Shown here piece after piece: positions 1-64,000 of a stretch of DNA of 64,000 nucleotides. Origin of the DNA: Selenomonas sp. F0473. Its GTDB lineage: Bacteria > Bacillota > Negativicutes > Selenomonadales > Selenomonadaceae. The notes beneath the pieces were generated by a model, which was not told the DNA's origin, did not search any database, and was given only the letters and a program-made list of their open reading frames with translations. The first letter of the stretch is position 1. Every line of letters starts with the position of its first letter. The position numbers were made by a program, and so were the translations under genes. Location: assembly GCF_000315545.1 (NCBI RefSeq), contig NZ_JH992902.1:1072050-1136049 (forward strand), in the 5' to 3' direction.

Positions 1-298
1 GACGGAACCTGCGCTCGAGCTTTGTCTTCTGCTTGCGGATCTGGCGCTCCAGCTTTTCGATGACGAGATCGATTGAACTGTACATATCCTCCGAATGCTC
101 CTCACCGCGCAGCAGCACGCCGCGGACGATGGGGGCAGTTACTTCAACCTTATGATGTTTCCCCTCGACGGAGAGCAGGACCGAAATCTCGCCCACGTTT
201 TCGAAATACTTCGTGATCTTGCCGACGCGCTTCTCCACATAGTCGCGCAGCGCGGGCGTAACCTCGACATTCTTTCCCCGAATCGTGAATGCAGCCAT
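1..298 (-). CDS. hpf: Ribosome hibernation promoting factor, partial (C-terminus outside window)
   Basis: The translation starts MAAFTIRGKNVEVTPALRDY and continues with VEKRVGKITKYF, the usual N-terminus of the HPF/RaiA sigma-54 modulation family that binds 30S subunits and drives ribosome dimerisation in stationary phase. Later residues (YSSIDLVIEKLERQIRKQK) match the conserved second half of the N-terminal domain. About 99 codons are visible before the window edge, so it cannot be decided whether this is the long form with a C-terminal dimerisation domain. The ATG is preceded by AAAGGGGC about 10 nt upstream. The csp terminator just upstream separates it from the next gene. Identification is from family motifs and is firm. 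Confidence 0.93.
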   Translation of the reverse strand, partial: MAAFTIRGKNVEVTPALRDYVEKRVGKITKYFENVGEISVLLSVEGKHHKVEVTAPIVRGVLLRGEEHSEDMYSSIDLVIEKLERQIRKQKTKLERRFR

Positions 299-446
299 GA
301 AACACAGCCCCTTTCTATCCGCGGGAGCGTTCCTCTTTGCACCGCTCCCTCCTATGCTTATTCTATTTCGACACGAATCCGAAAACCCCTGCCGAGTTCC
401 TTAAATTCTGATTCTTCCGCGATTCGTCGCGCATTTTCTCCAAATG

Positions 447-475
447 AAAAAGCCCGCTGTGTAAGCCGGGCTTTT
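447..475 (-). terminator. Rho-independent terminator of the cold-shock gene
   Basis: A 9-bp inverted repeat (AAAAGCCCG / CGGGCTTTT) lies 14 nt past the csp stop codon and ends in a T run on the minus strand. It separates csp from hpf. Confidence 0.85.
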
Positions 476-488
476 CAGAGTATATCCG

Positions 489-689
489 TTATTCTTTTTT
501 GACGACGTTATCGGCCTGCGGACCGCGCGCGCCCTCAACGATATCGAACTCAACTTCCTGTCCTTCGCTGAGCGTCTTATACCCCTCTCCCTGGATGGAG
601 GAAAAGTGTACAAACACATCGTCGCCGTCATCGCGGGAGATAAACCCATATCCTTTATCCGCGCTGAACCATTTCACTTTGCCCGTCAT
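489..689 (-). CDS. csp: Cold-shock domain protein (CspA family)
   Basis: The 66-residue product begins [17 protein letters not shown] and carries both nucleic-acid binding motifs of the family, RNP1 (KGYGFI) and RNP2 (VFVHFS). It is a single beta-barrel OB-fold RNA chaperone of normal length. The frame is open upstream for a further 45 codons, but the ATG at 689 has an AAAGGAG Shine-Dalgarno at the correct distance and starts exactly at the family N-terminus. It is monocistronic, with its own consensus promoter (766-794) and terminator. The roughly 75-nt 5' leader is typical of cold-shock genes. Confidence 0.95.
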
Positions 690-765
690 TTCTACCGGCG
701 CTCCTTTCGATACGAATTGCCTGCGCCGTCGGAATGACCTTGCCGCGGCGCTGGGGCTAAACTTT

Positions 766-794
766 ATTATAAGAGACGTATGTACCTCTGTCAA
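766..794 (-). promoter_or_regulatory. Sigma-A promoter of csp
   Basis: On the minus strand TTGACA (794-789) is followed by a 17-bp spacer and TATAAT (771-766), a perfect consensus match. Transcription would start near 759 and give a leader of about 70 nt. Confidence 0.85.
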
Positions 795-843
795 TGGAAT
801 ATCGGTAAACGAAAAGAAGAACAACTATTCATACAGTTTACGA

Positions 844-3582
844 TTAAGGTTCCCGTGCGCATTGAACAAGCTGCGGGAAATACTTCTCTACCCGTGCTCG
901 GCGAGCACGCTCGAGCTCTTCGCGCCGTGCGAAAAGATCGCGGTAAGCTGCGATATACGTATCTACATGCCCCCCTATGAGGCGATGTTCCGCGACATAG
1001 CGATAGGCGTTCTCCGCAATCGCAGTTCGCAGATCGGGACGCGTGATAAGCAGCGACAGCTTCCGGGAGAATTCCCGTACATTCCGATAGATCATCCCCG
1101 TCTCGCCATCGCGCACCGTACGCTCATAAACGGTCGGCGAAGCGAGCGCCACGGCACCGTGCCCCGCCGACTCGATGAATTTCAGATCCGACTTCGCGCG
1201 GTTGAACGCGGTATCGCCGAGCGGCAGGAGCGCGATATCCGAGGCATGCAGCGCCGCCGTATAGTCCGCATAAGAGGCGACGGGATCGCCGTCGCGCTTT
1301 CCCCACACGAACTGTTTCCGCCGCGTTCGAAGGGTCTCATAAAAAGCGCGGTCCCCCGTCACGAGGAAGAAAAGGCGGTCCTCGTGCACGCGAATCGTCT
1401 CATTCAGGGCATCCATAAGCGGCGCCCAGTCGGCCCCGCGGTTCAGCGCGCCGAAGAACACGGTCACATCCCCTCCGCCGTGCGCATAGGTCCTCTTTTC
1501 CGGCAGCGCCGCAAGTTGATTCTCCATGAGCACAACATGCGGGTTAAATTCACGCAGATAGTCCGCAAGCACCGGCGTCGAGGTCTGCATCGCGGAGACG
1601 GCGCGAAAAGCGAAGTAATCGGATGCAGACAGAACCGTTCCGTCTTCCGGGCGGTCGTCTATTTCGTGCAGGATCAGATTCCCCCGCACAGCCGTTCGGG
1701 CAAAGAGCTCCACATTCGACGCGGTATCGGGAATGATCCGCCGCTCCATTAAAATAATACTGTTTCTTCTTTTAATAAATGTATCGAGCGTCAGCGGTGT
1801 GATATCGTCCCGCGTGCAGCCGCTCAGCGTGAGTGCTCCTAATGCCCGCATTGCGCCCAGCGGCGTGTCGAGGCGCACGTGCGCGCAAGCGGCAATCCGA
1901 TCCATTACCACGACGGAAAGAGGCTCTTCGTCCGTCTCATACATACGCCGCACGTCGGCATCCACCTGCAGCAGCAGCGCCTCGGCGCGCTCCGCATGCA
2001 CTTCGCGCAGCCGGACAAGCGCACGGTCATGATCCGCCGTCTCCGTGATGAATACACGGCGGCTCCAGTATGCCGCGATCAGCCTGCGCCACGCGATGCA
2101 GCGGCGGACGAGTTCCTCCGGTTCCTCCTCCGCAGATTCCTGCCGCTCGATGCTCAGCGGCCGCCGGAATACGGCGCAGCCGCCGCGTTCTAAAAGGGAC
2201 AGCCACGCGGCACAGGCGTCTGCAGGGCTCTTATCCGCCAAATGCAGGGGGATCAGATCTTCGCGTCGCACGAGCACGGCGCCCGCGGCTCCGATAAAAT
2301 TATCGCATTCCATGAGGATGGATCGTCCTGCCGCGGTCCCGTCCACGACCTCGCTGTCGCCGTAGATCGGCGGCATCCGCCGCGCAGGAATCGTGCATCT
2401 GCCGTCCGGCGCGAGCCGCGCAGCCATCGATGTCGCAAGGGCAATCTCCGGATGCTGCAGGAAGGCGTCCACCATGAGCGTCAGCTTGTCCGGCAGCAGA
2501 ATCTCGTCCGCTCTGCACCAGCCGACGTATCTCCCTTGTGCGAGACGAGCGAACAGCGCGCCGTACGTTTCCTCCGCCTGCGCGCCGGACACACGCACAC
2601 AGCGCAGGCTCGGGTCCCGCCGATATGCCTCCGGCAGCCGCTCGGTCAAGGGCTCCGTATCGGCGGCGCAGGCGACGATCTCGACATTTGGGTAGAGCTG
2701 CGCGCACGCCTCCCCCAGCATTTCGAAGAATCGCTCCTCGTCGTCGGGGACGCGCATCATAAGGCTGACGAGCGGCGCGCGCAGACGGGCGCTGCGGCAG
2801 GTAGCGGCAATAAGCGCGGGGTCGAGCCGTTCCTCGATGTCCATGAGTGCCGTATGCCACAGCGTTTCCGGCACGCCGACATCCAGCCCCCAGCGCTCGA
2901 GCAAGACGGCGCGCGCAGACAGACGCGCCATATCGTAGAGGTCGCAGACCTCCGCGCCCGCGTGCGGAAAATAGACCGGCACGCGCAGGAGGATGCGCCC
3001 CATGCATTTGAGACGCAGCGACAGGTCGATGTCCTCGCCGCCGGCCGCCGGAAAATCCTCGGAGAACCCGCCCGTCTGCACGAAGCATTCGCGCCGTACG
3101 AGCAGCGCAAAGTTTTCAAGAAAGAGGCTCTGTGTCGGCGCCCCTACGGTCTCCCGCAGCCATGTGCCGGCCGTTAGTCCATCTGCCTCCATACGCGCGG
3201 CGTTGAGATACTGCCACGCATACGCGGTACGGTTGCCGAACGGTCCGACCGCGCCGATCTCTGGCGCCATGCAGATCGTATCGAGCAGCGTGCGCAGTCC
3301 CTCCGCCCGTATGAGAACCCCTTCCCGCAGAAATAGGATATACGGCGCCGCGGCATCCGCCGCCCCCGCATTATAAAGGCGCGCAAGGCTTTCCGTCTCC
3401 GTCGTTAAAAGCGCGACATTCGCCGCCGTCTTTCGGTACCTCTTTGCCGCCGCAGGCGGAGCGGCAGCGACAATCTCCGCCCCAATTCCGCTTTCCGTAC
3501 AGGCGGCGCAGGCAGCGGCGAGGGTCGCGTCGAGGTACGCGCCCTCCTCGGTCGCCGCAACGACGATACGCAATACGTTCAT
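844..3582 (-). CDS. Large multidomain glycosyltransferase (GT2-GT2-GT-B)
   Basis: The 912-residue protein has three modules. Residues 1 to about 235 form a GT2-like domain (LRIVVAATEEGAYLDATL, then FLREGV in place of the usual DxD strand, and the acceptor-side GGEDIDLSLRL). Residues about 270-430 form a second GT2-like domain (WCRADEILLPDKL, where RADE occupies the DxD position). Residues about 560-890 look like a GT-B/GT4-type fold with SDIALLPLGDTAFNRAKSDLKFIESA and a C-terminal GET-GxIYRN motif. Similar multi-GT proteins occur in surface-glycan and flagellin-modification clusters. It is the last gene of the glycosyltransferase run. No clean terminator follows before the csp promoter. Donor and acceptor cannot be told from sequence. 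Confidence 0.85.
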   Translation of the reverse strand: MNVLRIVVAATEEGAYLDATLAAACAACTESGIGAEIVAAAPPAAAKRYRKTAANVALLTTETESLARLYNAGAADAAAPYILFLREGVLIRAEGLRTLLDTICMAPEIGAVGPFGNRTAYAWQYLNAARMEADGLTAGTWLRETVGAPTQSLFLENFALLVRRECFVQTGGFSEDFPAAGGEDIDLSLRLKCMGRILLRVPVYFPHAGAEVCDLYDMARLSARAVLLERWGLDVGVPETLWHTALMDIEERLDPALIAATCRSARLRAPLVSLMMRVPDDEERFFEMLGEACAQLYPNVEIVACAADTEPLTERLPEAYRRDPSLRCVRVSGAQAEETYGALFARLAQGRYVGWCRADEILLPDKLTLMVDAFLQHPEIALATSMAARLAPDGRCTIPARRMPPIYGDSEVVDGTAAGRSILMECDNFIGAAGAVLVRREDLIPLHLADKSPADACAAWLSLLERGGCAVFRRPLSIERQESAEEEPEELVRRCIAWRRLIAAYWSRRVFITETADHDRALVRLREVHAERAEALLLQVDADVRRMYETDEEPLSVVVMDRIAACAHVRLDTPLGAMRALGALTLSGCTRDDITPLTLDTFIKRRNSIILMERRIIPDTASNVELFARTAVRGNLILHEIDDRPEDGTVLSASDYFAFRAVSAMQTSTPVLADYLREFNPHVVLMENQLAALPEKRTYAHGGGDVTVFFGALNRGADWAPLMDALNETIRVHEDRLFFLVTGDRAFYETLRTRRKQFVWGKRDGDPVASYADYTAALHASDIALLPLGDTAFNRAKSDLKFIESAGHGAVALASPTVYERTVRDGETGMIYRNVREFSRKLSLLITRPDLRTAIAENAYRYVAEHRLIGGHVDTYIAAYRDLFARREELERARRARVEKYFPQLVQCAREP

Positions 3583-3586
3583 ATTG

Positions 3587-4537
3587 TCAGGATTTGAGGA
3601 GGCGCAGCAGGAGGAAGTTCGTATCCTTCATCTCCGAGGCGACGCGAACCGCGCGGTCCGTATCCCCCATATCGTGCAGGAGCACGGCCATGTTCTTGAT
3701 GCTGCTGTCGCAGCCCGGATCAATCTCCAGCGCCTTGGTCAGCAAGAATTTCGCGCCCTCATAGTCCCCCGCCATATAGGCGGCGCCTGCGAAGGCGTTC
3801 AGCGCGCGAACCTTCTCGTTCGGACGAATATCCTCGCCGAGAATCTTGGCCGCCGTTTCAGAGGCGTTCAGTTTGAGCGCCTTCTCTCCCGGGACCGCCG
3901 CCGATTTCGGTGCGGGAACTGCAACATCCTTCGCGGGCGGCACAGCCACATCCTTCGGTGCGGGCACCGCAGGCTTTTTGACCGCCGAGGGCGCGGGCAC
4001 GCCGACCGGAGCCGTACCGAGGCCGAGGAACGCCGCGAGATGCGGATACTTCGTGCGGGTCTCGGCGGGGCTGAGCCGCGCTTCGAGTCCTGCATAGCGT
4101 TCAATTGCCGCGCGCTGCGCCTCGGTCAGCACGTTCCCATGGGACGCCAATATATTGTCATAGACTTTAAGCGCGTCCTGCGTCCGTTTTTCCTTGAGGC
4201 AGATGCGGCCGAGAAGGATGCGCACGTCCACATTCTGCGGATCCCGCGTCAGCGTCGTCGTCACCCAGTCCGCCGCGCGCGTCGTGTCGCCCGTCTCAAA
4301 ATACGCGCGCGCAATATCGCCGAAGCATTCCTCCGGCGCTGTGCCCGCCGCAGTCATATCCGCAAACGCATTGATTGCGTCGGCATATGCCTTTTTCTCC
4401 ATATAGCCGCGAATGCGTGCCGCCTCGTTCTCCCGGTTCGTCATAGCGATCGTTCCTTTCCCTTTCCGCTTTCCTTCTTCTTTGCGGCGCTGCTGTTTTT
4501 GTGCGCGCTCCGCGTTGTTTTTCTTACGTTTCTTCAT
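3587..4537 (-). CDS. TPR-repeat protein in the glycosyltransferase operon
   Basis: The 316-residue product (from the ATG at 4537) has an extremely basic N-terminus (MKKRKKNNAERAQKQQRRK), TPR-like helical repeats at about 45-140 (YADAINAFADM, GDIARAYFETGD, NVDVRILLGRICLKEK), an Ala/Pro/Val/Lys-rich linker at about 180-225 with repeats of the type APKDVAVP, and a final TPR pair (AYMAGDYEGAKFLLTKALEIDP). It has no catalytic domain and probably acts as a scaffold for the neighbouring TPR-containing glycosyltransferases. The start overlaps the upstream gene by 14 nt. An alternative ATG at 4444 has the better ribosome-binding site (AAAGGAACGATCGCT) and would remove the basic tail. The basic tail resembles that of the 917-residue GT41 protein of this operon, which favours the longer form. 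Confidence 0.75.
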   Translation of the reverse strand: MKKRKKNNAERAQKQQRRKEEGKRKGKGTIAMTNRENEAARIRGYMEKKAYADAINAFADMTAAGTAPEECFGDIARAYFETGDTTRAADWVTTTLTRDPQNVDVRILLGRICLKEKRTQDALKVYDNILASHGNVLTEAQRAAIERYAGLEARLSPAETRTKYPHLAAFLGLGTAPVGVPAPSAVKKPAVPAPKDVAVPPAKDVAVPAPKSAAVPGEKALKLNASETAAKILGEDIRPNEKVRALNAFAGAAYMAGDYEGAKFLLTKALEIDPGCDSSIKNMAVLLHDMGDTDRAVRVASEMKDTNFLLLRLLKS

Positions 4538-6020
4538 TGAGATAGCGCTCCCATATCGTCTCGTATGCTTCTTCCATGTCCCGTACATACCGCGCGCCGT
4601 CCATCATGGGAGAGGCGCGCATCATGCGCTGCGCCGCGCCGTGCAGGGCCGCGAGGAGTTCTCCGTCCCGGGCGAGCAGCACCGCGCGCTCGACATAAGA
4701 TGCCGGCGTATCCGCAGCCAGCTCGCCGAGCCCCGCATTTTGCAGAATGCCCATGCCAAACCGCGCTCCATGGCGCGTTCCCGCCCGCGTGACGACGGGC
4801 AGCCCCATAAAGAGGGCCTCGCATGTCGTCCCGCCCCCCTGATAGGGGTAAGTATCGAGGATGATGTCCGCGTCGAGATAATCCCGCAGATAGTCCCGCG
4901 TCCCCGGACGCAGTTCGATCCGCTCCGAACTAAGGCCCGCACGCGCGGCGCGGCGCCGCATCCGTTCGACCGGTTCCATATTCGAATTCACATTCTTGAG
5001 CAGGAGACGGGCATCCGGCACGCGGCGCAGGATCTCCGCCCACAGCCGGAGCGTCTCATCCGTGATTTTGGAGAAGTTGTTAAAACTCCCGAATACCACG
5101 GGCGCATGCGCTCTGCGCACAATATTCTCATAAGGTGCGAACCGTTCCGGCGGTGTGAAGCAGAGATGCGTGCGCGGCAGGCGGAGAATCTTCTCAAAAA
5201 AGAGGGCCTCCATCCCCGGCGGATCACAGACGGGATCGCCAAGCACATAGTCCATTGCGGGCAGCCCCGTCGTATCGAAATAGCCGATGCCCGAGACCTG
5301 CACGGGGGCCGGCCGACATGCCGCGATCCGCAGCGTACGCCCGCCCGCCGTATGCCCCGCAAGGTCAAAGAGGATGTCGATCTCATCCGCATAAATCGCC
5401 GCTGCCGCCTCTGCAGGAGGCTTTCCCCCAAGACTCCGATAGCCGTCCACCATGCCCGCCAGCCAGTCCGTCACCTCATCGCCGCGCCCCCTGCCGACAT
5501 CATACAGATACACGGCAAAGCGCGCATGATCGTAGCCCGAAAAGAGCTGTACGGCGAAGTTCAGCACAACATGTTCCGAGAGCGAGGGCGAGACGTAGCC
5601 AATCCGGATTTTCTCCCGCCGCCGCTTTCCATGAGAGAACTGCGGCACCCCTCCGAAGATACGGGCACACGCGCCGTGTTCCTCCCGCATCTCCGCATCG
5701 GAGATATCCGCCGTATAGTGGAGCGTCATAAGATAGTTGCTGAGGAGTTCGGCGCGCTCGTCCTGCGGGGCGCCCTCAAGGTTCCAAGAGGAGCGCAGAT
5801 GCGGCAGCGCCGCCTCGAGTTCCCCGAGCATATAGAGCAGCTGCCCCGCCGTTGCGTGATACTTCCACCGGTACGCCGCAGGGAATAGATTATCCTCGCC
5901 CATCCGCATCAGCCGCGCGAGCGCCTCCTCGAAACGGTGCGCCGCGATCGCTTTTTGCACGCCGGCAAAGGCCGTGTCAAACGAATCCCTGTTCCGTTTC
6001 CCGGCGCGCCCAAATGTCAC
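4524..6020 (-). CDS. SPINDLY/O-GlcNAc-transferase-like glycosyltransferase (GT41)
   Basis: The 498-residue protein has a short helical TPR-like N-terminus (about 1-130) and a complete GT41 catalytic region. Visible family motifs are REKIRIGYVSPSLSEHVV (about 135-150, His present), DLAGHTAGGRT (about 220), RPAPVQVSGIGY, FNNFSKITDETLRLWAEILRR (about 310-330, with the Lys equivalent to the catalytic lysine of OGT) and the UDP-binding GGGTTCEALFMGLPVVT (about 392-408). Eukaryotic OGT and SPINDLY transfer GlcNAc or fucose to Ser/Thr, and bacterial members modify flagellins. The start is GTG at 6020 with GGAGGG 8 nt upstream, overlapping the previous gene by 44 nt. It is probably an active enzyme. 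The sugar is unknown. Confidence 0.88.
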   Translation of the reverse strand: MTFGRAGKRNRDSFDTAFAGVQKAIAAHRFEEALARLMRMGEDNLFPAAYRWKYHATAGQLLYMLGELEAALPHLRSSWNLEGAPQDERAELLSNYLMTLHYTADISDAEMREEHGACARIFGGVPQFSHGKRRREKIRIGYVSPSLSEHVVLNFAVQLFSGYDHARFAVYLYDVGRGRGDEVTDWLAGMVDGYRSLGGKPPAEAAAAIYADEIDILFDLAGHTAGGRTLRIAACRPAPVQVSGIGYFDTTGLPAMDYVLGDPVCDPPGMEALFFEKILRLPRTHLCFTPPERFAPYENIVRRAHAPVVFGSFNNFSKITDETLRLWAEILRRVPDARLLLKNVNSNMEPVERMRRRAARAGLSSERIELRPGTRDYLRDYLDADIILDTYPYQGGGTTCEALFMGLPVVTRAGTRHGARFGMGILQNAGLGELAADTPASYVERAVLLARDGELLAALHGAAQRMMRASPMMDGARYVRDMEEAYETIWERYLNEET

Positions 6021-8730
6021 GATAGCATCCCTCCATCTCGCGGATATAGCGCTCCTGATCCATCATGGGCGAAACCCTCATACGATCCCGCAGTTCCCTG
6101 TGCAGCGCGTCGAGGAGATCGAGATTCCCCGCCAGCATCACCGCCGTCTCCACATAGTCCGAAAGACGTTCGGAGGCGAGATCGCCGAGGCCAATGTTGG
6201 CGAGCAGACTGTAGGTAAAGCGCGTGCTGTGCCGCTCCGTATAGTACGAGACGACGGGCACGCCCATATAGAGAGCGTCGCACGTCGTACCGCCGCCCGG
6301 CCACGGGAACGTATCGAGCGCGATGTCCACATCGAGATAGCGCAGCATATAGTCTCGTGTCGCCCGTTCGAACTGCACACGGCTCATATCGAGCCCCAGC
6401 CTCTTCATACGGTCATGCGCGGCGCGCACCACGCCTTTCTTCGCATAGGCGGCATTTTTGAGCAGGAGGCGCGCCGTCGGCAGCCGCCGCAGGATCTCCG
6501 CCCATACCCGCAGCATCTCGTCCGTGATCTTCACATATTGATTGAACGAAGCGAGTTGGATATATCCGCGCCGTCGTGCGGGCGTCCCCTCGGATGCGGG
6601 GAGGTGCGTATACCCATTATAACAGAATTGACTCGTCAGGCGCAGTAATTTTTCAACAAAATATATGTCTGTGCCGGCCCCCGGCGGATCGCAGTACCGA
6701 TCCGTGACAAAGTAATCCACGGCGCGAAGCCCCGTCGTCGCCATATAGCCAAGCCCGGAGACCTGCACGGGCGCGGGTTTCCACGCGAGTGCGGGCAGCC
6801 CGCTCCGCGCGGTATGCCCCGCGAGATCAAAAAGGATATCCACCTCATCCGCATAGATCCGCGCGGCGATCTTCGCCGGCGCTGCCGCATCCGCCGAAAC
6901 ATCGCGCCACGCCGTCACCAGCGTCTTGAAAAACTCCGTATACTGATCCGTCTTTCCAAGGCTGTAGCAGTAGACCTCAAAGGAATCTCGGTCAAATCCC
7001 GCAAGAAACGGCCAAATGAAATACTGCATGACGTGCTCGCGAAAATCGCCCGAAATATAGCCGATGCGGATCTTTTCTTTTTTGCGGCGCCCCGTATGCG
7101 TATAGGGGCGGATTCCGGCAAAGAACTGCTCGTACCCCACGCTGCGTCGGCAGATCTCTGCCGGCGGCACGTCGACGGCGTTCATTGTCATGAGCGCCGT
7201 GCTGTAATAGGATCGCCGCATCAAATGATCCGAGGCGCATGCCGCATACATCTCCGCGTACCGAGCGGCCGCCGCCGCACCGAGGACATCCGCGCCATAA
7301 TCCGCGCATGCCTTGCACAGCGCCTCCCGCACCTCCGGCGAAACGGACAGCCGTTCCGCTTCGATCTCCGAGAGCCCCTTCTGTGCAAGCGCCACAAGCT
7401 CCGCCTGCGAACAGTACAGGCTCCCGCTCGCAATGGCAAGGAACAAACGCGCGCCTTCGCGCTCCGGAGGAACGCCCTCCGCGGCAAGCGCCCACCGAGC
7501 CGCGAGTACCTTTCGGTTCAAAAAGAAATATGCCCATGCGAGCGACATCCGCCCCGCGGGAGCGAGAGCACCGCAGCCGTCCAGGATACGCGCCTCATAC
7601 GCGACCCGCGCCCAATCCTTCGACGTCTCTGCCCGCATGAGCGCAGCCTCATGTTCCTCCACATGCGGGCGCTCTTTCACTCCAAAGAGCACACGGTCAT
7701 ACGCGCGCTCCACCGTAAACATATAGGCGCCGGAATCGGCAAGCGGGCTATCGTGCAGGTTCCACCGGAGCAGCTCGTGCAGCTCCGAGAGACGCGCCGC
7801 ATCGCGCAGCAGCACCCCGGCACGCACCGCGAGCGCCGACGTATCCGCCGCAATCTCCTCGTCCGGTTCCACCGCCGCGAGGATGCCCGCGGCATAAGCG
7901 CCGCCTGCAAACGGGTGCGCGGTGAGAAGCGGCACGGCATATTCCAACGTGCGGCAAATCTGTGCGGGATCGGCCGCGATCCCAATCGCAATGTCAAGTT
8001 CCTCATAGGAGATTTCGTCTGCAAGGAACAGCTCGGCCGCATCTGTGCCCATCTCCGCAGCGCGTTCAATGTCCGCATCGGTCAGCACGCCGCCGATCTC
8101 CGCGGGCAGAATCAGCCGCACGTCCGGAATGCTTGAGAAAAGCGCACAGCATAGAGCAACGATCTCTTCCCGCAGCGTCTCGTCGGCTCTCCCGACGAAA
8201 CCGATTGTCGCCGTGCCGCGCTCGAGGAGCGGCGTGCGGAAAACATAGTTCTTCGGAGGATCCAGCGGCGTATAGCAGAGCGGCACGAAATCCGCATATC
8301 CGTCCACGGAGGGCAGGGCATCCACAAGCTCCGCGGGCCGGCGCTCGGCGATCGAGACAAGATGCCGCGCGGGATGCGCTGCGAAAATCTCCCGGATCAG
8401 GGGAGGCGGCGCATCGGCAGAGAGGTCGACGAGAAGATCGATCGCGTCACGCCGTATGATCTCCGCCGCCTCCCGTGCCGTATACGCACCGAGGGTACGA
8501 AACGCCGCCGCTTCCTTTGCAAACAGCTCCGTATCCCCCTCCGGTCCCGTATGATAGGCATAGAGTTCAAAGCGTTTCCGATCCGCACCGAGGAAAAATG
8601 CCGGCAAAAAGGTACGCCATGCACCGCTCCCGAACGCATCGGAAAGATAGCCGACACGTATTTTCCTCGGCGCGTTATGCCGATGCGCGGCAGATTTTCC
8701 GCGATGTTTCTTCGCGCCCTTTTTCTTCAT
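5977..8730 (-). CDS. Double GT41 protein: degenerate N-terminal and intact C-terminal SPINDLY-like domains
   Basis: The protein has 917 residues counted from the ATG at 8730, which overlaps the preceding stop codon as ATGA and begins MKKKGAKKHRGKSAAH; the frame is open for 107 codons further upstream but that part is out-of-frame sequence of the preceding gene. Residues about 20-360 have a GT41 outline (RKIRVGYLSDAFGSG, LLVDLSADAP, FGVK end) but lack the His, the FNxxxK lysine and the GGGTTC nucleotide loop. Residues about 370-520 are TPR-like. Residues about 545-905 are a full GT41 domain with FREHVMQYF, DLAGHTARSG, FNQYVKITDEML and GGGTTCDALYMGVPVVS. The first half therefore looks like a non-catalytic pseudoenzyme fused to an active one. 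The 3' end overlaps the next gene by 44 nt. Confidence 0.87.
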   Translation of the reverse strand: MKKKGAKKHRGKSAAHRHNAPRKIRVGYLSDAFGSGAWRTFLPAFFLGADRKRFELYAYHTGPEGDTELFAKEAAAFRTLGAYTAREAAEIIRRDAIDLLVDLSADAPPPLIREIFAAHPARHLVSIAERRPAELVDALPSVDGYADFVPLCYTPLDPPKNYVFRTPLLERGTATIGFVGRADETLREEIVALCCALFSSIPDVRLILPAEIGGVLTDADIERAAEMGTDAAELFLADEISYEELDIAIGIAADPAQICRTLEYAVPLLTAHPFAGGAYAAGILAAVEPDEEIAADTSALAVRAGVLLRDAARLSELHELLRWNLHDSPLADSGAYMFTVERAYDRVLFGVKERPHVEEHEAALMRAETSKDWARVAYEARILDGCGALAPAGRMSLAWAYFFLNRKVLAARWALAAEGVPPEREGARLFLAIASGSLYCSQAELVALAQKGLSEIEAERLSVSPEVREALCKACADYGADVLGAAAAARYAEMYAACASDHLMRRSYYSTALMTMNAVDVPPAEICRRSVGYEQFFAGIRPYTHTGRRKKEKIRIGYISGDFREHVMQYFIWPFLAGFDRDSFEVYCYSLGKTDQYTEFFKTLVTAWRDVSADAAAPAKIAARIYADEVDILFDLAGHTARSGLPALAWKPAPVQVSGLGYMATTGLRAVDYFVTDRYCDPPGAGTDIYFVEKLLRLTSQFCYNGYTHLPASEGTPARRRGYIQLASFNQYVKITDEMLRVWAEILRRLPTARLLLKNAAYAKKGVVRAAHDRMKRLGLDMSRVQFERATRDYMLRYLDVDIALDTFPWPGGGTTCDALYMGVPVVSYYTERHSTRFTYSLLANIGLGDLASERLSDYVETAVMLAGNLDLLDALHRELRDRMRVSPMMDQERYIREMEGCYRDIWARRETEQGFV

Positions 8731-10269
8731 CGTATATCCCTTTCTTCCGCATCTGCCAAAGCACACCGGTACGCGCCTTCCAAGGCGCGCATATAGCCCT
8801 CTTGATCCATCACGGGCGAACGCTCCATCATCGATCGCAGTCCGCCGTGCAGCGCATCCAGCGTATCGAGATCGGCGGCAAGCCCTACGGCGCGCGCAAT
8901 ATAGTCCTCCGCCGTCTCTGCCGCGAGTTCCGCGAGCCCCGCATGAGAGAGCAGCGCATAGCCGAAACGCGTACTGCGCCGCGCCGCATAACGCGTCACT
9001 ACGGGGACGCCCATATAGAACGCATCGCAGGTCGTCCCGCCGCCGGGCCACGGAAACGTGTCGAGCGCAACGTCCACATCGAGATAGCGGTTCATATAGC
9101 CCGTATCCGCGGGTTCGAGGAGGACCCTGCCAAGATTAAAGTCAAGCCGCCGCAGCCGCTCCTCTGCCGCCGACCGCATCTCCGGGGCGAAAAACACCTG
9201 CGACTTGAGGAGCAGGCGCCCTCCCGGCACACGCGCTAGAATCTCCCGCCAAACGGCGAGCATCTCGTCCGTAAATTTCCGATACTGATTGAACACGCCG
9301 AACAGTATGTAACTGCGCCGGCGTGCCGGCGTTCCGGCAGAACGCGGCAAGCCGGCGGGCGGCACATAGCAGAACTGGCTGGGCAGGCGCACGAGTTTCT
9401 CCGTAAAATAGCGCTCATGTCCGGCCCCCGGCGGGTCGCAGGCCGCATCCGTGAGGAAATCATTCACCGCAGGAAGCCCCGAAGTCGCCGTGTAGCCGAG
9501 CCCCATCATCTGCACGGGCGCGGGGCGGCGCGCGAGCACGGGCAGCGCTCCTCCCGACGCATGTCCCGCGAGATCGACGAGCACATCAATCTCATCCGCA
9601 TAAATACGTGCCGCCGTCTCTGCGGGAGACGTATCTCCCATATCCCGCCACACGTATGCATATGGACGCAGCGCTGCCGTCACATCGTCCAGCTCCGCCG
9701 TCGTACTGTAGACATAGACCTCGAATCGGGTGCGGTCGCATCCCGTAAGCAGCGGCTGAACGAAATGCCGCATAACATTCCGGCGAAATATAGCCGACGC
9801 GAATCTTTTCATGACGATAGGGAGCGGCAAACGTGTACTGCGGCACATCTGCAAAGATCCTGCCATAATCGGAGTGCGCCGCAAAAAGCGCCGCTTCATC
9901 AACCTCCCACGCGTTCTGTGCGAGGAGAAACGAGCTGTACAGCCCCGCGTCCGTCGGCTCCTCCCTATAGGCGTCATAATAAAATTCCGCCGTCTGCGGA
10001 TCCCCGATCCGATACGCCGCAGCCGCACGCAGTCTCATGTATTCATGGCACATCTCCGAACGTCCCGCCGCGATATAATCTGCCGCCTCGCGGAGAGCGC
10101 GCGGCAGATCTCCCATCCGCTCCAGCGCATAGGTATGAAGATAGCGGATCATATCGTCCGCCGCACCTGTCCCAATCGCTTCCTCCGTAAGATGCAGTGC
10201 CTCGGCATAGCGCTCCGCCGTAAGCGCAGCGAAGATCCGGTCTTTCAGTGCCGCATAGGTTCTACTCAT
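8727..10269 (-). pseudogene. Frameshifted SPINDLY-like GT41 gene
   Basis: The N-terminal part (start ATG at 10269, MSRTYAALKDRIF, TPR-like helices) reads in one frame to the GT41 motif EKIRVGYISPE near 9790. The rest of the domain (VMRHFVQPLLTG, DLAGHASGGALP, FNQYRKFTDEML, GGGTTCDAFYMGVPVVT) continues in another frame to the stop at 8727. Sister genes have six residues between GYIS and VM (GDFREH or SPSLSEHV), but here only 7 nt remain, which implies loss of about 11 nt including the codon for the conserved His. This is a small deletion rather than a homopolymer error. Each half is otherwise intact and free of stops, so the mutation looks recent. Downstream coupling by ATGA at 8727-8730 is retained. 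Confidence 0.8.
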
Positions 10270-10295
10270 TCTATCGTCATCCCCCGCACGTGCCT

Positions 10296-11975
10296 TTACC
10301 CCTCCCGCATATCGGTACGCGATGCATATGCCGCCCACACCGTTTCATACGCCGTGCCGACGGCCGCACCGTAGGCGGTCGTATCCATCACGGGCGATGC
10401 CGCTGTCATATTGCGCAGCCCCGCATGGAGCGCATCGAGCGTCCGGGCGTCCTGTGCGAGGAGCACTGCGCGCTCAATATACTCCTCCGTCGTACGCGCA
10501 ATCAACGCCTGCGCGCCGATATTTTGGAGCAGCGACGCGCCGAACCTGCTCCCGAGGGTCTCCCCCGCCAGCGTCACCACGGGCACGCCCATGTAGAGCG
10601 CCTCACAGGTCGTCCCTCCGCCCGGATAAGGGAACGTATCGAGCGCAATGTCGATGCGGCGATACGCCGTGAGATAGTCCGCCGAAGCGCCCTCCGTTTC
10701 CACACGCTCTGCGGGGATGCCTGCCGCCGCAATCCGTCGCCATGCCTCCGCGGCACCGTCCGCGACGGAGAAGATCTCCGCCTTGAGCAGGAGGCGCGAT
10801 GTCGGTACGCGGTGCAGAATCTTTGCCCATACCCTCAGCACTGTGTCATTGACCTTGGTAAAATTATTCAGGCTGCCGAACACAATGGGCCGTCCCGCCG
10901 CCGGCGCATGTCCCGTCGGGGGCGGCGGGCGCAGCGGCTGCCAGCAAAAATGTGTCCGCGGCAGAACGAGCAGACGCTCGACAAAGCCCTCCTGCGCAGG
11001 TTCCGCCGCGAGTACGGGATCCGCAAGGAAATAATCCACCGCCTTCAGCCCGGTCGACGCGAAGTAACCGATCCCCGACATCTGCACCGGTGCCGGCCGA
11101 TACGCGAGGATGGGCAGCGTCCCGCCCGCCGTATGTCCCGCAAGATCCACGAGAATATCTATGCGATCCTCATAGATGAGGCGCGCCGCTTCCGCCGCAC
11201 CGCACCCCGTCAGGTTCCGAAAGCCTTCCACGCGGCAACGTACGCTCTCCGTGAACGCATCCTCCTCGTTCATTGCGTAGACGTACGTTTCAAACCGCGC
11301 GGTATCAAGCGCTGTAAAGAGGGCATACGAAAAGGAGAGGACGACGTGCTCCCGGACATCGGGCGAGAGATACCCGATGCGCAGCCGACGCTCCCTTGCG
11401 TCTTCGGGCACATGGGCAAACGGCGCCGTGTCGCTCAGCAGAGCCCCATACGCCTCCGCCGCGGCGCGCTCCTCGGCGAGTGTCTGCGGGAGATAGTGCC
11501 TGTTAAAGAGCACATTGCTCGCATTGAGTAGGCGCAGTGCCGGCTCCTGTGCCGCATCACGCGCATACGCATAGAACGTCACCGCCTCCTGCGCCCGCCC
11601 GAGAAAGCGCGCACACTGCCCCGCGAGGTTGAACACCTTCTCCGCCACAGGCGCGGGCATGGGGCGCCGCATCAGCGGGGACAGAAGCGTCAGCGCCGCG
11701 CGCCGCTCTCTCTGCATCAGATGAATACGCGCCCGGAGAAATATCGTATAGGGATCATCGGGGCGCAGGCGCGCACAGTCCTCCCACGCCGCAAGCGCCT
11801 CTTCCGCAGCGCCGCTCTCGATGCAGAGCGCGGTTAAAAGTCCGGCCGCCTCTCCCGGCGCGTCACGCCGAAGCAGCGCGATATCTGCCTTAGCGCGCGT
11901 TCTATCCCCTCGCTCGAGCGCATCATAGATCCGTGTGCGCAGGGCCTCTACGTCTGCCGACGCCTGTGCCGTCAT
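10296..11975 (-). CDS. SPINDLY/O-GlcNAc-transferase-like glycosyltransferase with TPR N-terminus (GT41)
   Basis: The 559-residue protein starts at the ATG at 11975 behind AAGGAGAACAC and overlaps the previous stop codon as ATGA; 65 further open codons upstream are not used. Residues 1 to about 190 are TPR-like helices (LRRDAPGEAAGLLTALCIESG, AWEDCARLRPDDPYTIFLRARI). The catalytic region has RLRIGYLSPDVREHVVL (about 197-213), DLAGHTAGGTLPILAYRPAPVQ (about 275-300), FNNFTK-type GSLNNFTKVNDTVLRVWAKIL (about 365-390, Lys present) and GGGTTCEALYMGVPVVTLAG (about 452-472). It is probably an active O-glycosyltransferase. Of the four GT41 genes it is the closest to flagellin. The evidence is from family motifs, and donor specificity is unknown. 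Confidence 0.88.
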   Translation of the reverse strand: MTAQASADVEALRTRIYDALERGDRTRAKADIALLRRDAPGEAAGLLTALCIESGAAEEALAAWEDCARLRPDDPYTIFLRARIHLMQRERRAALTLLSPLMRRPMPAPVAEKVFNLAGQCARFLGRAQEAVTFYAYARDAAQEPALRLLNASNVLFNRHYLPQTLAEERAAAEAYGALLSDTAPFAHVPEDARERRLRIGYLSPDVREHVVLSFSYALFTALDTARFETYVYAMNEEDAFTESVRCRVEGFRNLTGCGAAEAARLIYEDRIDILVDLAGHTAGGTLPILAYRPAPVQMSGIGYFASTGLKAVDYFLADPVLAAEPAQEGFVERLLVLPRTHFCWQPLRPPPPTGHAPAAGRPIVFGSLNNFTKVNDTVLRVWAKILHRVPTSRLLLKAEIFSVADGAAEAWRRIAAAGIPAERVETEGASADYLTAYRRIDIALDTFPYPGGGTTCEALYMGVPVVTLAGETLGSRFGASLLQNIGAQALIARTTEEYIERAVLLAQDARTLDALHAGLRNMTAASPVMDTTAYGAAVGTAYETVWAAYASRTDMREG

Positions 11976-13450
11976 GTGTTCTCCTTGGCGAGCCGGCCGA
12001 TACGCCGCCGCATCCTGAGATCCTCGGGAGCCGCGGAGATCTCCCTGCACGATCGCGGCAGGAGGAGCGCGATGCGCGCCTGTTCCTCCGGAGAAAACGC
12101 CTCCAGATAAGCTGCCGCAAGCGCCGCCGCGCGCTCCGTCTCCTCGATGAGGGACGCCGCCGCCGCGCACACCTCTCCCGTCAGGAGCAGCCGCCTGCGC
12201 GGCGTGAACTTCGCCGCGCTGCGCTTTTCATAGTAGAGCGCCGCATAGGGGAACGGCGTATCCGTGAGCGCCTCCGCCAAAAATCCCGCATCCGCTTCCT
12301 CATCGTAGAGGCCGCGCAGCGCCGCAATCACATCCGCCGCCGCTGCGCCCGTCTCCGAGAACAGGCGTAAAAGGCCCTTCAATGCCGGCAGATGCCGCTT
12401 TTTGGCACGCAGCGACCGAATATAGAACGCAGCGGCGGCCTCCTGCTCGCCGCACAGTTCCGCCGCTGTACCGAGCCGTTCATAAGCAAGCGGCGCGAGC
12501 ACGCCGGAGTACGCGCCCTCACGATAGTATTCCTCGTGCAGGCGAACCCCCTCGGCATAGGCGCGCCGCGCCGCGGCGATATAGTCTCGATCCCACGCAT
12601 AGGTGCCGTAGATCAGCGGGAAGTCTGCCGTCTGCGGGAATCTGCGGGCAGCGGCCTCATAGGCGGCGTCGATCTCCGTATCGCCGGCACCCATTAGAAT
12701 GAGCGACTGCAGCAGCACGGTGTGAGGGCGCTCCTCTCCCCCGACCGGCTGCTCGCGGAGCGCCATCGCCTCCCGCGCATATGCGGCCGCCTTTTCATAA
12801 TCCTCCAGCGTATAATAGCAGTCCATCAGATGGTAGGCGTCCATCTTGTCACACTGCCCTGCCGCACGGCGTTCCAGCAGCATCCTGAGATCGCGCTCCG
12901 ATTTTTTCCGCATCACCTGGGGCGAATACCCCGTATGGTAGAGCGTGAGATCCTGCGCAAACATCATCTCTCGCGCGGGGTCGCCGCTGAGATTCTCCAC
13001 ATGCTCGTGGATGCTTCCCACGAAACGGAGCCACGGCGCGCGACGGAAGATGCGTTGTACTTTTGCCGTTGTGCCGAGCAGCGCCCCCGTCTCCATATCG
13101 ATGTTGACGAGATGCACGATGAATCCGTCGAGCCCCTCCGCAGCATCATGCTCCTCAATCAAGGCGCGCACGCGGGGTGCGCTCTCCTCCGAGAAATACT
13201 CGTCCGCATCGGTAAAGACCACCCAGTCCCCCGATGCCCGGTCGAGAGCAAAATTTTTCGCGGCGGCGAAGTCGTTGGTCCACGCAAACCGATAGACCTC
13301 TGCCCCGCCTGCGCGCGCGATCTCTGCGGTCGCATCCGTCGAGCCGGTATCGACAACGATCATCTCGTCGGCAAAGACGCGCGCCGATGCGAGCCAGCGC
13401 GGCAGATTTTCTGCCTCATTCTTTGCAATGACACAGGCAGAAATTTTCAT
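11972..13450 (-). CDS. GT2 glycosyltransferase with C-terminal TPR region
   Basis: The 492-residue protein opens with a compact GT2 (GT-A) domain: MKISACVIAKNEAENLPRWL, VDTGSTDATAEIA (about 40-52) and the DxD motif VVFTDADEYF (about 88-97), followed by HxGY-type YHTGYSPQVM (about 185). The remainder is alpha-helical TPR-like (AYHLMDCYYTLEDYEKAAAYAREAM and later repeats). This GT2-TPR architecture is the same as that of each unit of the neighbouring 1312-residue protein. The ATG at 13450 overlaps the upstream stop as ATGA, so translation is coupled. The upstream open extension of 87 codons is a frame shadow. The acceptor is unknown; context points to flagellin or a glycan attached to it. Confidence 0.88.
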   Translation of the reverse strand: MKISACVIAKNEAENLPRWLASARVFADEMIVVDTGSTDATAEIARAGGAEVYRFAWTNDFAAAKNFALDRASGDWVVFTDADEYFSEESAPRVRALIEEHDAAEGLDGFIVHLVNIDMETGALLGTTAKVQRIFRRAPWLRFVGSIHEHVENLSGDPAREMMFAQDLTLYHTGYSPQVMRKKSERDLRMLLERRAAGQCDKMDAYHLMDCYYTLEDYEKAAAYAREAMALREQPVGGEERPHTVLLQSLILMGAGDTEIDAAYEAAARRFPQTADFPLIYGTYAWDRDYIAAARRAYAEGVRLHEEYYREGAYSGVLAPLAYERLGTAAELCGEQEAAAAFYIRSLRAKKRHLPALKGLLRLFSETGAAAADVIAALRGLYDEEADAGFLAEALTDTPFPYAALYYEKRSAAKFTPRRRLLLTGEVCAAAASLIEETERAAALAAAYLEAFSPEEQARIALLLPRSCREISAAPEDLRMRRRIGRLAKENT

Positions 13451-16400
13451 TGTATCAGCTCCATCAGTTCCCGCGCCTTCCGATTGTTCGGTTCCGCCGC
13501 AAGCGCCCGGGCGAGATACGCGCACGCTTCTTCCCTCCGGCCGAGCGTAAGATAGGCCCGCCCCGTCTCGTAGAGATACGCCGCATCCTCCGTTCCTCCC
13601 GCTTCGATATAAAAGAGATATGCGCGCAGCGCCGCCGTACGGCGCCCCGCCGCGGCAAAGGCCCGCGCAAGCGCCAGCACATGCGGCGCGCCGTACTCCG
13701 CCGCACAGCAAACGATACGCGCCGCCTGCGCCTCGTCCGCATGTCGGACGAACGCATCGACGGCCAACGCATAGCCCTCTGTACTCTGCGGAAGAGGTAC
13801 GGCATCCGGCTCATCGTAATGCCGCCAAAACGCACGCAGTACGTCCGGCAGCAGTGCCCGCAGGCGTCGATAGAGATGCCGACCATCCGGACTTTCCTCC
13901 CGCGCAAGCCGCGGAAGCATCTCCGGTATCTCCCGCACATCGCCCGCAAGCGATGCGGTCAGATACGCCGCCTGCTCCTCCGGCGAACGCGTATGCAGCT
14001 CCTCATAGATTTGCGGCAGGTCGCATGCATGTCCCGTCTCCCGCTCCCATGTATCCGCGGCCTCTTTGGCAAGGGCGCGCCAGCCGAACCCATCGGCAAA
14101 GCGGTAAAGGTAGAGGAGCGTGTCGCTGTCCGTTCCAATGCGCGTGCGCATCTCTCTTAGAATACGCGCCGGCGGCTCGCTCTCATGCAGCTCCGCATAA
14201 ACGTCGAGCGCCGCCTCGCGCGCTCCTCCGGCATCAAAGGCATCCGCAAGCGCCGCCTCCGCCGCCGCGGCATCACGCTCTATCATGAGCAGCCGCGCAC
14301 GCGCTGCGGCAACCTCCCCCGCCCACGCGCCGAACGCGGAACTCTCCCCGCTCTCATCCTCGGGTATCTCATAGAGATCCAGTGCCCGTGTGAGTTCGGT
14401 GAATGCCGCATCGTTCCCTACGGCGGCATAGAGCAGCCCCAGCCGCCCGTGAAAATCGGGCAGGAGCGGGAACGCGCGGCACGCCTGTTCCGCTGCGGCA
14501 ATCTGCTCTGCAAGGGGCGTCTCCTCCCGCTCCATACAGTCGAGCAGGAGATGATAGAGCCTGCTCTGCGCCCCCACGGACCGCACTTTTTCGGCAAGCG
14601 CCTCCCGCGTATAGAGGAGTGCGGCGGCATACTGCCCGAGCCCGTAATAGGTATCCGCAAGGTAACGATAGTCCCCGGGCCGAATGCCTTTTTGCTCAAT
14701 TTCTGCGGAAAGCAGCGCGAGATTGCGCGTATGTTTGGCATACATGCGCCCGGCGGAGTAGCCCACATGCCGGATGGCGAGCGCTGCGGGCTCCCGGTAG
14801 AGGACGGGTTCCCCCGCCGTCTTTTGCAGACGCTCGTGGACGCGCCCTTCATAAAACAGCCCGCGGCCAAGCCGCACGAGACGCACATGCGGCGCACGTC
14901 CGATCTCGCGGTTGCCGTCGTCCTCATCCACATGCACGATCGGCAGCAGCACCGCGTCAACCGTCGGCATCAGTACGTCCATCATCGCGAGATAAGGGCG
15001 CGCTTCATCGGGGTCGACAAAGGTCTCATCCGCATCGAGCACCGCCGCCCATCCTCCGGATGCATGTGAGAGCACGGCATTACGCGCGGCGGCAAAATCA
15101 TCGCCCCATGCAAAATCATAGACCTCCGCCCCCGCGCCTGCGGCGAGTGCCCGCGTCCCATCCGTCGATCCCGTATCGAGAACGATTCGCACATCGGCAT
15201 ATGCGGCCGCATTCGCAAGCCACGTTTTCATATCGCGCAGATCATTTCGTACAAAAACGCAGGCGGAAATCCGAACCTCCGCCTCATGTGCGTGGATCTG
15301 CCGCCACAGTGCCGCGCGGCGCTCCAGCTGCTCTGCCATCTCCGCCGTAAAATCCGACGGGTTGAGACCCTCCCGCTGCGGCACAATGCGCAGCGCCGTC
15401 TCCGCCGCCCGAATCGCCGCCGCATAGTCATACGATGCCGCGCAGGCCTCCGCGAGCTCCGCGTGCATTTCCGGGAGCTCCGGGAAGTCCTCGGCCGCGC
15501 GCGCGGCAATCGCGCGCCGCTCTTCCCGCATCTGCGGATGTGTTCCGTAGATATGCAACAGGATCCGATAGGAAGAACTTGCATAGACCGTATGCTGCCG
15601 TCCGCGCTCAATATCGCGCAGCGCATAGCGCTCCGCCATGCGCGCATCCCCGAGCCGGTCATACGTCTCCGCGAGATAGCGCCAGCAGCGCTCCGGCTGC
15701 TCGCCGGCCTCCATCTCCGCCAGCAAAAGCCGCAGATTGCGTTTCCCCTTTGCCCGCGTCAGTTTTTCCGAATAGCCCGTATGGATGAGCAGGAGCCGCT
15801 CCGCCGCCACCGTCTCATAAGACGTAATCACGCCGTCTGCATCGCGCAGCTCCTCGTGGATACGGCCGACATAGCGGCGCCCTTCCGCGGATTTGAAAAT
15901 GCGAGGCGCAGGCGCCTCGAGCAGCACCGCCCCCGTATCCTCGTCGATGTTGCGCAGCGGGACGAGGAGCATCTGCGTTCCGCGCGCCGCCGCCTCCTCA
16001 ACGACTGCACGCAGACGGCGCGCCGCCCCGGATGCAAAATATTCGTCCGCGTCGAGAAATACGACCCAATCTCCGTGGGCATGAGAAAGCGCCGCATTGC
16101 GCGCCGCCGCGAAGTCGTCCGCCCATGCGAAATGATAGACCCGAGCCCCGAGGGCCGCCGCAGTATCCGCAGAATTATCCGCAGACCCCGTATCCACAAC
16201 GATGAGCTCGTCCACATAGGAACGCAGACGCTCGATTGATTTTTTCAGATGCTCGGCATCGTCGCGTACGATATAGCATGCGGTCAGCCGCAGCGCCGCC
16301 GGCTTCTCGTTCCGTTTCTCCTCCGAGCTGCGGTATATACGCGCCTTTTCCGACCAATGCGCCGCACTCTCCGCATCGCCTAGATGCGTATATATCTGCG

Positions 16401-17385
16401 CCATACGCTCGGCAACGAGTGCCGCCACACTGCGATTAAAAAACGAATCGTCCCGCCGGACACCTATGGCGCTCTCATACCGCTCCATCGCCGCAACGAA
16501 ACTCGCAAGTGCCCCCTCATAACTCCCGAGACCGCAGAGCACCATCCCGCGCTCAGCGTAAAAATCCGGCAGATCCGGATAGCCGGCAAGCGCCGCATTG
16601 ACGATTGTCAGCATTTCCTCATCCGGATAATGCAGCGCGCGCATGGACTCGATCACTTGATGATAGATTTTACTCCGTCCGCCGATGATGACCATATCGC
16701 TCGAAAGGACTTCTGCCGAGAGTGCAAGAACGCGCCGATAATCCTTCAGCCAAAAATAACAGTCGGCGAGATATGCCGCATGCCACGGCTTACGCCCGTG
16801 CTCCTTGGCATCTGCTTCGAGCATGGAGATATTGCGGCGTACCTTCTCCGCGCTCCGTGCCGTCATATATCCCGTGTGCCCGCATGCAAGGCGTTCGTCC
16901 GCGTAGCAGAGTGCTCGCACCGCACCGTCGCGCCGCACGGCCTGCTCATGGATCTTCCCTTCGTACAGCATCGCATTGCCCCGCAGAACGCGCGGCAGGA
17001 TATCGGTTATCATATCGTTGTGATCGTCGATGGATAAATAATGTTCCATACGCACCATGATGATGTCCCACGGCGGCGTCTGTCCCGCATAGGCCTCTAT
17101 AGCGGAGCGCACCTGCTCCGGGTGCAGGAAATATTCGTCCGCATCAAGGAAAATAATGAAATCGCCGCCCGCCTGCTCAAGTGCAAAATTCCGCGCCGCC
17201 GCGAAATCATCGCGCCATGAAAAATCATAGAGAGCGGTATGAAACTCCCCCGCTGCCGCCGCAACATTCGCATCTCCCGCCGTAGAAACGACGACGATCT
17301 CGTCCGCCGCTGCCGCGACACTCGCAAGAGAGCGGCGCAGATCATCCGCTTCGTCCTTCACAATATAGCAGGCGGAGATCTTCAT
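13447..17385 (-). CDS. Giant triple GT2-TPR glycosyltransferase
   Basis: The 1312-residue protein contains three tandem GT2 units, each starting with the same strand (ISACYIVKDE at residue 2, LTACYIVRDD at about 367, ISACVFVRND at about 704) and each with its own DxD segment (FLDADEYF, FLDADEYF, VLDADETF) and an HxGY motif. Helical TPR-like stretches separate the units and fill residues about 930-1312. The third unit has LDADETF in place of LDADEYF. The first ATG (17394) sits directly on the GAAAGG Shine-Dalgarno; the ATG at 17385 is 9 nt from it and is preferred. It is the first gene of the operon, behind a TTGCCA-N17-TATAAT promoter. Three active sites in one chain suggest stepwise assembly of a short glycan or modification of several sites. 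Confidence 0.88.
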   Translation of the reverse strand: MKISACYIVKDEADDLRRSLASVAAAADEIVVVSTAGDANVAAAAGEFHTALYDFSWRDDFAAARNFALEQAGGDFIIFLDADEYFLHPEQVRSAIEAYAGQTPPWDIIMVRMEHYLSIDDHNDMITDILPRVLRGNAMLYEGKIHEQAVRRDGAVRALCYADERLACGHTGYMTARSAEKVRRNISMLEADAKEHGRKPWHAAYLADCYFWLKDYRRVLALSAEVLSSDMVIIGGRSKIYHQVIESMRALHYPDEEMLTIVNAALAGYPDLPDFYAERGMVLCGLGSYEGALASFVAAMERYESAIGVRRDDSFFNRSVAALVAERMAQIYTHLGDAESAAHWSEKARIYRSSEEKRNEKPAALRLTACYIVRDDAEHLKKSIERLRSYVDELIVVDTGSADNSADTAAALGARVYHFAWADDFAAARNAALSHAHGDWVVFLDADEYFASGAARRLRAVVEEAAARGTQMLLVPLRNIDEDTGAVLLEAPAPRIFKSAEGRRYVGRIHEELRDADGVITSYETVAAERLLLIHTGYSEKLTRAKGKRNLRLLLAEMEAGEQPERCWRYLAETYDRLGDARMAERYALRDIERGRQHTVYASSSYRILLHIYGTHPQMREERRAIAARAAEDFPELPEMHAELAEACAASYDYAAAIRAAETALRIVPQREGLNPSDFTAEMAEQLERRAALWRQIHAHEAEVRISACVFVRNDLRDMKTWLANAAAYADVRIVLDTGSTDGTRALAAGAGAEVYDFAWGDDFAAARNAVLSHASGGWAAVLDADETFVDPDEARPYLAMMDVLMPTVDAVLLPIVHVDEDDGNREIGRAPHVRLVRLGRGLFYEGRVHERLQKTAGEPVLYREPAALAIRHVGYSAGRMYAKHTRNLALLSAEIEQKGIRPGDYRYLADTYYGLGQYAAALLYTREALAEKVRSVGAQSRLYHLLLDCMEREETPLAEQIAAAEQACRAFPLLPDFHGRLGLLYAAVGNDAAFTELTRALDLYEIPEDESGESSAFGAWAGEVAAARARLLMIERDAAAAEAALADAFDAGGAREAALDVYAELHESEPPARILREMRTRIGTDSDTLLYLYRFADGFGWRALAKEAADTWERETGHACDLPQIYEELHTRSPEEQAAYLTASLAGDVREIPEMLPRLAREESPDGRHLYRRLRALLPDVLRAFWRHYDEPDAVPLPQSTEGYALAVDAFVRHADEAQAARIVCCAAEYGAPHVLALARAFAAAGRRTAALRAYLFYIEAGGTEDAAYLYETGRAYLTLGRREEACAYLARALAAEPNNRKARELMELIQ

Positions 17386-17411
17386 AGCGCACATCCTTTC
17401 ATATCGTAATC

Positions 17412-17440
17412 ATTATACGGTATAGCCGCAAAAATGGCAA
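17412..17440 (-). promoter_or_regulatory. Sigma-A promoter of the glycosyltransferase operon
   Basis: On the minus strand TTGCCA (17440-17435), a 17-bp spacer and TATAAT (17417-17412) lie about 25 nt upstream of the 1312-residue protein gene. No sigma-28 motif is seen here, so the operon is probably expressed independently of the flagellin switch. Confidence 0.7.
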
Positions 17441-17446
17441 AGGATT

Positions 17447-17624
17447 AGTGACACAATTATGCCCAAGATTGCGCATCGCATCTAGCCGTAGCCTAAGCGA
17501 CACGCAAGCTTGGATGCAGAACAAGGAACAAGAAAAATACACGCGAAGTCGTAGTTAAGGCTACGTCGAGCGCAGTTTTTTTCGCAGTGACACAGTTATG
17601 CGCCAAGATTGCGCGTCACGCTAC
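17447..17624 (+). repeat. Modular intergenic repeat, copy A
   Basis: Two near-identical 31-32 bp modules (17447-17477 and 17586-17617, AGTGACACARTTATGC... ) flank a core of about 108 bp. The core contains CAAGGAACAAGAAAAATAC and a palindromic centre (GTCGTAGTTAAGGCTACGTCG). The same core is found reversed at 39752-39890 and in a diverged form at 37611-37784. It fills the gap between the glycosyltransferase operon promoter and the flagellin terminator. Confidence 0.8.
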
Positions 17625-17660
17625 AAAAAAAGAGCCCCTCCCCGAAGGGAAGGACTCTTT
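17625..17660 (-). terminator. Flagellin terminator
   Basis: On the minus strand AAAGAGTCC pairs with GGGCTCTTT around an inner CCTTCCC-TTCG-GGGAGG hairpin and is followed by a T run. It is 32 nt past the flagellin stop codon. Confidence 0.9.
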
Positions 17661-17691
17661 CGGTAGTCCGTCGGTAAATGCCGAAGCGAGA

Positions 17692-19023
17692 TTACTTGAG
17701 GAGCGAGAGAACAGCGGAGCTGTTCTGGTTCGCCTGCGCGAGCATAGACTGCGCAGCCTGGAGCAGCACGTTGTTCTTCGTGTACTCCGTCATCTCCTTC
17801 GCCATATCCGCATCGCGGATCGTGGACTCGGAGTTCTGAACATTCTCGGACGCCGTCGTGAGGTTGGAGCTCGTGTAGGAGAGGCGAGTCTGGACAGCGC
17901 CGATATTCGCCTGCTCGTCGAGCGCCTTCTGGAGCGCCGTCTCAATCGCGTTGATCGCGGCGTTGGCCCGATCCTGCGTCTGGACGCTAATGACCGAACC
18001 GTCCGTGCCCTTCACGCCGAGAGCGAGCGAACGCATATCGGTCATGCTGACCTTGATCGCCTGGTTTGCCTTCGTGCCCGTCTGGAGCGTGAGAGAGTTG
18101 TCTTCAGACGCATTCTCCGCGCGGATACGCTCGTTGAAAGCGTCAAGAGACGTGTTCGCGGTCTTGCGGATCGCTCCCGTGCTGTCGGCAATCGACAGCG
18201 TGAACGACGAAACCTGCCAGGTCGTGCCGGCATGTGCAGCATTGATCGAAAGAGCCGACTTGTTATCGGCCGTGTAAACGCTGTTGCCAGCCTTATCCAA
18301 CCCGATCCAAGCGCCATGAGTCGCCGCGTCGGTGTCAACGAGAGCCGAGCCTGCGACAGACTCAGAGCCATTGTAGGCCGTCTTCGTAAGCAAGTCGGCC
18401 ATCGTGCTCGTACTGACCTGGAACGTCGTCGTGTAGGTCTTGCCCCCACGGACATACGAAACGGTGACCTTATCCGTCGACTGGATATTAAGGCTCTCGT
18501 TCTGACGGCTCTGGAGATCCGTCAGCTTGGATGTCCACTTGGACGCCGTACTCAACGAACTGTTCGAAAGCGTCGTGCACGTTGCTGTACCGATGCTGTT
18601 GCGCGAACCGTCGACGAGATACTTGCCGTTGTACGTGGCAAGCGCGTTGTCGTCGATCTGGTCAACCATCTGGTTGATCTCTTTCTGGATCGTGCGACGG
18701 TCCTCGTCGGTATTCGTGTCGTTCGCCGCGTTGATCGCCTTTTCCTTCAGGGTCTTGAGAATCTCAACCGTGCTGGAGACGGCGCCCTCGGCGGTCTTCA
18801 TCATGCTGTTGCCGTTCTGGGTGTTCTGGTTGTCCTGATCGAGCGAACGGATCTGGACGCGCATACGCTCAGAGATCGCATAGCCGGAAGCATCGTCGCC
18901 GGCGTTGTTGATCTTCATGCCCGAAGAGACCTTCTGGAGGCTCTTTGCGAGCGAAGACTGGTTGCGGTTCAGGATATTCAGCGTGTTGACCGCCGACATG
19001 TTGTTTTTGACTACCATTGCCAT
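17692..19023 (-). CDS. hag: Flagellin
   Basis: The 443-residue protein has the conserved flagellin N-terminus (LNRNQSSLAKSLQKVSSGMK, INNAGDDASGYAISERMR) and C-terminus (ENVQNSESTIRDADMAKEM, NNVLLQAAQSMLAQANQNSS, VLSLLK) that form the D0/D1 domains. The middle (about 140-340) is rich in Ser, Thr and Gly (for example SIGTATCTTLSNSSLSTASK), which provides many candidate O-glycosylation sites. The ATG is at 19023 with GGGAGG 11 nt upstream. It is transcribed alone, from a sigma-28 promoter and a possible sigma-A promoter, with a long leader carrying CsrA-like sites, and it ends in a strong terminator. The next operon downstream encodes SPINDLY-like glycosyltransferases. Confidence 0.97.
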   Translation of the reverse strand: MAMVVKNNMSAVNTLNILNRNQSSLAKSLQKVSSGMKINNAGDDASGYAISERMRVQIRSLDQDNQNTQNGNSMMKTAEGAVSSTVEILKTLKEKAINAANDTNTDEDRRTIQKEINQMVDQIDDNALATYNGKYLVDGSRNSIGTATCTTLSNSSLSTASKWTSKLTDLQSRQNESLNIQSTDKVTVSYVRGGKTYTTTFQVSTSTMADLLTKTAYNGSESVAGSALVDTDAATHGAWIGLDKAGNSVYTADNKSALSINAAHAGTTWQVSSFTLSIADSTGAIRKTANTSLDAFNERIRAENASEDNSLTLQTGTKANQAIKVSMTDMRSLALGVKGTDGSVISVQTQDRANAAINAIETALQKALDEQANIGAVQTRLSYTSSNLTTASENVQNSESTIRDADMAKEMTEYTKNNVLLQAAQSMLAQANQNSSAVLSLLK

Positions 19024-19028
19024 AGTGT

Positions 19029-19094
19029 AAATTCCTCCCTGGTGTGGTTCCGGCTGTGCCGGAAATTAAATGTAGTGCGGACATCCGTGCCCGC
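19029..19094 (-). promoter_or_regulatory. Candidate CsrA-binding leader of flagellin mRNA
   Basis: Read on the minus strand, hairpin 1 (19094-19077) is GCGGGCA-CGGA-UGUCCGC, with a GGA in the loop and GCACGGAUGU close to the CsrA consensus ACARGGAUGU. Hairpin 2 (19064-19048) is the perfect repeat TTCCGGC-ACA-GCCGGAA. The ribosome-binding region CACCAGGGAGGAAT (19043-19030) has two further GGA-type motifs. This two-site layout, one hairpin and one site on the Shine-Dalgarno, matches the known hag leader architecture in Bacillus. CsrA and FliW are encoded 3.5 kb away. Confidence 0.6.
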
Positions 19095-19130
19095 TGTATA
19101 TAATAGGCAAGTGACGCGTCTATCCTGGTT

Positions 19131-19158
19131 GGCTGCTAGCTAGCCTTCCCTGGCAGCC
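19131..19158 (-). promoter_or_regulatory. Upstream hairpin in flagellin leader
   Basis: A 6-bp stem (GGCTGC / GCAGCC) encloses a loop that contains CAGGGAAGG on the transcript. It could be an additional GGA-presenting structure or an mRNA stabiliser. Confidence 0.4.
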
Positions 19159-19189
19159 GCCCCGCTTGCATATTATCTTTACATATAGT

Positions 19190-19216
19190 ATATCGTCGCA
19201 AGATCAATATACTTAA
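19190..19216 (-). promoter_or_regulatory. Sigma-28 promoter of flagellin
   Basis: On the minus strand TTAAGTAT (19216-19209), an 11-bp spacer and GACGATAT (19197-19190) match the sigma-28 consensus TAAAGTTT-N11-GCCGATAA at 12 of 16 positions with exact spacing. The implied leader is about 160 nt. Confidence 0.75.
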
Positions 19217-19232
19217 GTATGAAACTAGAGAT

Positions 19233-19261
19233 ATTTTACTTTTTTTCATCCGCTTTGTCAA
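19233..19261 (-). promoter_or_regulatory. Possible second (sigma-A) promoter upstream of flagellin
   Basis: TTGACA (19261-19256), a 17-bp spacer and TAAAAT (19238-19233) lie immediately upstream of the sigma-28 promoter in the same orientation. Confidence 0.55.
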
Positions 19262-19300
19262 GAAAAAGCCAATGATGAAACGTTTCTTTTTTACACTGCT

Positions 19301-19645
19301 CTAATAGCGCCGATTCAATACGCCCCCCGGGAGATTCGCCCCCGTAAGATCGTAGCTGTGCACGGCGGCGTTCCGGCGGCGGGATCTGTTGAGCCACGCC
19401 TGCGCCTTGTACCGGATCTGCATCTCGAGCGGACGGATCTCCGCATCGAGCGCCGCCCATGCCGGGCCTCCGCGATAAGGATCCTCCGGCAGTGCTTTGA
19501 TCAAATCGACGATCTGCTCGCGCTGATCCACAAGGTCGATAAAGAGATCGATCTCTTCGGCGTCGATGAACTTGATCAGCTCGTGGGTCAGCGCGCGGTA
19601 TTTCTCCCAGAGTTCCTGCGCCGCCGCATAGCGATCATCCGGCAT
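19301..19645 (-). CDS. fliT: FliT-like flagellar export chaperone
   Basis: This 114-residue, mostly helical protein (WEKYRALTHELIKFIDAEEI, DLVDQREQIVDLIKAL) has the size and heptad-like pattern of FliT family chaperones and lies directly after fliS, the usual place of fliT. In Selenomonadaceae such genes are usually annotated only as flagellar proteins. The ATG at 19645 has GGGAG 9 nt upstream and overlaps the fliS end by 11 nt. The C-terminus is Arg-rich (LNRSRRRNAAVHSYDL). Assignment rests on position, length and helicity, since no diagnostic motif is visible. Confidence 0.6.
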   Translation of the reverse strand: MPDDRYAAAQELWEKYRALTHELIKFIDAEEIDLFIDLVDQREQIVDLIKALPEDPYRGGPAWAALDAEIRPLEMQIRYKAQAWLNRSRRRNAAVHSYDLTGANLPGGVLNRRY

Positions 19646-20051
19646 AGACGCCGCTCCCTTCTACGCCCTGCGACCCCTTTTCTTCGCGCGCCTTTTTCAT
19701 CGCCTGTGTCCATGCGTCGCGGAGTTCCGTCATGATGTCGGACGCCTCTTGGATCGGTGCGGGATCGCTCTTCATATTACCCTCGACCAAACGGTCGTAC
19801 GCATAGTTGTAGAGCGGCAGGAGCTGATGTGAGATCTCATAGTCCATGTTAAGGGTGACCCGGAATTCGCTGATAATGTTCTGCGCCTTTTGGAGGGAGA
19901 CGTTGGCATTCTCATAATTCTGCTCCTCCAGCGCCTCAACGCCTTCCTTGATAAATTTCAGACAGCCATTGTAAAGCATCAGCGTCAGCGCCTCCGGCGT
20001 CGCCGTCATCACCTGCTGCTTCTTATAGGCATCCGCAGCGCTGTTTACCAT
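19635..20051 (-). CDS. fliS: Flagellin-specific chaperone FliS
   Basis: The 138-residue protein has the family core AYKKQQVMTATPEALTLMLY, NGCLKFIKEG and LDYEISHQLLPLYNYAYDRL-like NMDYEISHQLLPLYNYAYDR. FliS binds the flagellin C-terminus in the cytoplasm and prevents premature polymerisation before export. In Firmicutes it also takes part in the FliW-flagellin-CsrA balance. It follows fliD by 15 nt and is probably in the same operon. Start at 20051 behind GAGGGGG. Confidence 0.95.
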   Translation of the reverse strand: MVNSAADAYKKQQVMTATPEALTLMLYNGCLKFIKEGVEALEEQNYENANVSLQKAQNIISEFRVTLNMDYEISHQLLPLYNYAYDRLVEGNMKSDPAPIQEASDIMTELRDAWTQAMKKAREEKGSQGVEGSGVYAG

Positions 20052-20066
20052 ATGGGAGCCCCCTCG

Positions 20067-21716
20067 TCATTTTGCAGCAAAGAAATTGAACTGTCCGGAG
20101 AGCCGCGAAATTGCAACCTCCATCGCATTGTATTTCTTATAGAGGTTATTCTCGAAGGTGGTCATGAGCTGCTTGAAATCGCTCATCTGCTTCTGATAGT
20201 TCTGAATGAGTTTGCCGAGTTCGCTCGTGACGTCCGTCTTATCCGCCGTCCGGCCCGCATGGTTTTCGAGCGATTTGAGACGGCTCGTCATCTTGTTGTA
20301 AAGGCGGGAAGCAACGCCGCTGTTATTGTAGTCGCTGTCCGGATCGTCATACGAAATGAGGCGATGCACGGCATCCGGCTCTGCAGCGATGGCGTTCTTG
20401 AGCTTTGCCTCGTCGATTTGCAGATGCCCCTTCTGATCTTTCGACGTGATGCCGATGGACGACAGCGTCGTATAACGTCCGGGCGCGGAGCCGACGCGGT
20501 TGATGACCGCATCGCGCATGTCGCTGATGATGGAGCGGAGGTATTCGTCGCGGTAGAGCAGCCCCGATTTTGCCTTCTCATTCCACTTATCGACCTGCTC
20601 CTTCGTCATGCCGTCCTCTTGGGACTTCGTGAGCACGCCGTAGTCTCTGTAGCTGCCCTCGCTGTACTGCTTATTGAGATCGTCGAGGAGCTTGTTGTAA
20701 TCCTCCACGAACTTCTTCACATTCTCGATAAGTTTGTCCTGATCCTGCGCGATCCCGACCTGCGTCGGCGCCGTCGTTTTCGTCTTAAAGGTATAGGTGA
20801 CGCCGCCGACGGTGAGTTTGTTCTCCTGTAGATCGTTGTACTCGCGCCCGTCGATCTTGACCTTGCCGTTCACGCCTGTCACCGAATTCGCGGTGCCCGG
20901 AGAGAAGGTCTGCGTAGTCCCCGGGTTGTTGTTCACATCTCCCAGCTTGAGGTTGGTGAGCAGCCGCGCCGAATCCTGCGGCAGCGATCCCGACCCGCTT
21001 TCGACGGAGAGTTCTATCTTATTCGAAGCGCCCGTCTTGGTGTTGACGATGGAAAAGGCGTCCGATACCGTGTCATAGGAAGCGCTGAGACTACGCGCCG
21101 CATTCTTTCCGGCGGCATCCTTATAACGCGCGCTGTTAATGCGCGAGGCGAGATCGTTGAGCGTGAGGTTCTTGTTAAACACCTCGTCGGCCGTGAACTC
21201 TATCGTCGTAGAATTGGTTCCGTCGGAAATCTTAAACTTCAGCGCCGTATCGCCGTCTGCCATTCCTGTGGGTTTCGTGCCGCCCGCAAAAGCGATATCC
21301 TTGAGCATCATGCTCTTTTGGGCAGACGCCGCTGTGTTGGCACGTTCCACATGTGCACTCGTCGCCGTCATCAGATAGGCGTTCTTCGCCGTCTCAAAGA
21401 CCTCGACATCATGCGTCATGAGTCCCGCACTTGCGTTCGCGACCGCCGTCACGGCGTCCGTGTTCGAACTCGTCGCCGTCATCGGCTTCGTCGTCGCGCT
21501 CAGCTTATAGTTGGAAAGCGTGCTGTTTTGGAACGTGTTGACCTTGTCGTACACATTCGCATAGGCTTCTTTACGCCACTCGGTCTCAACTTCCTTCTTA
21601 TAGATACGATCGTATTTCTTTTGCTGGGAGATCATGCCGACCTTGACGAGCGATTCGACGTCGATCCCCGAACCCGAAAGTCCGTAAATCCCTTTTGCCC
21701 CTGTTGCACCTGCCAT
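20067..21716 (-). CDS. fliD: Flagellar filament cap protein FliD
   Basis: The 549-residue protein has the FliD N-terminal region (GIYGLSGSGIDVESLVKVGM, AYANVYDKVNTFQNSTLSNY) and a C-terminal domain with GVASRLYNKMTSRLKSLE and a long coiled coil ending QLMTTFENNLYKKYNAMEVAISRLSGQ. It forms the pentameric cap that guides flagellin insertion and is the HAP2 protein. The ATG at 21716 has AAGGAGG 7 nt upstream. Length is normal for Firmicutes. Confidence 0.95.
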   Translation of the reverse strand: MAGATGAKGIYGLSGSGIDVESLVKVGMISQQKKYDRIYKKEVETEWRKEAYANVYDKVNTFQNSTLSNYKLSATTKPMTATSSNTDAVTAVANASAGLMTHDVEVFETAKNAYLMTATSAHVERANTAASAQKSMMLKDIAFAGGTKPTGMADGDTALKFKISDGTNSTTIEFTADEVFNKNLTLNDLASRINSARYKDAAGKNAARSLSASYDTVSDAFSIVNTKTGASNKIELSVESGSGSLPQDSARLLTNLKLGDVNNNPGTTQTFSPGTANSVTGVNGKVKIDGREYNDLQENKLTVGGVTYTFKTKTTAPTQVGIAQDQDKLIENVKKFVEDYNKLLDDLNKQYSEGSYRDYGVLTKSQEDGMTKEQVDKWNEKAKSGLLYRDEYLRSIISDMRDAVINRVGSAPGRYTTLSSIGITSKDQKGHLQIDEAKLKNAIAAEPDAVHRLISYDDPDSDYNNSGVASRLYNKMTSRLKSLENHAGRTADKTDVTSELGKLIQNYQKQMSDFKQLMTTFENNLYKKYNAMEVAISRLSGQFNFFAAK

Positions 21717-21751
21717 GGTGATTCCTCCTTGCCTTTTCCTGCCCTATGGGC

Positions 21752-22162
21752 TTAAGCGGTCCTATCCAAGAACGCGCCGATCCAATCGTGCACTTTGATC
21801 ATATGCTCGACCATCGCCTCGGGCGGAACCTCGCGCAGAACCTCGCCCGTTTTCTTATCGAGCATCCTTACGGACATGAGGTTGACTTCTTTATGATATT
21901 GGAACTGCAGATTGACGTTGATGTTGCGCATGATCTTGTTGAGCTGTTTGGTGATGTACTCCGTCTGCTCCTCGGTCATCTTTTCAGGATGCGCGGGCTT
22001 CTCGTCCGCTTTGTTCTCCGTATCATGCGGTGTGCCGGCCGCATCGCCGGAGGCGAATACTGCGGGCGCCGCTTCCGCGGTCTCCGGCGCACTCTGCCCA
22101 TCCTGCATCCCGCCGACGGCAACCACCGCAAGCATAACGTCCTGAACGCTTCCTACTGCCAT
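21752..22162 (-). CDS. flaG: FlaG family flagellar protein
   Basis: The 136-residue protein has a variable Ala/Glu-rich N-terminal half and the FlaG core at about 65-136: ITKQLNKIMRNINVNLQFQY, VNLMSVRMLDKKTGEVLREV, PPEAMVEHM. FlaG affects filament length and is typically found next to fliD, as here. It starts at 22162 behind GGAGGG. The exact biochemical role is not known for the family. Confidence 0.9.
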   Translation of the reverse strand: MAVGSVQDVMLAVVAVGGMQDGQSAPETAEAAPAVFASGDAAGTPHDTENKADEKPAHPEKMTEEQTEYITKQLNKIMRNINVNLQFQYHKEVNLMSVRMLDKKTGEVLREVPPEAMVEHMIKVHDWIGAFLDRTA

Positions 22163-22236
22163 AGGTATCCCTCCATGTGTACCGGGAAACGCTCCCTGCG
22201 TTTCCGTTGAATTCTTCCATGATAAACTATTATATA

Positions 22237-22458
22237 TTATCCTTTGGGCAAACTGCTGAGATCAAAGTTCTGCGGTGCCGCCGCGGCCCTTTGGTTCTCC
22301 TCTTGTATCGCCCGATAGATTTCACCGCGGTAGATCTTGACGCTGCGCGGCGCGTCGATCGCGATGCGCACGTTATCGCCTTGTACCTCCACGATGTTGA
22401 TAACGACGTTATCCCCGATCATGATCTGCTGCCGGGGTTTGCGTGTGAGCACGAGCAT
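22237..22458 (-). CDS. csrA: Translational regulator CsrA
   Basis: The 73-residue protein begins MLVLTRKPRQQIMIGDNVVI and continues NIVEVQGDNVRIAIDAPRSVK, the five-stranded RNA-binding dimer fold of CsrA. In Firmicutes with FliW, CsrA represses flagellin translation and is antagonised by FliW. The ATG at 22458 shares one base with the fliW stop (TAATG), and a strong AAGGAGG lies inside fliW, so the two are translated together. The likely target is the flagellin leader at 19029-19094. Confidence 0.97.
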   Translation of the reverse strand: MLVLTRKPRQQIMIGDNVVINIVEVQGDNVRIAIDAPRSVKIYRGEIYRAIQEENQRAAAAPQNFDLSSLPKG

Positions 22459-22904
22459 TACTTGTCCTCCTTGTTTTCGGGGAACAGTCGGTGCTTCGTC
22501 GTATAGGGGCTGCTTTCGAGTACGATCTGCTTGGCCCTGCGCGTCGCGGTATTGATAATGATCGGCGCCATGAGGTTTGCCGTGAGATCCCGGATCTCCT
22601 TGCCCGAGAGCGTGAGGATCGCGTAGATCAGCACCTGATCCGGCGACGTGAGACCGAGTTCCTTCTCAACGTCGTCGTCAATCGTGAACTCGTAATCCGG
22701 GAAAAAGATGAGCGGCATCGTCATGAGGAACGCAAGATCCGGTGTCCTGAGAGACTGGAGGAAGACATAAGGGCTCCCCTCCTCATAAGGGATAATAAGG
22801 AATTCGCGTTCCTCTTCGAATGCGGGAATGCCCGCCGCAAAGAAGATAATCGCATCATCATCCGTTTCGATCTCGCCGAAGCGGCTCGTCATGAATTTTT
22901 TCAT
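22458..22904 (-). CDS. fliW: Flagellar assembly factor FliW
   Basis: The 148-residue protein has the family motifs TSRFGEIE, FFAAGIPAFEEEREFLI and PYVFLQSLRTPDLAFLMTMP. FliW binds flagellin or CsrA and releases repression when flagellin is exported. The frame can start at TTG 22907, but the ATG at 22904 is the better start, 7 nt after CAGGAG. It is coupled to csrA. Confidence 0.96.
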   Translation of the reverse strand: MKKFMTSRFGEIETDDDAIIFFAAGIPAFEEEREFLIIPYEEGSPYVFLQSLRTPDLAFLMTMPLIFFPDYEFTIDDDVEKELGLTSPDQVLIYAILTLSGKEIRDLTANLMAPIIINTATRRAKQIVLESSPYTTKHRLFPENKEDK

Positions 22905-22916
22905 CAAAAACTCCTG

Positions 22917-23501
22917 TTATGCCAGAATATCATAGTGTCCCTCACTGACCCAGCCGTGGATGTCGCCCTTACGCTCGAGATAGGTCTCGATGCTGCCGGG
23001 GTTGTACTCGATGCGAGCCTTGAACTCCGTCTGCCACTGCGGCGCCACCGCGCCGACCTCGGTCTCGCCGACGACCTCGCCGACATCGAAGCTGATCTCG
23101 GGTTTTGGAATCGCCGCCGCGACGAGCACGCGGTTCTGGTCGGCGATGCTCTGCACCTCGCTCTGCACCTGCTCAATAGGAACCATGCGCCCGGGCTTTG
23201 GCCCATCCTCGGCGAGCGCCCACGCCATCTGCGTGTGCTTCGACGTGCCCTGCTGTACGCCCGAGAACCCTTCCTGCTCGTTTTCGCGGGCAAAGTCGGT
23301 ATGGTTCGTATAGCCGTAGCTGTGGCGGCTCGGGTAGCTGTCGATCGTGAGACGGGGCTGCGTCTTCCCCTTGTTCGAGCGCGCCTGCCTGGTCTCTTGA
23401 TCGTAGTGCGGCTGATTGATACCGCTGTCCAGTGTATTTTTCTGCGCCCGGATCCCGATCATCGGGAGCGTGTGGCGCACATTGAGATAGAGCATGGGCA
23501 T
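22917..23501 (-). CDS. DUF6470 family flagellar-operon protein (YviE-like)
   Basis: The 194-residue protein lies between flgL and fliW, the position of yviE in Bacillus. Features include the N-terminal LYLNVRHTLPMIGIRAQK, the middle QTQPRLTIDSYPS-like segment TQPRLTIDSYPSRHSYGYT and the C-terminal PGSIETYLERKGDIHGWVSE, which fits the family. The first ATG (23510) is fused to the GAAAGG Shine-Dalgarno, so the ATG at 23501, 9 nt away, is preferred. The function is unknown; a role in filament or hook-junction assembly is inferred from context only. Confidence 0.85.
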   Translation of the reverse strand: MPMLYLNVRHTLPMIGIRAQKNTLDSGINQPHYDQETRQARSNKGKTQPRLTIDSYPSRHSYGYTNHTDFARENEQEGFSGVQQGTSKHTQMAWALAEDGPKPGRMVPIEQVQSEVQSIADQNRVLVAAAIPKPEISFDVGEVVGETEVGAVAPQWQTEFKARIEYNPGSIETYLERKGDIHGWVSEGHYDILA

Positions 23502-23540
23502 AAAGGGCATCCTTTCCCGTTATGAAAATGCTAGGTATGT

Positions 23541-24878
23541 TTAGCGCAGATAGTCCACAAGCGAGAGCGGCAGGATACGGGCGCCCATCGAGAGCGACAT
23601 GCTCATCAGCGTCTGCTGCTGCATCATCTTCGTCGCGAGTTCCGCCACATCCGTTGACGAAACATCCGTGATGTCCTTCGTAATGTTCTCCTTGTGGTTC
23701 GTAAGGATATCCGTCATATCGTTATAGAGACGCGTGCGCGCGCCGGTTTCCGTATGCGCCTGCAGCGTCACCTGATTGGCGGCATCGGCGAGGGTGACCC
23801 CGTCCGAACTCAGCCAATGCGGGTTCGAATTGTTCGTCTGCTCATACACGGTCAGCATATTATTGAGCATTGCCGTGCCCGAGACCGTGTTGCCGGAATT
23901 CTCATCGTCGAAGAGATCGCGGCCGAAAAGGTCGCGGCCCGTCTTGTTGACCGTATCCGCCGTCGGTTCGGTTGATCCGTTCTGCTTGACCATCGAAATA
24001 TAACGCATATCGCCGTTGTAAGTGGCGATCTGCTGTTTTACGGTGGCAAAACGGACGGTCGTCCCGTCGACGGTGCCGACCGCGCCGCCCGGCGTTTTTA
24101 CTTCGCCCGTATTCTTGAAATTCTGCGCAATGATACTTGACGCCGTGCCCGGGGTCCCCACGGGGATACTGCCGATGCTGTCGCTCGCGTTAACCGTGGA
24201 ACGCCCCTTGGCGATAACGTCCTTATATCCTTCCTGCACAAATTCCTTGGAGTAAACGGCTCCCGTCAACGTGTTAAGGTAGTATTCTTTGCCGTTGTCG
24301 CCCTTAAGAGCAAGCATCTGGTGCAGGAAATCTCCGCTTTTTTGATTGCTTGCATCGTTGAAAAACGCCGCCTGCCGATCGTCGAGGGTCTTTGCCACAC
24401 CGCGCTCTACTTTGTTCGACGGAGCCGTCATAGCGAAGGGCTGCTTCAGATCCGCCTGCCCCGAAAAGATATAGCGGTCGCCGAGTTGCGTGTTGCCGAG
24501 CGATACGATCTGCTGAATCCCCGCCATCATCTCGCGTGCAATCGCCGGCCAGTCGCCGCTGCTTTCGGCCTTGTCGTCGTTGGCCGCCTGAATGGTCTTA
24601 GCCTTGAAGGTCTTTTGGATATCCTCCATGCCCGAAAGCGCGGTCTGCGTAGAATTCATCCACGAAAGACCGGCCTTGACGCTCTTTTGGTAGCGGTCGT
24701 TCTCTCCCTCGGAGACATCATACCGCAGATAGCGCGAATAGTCCACGGAATTATCGGAGGGACGGTGCAGCTTGCTGCCGTCTCCCTGCTCCATGAGCTT
24801 CGTCTTGTTGTATTCCAGCTCGTTGAGATCTTTTTGATAGCGCAGTACCGAGTAATCGCTGCTGACGCGGATTGCCAT
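23541..24878 (-). CDS. flgL: Flagellar hook-filament junction protein FlgL
   Basis: The 445-residue protein has flagellin-like ends, MAIRVSSDYSVLRYQKDLNE and a C-terminus with LATKMMQQQTLMSMSLSMGA followed by ILPLSLVDYLR, typical of HAP3. The N-terminal helix includes LHRPSDNSVDYSRYLRYDVS and a long coiled coil. It follows flgK by 13 nt. Start ATG at 24878 behind GAGGTG. Confidence 0.94.
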   Translation of the reverse strand: MAIRVSSDYSVLRYQKDLNELEYNKTKLMEQGDGSKLHRPSDNSVDYSRYLRYDVSEGENDRYQKSVKAGLSWMNSTQTALSGMEDIQKTFKAKTIQAANDDKAESSGDWPAIAREMMAGIQQIVSLGNTQLGDRYIFSGQADLKQPFAMTAPSNKVERGVAKTLDDRQAAFFNDASNQKSGDFLHQMLALKGDNGKEYYLNTLTGAVYSKEFVQEGYKDVIAKGRSTVNASDSIGSIPVGTPGTASSIIAQNFKNTGEVKTPGGAVGTVDGTTVRFATVKQQIATYNGDMRYISMVKQNGSTEPTADTVNKTGRDLFGRDLFDDENSGNTVSGTAMLNNMLTVYEQTNNSNPHWLSSDGVTLADAANQVTLQAHTETGARTRLYNDMTDILTNHKENITKDITDVSSTDVAELATKMMQQQTLMSMSLSMGARILPLSLVDYLR

Positions 24879-24891
24879 ATGTCGTCACCTC

Positions 24892-26673
24892 TTACCTTCC
24901 AACAACGCCCGTACTGTTGATCAGCCGATCCAGCATTTCGTCCATCGACGTGAGCATACGCGAGCACGCCCCGTAGCCCGTCTGGAATTTCAGCATGTTC
25001 GACAGTTCCTCGTTCCAGTTGACGCCCGAAGTAGACTGCCGCCACTGCGTGATCTGTGTGATGAGATCATCCTGCTGTTTGAGTTTCTTGTCTATCGTCT
25101 CTGCGTTGGCGCCGAGTCTGCTCATGACATCGTTGTAATACTGATTGATCGAATTTGTACTGACGGCGCGCTCGGATTGTGTCACGTTGGGCGGAAGCCC
25201 CGTGGTATAGAGCGTTGCCGCGACATTCATCGTGCTTGCCTGATCGATATTGAAGAGTTTGCTCAGCTCGACGGCCATCGTACCGTCGCCGGTACCGTTG
25301 ATATTTGCTATATCGTACTCGTAAGTGATGATCCCCGTCCCCGGCGTCGGCATGACTTTCTTGCCCGACGCGTCGGCGATCTGGCGTGCCCCGATCAAAT
25401 TCTGTCCGCCCGGCGCCGTGAGTTCATCGGCGACCTTCAGTTCGTTGATGATCTGCATGGACTTCATTTTTTTCGTATCGTCGGCAACTGCGGACGGCGT
25501 TACGGTCACTTTATGCTTTGTGGGCGTTGCCGGCGGCGGGGGCAGCTCCTCACGCAGGACGCTTGCTCCCTTGCGCTCCAGCCAGCGTTCGCCGGTCTGC
25601 TGGTTCACATTCCAAATATACTGCGCGCCGTTAAAGTGATTGTTCGTGGCTTTTTCGGTATACTCGTTCTGCCCGAAAAAATTCATCCAGGTCGTGGCCT
25701 TTGCGTCAATTCCCGCCCCAAGTTTATGTATATCGTTAAACGTCGTGAGGAGCGTTGCCGAAATGTCCGCAAGGTGGTCGATATAGCCCTTGTCCTGTAC
25801 GATCGTATCTTGAAGCGCCTTCAGCACGCCGCTCTGCGGGACATAGCCGATCCCCCCCGCCTCCTTGATGCGGATGGTATAGTCGGTAATGCCGTACTCT
25901 TCGTTGTTGATCGGTTCGCTCATTTCGAGCGTCAGACGCCCTTCGCGATTGACGAGCGTCATGCCGTTCGAGACGACGGTATACATCCCGTTCGCCTCTT
26001 CCTGAACGCTAACGTTCGTGATCTCGGAGAGCTGATCGACGAGGAGATCCCGCTGGTCGCGGAGATCGTTGGCCATCGCTCCGCTGGTCTCGGCGTACAT
26101 GATGTTCTTGTTGAGACGCGCGATCTGCTCCGTGATGGTGTTGACCTTCTGTACCTGGATTCGCATCTCGTCGTACTGCGCCGCGATCTGATCCTGAATC
26201 TGTTTCGCCCCCGTCTTAATGCGGTCGGCGAGGTTGTTGCCCTTTGTCAGTACCGCCGTGCGCGAGGCCGCGTCGCTCGCGTAGTTGGAGAGGTTCACCC
26301 ACGAATCATAAAACTGTTTCATCGCATTGAGGATGCCGGTCTGTTTCGAATCGTTGAAGATCGACTCAACCTTATCGTAGTTCGTTTTGTTCGCCTTATA
26401 AAAGTTCTGTGCCGAAGTTTCCGACCAGAACTGCTTATCCGCATATACATTGCGCGCGCGTGTCAGCGACGTAGGGTCTACGCCGCCGCCGACGAGCACG
26501 TCCCCGTAGAGAGAAGGGCGCTCCTGATAGTTCGTCGCCGCCGAGTTAACGCTCTGACGCGAATAGCCGGGCGTCGCGGCATTGGTGATGTTGTGCCCCG
26601 TGGTATCCAGCGCGAGCTGATTGTTTTGAATGCCCTTGACCATCGTGTTGAGGCCGGCAAATGTTGACCGCAT
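24892..26673 (-). CDS. flgK: Flagellar hook-associated protein FlgK
   Basis: The 593-residue protein begins MRSTFAGLNTMVKGIQNNQL, has DTTGHNITNAATPGYSRQSV (the rod/hook family box) and ends with the FlgK C-terminal domain (VNWNEELSNMLKFQTGYGAC, SRMLTSMDEMLDRLI). It joins hook and filament (HAP1). Start at 26673. Length is normal. Confidence 0.95.
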   Translation of the reverse strand: MRSTFAGLNTMVKGIQNNQLALDTTGHNITNAATPGYSRQSVNSAATNYQERPSLYGDVLVGGGVDPTSLTRARNVYADKQFWSETSAQNFYKANKTNYDKVESIFNDSKQTGILNAMKQFYDSWVNLSNYASDAASRTAVLTKGNNLADRIKTGAKQIQDQIAAQYDEMRIQVQKVNTITEQIARLNKNIMYAETSGAMANDLRDQRDLLVDQLSEITNVSVQEEANGMYTVVSNGMTLVNREGRLTLEMSEPINNEEYGITDYTIRIKEAGGIGYVPQSGVLKALQDTIVQDKGYIDHLADISATLLTTFNDIHKLGAGIDAKATTWMNFFGQNEYTEKATNNHFNGAQYIWNVNQQTGERWLERKGASVLREELPPPPATPTKHKVTVTPSAVADDTKKMKSMQIINELKVADELTAPGGQNLIGARQIADASGKKVMPTPGTGIITYEYDIANINGTGDGTMAVELSKLFNIDQASTMNVAATLYTTGLPPNVTQSERAVSTNSINQYYNDVMSRLGANAETIDKKLKQQDDLITQITQWRQSTSGVNWNEELSNMLKFQTGYGACSRMLTSMDEMLDRLINSTGVVGR

Positions 26674-26711
26674 ATTCCCTCATTCCTTCTATAAAATACG
26701 TCTGCGTCAAT

Positions 26712-27203
26712 TCATACGTCTGTGTCAAATATTGCAATCTCGCGCCGCGCGCCCGTCCCCGGCCCTGCGATGGGCTGTGAGCGCCCGTAGGTGTCCTCGG
26801 CGGAAGTGCCGGAAACGACGTTGAGCTGATAATTGATAAAGTCCATACTCTGATCAAGCAGGCGGCCGCAGATCCGCACCGCTTCCTGCAGATCGCGCTG
26901 ATGTGCCGCAACGGCACGTGCGGCGCGGTACGCGGCGAGGCGTTCGGCGAGGTTCGGCTCGGCCGCGATGACCGCGGCGATACTGCGCTGTCCCGCACGC
27001 GTAAGAAAGGCTGCCTGCGTCTTCTCCGCCGCGCGCAGAGCGGAAAGGCTGCGCTCGGCCTCGGCGGTCGCCGCCGTGATGCCGTCCTCCGGCATTCCGC
27101 GCTGCAGGGCGGCTTTGAGCGCGGCGAACCGGCGGAACGCCGCCTCGTATGCGCCGAGCTGCTCTTTGAGCAGAACGAGCGCTTCGCGGGTCTCATTTGT
27201 CAT
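26712..27203 (-). CDS. Small helical flagellar-operon protein, possibly a second FlgN-like chaperone
   Basis: The 163-residue protein is strongly helical and Ala/Arg-rich (ETREALVLLKEQLGAYEAAF, AVAAHQRDLQEAVRICGRLL) and ends in a non-helical tail with INYQLNVVSGTSAEDTYG. It sits between flgN and flgK with a 6-nt gap to flgN. The last segment (DFINYQLNVVS) resembles the C-terminal part of FlgN proteins. It may be a divergent chaperone for FlgK/FlgL. No catalytic motif is visible. Confidence 0.7.
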   Translation of the reverse strand: MTNETREALVLLKEQLGAYEAAFRRFAALKAALQRGMPEDGITAATAEAERSLSALRAAEKTQAAFLTRAGQRSIAAVIAAEPNLAERLAAYRAARAVAAHQRDLQEAVRICGRLLDQSMDFINYQLNVVSGTSAEDTYGRSQPIAGPGTGARREIAIFDTDV

Positions 27204-27209
27204 AGCCGT

Positions 27210-27698
27210 TCACGCCTTAAAATCAAAATTCTTGTTCAGGTGCCGCACCCGCTCGGCGCCGCCGCTCCCATATACGGGGTCGACAACCGCGCCGCCGATG
27301 CGTCCGAGCTGTCGGTTGACCGCCATAAGCGCCCCCTCGATGAGAAGGGAATTCGCCTCTGCAGCCTCCTTCGTCTCCTTGACGAGGGCGCCGAGACCGT
27401 GGCCGGCCGCAAGGACGGAACGATGCACGGCATCCGTCGGCGCGAGGAGCGCCAGTTCCTCCATCGTCGTCTCGGACGTCACGCCGGGCGTTGCTTCGGC
27501 GATCCGCGCGAGATGGGAGAGACGTTCTTTCTCAAGGCGTTCCACCGCACGGGCACAAGCATCCTCCTCCGCCGTGAGTTTCTCAAGCGCCGCCATATCA
27601 AGCGCGACGAGAATGCCCCGCTTCTTCTTTTGAAGCGTGCGGATCCGCTCGTATTCAGCCGTAAGCGCACGCAGCGTAGCAATGAACGCGTTCCACAT
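27210..27698 (-). CDS. flgN: Flagellar export chaperone FlgN
   Basis: The 162-residue protein starts at MWNAFIATLRALTAEYERIR (ATG at 27698 behind GAGGCAA); the 85 open codons upstream overlap flgM out of frame and are not used. Helical pattern, KKRGILVALDMAALEKLTAEE and position between flgM and flgK fit FlgN, which delivers FlgK and FlgL to the export gate. Confidence 0.85.
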   Translation of the reverse strand: MWNAFIATLRALTAEYERIRTLQKKKRGILVALDMAALEKLTAEEDACARAVERLEKERLSHLARIAEATPGVTSETTMEELALLAPTDAVHRSVLAAGHGLGALVKETKEAAEANSLLIEGALMAVNRQLGRIGGAVVDPVYGSGGAERVRHLNKNFDFKA

Positions 27699-27714
27699 GC
27701 GGGTTGCCTCTATC

Positions 27715-27996
27715 TCAGTAGCGCATCGCGAGCATCTTCGCCGCGATATCCTCGGATGCGGGCGCGTAAGTCCCCTCGTCCGCACGCGCCGAAAGCGGCG
27801 CCACACGGTCTTCGCGGACGTCGCCCATCGCCTGCAGCTTCTGCAGGATATCGCCGAAACTCTGCGCCTCGCCCGAGAGCTCGAGCGCATCCGGCTGCTG
27901 CACAGGGCTGACCGCATCCGCACGGCGCACACCTGCTGCCTGATTGCCGGCATAAAGTCTGCTCACCGCCGAGATTGCCTGATTGCCGATTAACAT
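27715..27996 (-). CDS. flgM: Anti-sigma-28 factor FlgM
   Basis: The 93-residue protein begins MLIGNQAISAVSRLYAGNQ and has the FlgM core DALELSGEAQSFGDILQKLQ and the final EDIAAKMLAMRY, where SGEAQSF-type sequence and the C-terminal helix bind sigma-28. It is exported through the completed hook, which frees sigma-28 for flagellin transcription. The frame opens with GTG GTG at 28008, but the ATG at 27996 lies 6 nt after AGGTGG and fits family N-termini. First gene of the operon that runs to fliT. Confidence 0.9.
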   Translation of the reverse strand: MLIGNQAISAVSRLYAGNQAAGVRRADAVSPVQQPDALELSGEAQSFGDILQKLQAMGDVREDRVAPLSARADEGTYAPASEDIAAKMLAMRY

Positions 27997-28051
27997 ATTC
28001 TTCACCACCTATACTCCGCTCCGTCGTAAATGCCGGGAGCTCTTTCATTTT

Positions 28052-28080
28052 GTTTATCGAAAAAAAAAGACGCGCACTTA
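28052..28080 (-). promoter_or_regulatory. Possible sigma-28 promoter of flgM operon
   Basis: On the minus strand TTAAGTGC (about 28080-28073) is followed, after 12 nt, by TTCGATAA, close to the sigma-28 consensus but with a spacer one base too long. It shares its T run with the upstream terminator. Confidence 0.4.
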
Positions 28081-28098
28081 AGGAAAATCCCCGTGCGC
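28060..28098 (-). terminator. Terminator between the YvyF-like gene and flgM
   Basis: On the minus strand GCGCAC (28098-28093) pairs with GTGCGC (28077-28072) and is followed by GTC and nine T residues. It lies just after the stop codon at 28112. Confidence 0.75.
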
Positions 28099-28111
28099 AT
28101 CCTCTATTTTT

Positions 28112-28531
28112 TTAATTTTTGCCGAGGGTCACATAGCCCTTGCGGCCGCTCTTATTGTCTCCGGTCGTCCGCATACCGGAGGCGGTCTTCTGCGCGATGT
28201 GCGTCTTCAGTTCCTCGCGTATCTGACTCTGGCACTTTTCACAGTACTGTCCCCGCTGAATGGGAGAACCGCATTTCTCACACGGATAATAGAGATCCGC
28301 CCCCGTGGAAACGAACCGCCCCTCGCGGATCATGCGGCGGATCACCGGCTCCTGTACGCCCGTCGCCTCGACGATCTCGGCAATCTGGCACTTTGGGTTA
28401 TCGCGCACGAACGCAACGATCTCCTTTTCCCACTGTTCTTCCTTTTCGCGGCAATCCATACAGATGCGGGCGCCGTTGATTGAGACAAATACCTTCCCGC
28501 AGCTCGAGCAGTTCTTCATCTTTCCTGCCAT
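28112..28531 (-). CDS. YvyF-like flagellar operon zinc-ribbon protein (TIGR03826 type)
   Basis: The 139-residue protein has an N-terminal zinc-ribbon MKNCSSCGKVFVSINGARIC with MDCREKEE, a helix-turn-helix-like middle (CQIAEIVEATGVQEPVIRRM, IREGRFV) and a second CxxC pair (PCEKCGSPIQRGQYCEKCQS). This is the arrangement of the YvyF/TIGR03826 family found beside flgM in Firmicutes; a regulatory role has been proposed for the family but is not established. The start is the ATG at 28531 behind GGAGGAG; 14 codons of open frame upstream are ignored. Confidence 0.88.
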   Translation of the reverse strand: MAGKMKNCSSCGKVFVSINGARICMDCREKEEQWEKEIVAFVRDNPKCQIAEIVEATGVQEPVIRRMIREGRFVSTGADLYYPCEKCGSPIQRGQYCEKCQSQIREELKTHIAQKTASGMRTTGDNKSGRKGYVTLGKN

Positions 28532-28641
28532 CGACAAACGCTCCTCCCAAATCGCGGATCGGCATACCCTCATGATCCGAATCTATCTTCATGTAATAAT
28601 ACTACCGTATTTTACAACACTGCGGGAGAAAAATCAATACC

Positions 28642-30750
28642 TCAGCGCTTCCTTGCAAAGAGGCCGCCTTCGCGGGTGAGGATCCGGCAGCTGTTCAGCA
28701 CGACGATGAGCGTCGCCGAGTTGTGGATTGCCGCCGCCGCGAGCGGACTGATGCGCCCGAGCGCGCCGAGGATCATCGCGGCCGAGTTGACGAGGATCGT
28801 CGCCTTGAAGTTCTGCCCCACAAGATGCATGGTGCGCTGACCGAGACGGAGGGCCTCGACGAGCCGCGTCGGGTCTTCGGAGTGAATCGTCACCGCCGAG
28901 GACTCCGCCGCGATATCCGTCTGCCGTCCGCCGAGCGAAACCCCGACATCCGCAAAGGCAAGCGCCGGCGCATCGTTGATGCCGTCGCCGACCATCATGA
29001 CCGTGCCGCGCTGCTTGAGCGTATTCACATAGTGCGACTTATCCTCGGGGAGAATCTCCGCGTGATACGAGTCGACATCCATTTCGCGCGCCGCGTCCGC
29101 CGCGACCGCCTTCGCGTCGCCCGTCAGCATGACGATCTCGTCTACGCCGCAGCGGCGCAGCTGATTGAGCGTCTTCTTCATCTTCGGCCGGATCGGATCC
29201 TCGATGCCGATGATGCCGATGAGCCGCGTATCACGCGCAACGTACAGCAGGTTCTTCCGCGTCACGCCCGCGCCGAGACGCTCCGTATCCTCTATGCCGC
29301 TCTCGGCAAGGAACCGCTTGCTACCGACGCGGACGACGCCGCCCGTATAGCCCTCGAAATCAGGCACCTCGGCGCACATGCCGCGCGCCACGATCGTCTC
29401 GGACGAACGGTGCTGCGGCGCTTTCCAGCCCTTTGCCTCGACGTATTTTTGGATCGCAACGGCGAGCGGATGCACGGAGTGTTCCTCCGCGGACGCGGCG
29501 AGCAGGATCATCTCCTTCTCCGCGACGCCGCCGGCCGTGCGGATGAACGAGATCTCCGGCACGCCGATCGTGAGGGTCCCCGTCTTGTCGAAGACGACGG
29601 TATCCGTACGCGCGAGCGCTTCGATATAGTTGCCGCCCTTGACGAGAATGCCGCGTTTCGCCGCCGCCGCAATGGAAGCGGACATTGCGGTCGCCGTGGA
29701 GAGTTTCAGTCCGCAGGAAAAGTCGATGAAGAGCAGGTTCAGTACCCGCTGCCAGTCGCGCGTCGCGCCGTAGACGATCGCCGCGCCGAGGAACGACACG
29801 GGCACAAGATAGTTCGCCATCTGATCGGCAAAGTTCTGCACCGGCGCGCGGCGCGTCTGCGCCTCCTCGACAAGGTGTACGATATGTGCGAGCGAGGTGT
29901 CGCTGCCCACCTTCTCCACTGCGATCACAATCTCTCCGGCCTCGACCACGCTGCCCGCGTAGACGGGGGATCCCGCCTGTTTCATCGCGGGGCTGGATTC
30001 GCCCGTGATGGACGCCTGCGTTACGGCCGCGTCGCCGCGCAGGACGTGACCGTCGATGACAATTTTCTCCCCTGCGTGCGCCGCGATGATATTGCCGGGA
30101 CGAATCTCCTCCACGGGCACCTTGCGCTCGACCTCGTTTTCGTCCGCGCCTTCAACGAGCCAGACGTAGCGCTGGTCGAGCGAGAGCAGCCCCGAGATCT
30201 GGGCGCGCGCCTTCTCAGCCGCATAGTTCGTCAGCATTTCCGCGCCGTTGCTGAGCACGAGGAGCATGAGGCTGGACTCGGGTCTTCCCGCAAGTACCGA
30301 GGCAATGACCGCCGTCGTCGTCAGCGTATCCGCATTCGGCTCATGATTGCGGACGAGTCCCTCGACGCCCGTCCTGATAAAGTTCCGCGAAATGGCAACG
30401 ACGAGAAGGGCGCGCAGCACCTTCATTGACGCGAACATCTCCGGCGCGGTGCGCTTCAATATCTCCATCGCGGCGAAACTCGCGAGCGAAATGAGCGCGT
30501 CCCTGCGAAACTCTGCGAGCCGCTGCGCCGGCGTCACCGCAGCCTCTCGGGCTGCGCGCACCGCACGCGAGACGGCGGCAAGAACGCGTTCCGCGGGCAG
30601 GCGCCCCTCGTGCCAGAGGTTCACATGCCCGTCGCACACCTCCGCCGCCGCTACTGCGGGGAACCGGCGCAGGCGTGCCGCAAGGCGCGCCGCCTCTTCA
30701 CGCGGGAGCACACATTTTGTGCGGATCCGCGTATGTTTGAGCGTCGTCAT
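28642..30750 (-). CDS. P1B-type heavy-metal-transporting ATPase with unusual SCG-LK membrane motif
   Basis: The 702-residue protein has all P-type ATPase signatures: TGES in the actuator domain (about 250), the phosphorylation loop DKTGT (about 385), the P1B HP motif in EEHSVHPLAVAI (about 425) and GDGINDAPAL (about 586). The transmembrane metal site reads FIDFSCGLKLSTATAMS (about 340-356), where copper or zinc pumps have CPC and cobalt pumps SPC. A short HMA-like N-terminal domain lacks CxxC. The ATG at 30750 overlaps the preceding stop as ATGA. It is the last gene of an operon with two HMA2-like proteins and a small membrane protein. Metal specificity (iron, manganese or zinc) cannot be read from the sequence. 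Confidence 0.92.
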   Translation of the reverse strand: MTTLKHTRIRTKCVLPREEAARLAARLRRFPAVAAAEVCDGHVNLWHEGRLPAERVLAAVSRAVRAAREAAVTPAQRLAEFRRDALISLASFAAMEILKRTAPEMFASMKVLRALLVVAISRNFIRTGVEGLVRNHEPNADTLTTTAVIASVLAGRPESSLMLLVLSNGAEMLTNYAAEKARAQISGLLSLDQRYVWLVEGADENEVERKVPVEEIRPGNIIAAHAGEKIVIDGHVLRGDAAVTQASITGESSPAMKQAGSPVYAGSVVEAGEIVIAVEKVGSDTSLAHIVHLVEEAQTRRAPVQNFADQMANYLVPVSFLGAAIVYGATRDWQRVLNLLFIDFSCGLKLSTATAMSASIAAAAKRGILVKGGNYIEALARTDTVVFDKTGTLTIGVPEISFIRTAGGVAEKEMILLAASAEEHSVHPLAVAIQKYVEAKGWKAPQHRSSETIVARGMCAEVPDFEGYTGGVVRVGSKRFLAESGIEDTERLGAGVTRKNLLYVARDTRLIGIIGIEDPIRPKMKKTLNQLRRCGVDEIVMLTGDAKAVAADAAREMDVDSYHAEILPEDKSHYVNTLKQRGTVMMVGDGINDAPALAFADVGVSLGGRQTDIAAESSAVTIHSEDPTRLVEALRLGQRTMHLVGQNFKATILVNSAAMILGALGRISPLAAAAIHNSATLIVVLNSCRILTREGGLFARKR

Positions 30751-31403
30751 ACCGTCCGCCATCCTCTCATGAGCGTCAGCCCCCACCAGAGCATTTGAAA
30801 GCCCGACGGCGAGATGCGCGCCGCACCCGGCAGCGCGGCGGGCGCGTTTGCCAGTACGAGTTGGCGGATACCGATGAGGAAAAAAATCCCCGCCGCAAGC
30901 GAGTTGAGATCGAGCGCCCCGCCCGTATGCGCCTGGATCCATCCGCTGAACGTATGGACCGAACTGCGGATGCTCTGTGCGAGCGTCCCGACATGCGGCG
31001 CCGCGTGCCCCTTGGAAAAGATCTTCTCCAGTTCCTCCGCAAGCACGAGGATATGCGCCTCATCCTCCGGATGATAGAGGAGCAATATGCTGCCGGAGTC
31101 TGCGTTCACCTCAACCGTACGCACAAAAGAGAGCGTGCCGACCCCCCCCGCAAGGAGCGCGGCCGTCTCCTCCGTCAGATAGGGGGTCCGATACCGCCGC
31201 CGCCCCGCCGAAGCGTGTACGCAGGAAAACGGCAGGAGTATCTCGCCCGTACGCGGCAGGCGTCCGCGGATCCGTTTTTCCCGTTTTCCGGCAGCGGGCC
31301 GGGCCGATCCGAAGACGGGCAGTTCCGTACGGCGCCCGCTCATATACTGCCGCAGATACTTTGCGAGCGATGCCCCCAGCATAAATCCTGAAATATATGA
31401 CAT
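30747..31403 (-). CDS. HMA2-domain membrane protein of the metal ATPase operon
   Basis: The 218-residue protein has an N-terminal hydrophobic patch (MSYISGFMLGASLAKYL), a ferredoxin-like HMA2 core (LPRTGEILLPFSCVHASAGR, RYRTPYLTEETAALLAGGVG, VEVNADSGSILLLYHPED) and two C-terminal hydrophobic segments (DLNSLAAGIFFLIGIRQLVL, SGFQMLWWGLTLMRG). The HMA fold without CxxC is found next to or inside certain P1B ATPases in anaerobes. It overlaps both neighbours by a few bases, so the three proteins are translated as a unit and probably form a complex or regulate the pump. Confidence 0.8.
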   Translation of the reverse strand: MSYISGFMLGASLAKYLRQYMSGRRTELPVFGSARPAAGKREKRIRGRLPRTGEILLPFSCVHASAGRRRYRTPYLTEETAALLAGGVGTLSFVRTVEVNADSGSILLLYHPEDEAHILVLAEELEKIFSKGHAAPHVGTLAQSIRSSVHTFSGWIQAHTGGALDLNSLAAGIFFLIGIRQLVLANAPAALPGAARISPSGFQMLWWGLTLMRGWRTV

Positions 31404-31711
31404 TATACCCGTCTCCTCGCATGCCTTACGATATATTCCTCCGCGCGGCGCAGTTCCGCATTCGCGCGCAGCCGTTCCGGCAAATAGGTAATCAAAATGG
31501 ATCCCGTATCCGTATTCGTCGTGACAGAATCGAGCTCCGCCAGCGCGCCGAGGCGCCGCTGCACCTCCGCTGCGAGCGTCGCGTTGCCGATCATCTGCCT
31601 GCTGTAAAGCCGCACCCGGCCGGGCATATAGGACGCAACCTCCGTGGAGCGCAGGAAGAGTTCCAGCGTCGACGCGGGAATCGCCGCCCGGACGGCTTCA
31701 AAAATTTCCAA
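31403..31711 (-). CDS. Small HMA2-domain protein
   Basis: The 102-residue protein has the same HMA-like strand pattern as its neighbour (STEVASYMPGRVRLYSRQM, IGNATLAAEVQRRLGALAEL, SVTTNTDTGSILITYLPERL) and no membrane segment. It starts with TTG at 31711 behind AAAGGGGG, and its stop codon overlaps the start of the next gene. The upstream terminator at 31736-31768 means it is expressed by readthrough from the operon promoter or from an undetected weak promoter. Confidence 0.8.
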   Translation of the reverse strand: MEIFEAVRAAIPASTLELFLRSTEVASYMPGRVRLYSRQMIGNATLAAEVQRRLGALAELDSVTTNTDTGSILITYLPERLRANAELRRAEEYIVRHARRRV

Positions 31712-31735
31712 GTCCGGCAGCCCCCTTTCCTTTTT

Positions 31736-31768
31736 AAAAAGGGCTGCGCGCTAACCGCGCGACAGCCC
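31736..31768 (-). terminator. Intra-operon terminator after the small membrane protein
   Basis: On the minus strand GGGCTGTCGCGCG pairs with CGCGCAGCCC and is followed by TTTTT. It lies 20 nt past the stop codon at 31789 and would set the small membrane protein at a higher level than the pump. Confidence 0.8.
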
Positions 31769-31788
31769 CTCCGTGAGAAAACCGAACC

Positions 31789-31989
31789 TTACTTATCCAT
31801 CGCGGACTGCGCCGCGATCAGATCCTCGAGCTCCTCCTTCTGCCGCTGCAGTTCGGCAACCGACAGCTCCGCCTGACCGGACTCGAGCGCCGCAAGCTGC
31901 TGCGAACGTTCCTGCATGAAACGATAGCCAAAAATCCCCGCTACCGCGCCGACTGCAAGGCCAATCCAAAAATCCGTCTTCGAGAACAT
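31789..31989 (-). CDS. Small single-pass membrane coiled-coil protein, PacL/DUF1490-like in layout
   Basis: The 66-residue protein has one transmembrane helix (FWIGLAVGAVAGIFGYRFM) followed by a charged coiled coil (LSVAELQRQKEELEDLIAAQ) and the tail SAMDK. It has a very strong ribosome-binding site (AAAGGAGG). A small membrane protein with a coiled coil next to a P1B ATPase resembles the mycobacterial PacL/DUF1490 proteins that organise and stabilise CtpC. Homology to these is not claimed; the comparison is of size, topology and context. It is the first gene behind the structured leader. Confidence 0.8.
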   Translation of the reverse strand: MFSKTDFWIGLAVGAVAGIFGYRFMQERSQQLAALESGQAELSVAELQRQKEELEDLIAAQSAMDK

Positions 31990-32205
31990 AACCGTTCCTC
32001 CTTTGCCACATCGCCCCTTTTGCTTGAGGGCGCCTTCGCTCCTTGGCGCCTTGACTCACCGCTGAGTGAACACCCCACCGCAATCCCTACGACAAATAAA
32101 GGCTGCCCGTCTTTGGCAGCCTTGAAGGATTCCCGTGAGACAGCGACGATTCCTGCGCCGTGAGGCAACCGGCAGCGCCGCGTCCCTCTCCGGAATCATC
32201 CTGTT
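31990..32205 (-). ncRNA. Structured 5' leader with internal terminator (candidate riboswitch or attenuator)
   Basis: The transcript would begin near 32205, right at an extended helix: ACAG plus GATGATTCC (32204-32192) pairs with GGAATCGTC plus CTGT (32153-32140). The enclosed loop carries GGAGAGGGACGCGG and GCCGGTTGCC. A terminator hairpin (GGCTGCC-AAAGACG-GGCAGCC, then TTTATTTG) follows at 32121-32093, and two further hairpins (around 32067-32054 and GGCGCC repeats at 32050-32029) precede the ribosome-binding site. It does not match any riboswitch consensus I can recall. Metal sensing is inferred from the operon. Confidence 0.6.
32093..32121 (-). terminator. Leader terminator hairpin upstream of the metal ATPase operon
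   Basis: On the minus strand GGCTGCC pairs with GGCAGCC around a 7-nt loop and is followed by TTTATTTG. It lies within the leader, before any start codon, so it is probably conditional. Confidence 0.75.
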
Positions 32206-32211
32206 TCATGT

Positions 32212-32240
32212 AGTATAAGGGAGAGCGTATGCCATGTCAA
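32212..32240 (-). promoter_or_regulatory. Sigma-A promoter of the metal ATPase operon
   Basis: TTGACA (32240-32235), a 17-bp spacer and TATACT (32217-32212) on the minus strand place the transcript start at about 32205. Confidence 0.8.
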
Positions 32241-32423
32241 TAGGTTTGATACAATTAGGAATAACTATCGGCATCAAATTCCGCATGAAAATATTTCTCT
32301 TTATTAACTAAATTACACTCGAAAGCATCCGTTTATGCATTTTCTTCATTTAATTATCATCAACATGCCATATGATGATTTCGACAATTCTCAAAGTCTT
32401 TGCTTTTGAAAGGCGATTCTGTT

Positions 32424-33617
32424 ATGAAAATTCATCCGCGCCGGTTCGCACGTTTCCTCGCCGTATGTTTCGGCCTCTCCGCGCTCCTTTACCTGATCTT
32501 CCATCTGCCGGGCGGAGAGTCCGACGATCCGCCGACTTACAAAGCCGAGGTTCTGACGGCCGAAGAGACGGACGGCGTGCTCGCCGCCTTTGCGCCGAAC
32601 AGCGTCCAATTCCACGTGACGGCTCGGCTGACGTCGGGGCCAAAAGAGGGTGCCGAGATCGATTTCCTGCATGCGACGGCGAACAATCCCGCATTCGATA
32701 TCTACCCCAAAGAAGGTGAAAATATCATCGTCCGCGAGGAGGGCGAGAACTACGCCATCGTTGATTACGATCGCTTGCCGGGAGTGCTCTGGCTGCTCGT
32801 CGGTTTCGGCGCGCTTCTTGTCCTTTTCGGCGGACGTACGGGCGTCAAGGCGCTCTTCGTGCTCCTCTTTGCCGTTTTGCTCATAGCGAAGGGATTGATC
32901 TCCTTCATTCTCTTTTCCCCATCGCATATTCTGTTTTGGACCTTTCTCATCGGTTCCGTCATCACGCTCGCTACGCAGATCATCATCGGCGGCTGCAACA
33001 GGAAATCGGCGGGCGCCGTCATCGGGACCATCGGCGGCATTTTAGTCGCCGGCATTCTCGCGCTCGTCGCGATTCACGGCACCTATCTTACGGGTATTGA
33101 CGAGGAGCAGGCGACCATGCTCAAAGTCCTCTATCTCCAAGACGTCGACTTCCGCGAGCTTCTTTTCTCCGGTATTATCCTCGGCGCGCTCGGCGCCGTC
33201 ATGGATGTCGCCGTCTCCATCGCCTCGGCGCAATATGAGATGAAACGGCTCGCGCCGCAGACGAAGTTCCGCGCGCTCGTCTCCTCCGGCCTGAGCGTTG
33301 GACGCGATGTCATGGGCACAATGGCAAACACGCTGATTCTCGCTTACATCGGCGGCGCACTCCCCCTCATCCTGCTGATCTCCGCACAGCCGAACATCGA
33401 TCTCGTCCACGTCATGAATCTCAACATGATCGCCGCGGAGATCGTACGCTCCCTCATCGGCAGCATCGGACTGCTGTGCGCCATCCCCATCACCGCCTAT
33501 GCCACGGCATTCCTCATGACCGCAGGGCCGCGCAGGAGGCATACAAAGGAACAAAAAGCCTCCCGCAAAAACCTAGATACCCCCTCGGCCGGAAAAACTA
33601 CACAACCGGATCTATAA
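32424..33617 (+). CDS. YibE/F family membrane protein
   Basis: The 397-residue protein has an N-terminal membrane anchor (FLAVCFGLSALLYLIFHLP), an extracytoplasmic OB-like domain (about 45-115) and seven or so transmembrane helices. Family features include LPGVLWLLVGFGALLVLFGG, the GDVMDVAVSIASA-type segment LGAVMDVAVSIASAQYEM and VGRDVMGTMANTLILAYIGG. The molecular role of YibE/F proteins is unknown. The ATG at 32424 has AAAGG 10 nt upstream; an ATG 8 codons earlier has no ribosome-binding site. The region 32241-32420 upstream is AT-rich and I see no clear promoter in it. Confidence 0.9.
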   Translation: MKIHPRRFARFLAVCFGLSALLYLIFHLPGGESDDPPTYKAEVLTAEETDGVLAAFAPNSVQFHVTARLTSGPKEGAEIDFLHATANNPAFDIYPKEGENIIVREEGENYAIVDYDRLPGVLWLLVGFGALLVLFGGRTGVKALFVLLFAVLLIAKGLISFILFSPSHILFWTFLIGSVITLATQIIIGGCNRKSAGAVIGTIGGILVAGILALVAIHGTYLTGIDEEQATMLKVLYLQDVDFRELLFSGIILGALGAVMDVAVSIASAQYEMKRLAPQTKFRALVSSGLSVGRDVMGTMANTLILAYIGGALPLILLISAQPNIDLVHVMNLNMIAAEIVRSLIGSIGLLCAIPITAYATAFLMTAGPRRRHTKEQKASRKNLDTPSAGKTTQPDL

Positions 33618-34350
33618 AGTCCGGGGACGATCCCCATCGGCTGTCAAATACGGCGACCCGTGCCATGCAGCATGATACAGTGTCTCATGCTGCATTTTCA
33701 GCTTGACAAGATCCTCATCTGTCTTTATGCTGAAACCAAACACGTTGCTGACAGCTTCTCTGGTTATGGGGAATTGGACCCCGACGGCCTTGAAGACCTC
33801 GGCAACTTCTTTTTTATTGGCATAAAAGCGTATTCTTCGCGTTGATGTTATCCCCAATACCATGTATGGCGCACATCCCCGTCACGGTCATCTTTACCAT
33901 AAGCGGATGTTACGATGTTGGCATTGAACGCCCCATCTGTGCTGTCAAGCTCCACCGGCACAGCAACATTGACACCGTCATTGTCCTTTAGCGTCAACGC
34001 CGCAATAAGACGCCCTTGTACCGTCTGTGACTTAAAGATAATCCCCGGATCGGTCATCGCACGCGGAAGCTGTCTTAAAGTATCTTTGCTCATATTCGGA
34101 TGATCTTTGAGAATCCGCCGAAGCTTAGATACTTTTGGCAAATCCTTTGCGCCTACAAGCTGCAAGGCGAGCGGCGTGCGCATAATCGTAACGAACGAAT
34201 CCCCATCAAGTTCGTTACGGAAAACTTTCTTTGATGGATCGCTACGTGCATAACACGGATAAAATGCAGACGGGCATCGCTGAAAAAACGGTCAAGTGCG
34301 AAGAAACGTATGGGCGCTGACATCCATGATGTCAAAAATGATGTCAAAAC
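33612..34350 (-). pseudogene. Degraded phage MuF C-terminal-domain protein
   Basis: Fragments in more than one frame resemble the MuF-C region of phage head-morphogenesis and polymorphic-toxin-like proteins: RSDPSKKVFRNELDGDSF, then IMRTPLALQLVGAKDLPKVS, DTLRQLPRAMTDPGIIFKSQ, and after a frame change YANKKEVAEVFKAVGV, SIKTDEDLVKLKMQ and LYHAAWHGSPY. There is an in-frame TGA near 34300, a frame change near 33850, and the product ends abruptly in unrelated sequence at 33612. Low GC compared with neighbours and position directly 3' of a tRNA gene suggest a prophage remnant. The family identification is from memory of motif patterns. Confidence 0.65.
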
Positions 34351-34362
34351 TAAAAAACGAAC

Positions 34363-34393
34363 AAAAAAGCTCCCGAGGGAAATCCCCCGGGAG
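34363..34393 (-). terminator. Terminator after tRNA-Ser
   Basis: On the minus strand CTCCCGGGGGA pairs with TCCCTCGGGAG and is followed by a run of T residues. It is 14 nt beyond the CCA end of the tRNA. Confidence 0.85.
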
Positions 34394-34406
34394 TCTTATT
34401 TTTTAA

Positions 34407-34495
34407 TGGCAGAGAGGGTGGGATTCGAACCCACGGTGGCTCATCACCACACTTGATTTCGAGTCAAGCACCTTCGACCACTCGGACACCTCTCC
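34407..34495 (-). tRNA. tRNA-Ser (CGA)
   Basis: An 89-nt sequence with an encoded CCA end folds as a class II tRNA. The acceptor stem is GGAGAGG with CCTCTCT, the anticodon loop is CTCGAAA with anticodon CGA, there is a long variable arm, the T-loop is TTCGAAT and the discriminator base is G, all diagnostic of serine tRNAs. It reads UCG codons. Confidence 0.95.
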
Positions 34496-34564
34496 ATCGC
34501 GTCACAGCGACATGTCGCATTATAGCACAGGCGCGAACGCATTGGCAAGGAATTTTTTGCCGTC

Positions 34565-35854
34565 TCAGACCGCGTCGAGCGCCGTGCTGACGTCCGCGAT
34601 GAGGTCGTCGATGTGCTCGATGCCGACGGAAAGACGCACAGTCCCGGCGCTGATGCCGGACGCGGCGAGTTCCTGTGCGCTCATCTGCGCGTGCGTCGTG
34701 GTTGCGGGGTGGATGACGAGAGACTTCACATCCGCCACGTTGGCAAGGATGGAGAAGAGCTCGAGTTTGTTGATGAAACGGTAGGCTTCCTCCCGGCCGC
34801 CCTTCACGTCAAAGGTAAAGATGGAGATACCGCCCTGCGGGAAATACCGCTCGTAAAGGACGTGATCCGGATGCGAGGGCAGCGCGGGGTGGTTGACCTT
34901 CGTGACCTTCGGATGGTTCTTGAGAAAATCGACGAGTTTCAGCGCGTTCGCCGTGTGGCGCTCAACACGCAGGGAGAGGGTCTCCAGTCCCTGAATGAAT
35001 TGAAACGCGTGGAACGGAGCGATCGCGGCGCCCGTGTCGCGCAGGATAAGCGCGCGGATATAGACGATGAAGGCGACGGAGCCGAGGGCGTCCGCAAAGC
35101 TGAGGCCATGATAACTCGCGTTCGGTTCGACCAAATGCGGAAAGCGCCCCGACGCTTTCCAATCGAATTTCCCGCCGTCGACGATAACGCCGCCGAGCGC
35201 CGCGCCGTGCCCGCCGATGAATTTCGTCGCCGAGTGTACGACGATGTCCGCGCCGTGTTCGATGGGGCGTAGGAGATAGGGTGTCGCAAAGGTGTTGTCG
35301 ATGACGACGGGGATGCCGCGGCGGTGTGCGATCTCAGCGATTGCCTCAATGTCCACAAGGTCGGCGTTCGGATTGCCAACGGTCTCGAGATAGACGCATT
35401 TCGTATTCGGTCGGATGGCTGCCTCATATGCTGCCGAACCGCCCTTCGGATCGACAAAGGTGACGTCGACGCCCCATTCCTTGACCGTATGTTTCAGCAA
35501 GTTGAACGAACCGCCGTAGATCGTCTGCTGCGAGACGATGTGATCGCCCGCATGTGCGAGCGCCTGCACAGCCGCAGTGACTGCCGCCGCCCCCGATGCG
35601 AAGGCAAGCGCCGCCGCGCCGCCCTCGAGCGCCGCGATACGTTTCTCAAACACATCCTGCGTGGGGTTCATGAGACGCCCGTAGATGTTGCCCGGGTCGC
35701 GCAAGGCAAAGCGATCTGCGGCATGCTGCGCATCGCGGAACACATAGGAGGTCGTCTGATAGATGGGAACGGCCCGCGCGTCCGTCGCCGGATCCGGCCG
35801 TTCCTGTCCGACGCGAACCTGGAGGGTCTCAAAGCGGTACTTCTTATCACTCAT
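34565..35854 (-). CDS. metY: O-acetylhomoserine aminocarboxypropyltransferase / sulfhydrylase
   Basis: The 429-residue protein is a PLP enzyme of the Cys/Met metabolism family. It begins with RFETLQVRVGQERPDPATDA and has the diagnostic YTRLMNPT-type YGRLMNPTQDVFEKRIAALE, the substrate loop QTIYGGSFNLLKHT, VIDNTFATPYL and the PLP-lysine motif HSATKFIGGHG (Lys near 210). It makes homocysteine from O-acetylhomoserine and sulfide. The length and the long C-terminal insert (SILANVADVKSLVIHPATTT) separate MetY from MetB/MetC. It is monocistronic with a consensus promoter containing short dyads. Confidence 0.94.
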   Translation of the reverse strand: MSDKKYRFETLQVRVGQERPDPATDARAVPIYQTTSYVFRDAQHAADRFALRDPGNIYGRLMNPTQDVFEKRIAALEGGAAALAFASGAAAVTAAVQALAHAGDHIVSQQTIYGGSFNLLKHTVKEWGVDVTFVDPKGGSAAYEAAIRPNTKCVYLETVGNPNADLVDIEAIAEIAHRRGIPVVIDNTFATPYLLRPIEHGADIVVHSATKFIGGHGAALGGVIVDGGKFDWKASGRFPHLVEPNASYHGLSFADALGSVAFIVYIRALILRDTGAAIAPFHAFQFIQGLETLSLRVERHTANALKLVDFLKNHPKVTKVNHPALPSHPDHVLYERYFPQGGISIFTFDVKGGREEAYRFINKLELFSILANVADVKSLVIHPATTTHAQMSAQELAASGISAGTVRLSVGIEHIDDLIADVSTALDAV

Positions 35855-35893
35855 GAGGGGGTGCCCCTTTCCTCTGCAAAACCTATCTCATAC

Positions 35894-35938
35894 TTAACAG
35901 ATATGTTAGATTATATGTATATCGTAAGATATTGTCAA
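35894..35938 (-). promoter_or_regulatory. metY promoter with two short dyads
   Basis: TTGACA (35938-35933), a 17-bp spacer and TATAAT (35915-35910) form a perfect sigma-A promoter. The spacer contains ATATC-TTAC-GATAT, and TAACA-GATA-TGTTA lies just downstream of the -10 box. Either dyad could be an operator. Confidence 0.75.
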
Positions 35939-36148
35939 GGGACAACACGATAAAAATAGATTTTGATATGTTGCTGAACGTATGACGATGATCGTTATGG
36001 GCCATCCCGCTTGATGTGCGTTTATATTATAGCGCCCGCCCAAACGAGCGGCATGCCGTCAAATCCCGGATGGCTTCGCCTGGAAATCGATATACGAAAC
36101 TATATCTTTTTCAGGATATCAAAATAAAAAGTGTTCTCTATTTAATAA

Positions 36149-36183
36149 TTACTATTGACAAATAGTAACCATACGCCTATAAT
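36149..36183 (+). promoter_or_regulatory. dps promoter with overlapping perfect palindrome
   Basis: TTGACA (36155-36160), a 17-bp spacer and TATAAT (36178-36183) give a consensus promoter. A perfect 8-bp inverted repeat, TTACTATT-GACA-AATAGTAA (36149-36168), covers the -35 box and so is a good repressor site. Confidence 0.8.
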
Positions 36184-36253
36184 GATATCTGTAAATAGTC
36201 AATCGGCAGATATGAACGTATCTGCATATGTTTTATGAAAAGGAGATTCTATC

Positions 36254-36694
36254 ATGAATAAGAAGCTTACAAAATCCGTCAACGCCTATATTGCCAATGT
36301 CGGCCTCGGCTACATCAAGCTGCACAACCTCCACTGGAACGTGGTCGGCTCGCAGTTCAAGGCCGTCCACGAGTACCTCGAGTCCCTGTACGACTCGTTC
36401 GCCGACGTGCTCGACGAAAGCGCCGAGATCCTGAAGATGTGCGGCGAACAGCCGGTCGCAAGCCTAAAGGAGTACCTTGCGCTTGCAACGATCAGCGAGC
36501 TGCCCGATAAGTCTATCGATCAGAAGAAGGCGCTCCAGATCGCACTCTCGGACCTCGAGACGCTCCGCGACCAGGCCGCTGCCGTCCGTACCCTCGCGAA
36601 CAAGGACGATGTGTTCGGCATTGCGAACCTCATGGAGGATCACATCGAGAACTACGCGAAGCAGATCTGGTTCCTCCGCTCGATGCTTGCGTAA
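36254..36694 (+). CDS. dps: Dps family ferritin-like DNA-protection protein
   Basis: The 146-residue protein has the Dps signature at the start: NAYIANVGLGYIKLHNLHWN with VVGSQFKAVHEYLESLYDSF, which supplies the inter-subunit ferroxidase residues (His in HNLHWN, Asp/Glu in DSFADVLDESAE). It oxidises and stores iron in a dodecamer and protects DNA from peroxide. The ATG has AAAAGGAG 8 nt upstream. It is monocistronic with a regulated-looking promoter and a strong terminator. Confidence 0.93.
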   Translation: MNKKLTKSVNAYIANVGLGYIKLHNLHWNVVGSQFKAVHEYLESLYDSFADVLDESAEILKMCGEQPVASLKEYLALATISELPDKSIDQKKALQIALSDLETLRDQAAAVRTLANKDDVFGIANLMEDHIENYAKQIWFLRSMLA

Positions 36695-36708
36695 TCGACA
36701 GCAACGAT

Positions 36709-36750
36709 AAAAGAGCCGTACCTACGTTTTTCGTAGGTACGGCTCTTTTA
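36709..36750. terminator. Bidirectional terminator between dps and the secreted-protein gene
   Basis: AAAAGAGCCGTACCTACG pairs perfectly with its complement around TTTTT, with T runs on both strands. Confidence 0.92.
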
Positions 36751-36775
36751 TATGTGTTCCTTTTATATATTCTTG

Positions 36776-37402
36776 CTATCGTCCGCTGCGCGCGGCCTCG
36801 CGCAGATCTCTAACGCGTTCCTTGAGCTGTACTTTGTCGAGGACGGCGCGCATGGCGTCGCAGGCGAGCGCCTCCGCTCTGCCGTTCATGGAGTATTCGT
36901 CGCGGAATATGCGCGTCGCGCGGCGGTCGACGAGTTCGTCCTTACGTCGGTCATAGACGAGCAGGCGCACGCTCGCGCGACTCACAAGATAGTCGTCACA
37001 GTAGAAATCCCGGCTGCGGTAAATTTCCTCGTCGTAGTATTCGAGAATAGGGAGTACGGCGAGATCGGCATCCGTGACATCTGCCGTCATGCGGAGAATC
37101 GCGGGATAATCGGGCGCGCCCCGGGGCGTCTTCTTCATCTCGAACGCCGCATCGTAAGCGGCGAAGAGGTCGTGCTCGTCCACGTCATGCAGCCAGCCCA
37201 TGAGGCCTCCGAACGGCATGCGCAGCGCATCGGCGACCATGTCGTCGAGTTCGTCAATCGTCGCTTGATCGATGTCCCATACATTTTCCGTGACGAGGGA
37301 GAGGCGCGCGACCTGCGGAGCGGATGCCGCGTCGGTCGGGGCGGCGCAAAGGAACGAGAGGAGCGCGCATAGGACGGCGGCGAGATAAAAACGGCGGTTC
37401 AT
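36776..37402 (-). CDS. Hypothetical secreted protein
   Basis: The 208-residue product has a clear Sec signal peptide (MNRRFYLAAVLCALLSFLCA, predicted cleavage near AAPTDA-AS). The mature part is acidic and helical with several Tyr/Asp-rich stretches (VLPILEYYDEEIYRSRDFYC, DDYLVSRASVRLLVYDRRKD). The last pattern is reminiscent of periplasmic proteins of Negativicutes with a lipoprotein-like beta fold, but I do not recognise a family. It is transcribed toward the shared terminator. Confidence 0.75.
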   Translation of the reverse strand: MNRRFYLAAVLCALLSFLCAAPTDAASAPQVARLSLVTENVWDIDQATIDELDDMVADALRMPFGGLMGWLHDVDEHDLFAAYDAAFEMKKTPRGAPDYPAILRMTADVTDADLAVLPILEYYDEEIYRSRDFYCDDYLVSRASVRLLVYDRRKDELVDRRATRIFRDEYSMNGRAEALACDAMRAVLDKVQLKERVRDLREAARSGR

Positions 37403-37459
37403 GGGAAGGGTCCTTTCCGCACAGGGGAAGCGTAGTACGAAGGCGGTAATATATTGGTT

Positions 37460-37497
37460 CCGCCTGGCATTTGCCTTGCGAAAAAAGCAGGGCTTAT
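37460..37497 (+). repeat. Short shared intergenic segment, copy 1
   Basis: CCGCCTGGCATTTGCC followed by a GCGAAAAAAGCAGGGCTTA-type segment recurs at 39949-39986 with few differences. Both copies lie close to copies of the larger modular repeat. Confidence 0.6.
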
Positions 37498-37610
37498 GCG
37501 CGGCTCATAGTATCTTTCTCGCCGCTTCGCAAACGACGCGGCAGTACAGTATCGTAATATAGTTCATTCCGCCGCACAGTTTAAGAGTTACTCCTAGCGA
37601 AGCATTCGAC

Positions 37611-37784
37611 GTAATGACAACGCTGTGCGCAAAGATCGCGCTCGAAATCGAAATATAAGCGACGCGGAAGATTTGATGCATAACGAGGAATGAGGAGAGC
37701 ACGAGGGCAGGCGTAGTAAAAAGCTACGTCAACCGAAGTGAAGGGCGATATGACAAAGTTAGGCGTAAATATCCCGCGTCACGC
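37611..37784 (+). repeat. Modular intergenic repeat, copy B (diverged)
   Basis: It shares with copy A the order of modules: TGACAAC..TGTGCGCAAAGATCGCG, then AAGCGACGCGGAAG, GATGCA.AACGAGGAA, a GTAG..CTACGTC centre and TGACAAAGTTAGGCG..ATCCCGCGTCAC. It ends exactly at the stop codon of the YitT-like gene (37785). The remaining intergenic sequence 37403-37610 holds only copy 1 of the short segment. Confidence 0.7.
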
Positions 37785-38669
37785 CTAATGGATGGCTTTC
37801 TTCTTGAACCTCCCCCCGACTATATCATGCACCGCGTTAATCGTGACAAACGCACGCTCGTCCTTGTCGAGGACGATTTCCTTCAGCTTGTCGAGTTCGA
37901 GGCGCGTGACGACGCAGTAGAGCACTTCCTTTGCCTCGCCCGTATAGCCGCCCGTGCCGTGCAGCAGCGTCACGCCGCGCCCGAGGCGTTCGTTGAGTGC
38001 GGCCGTCATTTCCTCATGCTCGTTCGTGACGATCATGACGGCGTATGATTCATCCAATCCTTTGAGCACGACGTCGATCATCTTTGAGATGACAAAATAC
38101 GCAAAGAGCGAGTACATCGCCTTATCCCAGCCGTAAAGCAGGCCCGCGGAGCTGAGGATAAAGAGGTTGATGAACATGACGACTTCGCCGACGGAAAACT
38201 GCGTCCGCGCGTCGAGGATGATGGCGACGATCTCCGTCCCGTCGAACGAGCCGCCCGTACGCATGACGATGCCGACGCCGAGCCCCGTCACCACGCCGCC
38301 GAAGATCGCGGCGAGGAACGGATCGTTCGTCACCGGCGACACGGCGTGCAGAACGGCCGTCCATACGGAGAGCATGACGATCGCGAAGACGGTCGAGAGC
38401 GCGAAATTTTTGCCGATATGCCGATACCCCATATAGATGAACGGGATATTGTAAATAACGAGGAATGTGCCGAGGCTCATCCCCGTGATGCTCTGCGACA
38501 TAATCGAAAGTCCGACCACGCCGCCGTCGATGACGTTGTTCGGAATGAGGAAGAGTTCGAGGCCCGCCGCCGTGACGAGTGCGCCGACGATAAGCATGAG
38601 TATTTTCTTCGCATAAAACAGGGGGCCGTGCTTCGGTTTCCCCGCCGATGTCGTATTTTGTGCAGTCAT
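37785..38669 (-). CDS. YitT family membrane protein
   Basis: The 294-residue protein has five to six transmembrane helices in the YitT N-terminal domain (ILMLIVGALVTAAGLELFLI, PNNVIDGGVVGLSIM, TGGSFDGTEIVAIILDARTQ) and a C-terminal DUF2179 domain (AVMIVTNEHEEMTAALNERL, GRGVTLLHGTGGYTGEAKEV, AFVTINAVHDIVGGRFKKK). The function is unknown. The ATG at 38669 with GGGAGG is preferred to the one nine codons upstream. Confidence 0.92.
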   Translation of the reverse strand: MTAQNTTSAGKPKHGPLFYAKKILMLIVGALVTAAGLELFLIPNNVIDGGVVGLSIMSQSITGMSLGTFLVIYNIPFIYMGYRHIGKNFALSTVFAIVMLSVWTAVLHAVSPVTNDPFLAAIFGGVVTGLGVGIVMRTGGSFDGTEIVAIILDARTQFSVGEVVMFINLFILSSAGLLYGWDKAMYSLFAYFVISKMIDVVLKGLDESYAVMIVTNEHEEMTAALNERLGRGVTLLHGTGGYTGEAKEVLYCVVTRLELDKLKEIVLDKDERAFVTINAVHDIVGGRFKKKAIH

Positions 38670-38755
38670 AAATCCTCCCGATCGCATCATTTTCACATCC
38701 TATTATAGAGGAAAGGAAAAGTACTGACAAGAGCGCTCTGATGAAAACGGGTTTC

Positions 38756-38784
38756 TTGACTTTGCACTTTCCCCGATATATCAT
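38756..38784 (+). promoter_or_regulatory. Promoter of fruK
   Basis: TTGACT (38756-38761), a 17-bp spacer and TATCAT (38779-38784) lie about 60 nt before the start codon. Confidence 0.65.
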
Positions 38785-38843
38785 AGCCGTATGAGGGGAT
38801 TATTAATATCATCGCAAAATCATCGTAGAGGAGGGGATACTAT

Positions 38844-39755
38844 ATGATCTATACCGTTACGTTCAACCCGTCGATCGACTATATCGTACGGTTGAAACGC
38901 TTCACGCCGGGCGAAATCAACCGGGTGAACTACGAGCAGATCCTGCCGGGGGGCAAGGGCATCAACGTCTCCATCGTGCTGAAAAATCTCGGTCACGAGA
39001 GCACGGCGCTGGGCTTCACCGCGGGATTCACGGGGACGGCGATGCGGCAGATGCTCGCATCGTTCGGCGTCACGGAAGACTTCGTACCGCTGAGCGAAGG
39101 ATTCTCGCGCATCAACGTCAAGATCAAGGCGGAGCGCGAGACCGAAATCAACGGGCAGGGTCCCGTCATCACGGAGGATGCGCAGCGCGCGCTCTTCGAT
39201 AAACTCGACCGCCTTACGCGCGGCGATATCCTCGTCCTGGCGGGATCGATACCGAACACGCTGCCGGACGACATATACGAACGCATCATGGCGCAGTTGG
39301 AGGGTCGCGGCATTCTCATCGCGGCGGATGCGACGAAAAATCTCCTGCGCCGCGTATTGAAGTACCGGCCCTTCCTCATCAAGCCGAACAATCACGAGCT
39401 CGGCGAGATGTTCGGCGTTGAACTGAAAACGGACGACGAGATCGTCGCCCACGCGAAAAAGCTCCAAGAAGAAGGCGCGCGGAACGTCCTCGTCTCGATG
39501 GCGGGCGACGGCGCAATCCTCCTCACGGATACGGGCGTATTCTATCGCGCGCTCGCGCCGAAGGGAACGCTCGTCAACTCCGTCGGCGCGGGCGACTCCA
39601 TGGTCGCGGGCTTTCTCGCCGGCTACATCGAGTCGGACGGCAGCTATGAATGCGCCTTCCACATGGGCGTTGCGACGGGCTCCGCGTCAGCGTTCTCGGA
39701 AAATCTCGCGACGCGGGATGAGGCATTAGCACTGCTCAAGACGATTAGCATGTGA
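38844..39755 (+). CDS. fruK: 1-phosphofructokinase
   Basis: The 303-residue protein is a PfkB-family kinase. It begins MIYTVTFNPSIDYIVRLKRF, has PGGKGINVSIVLKNLG and the ATP-binding/catalytic NSVGAGDSMVAGFLAGY (Asp of GAGDS is the base). It phosphorylates fructose-1-phosphate to fructose-1,6-bisphosphate. The gene next downstream is the fructose PTS permease, so the two form the fructose utilisation locus, although an intergenic repeat of about 150 bp separates them. The stop codon lies inside the terminal GTGACGCGG of that repeat. Confidence 0.94.
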   Translation: MIYTVTFNPSIDYIVRLKRFTPGEINRVNYEQILPGGKGINVSIVLKNLGHESTALGFTAGFTGTAMRQMLASFGVTEDFVPLSEGFSRINVKIKAERETEINGQGPVITEDAQRALFDKLDRLTRGDILVLAGSIPNTLPDDIYERIMAQLEGRGILIAADATKNLLRRVLKYRPFLIKPNNHELGEMFGVELKTDDEIVAHAKKLQEEGARNVLVSMAGDGAILLTDTGVFYRALAPKGTLVNSVGAGDSMVAGFLAGYIESDGSYECAFHMGVATGSASAFSENLATRDEALALLKTISM

Positions 39756-39919
39756 CGCGGGATTTTCGCGCATAGCTGTGTCACTGCGAAAAATACTGCG
39801 CTCGACGTAGCTCTTTAACTACGACTTCGCTTGTATTTTTCTTGTTCCTTGCTCTGCATCGAAACTTCCGCGTCACTCAGTTTTCGGCATGACGGAGACG
39901 TGCTGCGGGATTTTCGCGC
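39752..39919 (-). repeat. Modular intergenic repeat, copy C
   Basis: Reversed relative to copies A and B. Stretches of 15-20 bp are identical to copy A (CAAGGAACAAGAAAAATAC, CTACGTCGAGCGCAG, TTCGCAGTGACACAG). The outer arms GTGACGCGG and CCGCGTCAC are inverted, and a 15-bp terminal sequence GCGGGATTTTCGCGC occurs at both 39757 and 39905. It starts inside the fruK stop codon. Confidence 0.8.
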
Positions 39920-39948
39920 CTCGCGTTAAAGAAGTTTCGTTTTCGTTG

Positions 39949-39986
39949 CCGCTTGGCATTTGCCCCCTCGAAAAAGCAGGGCTTAA
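39949..39986 (+). repeat. Short shared intergenic segment, copy 2
   Basis: CCGCTTGGCATTTGCC followed by CTCGAAAAAGCAGGGCTTAA matches 37460-37497. The rest of 39987-40060 shows no clear promoter, and fruA could be transcribed by readthrough. Confidence 0.6.
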
Positions 39987-40076
39987 AAATCGCTGCGGCA
40001 AACGCCGCGCGGCACGCATTATGCGGTACGGATGCCCTAAGCCGCCAATCAAGAATATTTAAGGAGGGAACACCCC

Positions 40077-41981
40077 TTGACCATCAACGACTTACTAAAA
40101 CCCGAGAGCATCGCCCTCGGCATCACGCCGCCCGCCTCAAAGGAGGCGGCCATCCGCCTGCTCGCGGACTACATGGAAAAAGGCGGCAATCTGAGCGATA
40201 AAGACCAATACGTCAAAGACGTGCTCGCGCGCGAGGAGAGCGGTACGACGGGGCTCGGCGACGGCATCGCGACGCCCCACGCCAAGAGTGCGGGCGTGCG
40301 CGCGGCGGGACTTGCCGCGATGACCGTCCCGGACGGCATGGACTTTGCCGCGATGGACGGCAATCCGAGCCGCCTGTTCTTTATGATCGCGGCGCCCGAT
40401 GCGGCGAACGACGAGCATCTCGCGATCCTCTCGAAGCTCGCGACCATGATCATGGATCCGGACTTCAAAGAAGCGCTCATCGCGGCAAAGACCGTCGAAG
40501 CGTTCCGCAAACTCATCGACGATAAGGAGAACGACCGGTTCGTCGCGCCTTCTGCCACAGAGGAGCCCGCAGACGCCGCGCCCAAAGCCGACCACATCCA
40601 GATCCTCGCCGTCACCGCCTGCCCGACGGGCATCGCGCACACCTTCATGGCGGCGGAGAGCATCGAACAGCACGCGAAAAAGCGCGGACTCACCGTCAAG
40701 GTCGAGACGAACGGCTCGGCGGGCGTGAAGAACGTCCTCACGGACGAAGAGATCGCGGCCGCCGACGGCATCATCGTCGCGGCGGACAAGCAGGTCGCCA
40801 TGTCCCGGTTCAACGGGCGGCGCGTCGTCATCACGAAGGTCGCGGACGGCATCAACAAGGCGGACGAGCTCATCGACCGCGCGCTCTCCGGGAACGCGCC
40901 CGTCTATCACGCCTCCGGTGCGGACGAGACCGAGGGCGCGGACAATGTCGAGGATGAGAGCCTCGCGCGCCAGATCTACAAACACCTCATGAACGGTGTC
41001 TCGCACATGCTCCCCTTCGTCGTCGGCGGCGGTATTCTCATCGCGCTCGCCTTCCTCTTCGACGATTACAACAGCGCCAACCCCGCCAATTTTGGATCAA
41101 ACACGCCGCTCGCGAAGTTCTTTAAGGATGTCGGCGGCGCGTCGTTCGGTTTTATGCTCCCCGTCCTCGCGGGCTTCATCGGCATGTCGATCGCCGACCG
41201 CCCGGGACTTGCCGTCGGCTTCGTCGGCGGCGCGCTCGCGGGCTCGACGGGCACAGGCTTCCTCGGCGCCCTGCTCGCGGGCTTTGTCAGCGGCTATACG
41301 GTGAACCTGCTCAAAAAGGTCTTCGCCTCGCTCCCGGCATCCCTCGACGGCATCAAGCCCATCCTGCTCTATCCGTTCTTCGGCATCCTCATCATGGGGT
41401 TCATCTCGCTCTTCATTATCGCCCCGCCGGTCTCCGCGATCAATCAGTGGCTGATTGCGACCCTCGGCGGCATGGATCCCTCGGCGCGCGTCTTGATGGG
41501 GGCTGTGGTCGGCGGCATGATGGCGATCGATATGGGCGGTCCCATCAACAAGGCGGCATACGTCACGGGCACGGGGCTCCTCGCCTCGGGCGAATTCCAC
41601 GTCATGGCGGCGGTCATGGCGGGCGGCATGGTTCCCCCGCTTGCGATCGCGCTCTGCACAACGTTCTTTAAGAACCGCTTCACCGAGAGCCAGCGCAAGG
41701 CGGGGCTCACGAACTACGTCATGGGGCTGTCCTTCATCACGGAGGGCGCGATCCCCTTCGCAGCGGCCGATCCCGTACGCGTCATCCCCTCGATGGTCGT
41801 GGGTTCGGCTCTCGCGGGCGCGCTCACGATGGTCTTTGACTGCACGCTGCGCGCGCCGCACGGCGGCATCTTCGTCGTGCCGACCATCGGCAACCCGCTC
41901 ATGTACCTCCTGAGCATCGCCGTCGGCGCCGTTGTGGGAGCGCTTCTTCTTGCCCTGCTGAAGAAAAAGATCGAAGCGTAG
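40077..41981 (+). CDS. fruA: PTS fructose transporter subunit IIABC
   Basis: The 634-residue protein contains EIIA (about 1-150, active His in GIATPHAKSAG), EIIB (about 175-275, active Cys in VTACPTGIAHTFMAAE) and the membrane EIIC domain (about 300-630, with FVVGGGILIALAFLF and AIDMGGPINKAAYVTG). It imports fructose and phosphorylates it to fructose-1-phosphate, the substrate of FruK. The start is TTG at 40077, 9 nt after AAGGAGGG; no ATG is available near the family N-terminus. Confidence 0.94.
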   Translation: MTINDLLKPESIALGITPPASKEAAIRLLADYMEKGGNLSDKDQYVKDVLAREESGTTGLGDGIATPHAKSAGVRAAGLAAMTVPDGMDFAAMDGNPSRLFFMIAAPDAANDEHLAILSKLATMIMDPDFKEALIAAKTVEAFRKLIDDKENDRFVAPSATEEPADAAPKADHIQILAVTACPTGIAHTFMAAESIEQHAKKRGLTVKVETNGSAGVKNVLTDEEIAAADGIIVAADKQVAMSRFNGRRVVITKVADGINKADELIDRALSGNAPVYHASGADETEGADNVEDESLARQIYKHLMNGVSHMLPFVVGGGILIALAFLFDDYNSANPANFGSNTPLAKFFKDVGGASFGFMLPVLAGFIGMSIADRPGLAVGFVGGALAGSTGTGFLGALLAGFVSGYTVNLLKKVFASLPASLDGIKPILLYPFFGILIMGFISLFIIAPPVSAINQWLIATLGGMDPSARVLMGAVVGGMMAIDMGGPINKAAYVTGTGLLASGEFHVMAAVMAGGMVPPLAIALCTTFFKNRFTESQRKAGLTNYVMGLSFITEGAIPFAAADPVRVIPSMVVGSALAGALTMVFDCTLRAPHGGIFVVPTIGNPLMYLLSIAVGAVVGALLLALLKKKIEA

Positions 41982-42004
41982 TTAAACGTTTCGAAGGATC
42001 ATAC

Positions 42005-42047
42005 AAAAACGACCATGACACACATTTGCGGTGTCATGGTCGTTTTT
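42005..42047. terminator. Bidirectional terminator between fruA and the AGCS symporter gene
   Basis: AAAAACGACCATGACAC pairs with GTGTCATGGTCGTTTTT. Confidence 0.92.
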
Positions 42048-42059
42048 ATTGCAAGTCTT

Positions 42060-43496
42060 TCAGTGTTTCTCCGCGCGGAACTCCTCCCCGCTCCACGCCC
42101 GGATACCGTCTCGGCTCGGCAGGACGGCGGGGTCGAACATTGGATTTTTCCCTGCGGCTTTTTGCGCGAGATAGTCCCGCAGCGCGATGCGTGCATATGG
42201 GGCGAGCCGCAGGACGGCGTAGAGGTTCGTCAGGCAGATCATCGCCATGAAGAGATCGGCGAGGTTCCACACGAGCCTGAGCGCCGCGATGCAGCCGAAG
42301 AACACCATCGCGACGACGGCGAGCCGATAGAAGAAGAGCGTCGTTTTCGTATTTTTTCCAAAGAAATGGATGTTGATCTCGCCGTAGTAATAATTCCCAA
42401 CCACGGAACTAAAGGCAAAGAGGAAGATGAGCACGGCGAGCAGCGCCGACGCGCCGACGCCAAAGACGCTCGCGAGCGAGTCCTGCGCGAGCGCGATGCC
42501 CGTCACGCTGTCGTCGCCGATGCGGTACTGCCCTGTGAGCAGCACGATGAACGCGGTCGCAGAGCAGACGACCCATGTGTCTACATAGACGCCGAACGCC
42601 TGCACGAGTCCCTGCTTTGCAGGATGCGTGACATTCGCCGTCGCTGCTGCGTTCGGGATCGAGCCTTCACCCGCCTCGTTGGAGAAGAGCCCGCGCCGGA
42701 TGCCCGTCAGGATGACCGTCCCGATACCGCCGCCGACCGCCGCCTGCGGGCTGAACGCGTCGTGCAGGATGAGCGCGAACATTCCCGGCACCGCATCGAT
42801 GTGCATGATGACAATGACAAGCGCGATGAGGAGGTAAAGCCCCGCCATGAATGGCACAAGCAGGGTCGTAAAGCGCGCGATGCGGTGGATCCCGCCGAAG
42901 ATGACCGCCGCCGAGAGCACCGCGAGGATGCCGCCCATGACCCATGTGTCGATGCCGAACGCCTTCTCCATCGAGAGCGCGATCGTATTCGCCTGCACGG
43001 AGACGTAGATGAGACCGAACGTCGCCGAGATCAGTACGGCAAACAGCTTTGCAACAGCCGGCTGTCCGAGTGCATTTTGAATGTAATATGCCGGTCCCCC
43101 GTGGAACAGCCCATGCCCGCGCGGGATTTTATAAATCTGCGCGAGCGTGCTCTCCACGAATCCCGTCGCCGTTCCGATGAACGCGATGACCCACATCCAG
43201 AACACCGCGCCCGGACCGCCCGTCACGATCGCGATCGCGACGCCCGCGATGTTGCCGACACCGACGCGAGAGGCGGTGCTGACGCAAAACGCCTGGAACG
43301 ACGAGATCGCCTTGCGTCCGCTCGGGCGACGCCCCAGATCGCCCGCGAGCAGGCGCGCCATCTCTGGCAGTGCGCGCAGCTGAACGACGCCCGTCGAGAG
43401 CGTGAACCACAGGCCCGAGCCGACGAGCACGACGATGATGATATACGTCCAGAGGAACTCGTTGACGGCGCCGACGGCGGCATTGAGGAAATCCAT
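42060..43496 (-). CDS. Sodium:alanine (AGCS family) symporter
   Basis: The 478-residue protein has about eleven transmembrane helices and AGCS signatures: LWTYIIIVVLVGSGLWFTLS, SSFQAFCVSTASRVGVGNIA, GGPGAVFWMWVIAFIGTATG and TGIRRGLFSNEAGEGSIPNA. It takes up alanine or glycine with sodium or protons. It is monocistronic and faces fruA with a shared terminator. The ATG at 43496 has AAAGG 9 nt upstream. Confidence 0.94.
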   Translation of the reverse strand: MDFLNAAVGAVNEFLWTYIIIVVLVGSGLWFTLSTGVVQLRALPEMARLLAGDLGRRPSGRKAISSFQAFCVSTASRVGVGNIAGVAIAIVTGGPGAVFWMWVIAFIGTATGFVESTLAQIYKIPRGHGLFHGGPAYYIQNALGQPAVAKLFAVLISATFGLIYVSVQANTIALSMEKAFGIDTWVMGGILAVLSAAVIFGGIHRIARFTTLLVPFMAGLYLLIALVIVIMHIDAVPGMFALILHDAFSPQAAVGGGIGTVILTGIRRGLFSNEAGEGSIPNAAATANVTHPAKQGLVQAFGVYVDTWVVCSATAFIVLLTGQYRIGDDSVTGIALAQDSLASVFGVGASALLAVLIFLFAFSSVVGNYYYGEINIHFFGKNTKTTLFFYRLAVVAMVFFGCIAALRLVWNLADLFMAMICLTNLYAVLRLAPYARIALRDYLAQKAAGKNPMFDPAVLPSRDGIRAWSGEEFRAEKH

Positions 43497-43618
43497 ACAA
43501 TCATCCTTTCTAGAACAACGGACTCCATCTTAAAGGAAAGATATGCCGTTTGTCAAATCGGAGCCCCGGGCACCGTGCCGTACCGCCGCTCGTTCATAGA
43601 GATTTATTGCCCGCATTC

Positions 43619-43647
43619 TTTACTTCTCTTAAAAAAGAGTGTAGAAT
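43619..43647 (+). promoter_or_regulatory. Promoter of pyk
   Basis: TTTACT (43619-43624), a 17-bp spacer and TAGAAT (43642-43647). The spacer includes a small dyad CTCTT-AAAA-AAGAG. Confidence 0.6.
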
Positions 43648-43688
43648 ATTATCAGCTATAACACTCAGGGATAAAAGGCGGGGTATTT

Positions 43689-45107
43689 ATGATGCTGAAA
43701 AAAACCAAGATCATATGCACGCAGGGGCCGTCGACCGATCCGGACGGGATTGTGGACGCGCTCATCGAAAACGGAATGAACTGCGCGCGCTTTAACTTCT
43801 CCCACGGCACGCACGAGGAGCACCTCGTACGCATCAAGAAGGTGCGCGCGGCGGCGGAGCGGTCGGGCAAGGTCATTTCGCTCATCCTCGATACCAAGGG
43901 CCCGGAGATGCGCCTCGGCGAGTTTGCCGCGGGGAAGGTGCAGCTCGAAAAGGGCAATAAATTCACGCTGACCTACGACGATATCCCCGGCGACGAGACG
44001 CACGTCAGCGTCAACCACAAGAAACTCTATGAAGAGGTCAAACCCGGCGACACGCTGCTCCTCTCGGACGGCCTCGTCGGCCTCGTCGTGGACGAGGTGC
44101 GCGGCAAGGACATCGTGACGACGATTCAGAACAGCGGACCGATGTCCACGCGCAAACGCGTCGCGGCGCCCGGCATCGAACTGAGCCTGCCCGCGATCTC
44201 CGAGCAGGACGAGCGCGATATCGTCTTCGGCATCGAAAACGATATGGACTTCGTCGCGGCGTCGTTCATCCAGCGCCCGGCGGACGTCGAGGAGATCCGC
44301 AGTCTCATTGAAAAGCACGGCGGGCATATGGAGATCATCCCGAAGATCGAGAACCTCGCCGGCGTCAATAATTTCGACGCGATCCTCGCCGTCTCGGACG
44401 GCATCATGGTCGCGCGCGGCGACCTCGGCGTCGAGGTGCCGGCGGAGGACGTCCCCGTCATTCAGAAAGAGATCATCCGCAAGTGCAATGCCGTCGGCAA
44501 GCCCGTCATCGTCGCGACGCAGATGCTCGAGTCCATGACGACGAACCCGCGCCCGACGCGCGCGGAGGTCTCGGACGTCGGCAACGCCATCTTTGACGGC
44601 GCGGACGCCATTATGCTCTCGGGCGAGACGGCAAGCGGCGATTACCCCGTCGAAGCGGTCAAAACGATGAGTACGATCGCTCTGCGTATGGAGGAGTCGC
44701 TCGAATACGACATGCTCATCCGCGCGCGCAGCATCCGCGAGCGCGCCTCGGTCACGGACGCCGTCTCTCACGCGACCGTACAGCTCGCCTACGAGACGAG
44801 CGCGGCGGCGATCCTGACGCCGACGCAGTCCGGCTATACGACGCGCGTCGTTTCAAAGTACCGCCCGAAGGCGACGATCGTCGCCTACGCGCCGAACCAC
44901 ACGGTCGCGCGCCACATTAACCTGCGCTGGGGCGTTTACACGATGCTTGGCCGCAAGTGGTCGAGCGTCGAGGAGATGATCGAGTCCTGCACGCGCAGCG
45001 CGCTGGCGCACGGCTATGTCGCACAGGGCGACAAGGTCGTTTTGGTCGCGGGCATGACTTACAACGAGGCCGGATCGGTCGCCGTCCGCGTCATGACCAT
45101 TCACTGA
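43689..45107 (+). CDS. pyk: Pyruvate kinase
   Basis: The 472-residue protein has KIICTQGPSTDPDGIVDALI, NCARFNFSHGTHEEH, the active-site signature IIPKIENLAGVNNFDAIL (catalytic Lys) and DGIMVARGDLGVEVP. The C-terminal allosteric domain is present and there is no additional PEP-utiliser domain, so it is the short form. It converts PEP to pyruvate with ATP formation. Two adjacent ATGs are possible; the first has AAAGGCGGGG upstream. Confidence 0.96.
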   Translation: MMLKKTKIICTQGPSTDPDGIVDALIENGMNCARFNFSHGTHEEHLVRIKKVRAAAERSGKVISLILDTKGPEMRLGEFAAGKVQLEKGNKFTLTYDDIPGDETHVSVNHKKLYEEVKPGDTLLLSDGLVGLVVDEVRGKDIVTTIQNSGPMSTRKRVAAPGIELSLPAISEQDERDIVFGIENDMDFVAASFIQRPADVEEIRSLIEKHGGHMEIIPKIENLAGVNNFDAILAVSDGIMVARGDLGVEVPAEDVPVIQKEIIRKCNAVGKPVIVATQMLESMTTNPRPTRAEVSDVGNAIFDGADAIMLSGETASGDYPVEAVKTMSTIALRMEESLEYDMLIRARSIRERASVTDAVSHATVQLAYETSAAAILTPTQSGYTTRVVSKYRPKATIVAYAPNHTVARHINLRWGVYTMLGRKWSSVEEMIESCTRSALAHGYVAQGDKVVLVAGMTYNEAGSVAVRVMTIH

Positions 45108-45123
45108 TCGCGCGGGAAACGGA

Positions 45124-45161
45124 GGAGCCGCTTGAAGGAACCGTCGGGCGGCTTCTTTTTT
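45124..45161 (+). terminator. Terminator after pyk
   Basis: AGCCGC pairs with GCGGCT across a 16-nt loop and is followed by TTCTTTTTT. Confidence 0.7.
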
Positions 45162-45248
45162 AGACGATAAGGGAAGAATCCCATACCGCACACGAAAAGC
45201 AAGCGCAGCGGAAACTTGAATGCGCCGCGAGAAATAAGGAGAATATCT

Positions 45249-45620
45249 ATGGAAGTCATTCGCAGCAACGATGCTCCCGCCGCTCTCGGTCCGTACAGCC
45301 AAGCGATGCGCGTCGGCAGTCTTATCTATACCTCGGGACAGATCGGCATCGACCCTGCCGCGGGCAAGATCACGGCGTCCACGATCGGCGCGCAGGCGGA
45401 GCAGGTCTGCAAAAATCTCGGCGCCGTGCTCGCGGCCGCCGGCACCGACCTCACGCGCGTCGTCAAGACGACGTGCTTTCTCGCGCATATGACGGACTTC
45501 GCCGCGTTCAACGACGTCTATGCGCGCTACTTTACGAGTAAGCCCGCACGCTCCTGCGTCGCGGTCAAGGATCTGCCCGCAGGCGCGCTCTGCGAGATCG
45601 AAGTCGTCGCCGAGGTGTAA
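45249..45620 (+). CDS. ridA: RidA family enamine/imine deaminase
   Basis: The 123-residue protein has NDAPAALGPYSQAMRVGSLI, YTSGQIGIDPAAGK and the C-terminal PARSCVAVKDLPAGALCEIE, with the conserved Arg and Glu that bind the imine. It hydrolyses reactive 2-aminoacrylate-type intermediates. The ATG at 45249 with AAGGAG is chosen over one 11 codons upstream. Confidence 0.95.
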   Translation: MEVIRSNDAPAALGPYSQAMRVGSLIYTSGQIGIDPAAGKITASTIGAQAEQVCKNLGAVLAAAGTDLTRVVKTTCFLAHMTDFAAFNDVYARYFTSKPARSCVAVKDLPAGALCEIEVVAEV

Positions 45621-45632
45621 ATACGAAACGAT

Positions 45633-45666
45633 AAAGGGACGCTCCGACCGGAGCGTCCCTTTTTTT
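45633..45666. terminator. Bidirectional terminator between ridA and aroF
   Basis: AAAGGGACGCTCC pairs with GGAGCGTCCCTTT with T residues on both strands. Confidence 0.92.
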
Positions 45667-45682
45667 GCCGCTTTTCTGCGGC

Positions 45683-46717
45683 TCATCCCAGGTCCATCGG
45701 CACGATATGCTCTTCCTTCATAAATGCGCTGAGTTTCCGCACATCGCGCATGAGGTCGCTGTAATGTGCGGGCGTAAGCGACTGCGGCCCGTCGGAGAGC
45801 GCTTTCGCGGGATTCGGATGCACCTCGATGATGAGACCGTCGGCGCCCGCCGCGACGGAGGCGAGCGACATGGGCTTGATCATGCGCCACTTGCCCGTGC
45901 CGTGGCTCGGATCGGCGATAATCGGCAAATGCGAGAGATGCTTGATCGCCGCGATCGCGCTGATATCGAACGTGTTGCGCGTATAGGTCTCGTAGGTGCG
46001 GATGCCGCGCTCGCAGAGGATGACGTTCGGATTCCCCTCGTTCATGATGTACTCGGCGGCGTTCAGCCACTCGTCGATGGTGGCGGCGAGGCCTCGTTTC
46101 AGCATGACGGGTTTCCCCGCGCGTCCGACCGCCCGCAGGAGGCCGAAATTCTGCATATTGCGCGCGCCGATCTGCAGGAGATCGGCATAGGCGGCAACCC
46201 GCTCCACGGCCTCGACGACCGTCACCTCGGTGACGACGCGCAGCCCCGTGCGCTCACGTGCCTCGGCAAGGTATTTCAGGCCTTCTTCTTCGAGCCCCTG
46301 GAATGCGTAGGGCGAGGTGCGCGGCTTGTATGCGCCGCCGCGGATGAACTGCGCGCCGCCGGATTTGACGATCTCGGCCGTCTCGAGGAGCTGCTCTCGC
46401 GACTCGACGGCGCAGGGTCCCGCCATGACGACGGGCGTGCCGTCGCCGATCTGCACGCCCGCGACGTCGATCACGCTCGGCGCGGGGTGAAACTCACGGC
46501 TCGCAAGCTTATAACTCTTGGAGATCGCAACCGTCGTCTCGACGCCGCGCATCGCGTCGAGCGGCGTGGCGGCGAGACGCGTCTTGTCGCCGATGACGCC
46601 GACAATCTTCTGCCGGGCGCCCTCCATGACCTTTGCCTCGAGGCCCTTCTCCTCGATGGCGCGAATCACGCCGTCGATATCTTCCCGCGTGGCATCCGCA
46701 TTCATAATGACGACCAT
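45683..46717 (-). CDS. aroF: 3-deoxy-7-phosphoheptulonate synthase (DAHP synthase)
   Basis: The 344-residue protein has an N-terminal ferredoxin-like regulatory domain (about 1-70, [20 protein letters not shown]) and the catalytic barrel with [52 protein letters not shown] and [11 protein letters not shown]. This is the archaeal/Bacillus-type DAHP synthase. It joins PEP and erythrose-4-phosphate at the start of the shikimate pathway. It follows pheA by 14 nt, so both belong to an aromatic amino acid operon. Confidence 0.95.
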
Positions 46718-46731
46718 AGTATTATCTCCTT

Positions 46732-47589
46732 TTACTCATTTACTGCCCTATGCACGGGAAACGCCCCCGCCGTTTTAAGCCAACCGCTTTTATCTGCAAC
46801 CGCATCGATCGCGTCCCGCAGTACGGCGGGATCGCAGTGCGCGTCGAGATCGAAAAAGAAAATATATGCGCCGAGCTCCGTACGCGCGGGCCGCGACTCG
46901 ATGCGCGTCAGGTTGACGCCGCGGTGCGCGAACTCCCCGAGCACCTCGTAGAGCGCGCCTGCGCGCGCGCCGTCCATGCCGCAGATGACGAGCACGGTAT
47001 CCGGCGGCTCCGCGGGCGGCGGCAGCGCGCCGTCGCGCGCGACCTCAAAGAAGCGCGTACAGTTCGATCCGCGGTCTTCGATCTGCTCCGCACGTACGAC
47101 GAGCCCGTTCAGTTCTCCCGCGCGCCGTGTGCAGATTGCGGCCCACCCCGCCTCTGCGGGAGCCGCGCCGACGATCTCCGCGGCGCGCGCCGTGCTCGCG
47201 GTCTTGATGATCTCGGCCCGCGGACAGTACCGCAGGAGGAAGTCGTGGCACTGCGCGATGGGCTGGGCATGCGAGTAAACGCAGTGAATCCCGCCGTCCG
47301 CCGTCCGTGCCATCAGGTAGTTATGCACGGGCCAGATCACCTCGCGCCTGACGTGCAGCGTATCCGCATGGGCCAAGGTATCGAGCGTCACGGTAATCGC
47401 ACCCTCGAGCGAGTTCTCCACGGGTACGAACGCCGCATCCACCGCGCCCGTCTCCGCCGCGTGCAGGCACTCGCCGATGTCGGCGAAGCAGACAAGCTCC
47501 ATATCGAGCTCCTGCCACGCCTTCAGGTAGAGTGCCGCGGCCTCGCTGTGCGTCCCCACGGGGCCGAGCACGCCCATTTTCTTCGTCAC
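46732..47589 (-). CDS. pheA: Prephenate dehydratase
   Basis: The 285-residue protein has the catalytic domain ([51 protein letters not shown] with the conserved Thr-Arg-Phe) and a C-terminal ACT domain ([38 protein letters not shown]) for phenylalanine feedback. The best start is GTG 47589, 7 nt after AGGAGG. An ATG two codons upstream touches the Shine-Dalgarno, and 68 further open codons are unused. It catalyses the prephenate to phenylpyruvate step. Confidence 0.94.
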
Positions 47590-47611
47590 GCGCATTCCTC
47601 CTATATAGACT

Positions 47612-47640
47612 ATCATACTATATGCGCGGCGCGTTGACAA
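47612..47640 (-). promoter_or_regulatory. Promoter of the pheA-aroF operon
   Basis: TTGTCA (47640-47635), a 17-bp spacer and TATGAT (47617-47612) on the minus strand. The transcript would start close to the Shine-Dalgarno, leaving little room for an attenuator. Confidence 0.7.
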
Positions 47641-47689
47641 GGATATCCGAACGGCTTTCACGAGGGGCGCATTCCGCTGACGCCGGAGT

Positions 47690-47700
47690 TGTGGTATAAT
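47690..47700 (+). promoter_or_regulatory. Extended -10 promoter of the HD hydrolase gene
   Basis: TGGTATAAT is an extended -10 element; the -35 region is poor. Confidence 0.5.
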
Positions 47701-47740
47701 GGGAATGTTTTCTGAACGAGCACGACCCAAAGGAGCATCT

Positions 47741-48313
47741 ATGACCGCCGAGCAGTATCTCGAGATCGTCCATTGCATCGCTGGACTCAAAGAGCGCACG
47801 CGCCACGCCTGGACGAAAGACGGCCGCCGGGAGAGCGTCGCCGAGCACAGCTGGCGGCTGGCGCTGATGGCCTACTTCCTGCGCGACCGTTTCCCATCCG
47901 CCGACCTCACGCGCGTTCTCCTCATGTGCCTCCTGCACGATATGGGCGAGGTCTTTACGGGCGACATTCCGACGTTCGAAAAGACGGACGCCGACCGTAC
48001 GCGCGAGCGCTGCCTCCGCGACGCGTGGATCTCCTCGCTGCCCCCACCGTATGCGGACGAGGCGCGCAGTCTTTTTCAAGAAATGGATACGGCAAAGACG
48101 GAGGAGGCGCGGCTCGTCCGCGCGCTTGACCGCATGGAGGCTGTCATCACGCACAACGAGGGCGATCCCCGCACGTGGCTGCCGCTCGAATATGATCTCC
48201 AGCGCACTTACGGCGTGTGCGAGGCCGCATTCTCGGATGTCCTCACGGAGCTGCGCGCCGCCGTCAACAGGGAAGTCGACGCCGTGACGGCATCGCTTGA
48301 CGCACCCCGCTGA
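47741..48313 (+). CDS. HD-domain hydrolase (HDDC2/YfbR-like)
   Basis: The 190-residue protein has the HD metal-binding set: VAEHSWRLALMAYFLRD, then LLMCLLHDMGEVFTGDIP and a later D in LVRALDRMEAVITH. This arrangement matches 5'-deoxynucleotidase-type HD proteins, which hydrolyse nucleoside monophosphates. The substrate here is not known. The ATG at 47741 has AAAGGAG 7 nt upstream; an ATG 14 codons earlier overlaps the promoter and is rejected. Confidence 0.9.
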   Translation: MTAEQYLEIVHCIAGLKERTRHAWTKDGRRESVAEHSWRLALMAYFLRDRFPSADLTRVLLMCLLHDMGEVFTGDIPTFEKTDADRTRERCLRDAWISSLPPPYADEARSLFQEMDTAKTEEARLVRALDRMEAVITHNEGDPRTWLPLEYDLQRTYGVCEAAFSDVLTELRAAVNREVDAVTASLDAPR

Positions 48314-48331
48314 AACCAGGAGGAGTATATT

Positions 48332-49108
48332 ATGAAAGCAAACTACGGCAACTGGATCTCTAGGACCATGATGAAAACCTTCTGCGGCGTCGCCGTCGGG
48401 TTCTACGTGCTCACGGGCGTGCTGTATTTGCTGCTCGGCAAAGATACCTATTACTATGTCGCGTGGATTCTCGCCGTTATGGCGACGCTCGCCATGCTCT
48501 ACATGGGCTTCTGCAGATATGTCTTTTCTTTCGAGGGCGGCGGCCTCATGCGCCGCATCCACATGCATCTGCTCGAGCATCTCCCATGGGACGGCAAGGG
48601 CACGCTTCTCGACGTCGGCTGCGGCTCGGGTGCGCTCTCGATCGCCGCGGCAAAGAAATTCCCGACGGCAAAGGTGCGGGGCATCGACTATTGGAGCGCC
48701 ATGTGGAACTACAGCCAGGAGCAGTGCGCGCGCAACGCCGAGATCGAAGGGGTCGGCGCGCGCTGCACGTTCACGCCCGGCGACGCCGCGAAGCTCGATT
48801 TCCCGAGCAAATCCTTCGACGCCGTCGTCAGCAACTTCGTCTATCACGAGGTGCGCACGCAAAAGGATAAATTCATGCTCGTCGAGGAGACGCTGCGCAC
48901 GCTGAAAAAGGGCGGCTGTTTCGCCCTGCAGGATACCTTCGGGGACAAGGACCGCTACGGCAGGATGGAGGAATTCCTCGACTATCTGAAAGAGCACGAC
49001 GAGATCACGGAGATCGCCTACGTGCCGAACATCGCGCGCCGGATCTCCATGCCGTTTCCCGTGCGGCTCATGCTGCGCGACTGCGGGCTGATCTACGGGA
49101 AAAAATAG
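48332..49108 (+). CDS. Membrane-anchored class I SAM methyltransferase
   Basis: The 258-residue protein has two N-terminal transmembrane helices (FCGVAVGFYVLTGVLYLLL, YYYVAWILAVMATLAMLYMG) and a Rossmann methyltransferase domain from about 85: TLLDVGCGSGALSIAAAKK (motif I, SAM-binding), GIDYWSAMWNYSQEQC and DAVVSNFVYHEV. Substrate is unknown. It follows the HD gene by 18 nt with AGGAGG and probably shares its transcript. Confidence 0.92.
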   Translation: MKANYGNWISRTMMKTFCGVAVGFYVLTGVLYLLLGKDTYYYVAWILAVMATLAMLYMGFCRYVFSFEGGGLMRRIHMHLLEHLPWDGKGTLLDVGCGSGALSIAAAKKFPTAKVRGIDYWSAMWNYSQEQCARNAEIEGVGARCTFTPGDAAKLDFPSKSFDAVVSNFVYHEVRTQKDKFMLVEETLRTLKKGGCFALQDTFGDKDRYGRMEEFLDYLKEHDEITEIAYVPNIARRISMPFPVRLMLRDCGLIYGKK

Positions 49109-49128
49109 ATTTTGAAAGGATGCTTATC

Positions 49129-50397
49129 ATGCGTATGCGTCTTGCGGCCGCGGCGGTCGCAGCCTGTGCCGCCCTCCTCGCGTCCGCCGCGTCCGCTGCG
49201 GCGGATCAGCCGAAATATTTTTACCGCCCCGTATTTTCGGCGGAGCTTCCCGCCGATATGAAGGTCGACCCGGCGGCAGTCGCCGCCGTTCGCTTTCGTA
49301 TGCCGCAGCCGGAAGTCAATATTACCGGTCCTTTTTCCATTACGTCCGTCCCCATCGCAGGGGAGGCGGCGGCAACCGAGGAGCAGATGGCGGCGTACAT
49401 CCGCGCCAATAATCCGCAGCCGAAACTCACGGGCAGCGTCGAAGAACTCGTACGCGCCTACTATGAGGAGGCCGGCGCCGAAGGCGTGCGCCCGGACGTC
49501 GCGCTCGCGCAGGCGTGCAAGGAGACGGGCTTTTTCGCCTACGGCGGCGATGTGGACTGGCGGCAGAACAACTTCTGCGGCCTCGGCGCGACGGGCGGCG
49601 GCGCGCAGGGGCTTTCCTTCCCCGACATCCGCACCGGCGTCCGCGCCCACATCCAGCATCTCCTCGCATACAGCCGAACGGCGCCGCCGAAAAAACCGCT
49701 CGTCGATCCGCGCTACGACCTCATTAAGGAGAAGCACCCCGAAATCTTCGGCAAGATCGCCTATTGGACGGGACTGAACGGCGTCTGGGCCGTACCGGGC
49801 AAGGATTACGGCGAAGACATCCTGCTGCGCTGGGCGTTGGCGCAGCGGCCCGACGCGTCGGACGCCTCTCTGCGCGCGGCCGAGGCGCGCGTCGCAAAGA
49901 ACGGCGACGCCGAATCCTATCTCTACCGCGGCACCGTTTATCTCCTGCGGAACGACAGCGAAAAGGCGATCGAAGATTTTTCCACGGCAATGAAATCCAA
50001 TCCCCGAACGCTGCCCGATCCCCTCCTCTGCCTGGCGCTGGCCTATGCGCAGGCGGGCAGGAACAAAGATGCGCGGCATGCCTACGAGGTCTACCTGGAC
50101 GCGTGGGTCAACGACGCGGACGCTTGGTACAACTACGGTCTCGTCCTTTTGGACATGAACGACGCAAAAGGCTCCGATGCAGCCTTTCAAAAAGCATTGG
50201 AGCTTACGCCCTACGGCGGCGCTCACATATGCGGCGCCCGGGCGATCGCCGCCGTTCGGGCGAAGAATTATAAAGCCGCTTGGCGTTTCCTCGCCGAAGC
50301 CGCGGCAAAAGACCCCGCCGACACGGACATCCTGTCCAACCAAATCATCTTAAACGCCTGTCTAAAGCCCGCCGCGCGCGGAAAAAAGACCCGATGA
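49129..50397 (+). CDS. Secreted glucosaminidase-domain protein with TPR repeats
   Basis: The 422-residue protein has an N-terminal signal peptide (MRMRLAAAAVAACAALLAS), a glucosaminidase-like (GH73) domain at about 95-230 (GVRPDVALAQACKETGFFAY with a candidate catalytic Glu, NNFCGLGATGGG, VRAHIQHLLAYS) and four TPR-like helical pairs at about 255-410. The GH73 domain cuts GlcNAc-MurNAc bonds in peptidoglycan. It follows the methyltransferase by 20 nt. The ATG at 49129 is 9 nt from GAAAGG; the earlier ATG touches it. Confidence 0.87.
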   Translation: MRMRLAAAAVAACAALLASAASAAADQPKYFYRPVFSAELPADMKVDPAAVAAVRFRMPQPEVNITGPFSITSVPIAGEAAATEEQMAAYIRANNPQPKLTGSVEELVRAYYEEAGAEGVRPDVALAQACKETGFFAYGGDVDWRQNNFCGLGATGGGAQGLSFPDIRTGVRAHIQHLLAYSRTAPPKKPLVDPRYDLIKEKHPEIFGKIAYWTGLNGVWAVPGKDYGEDILLRWALAQRPDASDASLRAAEARVAKNGDAESYLYRGTVYLLRNDSEKAIEDFSTAMKSNPRTLPDPLLCLALAYAQAGRNKDARHAYEVYLDAWVNDADAWYNYGLVLLDMNDAKGSDAAFQKALELTPYGGAHICGARAIAAVRAKNYKAAWRFLAEAAAKDPADTDILSNQIILNACLKPAARGKKTR

Positions 50398-50435
50398 TCC
50401 CCATCATACGGACCCACCGAACAAATTGAACGCCC

Positions 50436-50479
50436 AAAACGGGGGCTGCCGCACACCTAAGTGCGGCAGCCCCCGTTTT
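50436..50479. terminator. Bidirectional terminator
   Basis: AAAACGGGGGCTGCCGCAC and its exact complement flank a 6-nt loop, between the glucosaminidase gene and the coiled-coil membrane protein gene. Confidence 0.93.
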
Positions 50480-50505
50480 ATTATCCGAAAAAATTTTTCC
50501 CGCCC

Positions 50506-51390
50506 CTATTCCTCGAGCTCGATCAGCCCCGGCTGCTCGATGTGCCACTGCTCCTTGCGGAGCGTGAAGAGCGCGGGCATATCTACCGTGAGTTTATCGT
50601 AGACTTTGCCGTCCTCGTAGCGTGCGGCAAACGTCTCCTTCATGCCCTCTTCCTCGTGCAGCTTCCGGTCATAGCGGAACATGGGGCTCGGAACGACGGC
50701 AAAGTCCCCCGGCTGTCCCGGGATGTCATACGCCCAGAAGGTCGCCGTTCCGACGTCCTCCACCGTCTCGAACTTGGGTATATTCTTGCCATCCTCCACC
50801 GCCGCGTGATCGGTGCAGACGAGCAGATGCAGTCCGTATTTGTCAATGAGGGGCGCGCAGAGTTCCGCCCCCCGTTCGGGTGAAAACGTCTCGCGCAGCG
50901 CATGATAATCGTCGAGGAACTCCTGCCAAATCGGTTTGCTCTCGAGGAGCGCGTCGAGGTCGACCTCCTCCTCCGGCGCGGGGTCGGGCGCCGGCGGCGG
51001 TGCAGGCTCCGGTTCGGGTTCCGGCACGGGCGCTGCCGCGATACGCTCCTTCAGTTCCGCAACGTCCGTATCGATCTGCGCGATGCGCGCGCCGAGATTT
51101 TCGATTTCATCCCTGAGCGACTGCACCTTTGCCGCAGTCTCCAAATCCTTTTGCACGGACGCCTGTATCTCGGCCGCCAGGCGCTCCGCCTCCGTGCGCA
51201 GCCACGAGACATGTCCCTCGATCGTATCGACCGTGCCGCCCGTCTGCCGCCACGCGTAGTACGTCGCGACGGATGCGATGCCGACGCTCGCCACGACGAG
51301 GACGAACGACAGTATCGTCATCACGTCCGCCATGATCGGGTGGATAAATCCCATTGTTTGTACGGCGGCCGCCGCTGCCTCAGTGTCCAT
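50506..51390 (-). CDS. Hypothetical membrane-anchored coiled-coil protein
   Basis: The 294-residue protein has one N-terminal transmembrane helix (about 20-45, VMTILSFVLVVASVGIASVA), a coiled coil (about 50-120, ETAAKVQSLRDEIENLGARI), a Pro/Glu/Ala-rich linker (PVPEPEPEPAPPPAPDPAPE) and a C-terminal globular domain of about 140 residues (LLVCTDHAAVEDGKNIPKFE, IPGQPGDFAVVPSPMFRYDR). I do not recognise the globular domain. The ATG at 51390 is preceded by GGAAGGGG. The stretch 51391-51640 upstream has no other gene I can support. Confidence 0.8.
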   Translation of the reverse strand: MDTEAAAAAVQTMGFIHPIMADVMTILSFVLVVASVGIASVATYYAWRQTGGTVDTIEGHVSWLRTEAERLAAEIQASVQKDLETAAKVQSLRDEIENLGARIAQIDTDVAELKERIAAAPVPEPEPEPAPPPAPDPAPEEEVDLDALLESKPIWQEFLDDYHALRETFSPERGAELCAPLIDKYGLHLLVCTDHAAVEDGKNIPKFETVEDVGTATFWAYDIPGQPGDFAVVPSPMFRYDRKLHEEEGMKETFAARYEDGKVYDKLTVDMPALFTLRKEQWHIEQPGLIELEE

Positions 51391-51642
51391 CAATGTTCCC
51401 CTTCCCCTGCTCTCGCTGCGCTCCGTCTCTATCGGCCGTGCGCCGATCGGCGCGTACGGCAAAATATACGTCTTGTGGAAGTTCGCCGCCGTTTGTCAAA
51501 AATCCTGCTTATGTACGCGTTCCGATCGGCAAATTGAGATCGAATCGGCCGGCAATATGCAAAAGGGACTGCCTCTCCCGCGCCGTATGCGTCTCGGTAG
51601 AGATCAGCCCCCGCTGTTTTTTTAAATTGCCGTACCGTGTTC

Positions 51643-52077
51643 TCAGAGCGCGCCGGCAAGCGTCGCACCGAGTTTTTTGCAGCCTTCCATGCCCTCGTCA
51701 TCCGGCTCATTCTCCACGATGAAGGTATCGATCAGCTTTGCGCCGGCTTCTTTCGTACGCTCCTTCCACGTCTCCATCCAAGCGCCCGCGCCCCAGCCCC
51801 ACGAGCCGAAGAGCACGACCGCCTTGCCCGAGAGTTTGCCGCTGTCGACCGCGCCCGCAAAGAACGGCTCGAACGAACCTTCCTCCAACTCCTCGGCGCC
51901 CATCGAGGGGCAGCCGAGCGCAAGACCGTCAAAGCCGTCAATCTGATCGACGGAGAAGCTGTCCACCTCGAAGAGCTCAACCTCTGCGCCCGCACCCTCT
52001 AGCCCGGCGCGAACGCCCTCCGCCATCTTTTCCGTATTGCCCGTGCCCGACCAGTATACAACCGCTGCTTTTGCCAT
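51643..52077 (-). CDS. Flavodoxin
   Basis: The 144-residue protein has the FMN phosphate loop VVYWSGTGNTEKMAEG, the second loop GLALGCPSMGAEELEEG and VVLFGSWGWGAGAWMETW that stacks on the flavin. It replaces ferredoxin as an electron carrier when iron is low. It is second in an operon with a DUF3793 gene and probably responds to iron through the Fur-like site upstream. Confidence 0.95.
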   Translation of the reverse strand: MAKAAVVYWSGTGNTEKMAEGVRAGLEGAGAEVELFEVDSFSVDQIDGFDGLALGCPSMGAEELEEGSFEPFFAGAVDSGKLSGKAVVLFGSWGWGAGAWMETWKERTKEAGAKLIDTFIVENEPDDEGMEGCKKLGATLAGAL

Positions 52078-52120
52078 GTGAAATCCTCCTCAAAGAATTG
52101 CGGAGAGCGCCGCTCTCCCG

Positions 52121-52687
52121 CTAAACCGCCTGCACCAGCTCCGCCAGCGGGTGTCCCGCTTCGAGCCGCGTACAGAACTCCTGCGTGCAGGCCGAGTACC
52201 GCTCAAAGAGAGCGCGCGCCTCCGCCTCGTTCGTGTAGACCTTCCAATATCCGCTGTAGACGAAATCCTGTCCCCGCCGTGTGATAAAGCCGCGCACGTC
52301 CTCCGGCGGGTATCCGAGGAATAGCCCCACCTCCGGCGGGAGCGTCTTGCGCACGCGCATCCGCAGGCGCAGGAACTCGAGTCGGTCCTCCATGCTGTCC
52401 GTGACGCGGTAGCCTGCGCCCGCAAGGATCTCCTGCGCGCCCGGCGCGCCGAGCGCACGCTCGACGAGCTCCGCACGGTAAAAGAGAATGAGGACGTACT
52501 CCGTCCCCTCCGCGACGCGGAACGTCGAGATGCCTTTGCAGGAAAAACAAGGCTCGTAAGAGGCAAGCAGCCCCTCAAAATCCTCAAACCGGCTCTTTTG
52601 GAACGACAAGAGACTCCCTGCCGTCAGCCCCGCGAGCAGCGGTGCGGCATGATAGCCAAGCAAATGCTCAAAGTCCGGGCAGCGCAC
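52121..52687 (-). CDS. DUF3793 family protein
   Basis: The 188-residue protein begins FEHLLGYHAAPLLAGLTAGS and has ILFYRAELVERALGAPGAQE, PPEVGLFLGYPPEDVRGFIT and YWKVYTNEAEARALFERYSA, the pattern of DUF3793 proteins that commonly sit beside flavodoxins in anaerobes. The function is unknown. The C-terminal LGYPPEDVRGFI is well conserved in the family. First gene of the operon. Confidence 0.9.
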   Translation of the reverse strand: MRCPDFEHLLGYHAAPLLAGLTAGSLLSFQKSRFEDFEGLLASYEPCFSCKGISTFRVAEGTEYVLILFYRAELVERALGAPGAQEILAGAGYRVTDSMEDRLEFLRLRMRVRKTLPPEVGLFLGYPPEDVRGFITRRGQDFVYSGYWKVYTNEAEARALFERYSACTQEFCTRLEAGHPLAELVQAV

Positions 52688-52757
52688 GAATATCTCCCCC
52701 TTTTGCTAAGTGCGCACCGTAAAACGGCGCGCGTCGATGAAATCCCAGTCTCTCGCT

Positions 52758-52788
52758 ATTATAGCCGAAGTGATTCTCATTAGCAATA
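52758..52788 (-). promoter_or_regulatory. Promoter and Fur-like box of DUF3793-flavodoxin operon
   Basis: TTGCTA (52786-52781), a 17-bp spacer and TATAAT (52763-52758). The sequence ATTGCTAATGAGAATCACT covers the -35 and spacer and resembles the Fur box (GATAATGATAATCATTATC type). Confidence 0.65.
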
Positions 52789-52830
52789 GGGTAATCCGTC
52801 ACAGGAGTGTCCGAATATTGGTCTTCCCCT

Positions 52831-52859
52831 ATTATAGCGAAGTTTTTTTACCATGACAA
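52831..52859 (-). promoter_or_regulatory. Upstream second promoter of DUF3793 operon
   Basis: TTGTCA (52859-52854), a 17-bp spacer and TATAAT (52836-52831). The sequence after the -10 box (CTATTATAGC.GAAGT on the plus strand) is duplicated at both promoters. Confidence 0.55.
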
Positions 52860-52922
52860 CAGGTCGCAGTATAATCTTTTCCTATCTACACAGCGGAAAA
52901 GTTCATACGGATTTATGATAAA

Positions 52923-53204
52923 TTACAGTCCAAACGGATCGCTGTGCCTCCCCGTACGCGCTAAGGTCAGCACCAAAACATCATCGTCAATATAGTAAAT
53001 CAAAAGCCAATCGAGGAGTATATGACATTCCCGATACCCGCGCCAACGTCCCGTGAGGGCATGATCTTTATATTGTGCCGGCAAGGTTTCCCCGTGTGCC
53101 AGCGCACGAATGACATCATCCAATCGTTCAATATCCATATGCCGCTTGACAGCTAATTTGTAGTCCTTCTTAAATTTCGCCGTCCAAACGACATCAAGGC
53201 TCAT
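52923..53204 (-). CDS. YafQ family mRNA interferase toxin
   Basis: The 93-residue RelE-superfamily protein retains the YafQ catalytic set: His in KDHALTGRWRGYREC, His and Asp-Trp in HILLDWLLIYYI, and the C-terminal His in RTGRHSDPFG. It cleaves mRNA on the ribosome. Its ATG overlaps the antitoxin stop as ATGA. No inactivating change is seen, so it is probably functional and must be neutralised by its partner. Confidence 0.93.
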   Translation of the reverse strand: MSLDVVWTAKFKKDYKLAVKRHMDIERLDDVIRALAHGETLPAQYKDHALTGRWRGYRECHILLDWLLIYYIDDDVLVLTLARTGRHSDPFGL

Positions 53205-53476
53205 CGTTTTAGCTCCCGCAAGGCTTCTTCGACATCTCCGTATCGCTTTGCCGCGGGGTCATGCGCAATGCGTTTTGCCTCAAGCATTGCGGCGACGGTT
53301 TCCTCATTGGGTTCCTGCAATTTCACATCGAACGGAAAACCGCCGACACGCAGCGATTGGCGCAGAAACACATTGATTGCGCTGCTGAGGGTTAGTCCCA
53401 GCTCTCCATACAAAAGCTCGCATTCTTTCTTCACATCACGCTCCATGCGAATGCTGAAGTTCATCGTATCTGTCAT
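53201..53476 (-). CDS. DinJ/RelB family antitoxin
   Basis: The 91-residue protein has a ribbon-helix-helix N-terminus (MNFSIRMERDVKKECELLYG, LGLTLSSAINVFLRQSLRVG) and a flexible C-terminal part with PFDVKLQEPNEET that binds the toxin. It represses its own operon. The ATG at 53476 has GAGGTG 7 nt upstream; an earlier ATG overlaps that site. Confidence 0.93.
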   Translation of the reverse strand: MTDTMNFSIRMERDVKKECELLYGELGLTLSSAINVFLRQSLRVGGFPFDVKLQEPNEETVAAMLEAKRIAHDPAAKRYGDVEEALRELKR

Positions 53477-53555
53477 GAAAGTCACCTCTCTCATGTATAT
53501 TGTATGGTATTTACATTACAAAATCAATGTGTTTTTCTTTGTTCACGCCCAAACG

Positions 53556-54356
53556 CTACTTCTGATTCCTGCTCGAACCCGCCGCGTAGGGAAAGAGCGG
53601 ATCCGTGAGTTCGAACTCGTACGTCTCGCGGTCGACGCGCCCGAGAACCTTGTCGCCGTCATAGAGGCGCAGGAGAAAGTCCGCCATCTGCTCTGCCGTG
53701 TGATACGTCCCGAATCGTGCGTCGTAGTCGTAGGTCTCCACATCGTTGGCGACCTTGCCGAACTCGGTGCGCGTCGCCGCAGGCGCGAGCACCTTGGCGC
53801 GCAACTTTGCCCCCGATGCGGTGAGTTCCTGCGCCAGCCCCTCCGTGAACGCGCTCACATAGAACTTCGTCGCGCAGTAGGTGACTGCCATCGGCACGAT
53901 CGTGTAGCCGCCGCAGGACGAGATGTTGATGAGCTGCGCCCCCGCCGCATCGTGATAGTCCCGAACATAGAGCGTCGAGAGAATCGTCAGCGCTTCGATG
54001 TTCAGGCGCAGCATGGATTCGATTTTTGACACATCCTGCTGAGCCACGCTCCCGTAGCTGCCGAATCCGGCGTTGTTCACCCACGTCTCTATGTCATAGG
54101 CGCGCAGGTCGTCATAGAGCCGATGCGCGTTCTCCGGTATGGACAAGTCTGTCGTCTTGATAACAACCTCCACCGCAGGATGCGCCGCCGCGATCTCATC
54201 GCGCAGACGAGCGAGCCGCGCCGCGTGCCGTGCGGTGACAATTAGGTTCTTGCCGCACGCCGCGAACGCCTTTGCCGCCGCATAGCCGATGCCGGAACTC
54301 GCGCCCGTAATGACCGTATATTTTTTATCGTTACCTATTTCGAAAACCTCCTTCAT
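53556..54356 (-). CDS. Short-chain dehydrogenase/reductase
   Basis: The 266-residue protein has the SDR cofactor loop TVITGASSGIGYAAAKAF (TGxxxGIG), NNAGFGSYG, the catalytic Ser in INISSCGGY and YCATKFYVSAF (YxxxK). Substrate is unknown; the family includes enzymes that detoxify aldehydes or reduce short ketones. The only ATG (54356) lies just before AAGGAGG and within about 6 nt of the predicted transcript start, so initiation may be at a non-standard codon (ATA at 54338) instead. The promoter is of the MerR type. Confidence 0.9.
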   Translation of the reverse strand: MKEVFEIGNDKKYTVITGASSGIGYAAAKAFAACGKNLIVTARHAARLARLRDEIAAAHPAVEVVIKTTDLSIPENAHRLYDDLRAYDIETWVNNAGFGSYGSVAQQDVSKIESMLRLNIEALTILSTLYVRDYHDAAGAQLINISSCGGYTIVPMAVTYCATKFYVSAFTEGLAQELTASGAKLRAKVLAPAATRTEFGKVANDVETYDYDARFGTYHTAEQMADFLLRLYDGDKVLGRVDRETYEFELTDPLFPYAAGSSRNQK

Positions 54357-54368
54357 TTGATATCGTCT

Positions 54369-54399
54369 ATGATATAATTTAGAGTATACTCTATGTCAA
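54369..54399 (-). promoter_or_regulatory. MerR-type promoter of the SDR gene
   Basis: TTGACA (54399-54394), a 19-bp spacer and TATCAT (54374-54369). The spacer contains the perfect palindrome TAGAGTATACTCTA (54393-54380). A long spacer with a central dyad is the hallmark of MerR-family activated promoters; NmlR/AdhR-like sites have similar sequence. Confidence 0.7.
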
Positions 54400-54590
54400 T
54401 ATGACAGGGAGAGTTTTTTGTCTGATACCGTCGGTGTATGTTCAAAAATTAGACGAAAAATCGCATTCTACTGCACGGAAATCACGGAGAAATACCGCAA
54501 CCGACACATGTCAATGTGCCGCTTGCAAAAGCCGCTCGCCTCATGCTAGAATACGAATGAAATAAAACGAGGCACTCATACGGGAGGTAT

Positions 54591-55328
54591 ATGATGACAT
54601 TCGATAAATGCACGCGAACGATGCGTACGGGACTCGCCATGCTGCTCTTCGGTCTGCTCGCCGTGACGAGCGGCTGTTTCAGCGGCGACGTGAACCTCGT
54701 GGTGAACGAGGACGGCAGCGCGGACCTCAAGACGACGCTCGTCAGCGTGCCCATGCTCGCGCAGTTCGTCGAGCAGAGCAAGGCAAAGACGCTGGAGCAG
54801 AACCCCGACGCGCAGGTCACGCCCGTGACAAAGGACAACAATATGTCGGGCTACGAAATCACGGAGCATTACGCAAGCCTCGAAAAGCTCTCCGAAGTCG
54901 ACTTCTTCTCGGCGCACGAGGGCAAGAACAAGGGCATTACGCGGACAAAGTCGCTTTTCTACGACGATTACGATTTCGATCTCATCTTCAGCGGCAGTGA
55001 AAACGGCGGCGGAGCGGGCGCGCTCGCGAACAACATCACGTTCACCTACCAGATGACGCTGCCCGACCGACCGACAGCCTCGAATGCCGACCGCACGTCC
55101 GAGGACGGTAAAACGCTGACGTGGAACCTCGGCAAGACCCTCACGACGGGCGAATCGACCCGGATGCAGGTCTCGTTCCGCATGTGGAACAAGGCGGCGG
55201 TCATCGGCGCCGCAGTTCTCGTATTCGTTCTCTGTGCCGGCGGCGCGTACGCCTTCCTGCGGCGCAGGTCTCCGTCCGAAGAAGGGCACGCGGAGGCCGA
55301 TGCGCCCCGTCGTCCCCCGACGGCATAA
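54591..55328 (+). CDS. Lipoprotein with C-terminal transmembrane anchor (LppM/DUF3153-like)
   Basis: The 245-residue protein has a lipoprotein signal peptide (GLAMLLFGLLAVTSGC, lipobox TSGC) and a mature domain starting FSGDVNLVVNEDGSADLKTT, the pattern of LppM-like proteins. A second membrane segment (AAVIGAAVLVFVLCAGGAYA) near 210-230 precedes a charged tail, so the product is attached at both ends. The function is unknown. Start at the first ATG behind GGGAGG. Confidence 0.8.
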   Translation: MMTFDKCTRTMRTGLAMLLFGLLAVTSGCFSGDVNLVVNEDGSADLKTTLVSVPMLAQFVEQSKAKTLEQNPDAQVTPVTKDNNMSGYEITEHYASLEKLSEVDFFSAHEGKNKGITRTKSLFYDDYDFDLIFSGSENGGGAGALANNITFTYQMTLPDRPTASNADRTSEDGKTLTWNLGKTLTTGESTRMQVSFRMWNKAAVIGAAVLVFVLCAGGAYAFLRRRSPSEEGHAEADAPRRPPTA

Positions 55329-55336
55329 AATCACAC

Positions 55337-55381
55337 AAAAAAAGAACCCTCCCGGCGCACAGTCGGTAGGGTTCTATTTTT
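55337..55381. terminator. Bidirectional terminator between lipoprotein and small ORF
   Basis: AAAGAACCCT pairs with AGGGTTCT, with A/T runs on both sides. Confidence 0.85.
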
Positions 55382-55589
55382 GTGCGTTTTCATTCTTCAA
55401 GATATTCTCTGCCTGCGGTACCCGTGAAAAGGATGTCAGGCTCTTGAGGGCCGCGGACTTGATCCGGCCTTTTTCGATCTTCCTCATGCCGTTTTCCCTA
55501 TGTGATAAATTGGTCTTACCGTAAAACGGGTCTAAGGTCTTCGGAGGAATAGGACTCCCTTTTGCCTTGACAACGCTTTCATCCGCCAT
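55374..55589 (-). CDS. Small basic hypothetical protein
   Basis: The 71-residue product (KTLDPFYGKTNLSHRENGMR, KIEKGRIKSAALKSLTSFSR) is basic and not recognisable. Support for a real gene comes from a TTGAAG-N17-TATGAT promoter (55660-55632) and a GAGGGGG ribosome-binding site 10 nt from the ATG. The stop codon falls at the edge of the shared terminator. Its GC content is clearly lower than its neighbours, which suggests acquired DNA. Confidence 0.5.
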   Translation of the reverse strand: MADESVVKAKGSPIPPKTLDPFYGKTNLSHRENGMRKIEKGRIKSAALKSLTSFSRVPQAENILKNENAQK

Positions 55590-55607
55590 ATAGATCAGCC
55601 CCCTCGC

Positions 55608-55660
55608 TTTCAGTTATGTAAATATGCGTATATCATAACACATATATTATGTAACTTCAA
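55608..55660 (-). promoter_or_regulatory. Promoter with a long imperfect palindrome upstream of the small ORF
   Basis: TTGAAG (55660-55655), a 17-bp spacer and TATGAT (55637-55632). GTTATGTAAATATG near 55612 and CATATATTATGTAAC near 55641-55655 form an imperfect inverted repeat that surrounds the -10 box. The rest of 55661-55822 has no gene I can support. Confidence 0.5.
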
Positions 55661-55822
55661 ATATTTTATTTGGGACTCTACAGCGTTTTCTTATACGATA
55701 GAAGTCCTACCCGTCGGCATCGAGAGCGCTGCCGCCGCACGGGACAATCGCATATCCCAAATAAAACGGAACCGCCGCGTCCATGCGAAATCCGCATATC
55801 CGCGGCGGTCCCGGAGAGCCGC

Positions 55823-57748
55823 TCATATAGACTTGGCCTTTGCCCGCCGTGTCTGCACGGCGAGGATAACGGCAAAGACCGCAAATCCGATCAGATCGGT
55901 CGTACCGCCCGGCTTGATCATCAGCAGCCCCGCCGCAACGAGCAGCACGCGCTCATAGAGCCGGCAGTGATCCGCGAGGAAGCCGCAAAGCGCCGAACTG
56001 ACAGCGATCATGCCGAGGAGCGCGGTCAGCGTCGCCGTAATAAGCGTAAACGGCGACGCGTCCACCATGAGAATCACGGGCGATAACACGAAGATGTACG
56101 GGATGATGAACGCCGCAACGGCAAGTTTCGAAGCGTTGACGCCCGTTTTAAGCGGATTCCCTCCGCTGATGCCCGCGCCCGCATAGGCGGCGAGCGCGAC
56201 GGGCGGCGTCACGTCCGCGATGATGCCGAAATAGAACACAAACATGTGCGCCGCGAGGACGGGAACGCCCAGCTGTACGAGTGCGGGCGCGGCGATGGTC
56301 GAGGTGATGACGTAGTTCGCCGTCGTCGGCACGCCCATGCCGAGCACGATCGCCGTAATCATCGTGAAGAACATCGCGGGGATCAGCATGCCGCCCGCAG
56401 CGTCGATGAGCCCCGAGGCGAGCCGCAGGCCGACGCCCGTCTTCGTGACGACGCCGATGATGATGCCGGCGGCCGCGCATGCGACGAGGACGCCGAGCAC
56501 CGATTTAGCGCCGCGCTCGAGGCCTAAGACAATCTCCATCGGCTTCATCCGCGTCGACTTGCGCAGCATGGCGCAGACGATGGAGAGGACAATCGCGACG
56601 AGCGCCGCGCGCATCGGCGTATAGCCCGAGACGAGGAGATACACGATGACGACGAGGGGGATCGCGAGGTGCCCGCGTTCTTTGAGGAGCGCCAGGGGAT
56701 GCGGGAGTTCGCTGCGCGGAACGCCCTTGAGGTTCTTGCGCTTTGCCTCGAAGTGGACGCCGAGCCAGACGCCCGTGAAGTAAAGCAGCGCGGGAATCGC
56801 CGCAGCCTTCACGACCTCGATGTACGGCACGCCGACGAACTCCGCCATGAGGAACGCCGCCGCCCCCATAACGGGCGGCATGAGCTGCCCGCCCGTGGAC
56901 GCCGCCGCCTCGACCGCGCCCGCAAAGTTCGCATCATAGCCGAGTTTCTTCATCATCGGGATCGTGAGCGAGCCAGTGCCGACGACGTTGGCGACGGAGC
57001 TGCCCGAGACGGTGCCCATGAGGCCGCTCGAGAGCACCGCCACCTTCGCGGGGCCGCCGCTTGCCCAGCCGGCAACGGCGTTTGCGAGATCGATGAAGAA
57101 TTTCCCCAGCCCCGTGCTTTCAAGATATGCGCCGAAAAGGATGAAGAGGAAGATGAACGTCGAGGAGACGCCGAGCGGAATTCCGAACACGCCCTCCGTC
57201 GTGAAGTAGAGGTGTCCGACGAGCTGCTCGAGGGTCAGTCCCCGATGCGCGAGCACACCCGGCATATAGGGACCGAGAAACGCATAGGCGAGGAAGAAGA
57301 GCACGACCGTCACCATCGGCAGCCCGACGACCCGCCGCGCGGCCTCGATCACGAGGAGGATGCCGATCACCCCGACAATCGTATCCGCGGGGGAAACGGA
57401 GCCCGCGCGCGTCACCAGTTCTCGGTACTGGATGACGATATACGCGGGCGCCGCCGCACCGAGCACGGCGAAGACGACGTCGACAGGATGAAAGAAGCTG
57501 TCCCTCGTCCATGCCCGCCGAAACGGATAGAGCAGATACGCGAGCGCAAGACCGAACCCAAGATGCACGGCGCGCTGGAGCTGCGCGTCAAGGACGCCGA
57601 ACGTCGCCGTATAAAGCTGAAAGACGGAGAACGCGATGGCGATCGCGGCGATGATCTTTTTCGGGAGCCCCGCATAGTGTACGGTATCGGCCTCGCGGTC
57701 GTATTTTTTAAGAATCTCTTCCGTGTTGACTGTGTGCTTATCGGTCAT
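55823..57748 (-). CDS. TRAP transporter permease, fused small and large subunits (4TM/12TM)
   Basis: The 641-residue protein has about 16 or more transmembrane helices. The first 150 residues correspond to the small DctQ-type subunit and the rest to DctM, with SSTFIFLFILFGAYLESTGL, GGPAKVAVLSSGLMGTVSGS, ASTGGQLMPPVMGAAAFLMA and GMGVPTTANYVITSTIAAPA. Together with the TAXI receptor it forms a sodium- or proton-driven importer of organic acids. It is the last gene of the operon; DUF1850 precedes it. Confidence 0.94.
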   Translation of the reverse strand: MTDKHTVNTEEILKKYDREADTVHYAGLPKKIIAAIAIAFSVFQLYTATFGVLDAQLQRAVHLGFGLALAYLLYPFRRAWTRDSFFHPVDVVFAVLGAAAPAYIVIQYRELVTRAGSVSPADTIVGVIGILLVIEAARRVVGLPMVTVVLFFLAYAFLGPYMPGVLAHRGLTLEQLVGHLYFTTEGVFGIPLGVSSTFIFLFILFGAYLESTGLGKFFIDLANAVAGWASGGPAKVAVLSSGLMGTVSGSSVANVVGTGSLTIPMMKKLGYDANFAGAVEAAASTGGQLMPPVMGAAAFLMAEFVGVPYIEVVKAAAIPALLYFTGVWLGVHFEAKRKNLKGVPRSELPHPLALLKERGHLAIPLVVIVYLLVSGYTPMRAALVAIVLSIVCAMLRKSTRMKPMEIVLGLERGAKSVLGVLVACAAAGIIIGVVTKTGVGLRLASGLIDAAGGMLIPAMFFTMITAIVLGMGVPTTANYVITSTIAAPALVQLGVPVLAAHMFVFYFGIIADVTPPVALAAYAGAGISGGNPLKTGVNASKLAVAAFIIPYIFVLSPVILMVDASPFTLITATLTALLGMIAVSSALCGFLADHCRLYERVLLVAAGLLMIKPGGTTDLIGFAVFAVILAVQTRRAKAKSI

Positions 57749-57829
57749 ACGGCATCATTCACTTCCTTCGTTCATATAAAGTAAGTGAGGCCGCCCGACC
57801 GGCAGCCTCATCCAAATGTCAACGGTCTT

Positions 57830-58297
57830 TCAAAAAAATGCGCGGTACAGCGGCGCGACGCGCAGATCGATGCGTGTGCCCGCGGGATACCTCTCATAGA
57901 GCGGAATCTCGCGCCCCGCCGCTTCGATGCGCAGATCCGTCCCCGCTCCCGTCCTGAGACTCAGCGCGGGATAGTCACGCTCCATATCGAGGATAAAATA
58001 ATCGCCCTCTCGGCGAAACGCCCCCTCCTCCGCGAGGAACGGCAGCCCCACGCCGTGCGATTGGTACCGCGTCCCCGCGAGGTGAAAATGCCCGTCTGCA
58101 CGCACCGTAAGGAACTCCTCCACCGGCGTCTTCTGCACCGAGTGGATGAAGCGGACCGTGAGCGGCACCTCGTCCCGGATCTGCGCCGCGAGCACCTCCC
58201 GGCGCCCGTCCGCCTCCATGATGAGCGCGGGCGCGCTGAGGATATCGAACGCGACGAGTACGGCCGCGCAAAGGAGCGCGATCAGATAGGCTCTCAT
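57830..58297 (-). CDS. DUF1850 domain protein of TAXI-TRAP operon
   Basis: The 155-residue protein has one N-terminal membrane segment (LIALLCAAVLVAFDILSAPA) and the family core VPLTVRFIHSVQKTPVEEFL with SVQKTPVEE typical of DUF1850. Such proteins lie between TAXI receptors and TRAP permeases in many bacteria, as here. Role is unknown. It abuts the receptor gene (stop at 58298). Confidence 0.9.
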   Translation of the reverse strand: MRAYLIALLCAAVLVAFDILSAPALIMEADGRREVLAAQIRDEVPLTVRFIHSVQKTPVEEFLTVRADGHFHLAGTRYQSHGVGLPFLAEEGAFRREGDYFILDMERDYPALSLRTGAGTDLRIEAAGREIPLYERYPAGTRIDLRVAPLYRAFF

Positions 58298-59269
58298 TTA
58301 CTCGCCGAAATATTTCTCCGCGCCCGCATTCATCGGCAGGGACATGCCTGCCTTCGCCGTATCCTTCGTGATCTGCTTGCCGACGGCATGCGCGCCCTGC
58401 AAGCGGTCGAGATGCGTGAAGATCGCCTTCGTGATATCGTAGCCCATCGCGGCGTCCACCGAGGGTCCCGCAACCAGCATCGCCATGACCGACACGCCCG
58501 GCACCGCCTCGTCAAAGCCCGCATAAGTTCCCGCGGGAATAACGGTCTTGGTGTAGAACGGGTACTTCGCAATCAACTCATCCGCAACCGCCTCATCCAC
58601 GGGGAGAAGCCGCACGGGATTCTGCGATGCGATATCCTGCACCGACGCCGTCGGGTAGCCGGCCGTCAGGATCGCAACGTCCACATTGCCGTCCTTCAGC
58701 GCGCTCGCGCCCTCCGCGAACGAGAGGAACTGCTCGTCGATGTCGGCATACGTGATGCCGTATGCCGCGAGGATCTGGCGTGCGTTCGCCTCAACCCCCG
58801 AGCCCGCCGCCCCGACCGCGACGCGCTTGCCTTTCAGCTGCGCAAGGCTCGTGATGCCGGACGACCGGAGCGTCACGAACTGGCAGGTCTCGGGATAAAG
58901 AGAGGCAATCCCTTGGAGCCCCTCGACCTTCTTTCCTTCGAACATCTCCGTTCCGTTCACCGCATAGAAGGTAATATCGTTCTGCACCGTCGCGAGATCG
59001 ATGGATTTATCGCGCAGCATGTTGATGTTGGCGACCGACGCGCCCGTACTCTGCGCGCTCGCGTTCATGCCGGGGATCTCCTTGTTGAGGATCTCCGCGA
59101 TCGCTCCGCCGATCGGGTAGTAAGTCCCCGCCGTGCCGCCCGTGCCGATGTTGAGGAACTTCTTGTCCGCGCCGGCAGAATCCCCGCCGCCGCAGCCGAC
59201 GAGGAGCGCAGCAGAGAGTGCGAAGACTGCGCCTGCCGCAAATATTTTCTTTACGGTAGAAATATTCAT
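58298..59269 (-). CDS. TAXI family TRAP transporter solute receptor
   Basis: The 323-residue lipoprotein has a signal peptide with lipobox (FALSAALLVGCGGG) and the TAXI core FLNIGTGGTAGTYYPIGGAI, TGASVANINMLRDKSIDLAT, AAYGITYADIDEQFLSFAEG. It captures a substrate (often glutamate or other carboxylates) outside the membrane for the permease. It is the first gene of the operon, with AGGAGG before the ATG and TATAAT about 20 nt upstream; the -35 box is poor. Confidence 0.94.
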   Translation of the reverse strand: MNISTVKKIFAAGAVFALSAALLVGCGGGDSAGADKKFLNIGTGGTAGTYYPIGGAIAEILNKEIPGMNASAQSTGASVANINMLRDKSIDLATVQNDITFYAVNGTEMFEGKKVEGLQGIASLYPETCQFVTLRSSGITSLAQLKGKRVAVGAAGSGVEANARQILAAYGITYADIDEQFLSFAEGASALKDGNVDVAILTAGYPTASVQDIASQNPVRLLPVDEAVADELIAKYPFYTKTVIPAGTYAGFDEAVPGVSVMAMLVAGPSVDAAMGYDITKAIFTHLDRLQGAHAVGKQITKDTAKAGMSLPMNAGAEKYFGE

Positions 59270-59415
59270 GATTTTCCTCCTACAAAATTATATCCGACAA
59301 CTTCACGAACCGCCCGCGGCACACACGGAATGCACATATTTTATCACAAAGCGCCCCATGCCCGCAAGGCGTGAGGCGCTCGGTATACAAAGATACAATG
59401 ATACATGAATTATGT

Positions 59416-59838
59416 TTAATTTTTCACAAAGTCCGCAGACGTTCCGTTCGCCTTCGCGCGCATGATGAGTTCTTTGAGCCGCTCGATGTTCTTCTCGTGG
59501 AGATCGATCGCAAAGCGGATGCGCTTCTTCTCCTCCTCTGTGAACTCGGGCCGCGCGTATGCTTCCCGGATGCGCCCGAGGCGCTCCTGCACATCGCGCA
59601 GCTCGTCCTCCATCGGGCGCACATGCATGAGCGCGAGTCCGTAGACCGCGCGCATCTGCTCCTCGATATACGAGGCGTAGCCCGGCTCGCCGGATGTGCG
59701 TTCGAGCCACTGCGCAACGTGGTAGATGATGTCGTACGGCGACTCGCCGCCGTGGATCATCCCCGCGATCTCCATCTTCACCTGCTGCTCGCCGCCGTGC
59801 GGCAGCGGGCGCGAATCCCCCGCAGACGTCTCGGCCAT
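59416..59838 (-). CDS. Hypothetical helical protein
   Basis: The 140-residue product has two helical blocks (SPYDIIYHVAQWLERTSGEP and MRAVYGLALMHVRPMEDELR) and a coiled coil at the end (FAIDLHEKNIERLKELIMRA). I do not recognise it. The ATG at 59838 shares a base with the stop codon of the carbonic anhydrase-like gene (TGATG), so the two are coupled. Confidence 0.75.
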   Translation of the reverse strand: MAETSAGDSRPLPHGGEQQVKMEIAGMIHGGESPYDIIYHVAQWLERTSGEPGYASYIEEQMRAVYGLALMHVRPMEDELRDVQERLGRIREAYARPEFTEEEKKRIRFAIDLHEKNIERLKELIMRAKANGTSADFVKN

Positions 59839-60407
59839 CAGATGATCTTCTCTCCGTGGTAGCGCTCTCCGCCGATCTCGGGGTAGACGCCGTATTCGAC
59901 CGCCCACTCGCATTTATACTTGAGCGCCTGCGCGTGGATCGTCGCGATGCGGTCCATGTTCTCGCGCACAATCTTGCCCGGAACGCCTGCCACGAGGCAG
60001 TTCGGCGGAATGACCGCATTTTCTTTCACAACGGCGCCCGCCGCGATGATCGAACCGCGGCCGACCCTTGCCCCCGTGAGGACGGTTGCCCCCATGCCGA
60101 TGAGGACGTGGTCCTCGATCACGCAGCCGTGGATGCAGGCGCAGTGCCCGACTGTCACATGGTCGCCGATGATGCAGGGCTTGTTATCCGCCACGTGCAG
60201 ACAGGTGAGGTCCTGGATATTGGAGCACTCTCCGACCGAAATGTAGTCCACATCGCCGCGCGCCACGACGCCCGGCCAGAGGCTCGCGTATTTAGCCAGC
60301 CGCACGTCCCCCGAGAGGAAGACCTGCGGCGCGACGAAGGCCTCCTCGTCGATCTGCGGCGTGATGCCGTGAAAACTCGGGAACCCTTCTCCTTTGAACG
60401 TAAACAT
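59838..60407 (-). CDS. Gamma-carbonic anhydrase-like hexapeptide-repeat protein
   Basis: The 189-residue protein is a left-handed beta-helix of hexapeptide repeats (VFLSGDVRLAKYASLWPGVV, VGECSNIQDLTCLHVADNKP, VGHCACIHGCVIEDHVLIGM). The three His ligands for zinc or iron are at LHVAD, VGHC and CIHG. The Trp/Glu set of canonical gamma-CA is not complete, so activity is uncertain and it could instead be a YrdA/PaaY-type protein. Confidence 0.92.
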   Translation of the reverse strand: MFTFKGEGFPSFHGITPQIDEEAFVAPQVFLSGDVRLAKYASLWPGVVARGDVDYISVGECSNIQDLTCLHVADNKPCIIGDHVTVGHCACIHGCVIEDHVLIGMGATVLTGARVGRGSIIAAGAVVKENAVIPPNCLVAGVPGKIVRENMDRIATIHAQALKYKCEWAVEYGVYPEIGGERYHGEKII

Positions 60408-60439
60408 AAAGGATCCTTTCTAAAATATATATGGGAAAC

Positions 60440-61465
60440 TTATCCGCGCGCAACGAAGATATCCTTCGCCTGCGCGGTATGATAATAACGCTGTGCCGCC
60501 GCCAGAATCTCGGCGGCGCTCGGCGCCGGCGCGGATACGCCGGCCGCCGTGCGGCGTCTCTTCCCTGCGCGGCGGTCCGCCTTTGCCGCATCGAGCGGCG
60601 TATCCGGCAGTTCTTTGTACGCGTCGGAGTTCGCATACTGCATCCACTCGCGCTGATAGGCGCGCAGAAGATAGACGTGCTCGTTGTCGAGCGGCGTGCG
60701 TTTCGATCCCTCAACGGCGAAACGGCGCAGTTCGACTTTCTCCTCCGACGAGAGTATGCGGCGCCCGCCGGGTGTCCGAGGCGCCTCATCCGCCGACGTT
60801 CCCTCCGGCAAAGGTTCCTGCACGGACGCATTCGCATCCGGCGCGGCGGCATCCGTGCCGCCGCCCTCGGCCAGCGCCTCGCCCGCGATCGCGGCGTTCA
60901 TCTCGGCAGCGCTCGGCTCTGCCGGCATATCGGCCGAAGGCATATCTGCGCCGTCACCCGGGGCTGCGGCGGCCTCTCCCGCAGAGGATACGCCGGCAGC
61001 GGCGCCGACGACCGACCCCTGCATCGCGCCTCGGAGACTCGGCGCCTCGGCGCCTCCCGTCGCGCGCATCTCCGAGAGGACGGCGATGTTCGCCAGCGTG
61101 ACGGCACGGATCGCCTCGTCCTTCGTCTTCGCGCGCTTCAGCGCCCGCGCCAGCTCCTCGCGGCGCTCCTCAATACGCGATACCTTTTCGTAGAGATCGG
61201 GGTCGTTCTCCTTGAGATACTGCATATCGGCGCCGGACAGTTTCTGCCCTTGGCGGAGCTTCTGCCGGATGCGCATCGTACGCAGTCCATCGCTTTCGCC
61301 CGTCGGCGGGAGGAGCGCACGCGACATAGTTTTCCGCGGATCCTGCGGGGCCCCGAGCGCCTGCGCGAGACTCTGTCCCGTCCGGAGGCGGTGCCTCATA
61401 TCTCGCTGCAGGTTCTTCATCTGCGCATAGTCGCCGATCCGTCCGATCGTTTCAAATATATGCAT
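60440..61465 (-). CDS. Hypothetical Ala-rich protein
   Basis: The 341-residue product has a basic N-terminal helix region (MKNLQRDMRHRLRTGQSLAQ, LSGADMQYLKENDPDLYEKV), a coiled coil (RIEERREELARALKRAKTKD), a long low-complexity Ala/Gly/Pro-rich linker (about 135-235) and a C-terminal helical part (AYQREWMQYANSDAYKEL). I recognise no family. A perfect sigma-28 -10 box (GCCGATAA, 61516-61509) lies 43 nt upstream, but without a good -35 box. A flagellar or chemotaxis role is only a possibility. Confidence 0.7.
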   Translation of the reverse strand: MHIFETIGRIGDYAQMKNLQRDMRHRLRTGQSLAQALGAPQDPRKTMSRALLPPTGESDGLRTMRIRQKLRQGQKLSGADMQYLKENDPDLYEKVSRIEERREELARALKRAKTKDEAIRAVTLANIAVLSEMRATGGAEAPSLRGAMQGSVVGAAAGVSSAGEAAAAPGDGADMPSADMPAEPSAAEMNAAIAGEALAEGGGTDAAAPDANASVQEPLPEGTSADEAPRTPGGRRILSSEEKVELRRFAVEGSKRTPLDNEHVYLLRAYQREWMQYANSDAYKELPDTPLDAAKADRRAGKRRRTAAGVSAPAPSAAEILAAAQRYYHTAQAKDIFVARG

Positions 61466-61508
61466 ATGCCTACCTCCATGTAATGCAAATACAACGTTCC
61501 TTATTATG

Positions 61509-61516
61509 TTATCGGC
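61509..61516 (-). promoter_or_regulatory. Possible sigma-28 -10 element
   Basis: GCCGATAA on the minus strand equals the sigma-28 -10 consensus. No TAAA is found at the expected distance upstream. Confidence 0.3.
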
Positions 61517-61577
61517 GCAAACGCCCCGCAGATAAAGTCTCTCAGCGCCGCATACCGTATTTTACTCCATTTTAGGC

Positions 61578-61602
61578 AAAAAGAAAAGCCGGTCGCCCGG
61601 CT
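61578..61602 (-). terminator. Orphan terminator
   Basis: On the minus strand AGCCGG-GCGA-CCGGCT is followed by TTTCTTTTT. No confident gene ends here. A 75-codon open frame (61572-61799) runs through the hairpin. The rest of 61466-61880 holds nothing else I can support. Confidence 0.6.
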
Positions 61603-61887
61603 CTTGTATTTCCCGCGTATTTACTTTGGTCGTCTATGCACAATATCTGTATTAACGATTCCTTCATGCAGACACTAATCCCTCCGTCAAGTCCCGAATG
61701 CTGCCATTCACCAAGACGGATGAATCGTTCCAAAGGCATATGGTCCGTCCTCGGACGCATATGACCGACAGGAAATTCACGAGTGTTAATGTACCACATT
61801 TAACGTCCGAGCGCAATACCTAATACGCATATGATTGAAATTTTTTCTGTCCTAATCGTAAAAAAATAGGATTTGTGAAAAAACAGG

Positions 61888-61916
61888 TTGACAAATTCTC
61901 TCAAAAAGGACAAAAT
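61888..61916 (+). promoter_or_regulatory. Promoter of the chemoreceptor gene
   Basis: TTGACA (61888-61893), a 17-bp spacer and CAAAAT (61911-61916). It is sigma-A-like rather than sigma-28-like and gives a leader of about 80 nt. Confidence 0.6.
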
Positions 61917-62004
61917 AACCTCGCACAGGTTTGGATTGTGCTTCAAGTCGACACGGGAACAGACTTGTACGGTAAAGGGACGAAAGATGAAAGGGGATTT
62001 TTTT

Positions 62005-63699
62005 ATGGGAAAACGCACGCCGATCGGCGTACAGCTCGGCGGCCTTTTGGGCAGCGTCATCGCGCTTATGGTCTTACTGCTCGGCATAGTGCTGTACGAG
62101 TTTGACACGACGAGCGGGGCGTATCAGCACCTGCTCTCCGTGACGGTAGACAACTCCATCACCCTGCTGCGCGCGGAGGACGACTTCCATCAGGGACTCA
62201 GCGAGCTCCGCTCTTATGTGGTGACGAGGGACAGCGCCGCTGCTTCCCGCACGGAGGAAGCGCTCAAGAAGGCGGAAGAACAGATTACCCGCTTCTCGGA
62301 GAACGCCGTCAATCCCGACAGCAAGCAGCTCGGACAGCAGCTGCGCACAGGCATCCACGAATACAACGAACACAGCAAACGCGTCATCGCGGCGCATCAA
62401 AGCGGCGACAGCAACGCCTACGAAGCGGCGCGAAGCGAACTCTATAAGCGGACGGAGGACGTCAACAACCTCTTCGAAAAGGCTGCCGACGTCCAAAAGC
62501 AAGTGCGCACGAGCCAGATGGAGGATCTGAACGATAACGCGCACCATATCTTTATCATCGCGCTCGTCGCAAGCCTCGTCGGCATCGCCGCCATCATCGC
62601 ATGCGCCACCTGGTATGCGCGCCGTCTCGCGAGCCGTCTGATCAAACTACGCGGCGAGGTCGGCAAGCTCGGCAAACTTGATCTCTCCTTTGCGGCGGCA
62701 CGAGCCACATGGAACGACGAGATCGGCGATATGGCAAACGAACTCATTGAAATGAAGGATGCCCTCCACGAGATTGTCCGCTCCATCCAGAGCGAGGCGG
62801 ACGGGCTCTCGCGCGCGAGCGATGCACTCTCGAACTCCGTCCAGTCGCAGATGCAGGTCTCCGAGAGCATCGCGCATACGATCACGGACGTCGCGGCGGA
62901 CGCGACGCGCAACAACGACAGCATCGGCGAGATCTCGACCGCCATCGAGCAAGTCAGCGCGCGCACGCAGGAGATGAGTGCGAGCGGCACCTACGTCACG
63001 CAGACGGCGGACGATGCCGTCGCCGATGCCAAGGGCGGCATGAAATATATCCGGGAGCTCGTCCAGCAGAACGAAACGGTCGGCGTGTCTATGACCGAGA
63101 TCTCCCGTGTCTCCGAACAGCTCGTGACGGGTTCCGACGCGATCAAGAACGTCGTTACGACCATCCGCGAGATCGCGGGGCAGACCAACCTCCTCGCACT
63201 GAACGCCGCGATCGAAGCGGCGCGTGCCGGAGAAGCGGGCCGCGGCTTTGCCGTCGTTGCCGAGGAAGTCCGCAAGCTCGCCGAGGAGAGCTCCTCCGCA
63301 ACCAACGAAATCGAGCAAACCATCGGCCGCATGATCGAGAGTATCCAAGTCGCCGCAGGCGCCATCGCCAACGCGGAAGAAAAAGTGGATGCGAGCAAAG
63401 AGGTTACCGTCGAAACGGAGAAGAGTTTCAACTCCATTCAGAAACGCCTCGACGACGTGCGCGCAAACATCGCGCAGATCAGCAAGGCAGTCGACGAAAC
63501 CGCGAGCGATATGCAGGCTGTCGTCGGCAACGTCCAGAGCATCGGGGCCGTCGCAGAGAAGACGGGTGCGAACGCCGAGAGCGTCGCCGCCGCCTCCGAG
63601 GAACAGAGCGCAAGCCTGCACGACGTCAGCGACAGCGCCGAGGCACTCGCCGAGACCGCTTCCAAACTCAACGACATCACGTCGAAGTTCCGGCTGTAA
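62005..63699 (+). CDS. Methyl-accepting chemotaxis protein
   Basis: The 564-residue receptor has transmembrane helix 1 (about 8-30, [20 protein letters not shown]), a four-helix-bundle periplasmic sensor of about 150 residues, transmembrane helix 2 (about 183-205, [20 protein letters not shown]), a HAMP domain and the signalling hairpin with [20 protein letters not shown] and [20 protein letters not shown]. It relays ligand binding to CheW/CheA. The ATG at 62005 has AAAGGGG 8 nt upstream; 39 open codons before it lack one. The ligand is unknown. Confidence 0.94.
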
Positions 63700-63721
63700 G
63701 TCCTTGAAAACCGGCCGATAG

Positions 63722-63761
63722 AAAGATCCCCGCAGCACGGCTGCCGTGGGGATCTTTTTTT
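63722..63761 (+). terminator. Terminator of the chemoreceptor gene
   Basis: AAAGATCCCC pairs with GGGGATCTTT and is followed by a T run. Confidence 0.9.
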
Positions 63762-63823
63762 GTATAAAGAAAACCACGCGATAGTCGCGTGGTTCCAAAG
63801 AGCTTAAGCGGTGAAAAAATAGC

Positions 63824-64000
63824 CCCTAGTATGGTAAGCTAGAGCCGAGCCTGCCAGCTTAGCAAGAGCAACCGTACTAGGGAGGTCACATAATGTCAAA
63901 ACAACAAAATGCAGACAGACATAGTTTAGCACATACGAGGTGGAATTGTAAGTACCACATAGTATTTGCCCCGAAATATCGGAGGAAAGTGTTTTATGCA
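63824..64000 (+). mobile_element. IS200/IS605-type element, left end
   Basis: A hairpin with CCCTAGTATGGT (63824-63835) and ACCGTACTAGGG (63871-63882), with an inner AAGCT/AGCTT pairing, lies directly before the transposase start. Such imperfect subterminal hairpins are the ends recognised by TnpA. The element continues past the window. Confidence 0.75.
63893..64000 (+). CDS. tnpA: IS200-like transposase TnpA, partial (N-terminus)
   Basis: The 36 visible codons read MSKQQNADRHSLAHTRWNCK, YHIVFAPKYRRKVFYA. The motif WNCKYHIVFAPKYRR is the start of the Y1 single-strand transposase of IS200. Ribosome-binding site GGGAGG lies 8 nt upstream. The catalytic Tyr and HUH motif are outside or only begun. 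Confidence 0.93.
   Translation, partial: MSKQQNADRHSLAHTRWNCKYHIVFAPKYRRKVFYA

Follow-up and report, generated by a model that had tools for sequence, protein, structure and literature searches.

A glycosyltransferase island beside the flagellin gene hag of Selenomonas sp. F0473, a probable flagellin O-glycosylation system

Listeria GmaR (PDB 22ao), a flagellin O-GlcNAc transferase, is also described as an anti-repressor. The flagellin of Selenomonas sputigena is reportedly heavily O-glycosylated with deoxyhexose-containing glycans. To our knowledge no enzymes have been assigned to these glycans, and none were assigned in the literature searched. Passages of papers citing the S. sputigena work describe the flagella or flagellin as heavily glycosylated, with rhamnose or fucose. 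De Maayer and Cowan 2016 (PMC4875605) describe enterobacterial flagellin islands that use the GT2 and GT41 (SPINDLY-domain) families, each strain being said to hold one of them. In a passage on the type B flagellin glycosylation of Clostridium difficile (PMC7142665), a glycan of GlcNAc and rhamnoses is built stepwise by three glycosyltransferases, without mention of GT41 in that passage. Arabidopsis SPINDLY (SPY; 7y4i, 8dtf) has one catalytic domain fused to TPRs and is the best solved relative of two of the proteins described below, GT41a and GT41c, by sequence.

In a stretch of 64,000 nucleotides (the window) from Selenomonas sp. F0473, the flagellin gene hag is followed by a TPR gene and seven genes for sugar transferases, of which one is broken; together they very probably (about 0.88) build O-linked sugar chains on the hag flagellin. 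Stepwise building by several glycosyltransferases, with GlcNAc and rhamnoses, would be shared with C. difficile. The locus differs from the enterobacterial islands as described in that both families, GT2 and GT41, occur side by side as fused multi-domain proteins, in that Pfam gave no domain for sugar synthesis or methyl transfer above its cut-off in the window's island, and in that GT41c carries a predicted dead GT41 domain. From SPY it differs by its tandem GT41 domains and by mixed donor residues in the C-half of GT41c and in GT41d. For S. sputigena, a member of the same family with a syntenic flagellin, the island supplies a short, ordered list of candidate genes that recurs across the family, with predictions for single genes.

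Layout of the island

Open reading frames and Pfam matches, Flagellin_N and Flagellin_C among them, bear out the preliminary description of hag at 19023..17692 and, on the same strand, a block reaching to 844 that comprises a triple GT2, a GT2, four GT41 loci, a TPR protein and a GT2-GT2-GT-B protein (Table 1). Eight genes follow hag, not the nine units counted there, and its four GT41 genes hold as loci but not as intact genes, at most three being intact since GT41b is frameshifted. Nor is hag followed at once by the island: 306 bp separate its stop codon from the start of GT2x3, and this spacer holds a terminator-like stem, a repeat and a promoter-like site. ATGA overlaps, said to link most genes, occur at three of the seven junctions (13450/13447, 11975/11972 and 8730/8727, read from the coordinates); two others show longer overlaps, and short gaps separate the genes at the last two. 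The GT2-GT2-GT-B protein weakly matched chondroitin synthase (E 0.0026), and an NTP_transf_3 match barely above its cut-off (28.4 vs 27 bits) falls on a GT2 domain of the island.

Table 1. Features of the hag locus in the window.
Feature	Position	Strand	Remarks
hag, flagellin, 443 aa	17692..19023	-	Flagellin_N 2.8e-35, Flagellin_C 1.9e-22 (Pfam); predicted substrate
Terminator-like stem-loop after hag	17636..17654	-	consensus match only
Interspersed repeat, hag/island spacer	17440..17630	-	40 matches in genome (E<=0.001), itself included
Promoter-like TTGCCA-17-TATAAT, island	17412..17440	-	11/12 consensus positions; consensus match only
GT2x3, three GT2 domains and C-terminal TPR, 1312 aa	13447..17385	-	Pfam
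GT2, GmaR/SunS-like, 492 aa	11972..13450	-	GmaR 22ao 8.5e-33, SunS 7msp 4.5e-17
GT41a, TPR-like N-terminus and SPINDLY-like GT41, 559 aa	10296..11975	-	SPY 7y4i 1.7e-69
GT41b, frameshifted near 9789	8727..10269	-	two ORFs, 10338..9592 and 10028..8727
GT41c, degenerate GT41, helical linker and active-looking GT41, 917 aa	5977..8730	-	
GT41c N-half, residues 20-350, predicted dead GT41 domain	7681..8673	-	
GT41c C-half, residues 545-917, active-looking GT41	5977..7098	-	residues H, K, K, R, W
GT41d, 498 aa	4524..6020	-	PF13844 1.9e-36
TPR protein, 316 aa	3587..4537	-	TPR_19 7.4e-19 (Pfam); in 14/14 genus islands
GT2-GT2-GT-B, candidate chain extender, 912 aa	844..3582	-	PF13524 6.1e-10; GT2 matches below cut-offs

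The centre of hag is rich in Ser/Thr, as had been noted before, with 62/217 residues against 45/230 in the second flagellin of the genome (one comparison, Fisher p 0.027). Upon alignment with five positions that we take to be glycosites of the S. sputigena flagellin, hag showed hydroxy residues at three (S182, T199, T340) and other residues at two (C149, A265), and the second flagellin matched none of the five. Three sites were judged too few to serve as strong proof; they are consistent with glycosylation and not clearly beyond what a Ser/Thr-rich centre could give.

Conservation of the island beside flagellin

The island core adjoins the same flagellin, one of two, in 14/14 genomes of the genus, a recurrence that makes the linkage of hag and island more than chance. 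In the genome that we take to be S. sputigena ATCC 35185, the flagellin that precedes the island has 437 aa, and its residues fit the five presumed sites.

Among 107 genomes of the family, 93 had both flagellin and a GT2x3 match, eight had flagellin without GT2x3, none had GT2x3 without flagellin and six had neither (Fisher 1.7e-6); up to six best candidates were scored per genome, and some of the eight lone and six joint absences could be misses. GT2x3 was thus matched in 93/101 flagellated and 0/6 flagellin-free genomes and, counted by genus, 25 genera had both and three neither (p 3e-4). At a threshold of 1e-60, 80 of 250 genomes of the class matched GT2x3, all 80 belonging to the Selenomonadaceae (up to two best candidates scored per genome). 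The eight flagellin-bearing genomes speak against universality, the island not being shown for every flagellum.

Linkage was counted in the 75 family genomes for which both places were listed, with one best GT2x3 place per genome (92/93) and listed flagellin places in 81/101, many genomes being fragmented. In 52 of them GT2x3 and a listed flagellin shared a strand and were at most 15 kb apart, the median gap being 185 bp and GT2x3 lying downstream in 48; of the remaining 23, 22 had no pair sharing contig and strand among the places listed and one pair was 43 kb apart. Clusters consistently away from flagellin, which the preliminary description had named as evidence against its proposal, were therefore not seen for GT2x3. 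A GT41 unit is present in 19 of 22 islands, which comprise 20 family regions chosen for GT2x3 near hag, and so no test of linkage, and two other genomes; the exceptions are L128, whose contig ends after 6.8 kb, L129 and L133.

Two features expected of a flagellin glycosylation island were thus found, namely glycosyltransferase genes that keep their place next to flagellin across genomes and co-occurrence with flagellin. The dedicated flagellin O-glycosylation proposed earlier is strongly supported because of the synteny across the genus, the joint loss of GT2x3 and flagellin within the family, and the position of the island beside what we take to be the O-glycosylated flagellin of S. sputigena.

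Glycosyltransferase domains

Homology together with DTGS and DxD motifs places the GT2 proteins with GmaR. Domain 1 of GT2x3 resembles GmaR (22ao, 2.6e-25), as the GT2 protein does, and domain 2 resembles SunS-like 7msk (1e-16) and SunS 7msp (3.7e-12). In the window, domains 2 and 3 of GT2x3 retain the DTGS and DxD motifs, whereas domain 1, unlike GmaR, has lost the Asp of DTG; (S/A)T(A/S/C) replaces DTG in the nucleotide loop of 13/13 genus proteins keeping this domain in full. Against the NCBIfam model of the SunS peptide S-glycosyltransferase (TIGR04195) the scores were 64.6 and 131.8 bits, with a cut-off of 350, and by sequence the GT2 proteins are related to this S-glycosyltransferase without being members. 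Because they are GmaR/SunS-like, they are candidates for direct transfer to protein, and the order assumed before, GT41 first and GT2 extending, is for that reason not supported. UDP-GlcNAc is the likely donor for the GmaR-like GT2s.

The PF13844 domain and the OGT/SPY fold assign the SPINDLY-like proteins to GT41. At the positions of SPY H495, K665, K689, A731 and Y744, to which the residues of the GT41c C-half in Table 1 also refer, GT41a has H, K, K, A, Y and GT41d has H, K, K, D, Y. The SPY triad K689/A731/Y744 is found in GT41a in 12/13 genus copies, the window included, and not in GT41d (K, D, Y) or the GT41c C-half (K, R, W). Judged by residues alone, GT41a, the GT41c C-half and GT41d have what is expected of an active GT41 (His495, Lys665, SPY donor loop), and GT41b and the GT41c N-half do not. 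GT41b has Asn at H495 in 10/10 genus copies, broken ones counted. Near 9789 the window is 11 bases short compared with S. artemidis (L015), whose own copy is broken elsewhere; a programmed frameshift is disfavoured, the sister species having a different lesion and the gene being absent from four genomes. A reading as N-glycosyltransferases of the HMW1C type was rejected, the sequence matches being weak (NGTferase, NCBIfam, at most 33.3 bits against a cut-off of 1000). A point against the proposed function is that the genome has three further GT41 genes at a distance from flagellin, with housekeeping genes as neighbours.

GT41c is the sole SPINDLY-type (GT41) gene present in 14/14 genus genomes. 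Its first half is predicted from its residues to be catalytically dead: SPY position 495 is Gly (Ala in one) in 14/14 genomes, position 689 is Pro (Ser in one) in 13/13 aligned, and the H495 His, the K689 Lys, a conserved Lys near K665 and the GGGTT loop are all missing in the 13 aligned species. This loss argues against a first half that is alive and uses rearranged residues to bind a different donor or cofactor, which we consider unlikely, even though the half keeps conserved motifs of its own (GxGRxRDLLP and VDLxDVCRAAxHGVP) and has a dN/dS of 0.20-0.46. In four species pairs, purifying selection acts on both halves of GT41c. Modelled alone from 31 sequences, the N-half had SPY as its best solved relative by fold; the AF2 model of the whole protein was poor (pLDDT 62, C-half low) with low Foldseek TM-scores. 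The tips of the GT41 tree include duplicates (e.g. the overlapping L046 and L117), and degenerate sequences may attract each other in it. Tentatively, at somewhat less than even odds, GT41c may be a fusion of pseudoenzyme and enzyme, in which a duplicated OGT/SPY domain lost its active site and was kept as a flagellin-docking scaffold, the C-half acting as a multi-site, substrate-dedicated O-glycosyltransferase beside the GmaR-type GT2s in a single assembly line. If true, no conserved dead GT41 would have been described before it. It would show acceptor specificity gained by keeping a dead copy of an enzyme's own catalytic domain, which is relevant to the unsettled matter of substrate choice by OGT/SPY enzymes.

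Proposed function, sugar donors and alternatives

Gene content, synteny, co-loss, residue patterns and predicted folds make a function in flagellin O-glycosylation likely. Flagellin would be modified in the cytoplasm, before export. The GmaR-like GT2 domains would place GlcNAc directly onto Ser/Thr of its centre, and GT41a, GT41c and GT41d would likewise add a small hexose, most likely rhamnose, or perhaps fucose in some species. Chain lengthening would fall to the GT2-GT2-GT-B protein. The TPR protein and the predicted dead half of GT41c may hold flagellin in place for modification at several sites per encounter.

It had been assumed that the sugar must come from common pools such as UDP-GlcNAc. 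This is not supported: Tyr or Trp, argued in print to exclude GlcNAc, occupies the SPY Y744 position in the active-looking GT41 domains, and gmd/fcl and rmlC/rmlD are present elsewhere in the genome. A role of the island GT41s as protein O-fucosyltransferases of the plant SPINDLY kind, using GDP-fucose made by the genome itself, is suggested by the triad of GT41a, which looked convincing, and by the clustering, away from the island, of fcl (480 bits, under the cut-off of 500, which is reached in none of the family genomes) with gmd and a GDP-mannose pyrophosphorylase-like gene. GDP-fucose does not appear to be made by every carrier, however: Fcl had no match in three of 14 genus genomes (G003, G009, G011), all three with the GT41a triad, and a weak one of about 235 bits in three more; outside the genus, it was found in 6/11 genomes with A731 and 2/8 without (19 islands with GT41). 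Published statements are divided, one paper naming fucose as a major sugar of the S. sputigena flagellin glycans and another speaking of rhamnose-linked glycans. GT41a was consequently not accepted as a proven O-fucosyltransferase, since Fcl does not track the triad, and we regard the fucose reading as a doubtful rival. RmlD, near universal (103/107 family genomes, 5/6 flagellin-free ones included), is uninformative for the choice of donor, and neither GDP-fucose nor a rhamnose donor is pinned down for the island GT41s.

The island might instead mainly modify other exported proteins (FlgK, FlgL, FliD or the second flagellin), its position beside hag reflecting only co-expression. Genes upstream of hag in the window resemble filament genes, with FlgL among the matches, and other GT41s lie away from hag. 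We nevertheless hold this to be quite improbable, given that the neighbour is the same flagellin throughout the genus and in the presumed S. sputigena genome, and that the second flagellin has the less Ser/Thr-rich centre and none of the presumed sites. Least credible of all is a block of decaying remnants. Lesions do occur: GT41b is disrupted both in the window and in S. artemidis and absent from four genomes, G011 has a broken GT41c, S. noxia has a GT2x3 with domains 1 and 2 merged, and S. artemidis has a shortened GT2-GT2-GT-B. Against decay, the remaining genes of the window are open, the halves of GT41c are under the purifying selection given above, and GT2x3, the lead gene, is retained in nearly all flagellated genomes of the family.

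Gene order and conservation within the genus

The window lies at 1,072,050–1,136,049 of a complete genome of 2.07 Mb. The upstream part of its minus strand reads flgK, flgL, fliW, flaG, fliD, fliS, a small ORF and the flagellin gene hag, where flgK, fliW, flaG, fliD and fliS are presumed names; no family match was found for the small ORF. After hag follow GT2x3, GT2, GT41a, GT41b, GT41c, GT41d, TPR, GT2-GT2-GT-B and a cold-shock gene, GT41 being the SPINDLY (SPY)-type family. A terminator-like stem, a repeat and a promoter-like site occupy the gap between hag and GT2x3. This repeat, an interspersed element of about 135–190 bp, has 40 matches genome-wide at E≤0.001 and some foldback structure (z = −2.67).

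Locations of the features discussed (C1, the contig of the source genome)
Feature	Sequence	Position
Interspersed repeat, copy	window	17440–17630
Interspersed repeat, copy	window	39752–39888
GT2x3 domain 1	window	16786–17385
Hybrid GT2x3 domain	S. noxia locus L021	15649–18513
Further GT41 gene (L028)	G000 C1	277381
Further GT41 gene (L029)	G000 C1	680188
Further GT41 gene (L030)	G000 C1	1379618
Second flagellin (L031)	G000 C1	882112–883476

The window was compared with the fetched regions of 13 relatives, nine of them taken to be S. artemidis, noxia, massiliensis, infelix, flueggei, felix, sp. FOBRC6, sp. oral taxon 892 and Centipeda periodontii. Gene order was the same in all 13 and, among the matches listed, each of the 14 genomes had one flagellin with GT41 domains about 7–14 kb downstream. 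GT2x3, GT2, GT41c, TPR and GT2-GT2-GT-B were each present in 14/14, some damaged: GT41c in one genome (G011), GT2-GT2-GT-B in S. artemidis, of which only the last part was found. In S. noxia, GT2x3 domains 1 and 2 form one hybrid domain, apparently from internal loss. As GT41a was found in 13 genomes, GT41d in 12, and GT41b was fused to GT41a in eight, broken in two and absent in four, GT41c is the sole GT41 gene common to all. GT41b of the window is split across two frames, and at the break it is 11 bases shorter than the S. artemidis copy, which in turn lacks 8 bases at a point some 290 bases beyond.

Distribution across the family and class

Window proteins served as queries against 107 family genomes, each at least 90% complete, with at most six candidates scored per genome. 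The preliminary description had proposed to check whether the cluster co-occurs with hag across Selenomonadaceae: GT2x3 was found in 93 genomes, all among the 101 with flagellin, and had no match in the six flagellin-free ones; eight flagellated genomes gave no match among the candidates scored. Fisher's test gave 1.7e-6 by genome and 3e-4 by genus; the latter is fairer, the former being too strong because genomes are related. Where both places were listed (75 genomes), GT2x3 and flagellin lay within 15 kb on one strand in 52 and otherwise in 23, against roughly 0.7–6.5% expected by chance in a genome that has between one and ten flagellins; GT2x3 was downstream in 48 of the 52. In an even draw of 250 genomes of the class, all 80 GT2x3 matches at 1e-60 belonged to Selenomonadaceae. 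The N-half of GT41c, a predicted dead domain, retrieved 24 relatives (43–100% identity, 902–931 aa, window copy included) and six far weaker ones, among the best 7,996 candidates scored.

Glycosylated flagellins, candidate transferases and sugar donor

In a genome that we take to be S. sputigena ATCC 35185, the island comes after a 437-aa flagellin. Rath is said to have reported in 2018 a 437-aa flagellin with rhamnose- and GlcNAc-linked O-glycans at T149, S182, T199, T259 and S334. The residues at these positions are T, S, T, T and S, a fit that supports both these sites and the identification of the genome. The window flagellin has Ser/Thr at three of the five sites, the second flagellin of this genome at none. 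In S. ruminantium, too, Haya reportedly found the flagellin heavily glycosylated (2011), and strains of that name (L051, L055) carry a syntenic island. PMC13339959 and PMC10202936, both citing Rath 2018, describe S. sputigena flagella or flagellin as heavily glycosylated, the former with rhamnose-linked glycans, the latter with fucose as a major sugar.

GT2 and GT2x3 domain 1 matched the solved catalytic domain of the Listeria enzyme GmaR; GT2 and GT2x3 domain 2 matched SunS and a SunS-like protein, the NCBIfam SunS model staying below cut-off. Since GmaR and SunS are protein-modifying GT2s, direct transfer to protein by GT2 would be as likely as by GT41. In GT2x3 domain 1, STA-like residues replace the DTG nucleotide-loop motif in 13/13 genus proteins keeping the domain, so this may be a second degenerate transferase domain of the island.

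The SPY catalytic His and Lys are kept in GT41a, GT41d and the C-half of GT41c, and the full triad, within the window, in GT41a only. The same three have Tyr or Trp at the position of human OGT Cys917, a residue argued in PMC9715652 and PMC10027727 to decide whether GlcNAc can fit. This genome has gmd (542 bits, cut-off 415), fcl just short of its cut-off (480 against 500), a GDP-mannose pyrophosphorylase-like gene below its own, and rmlD and rmlC both over theirs. As Fcl is patchy in the genus (absent in three genomes, weak at about 235 bits in three more) and RmlD widespread (14/14 genus genomes, 91 of 93 GT2x3-bearing family genomes), rhamnose would be the better general guess.

Related islands and loci

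Flagellin islands with GT41 are already known; PMC4875605 calls GT2 and GT41 mutually exclusive in its islands, whereas the window island combines them. Among the matches listed, with subscription literature mostly outside scope, no paper on these Selenomonas genes or on a dead GT41 was found.

Three further GT41 genes of this genome stand beside housekeeping genes, presumably, from protein starts, in the dnaE, uvrA/uvrB and mnmE regions. A rumen Selenomonadaceae MAG, RGIG6653, has five GT41 genes in about 10 kb (L095) and four in about 6 kb (L105), loci in which no flagellin match was found; this would be another use of the family. The second flagellin, which shows 63% identity across the matched stretch, lies in a 19.5-kb locus where no GT41 was found, and adjoins Kdo and lipid A genes (LpxK, kdotransferase, cytidylyltransferase and DAHP-synthetase family).
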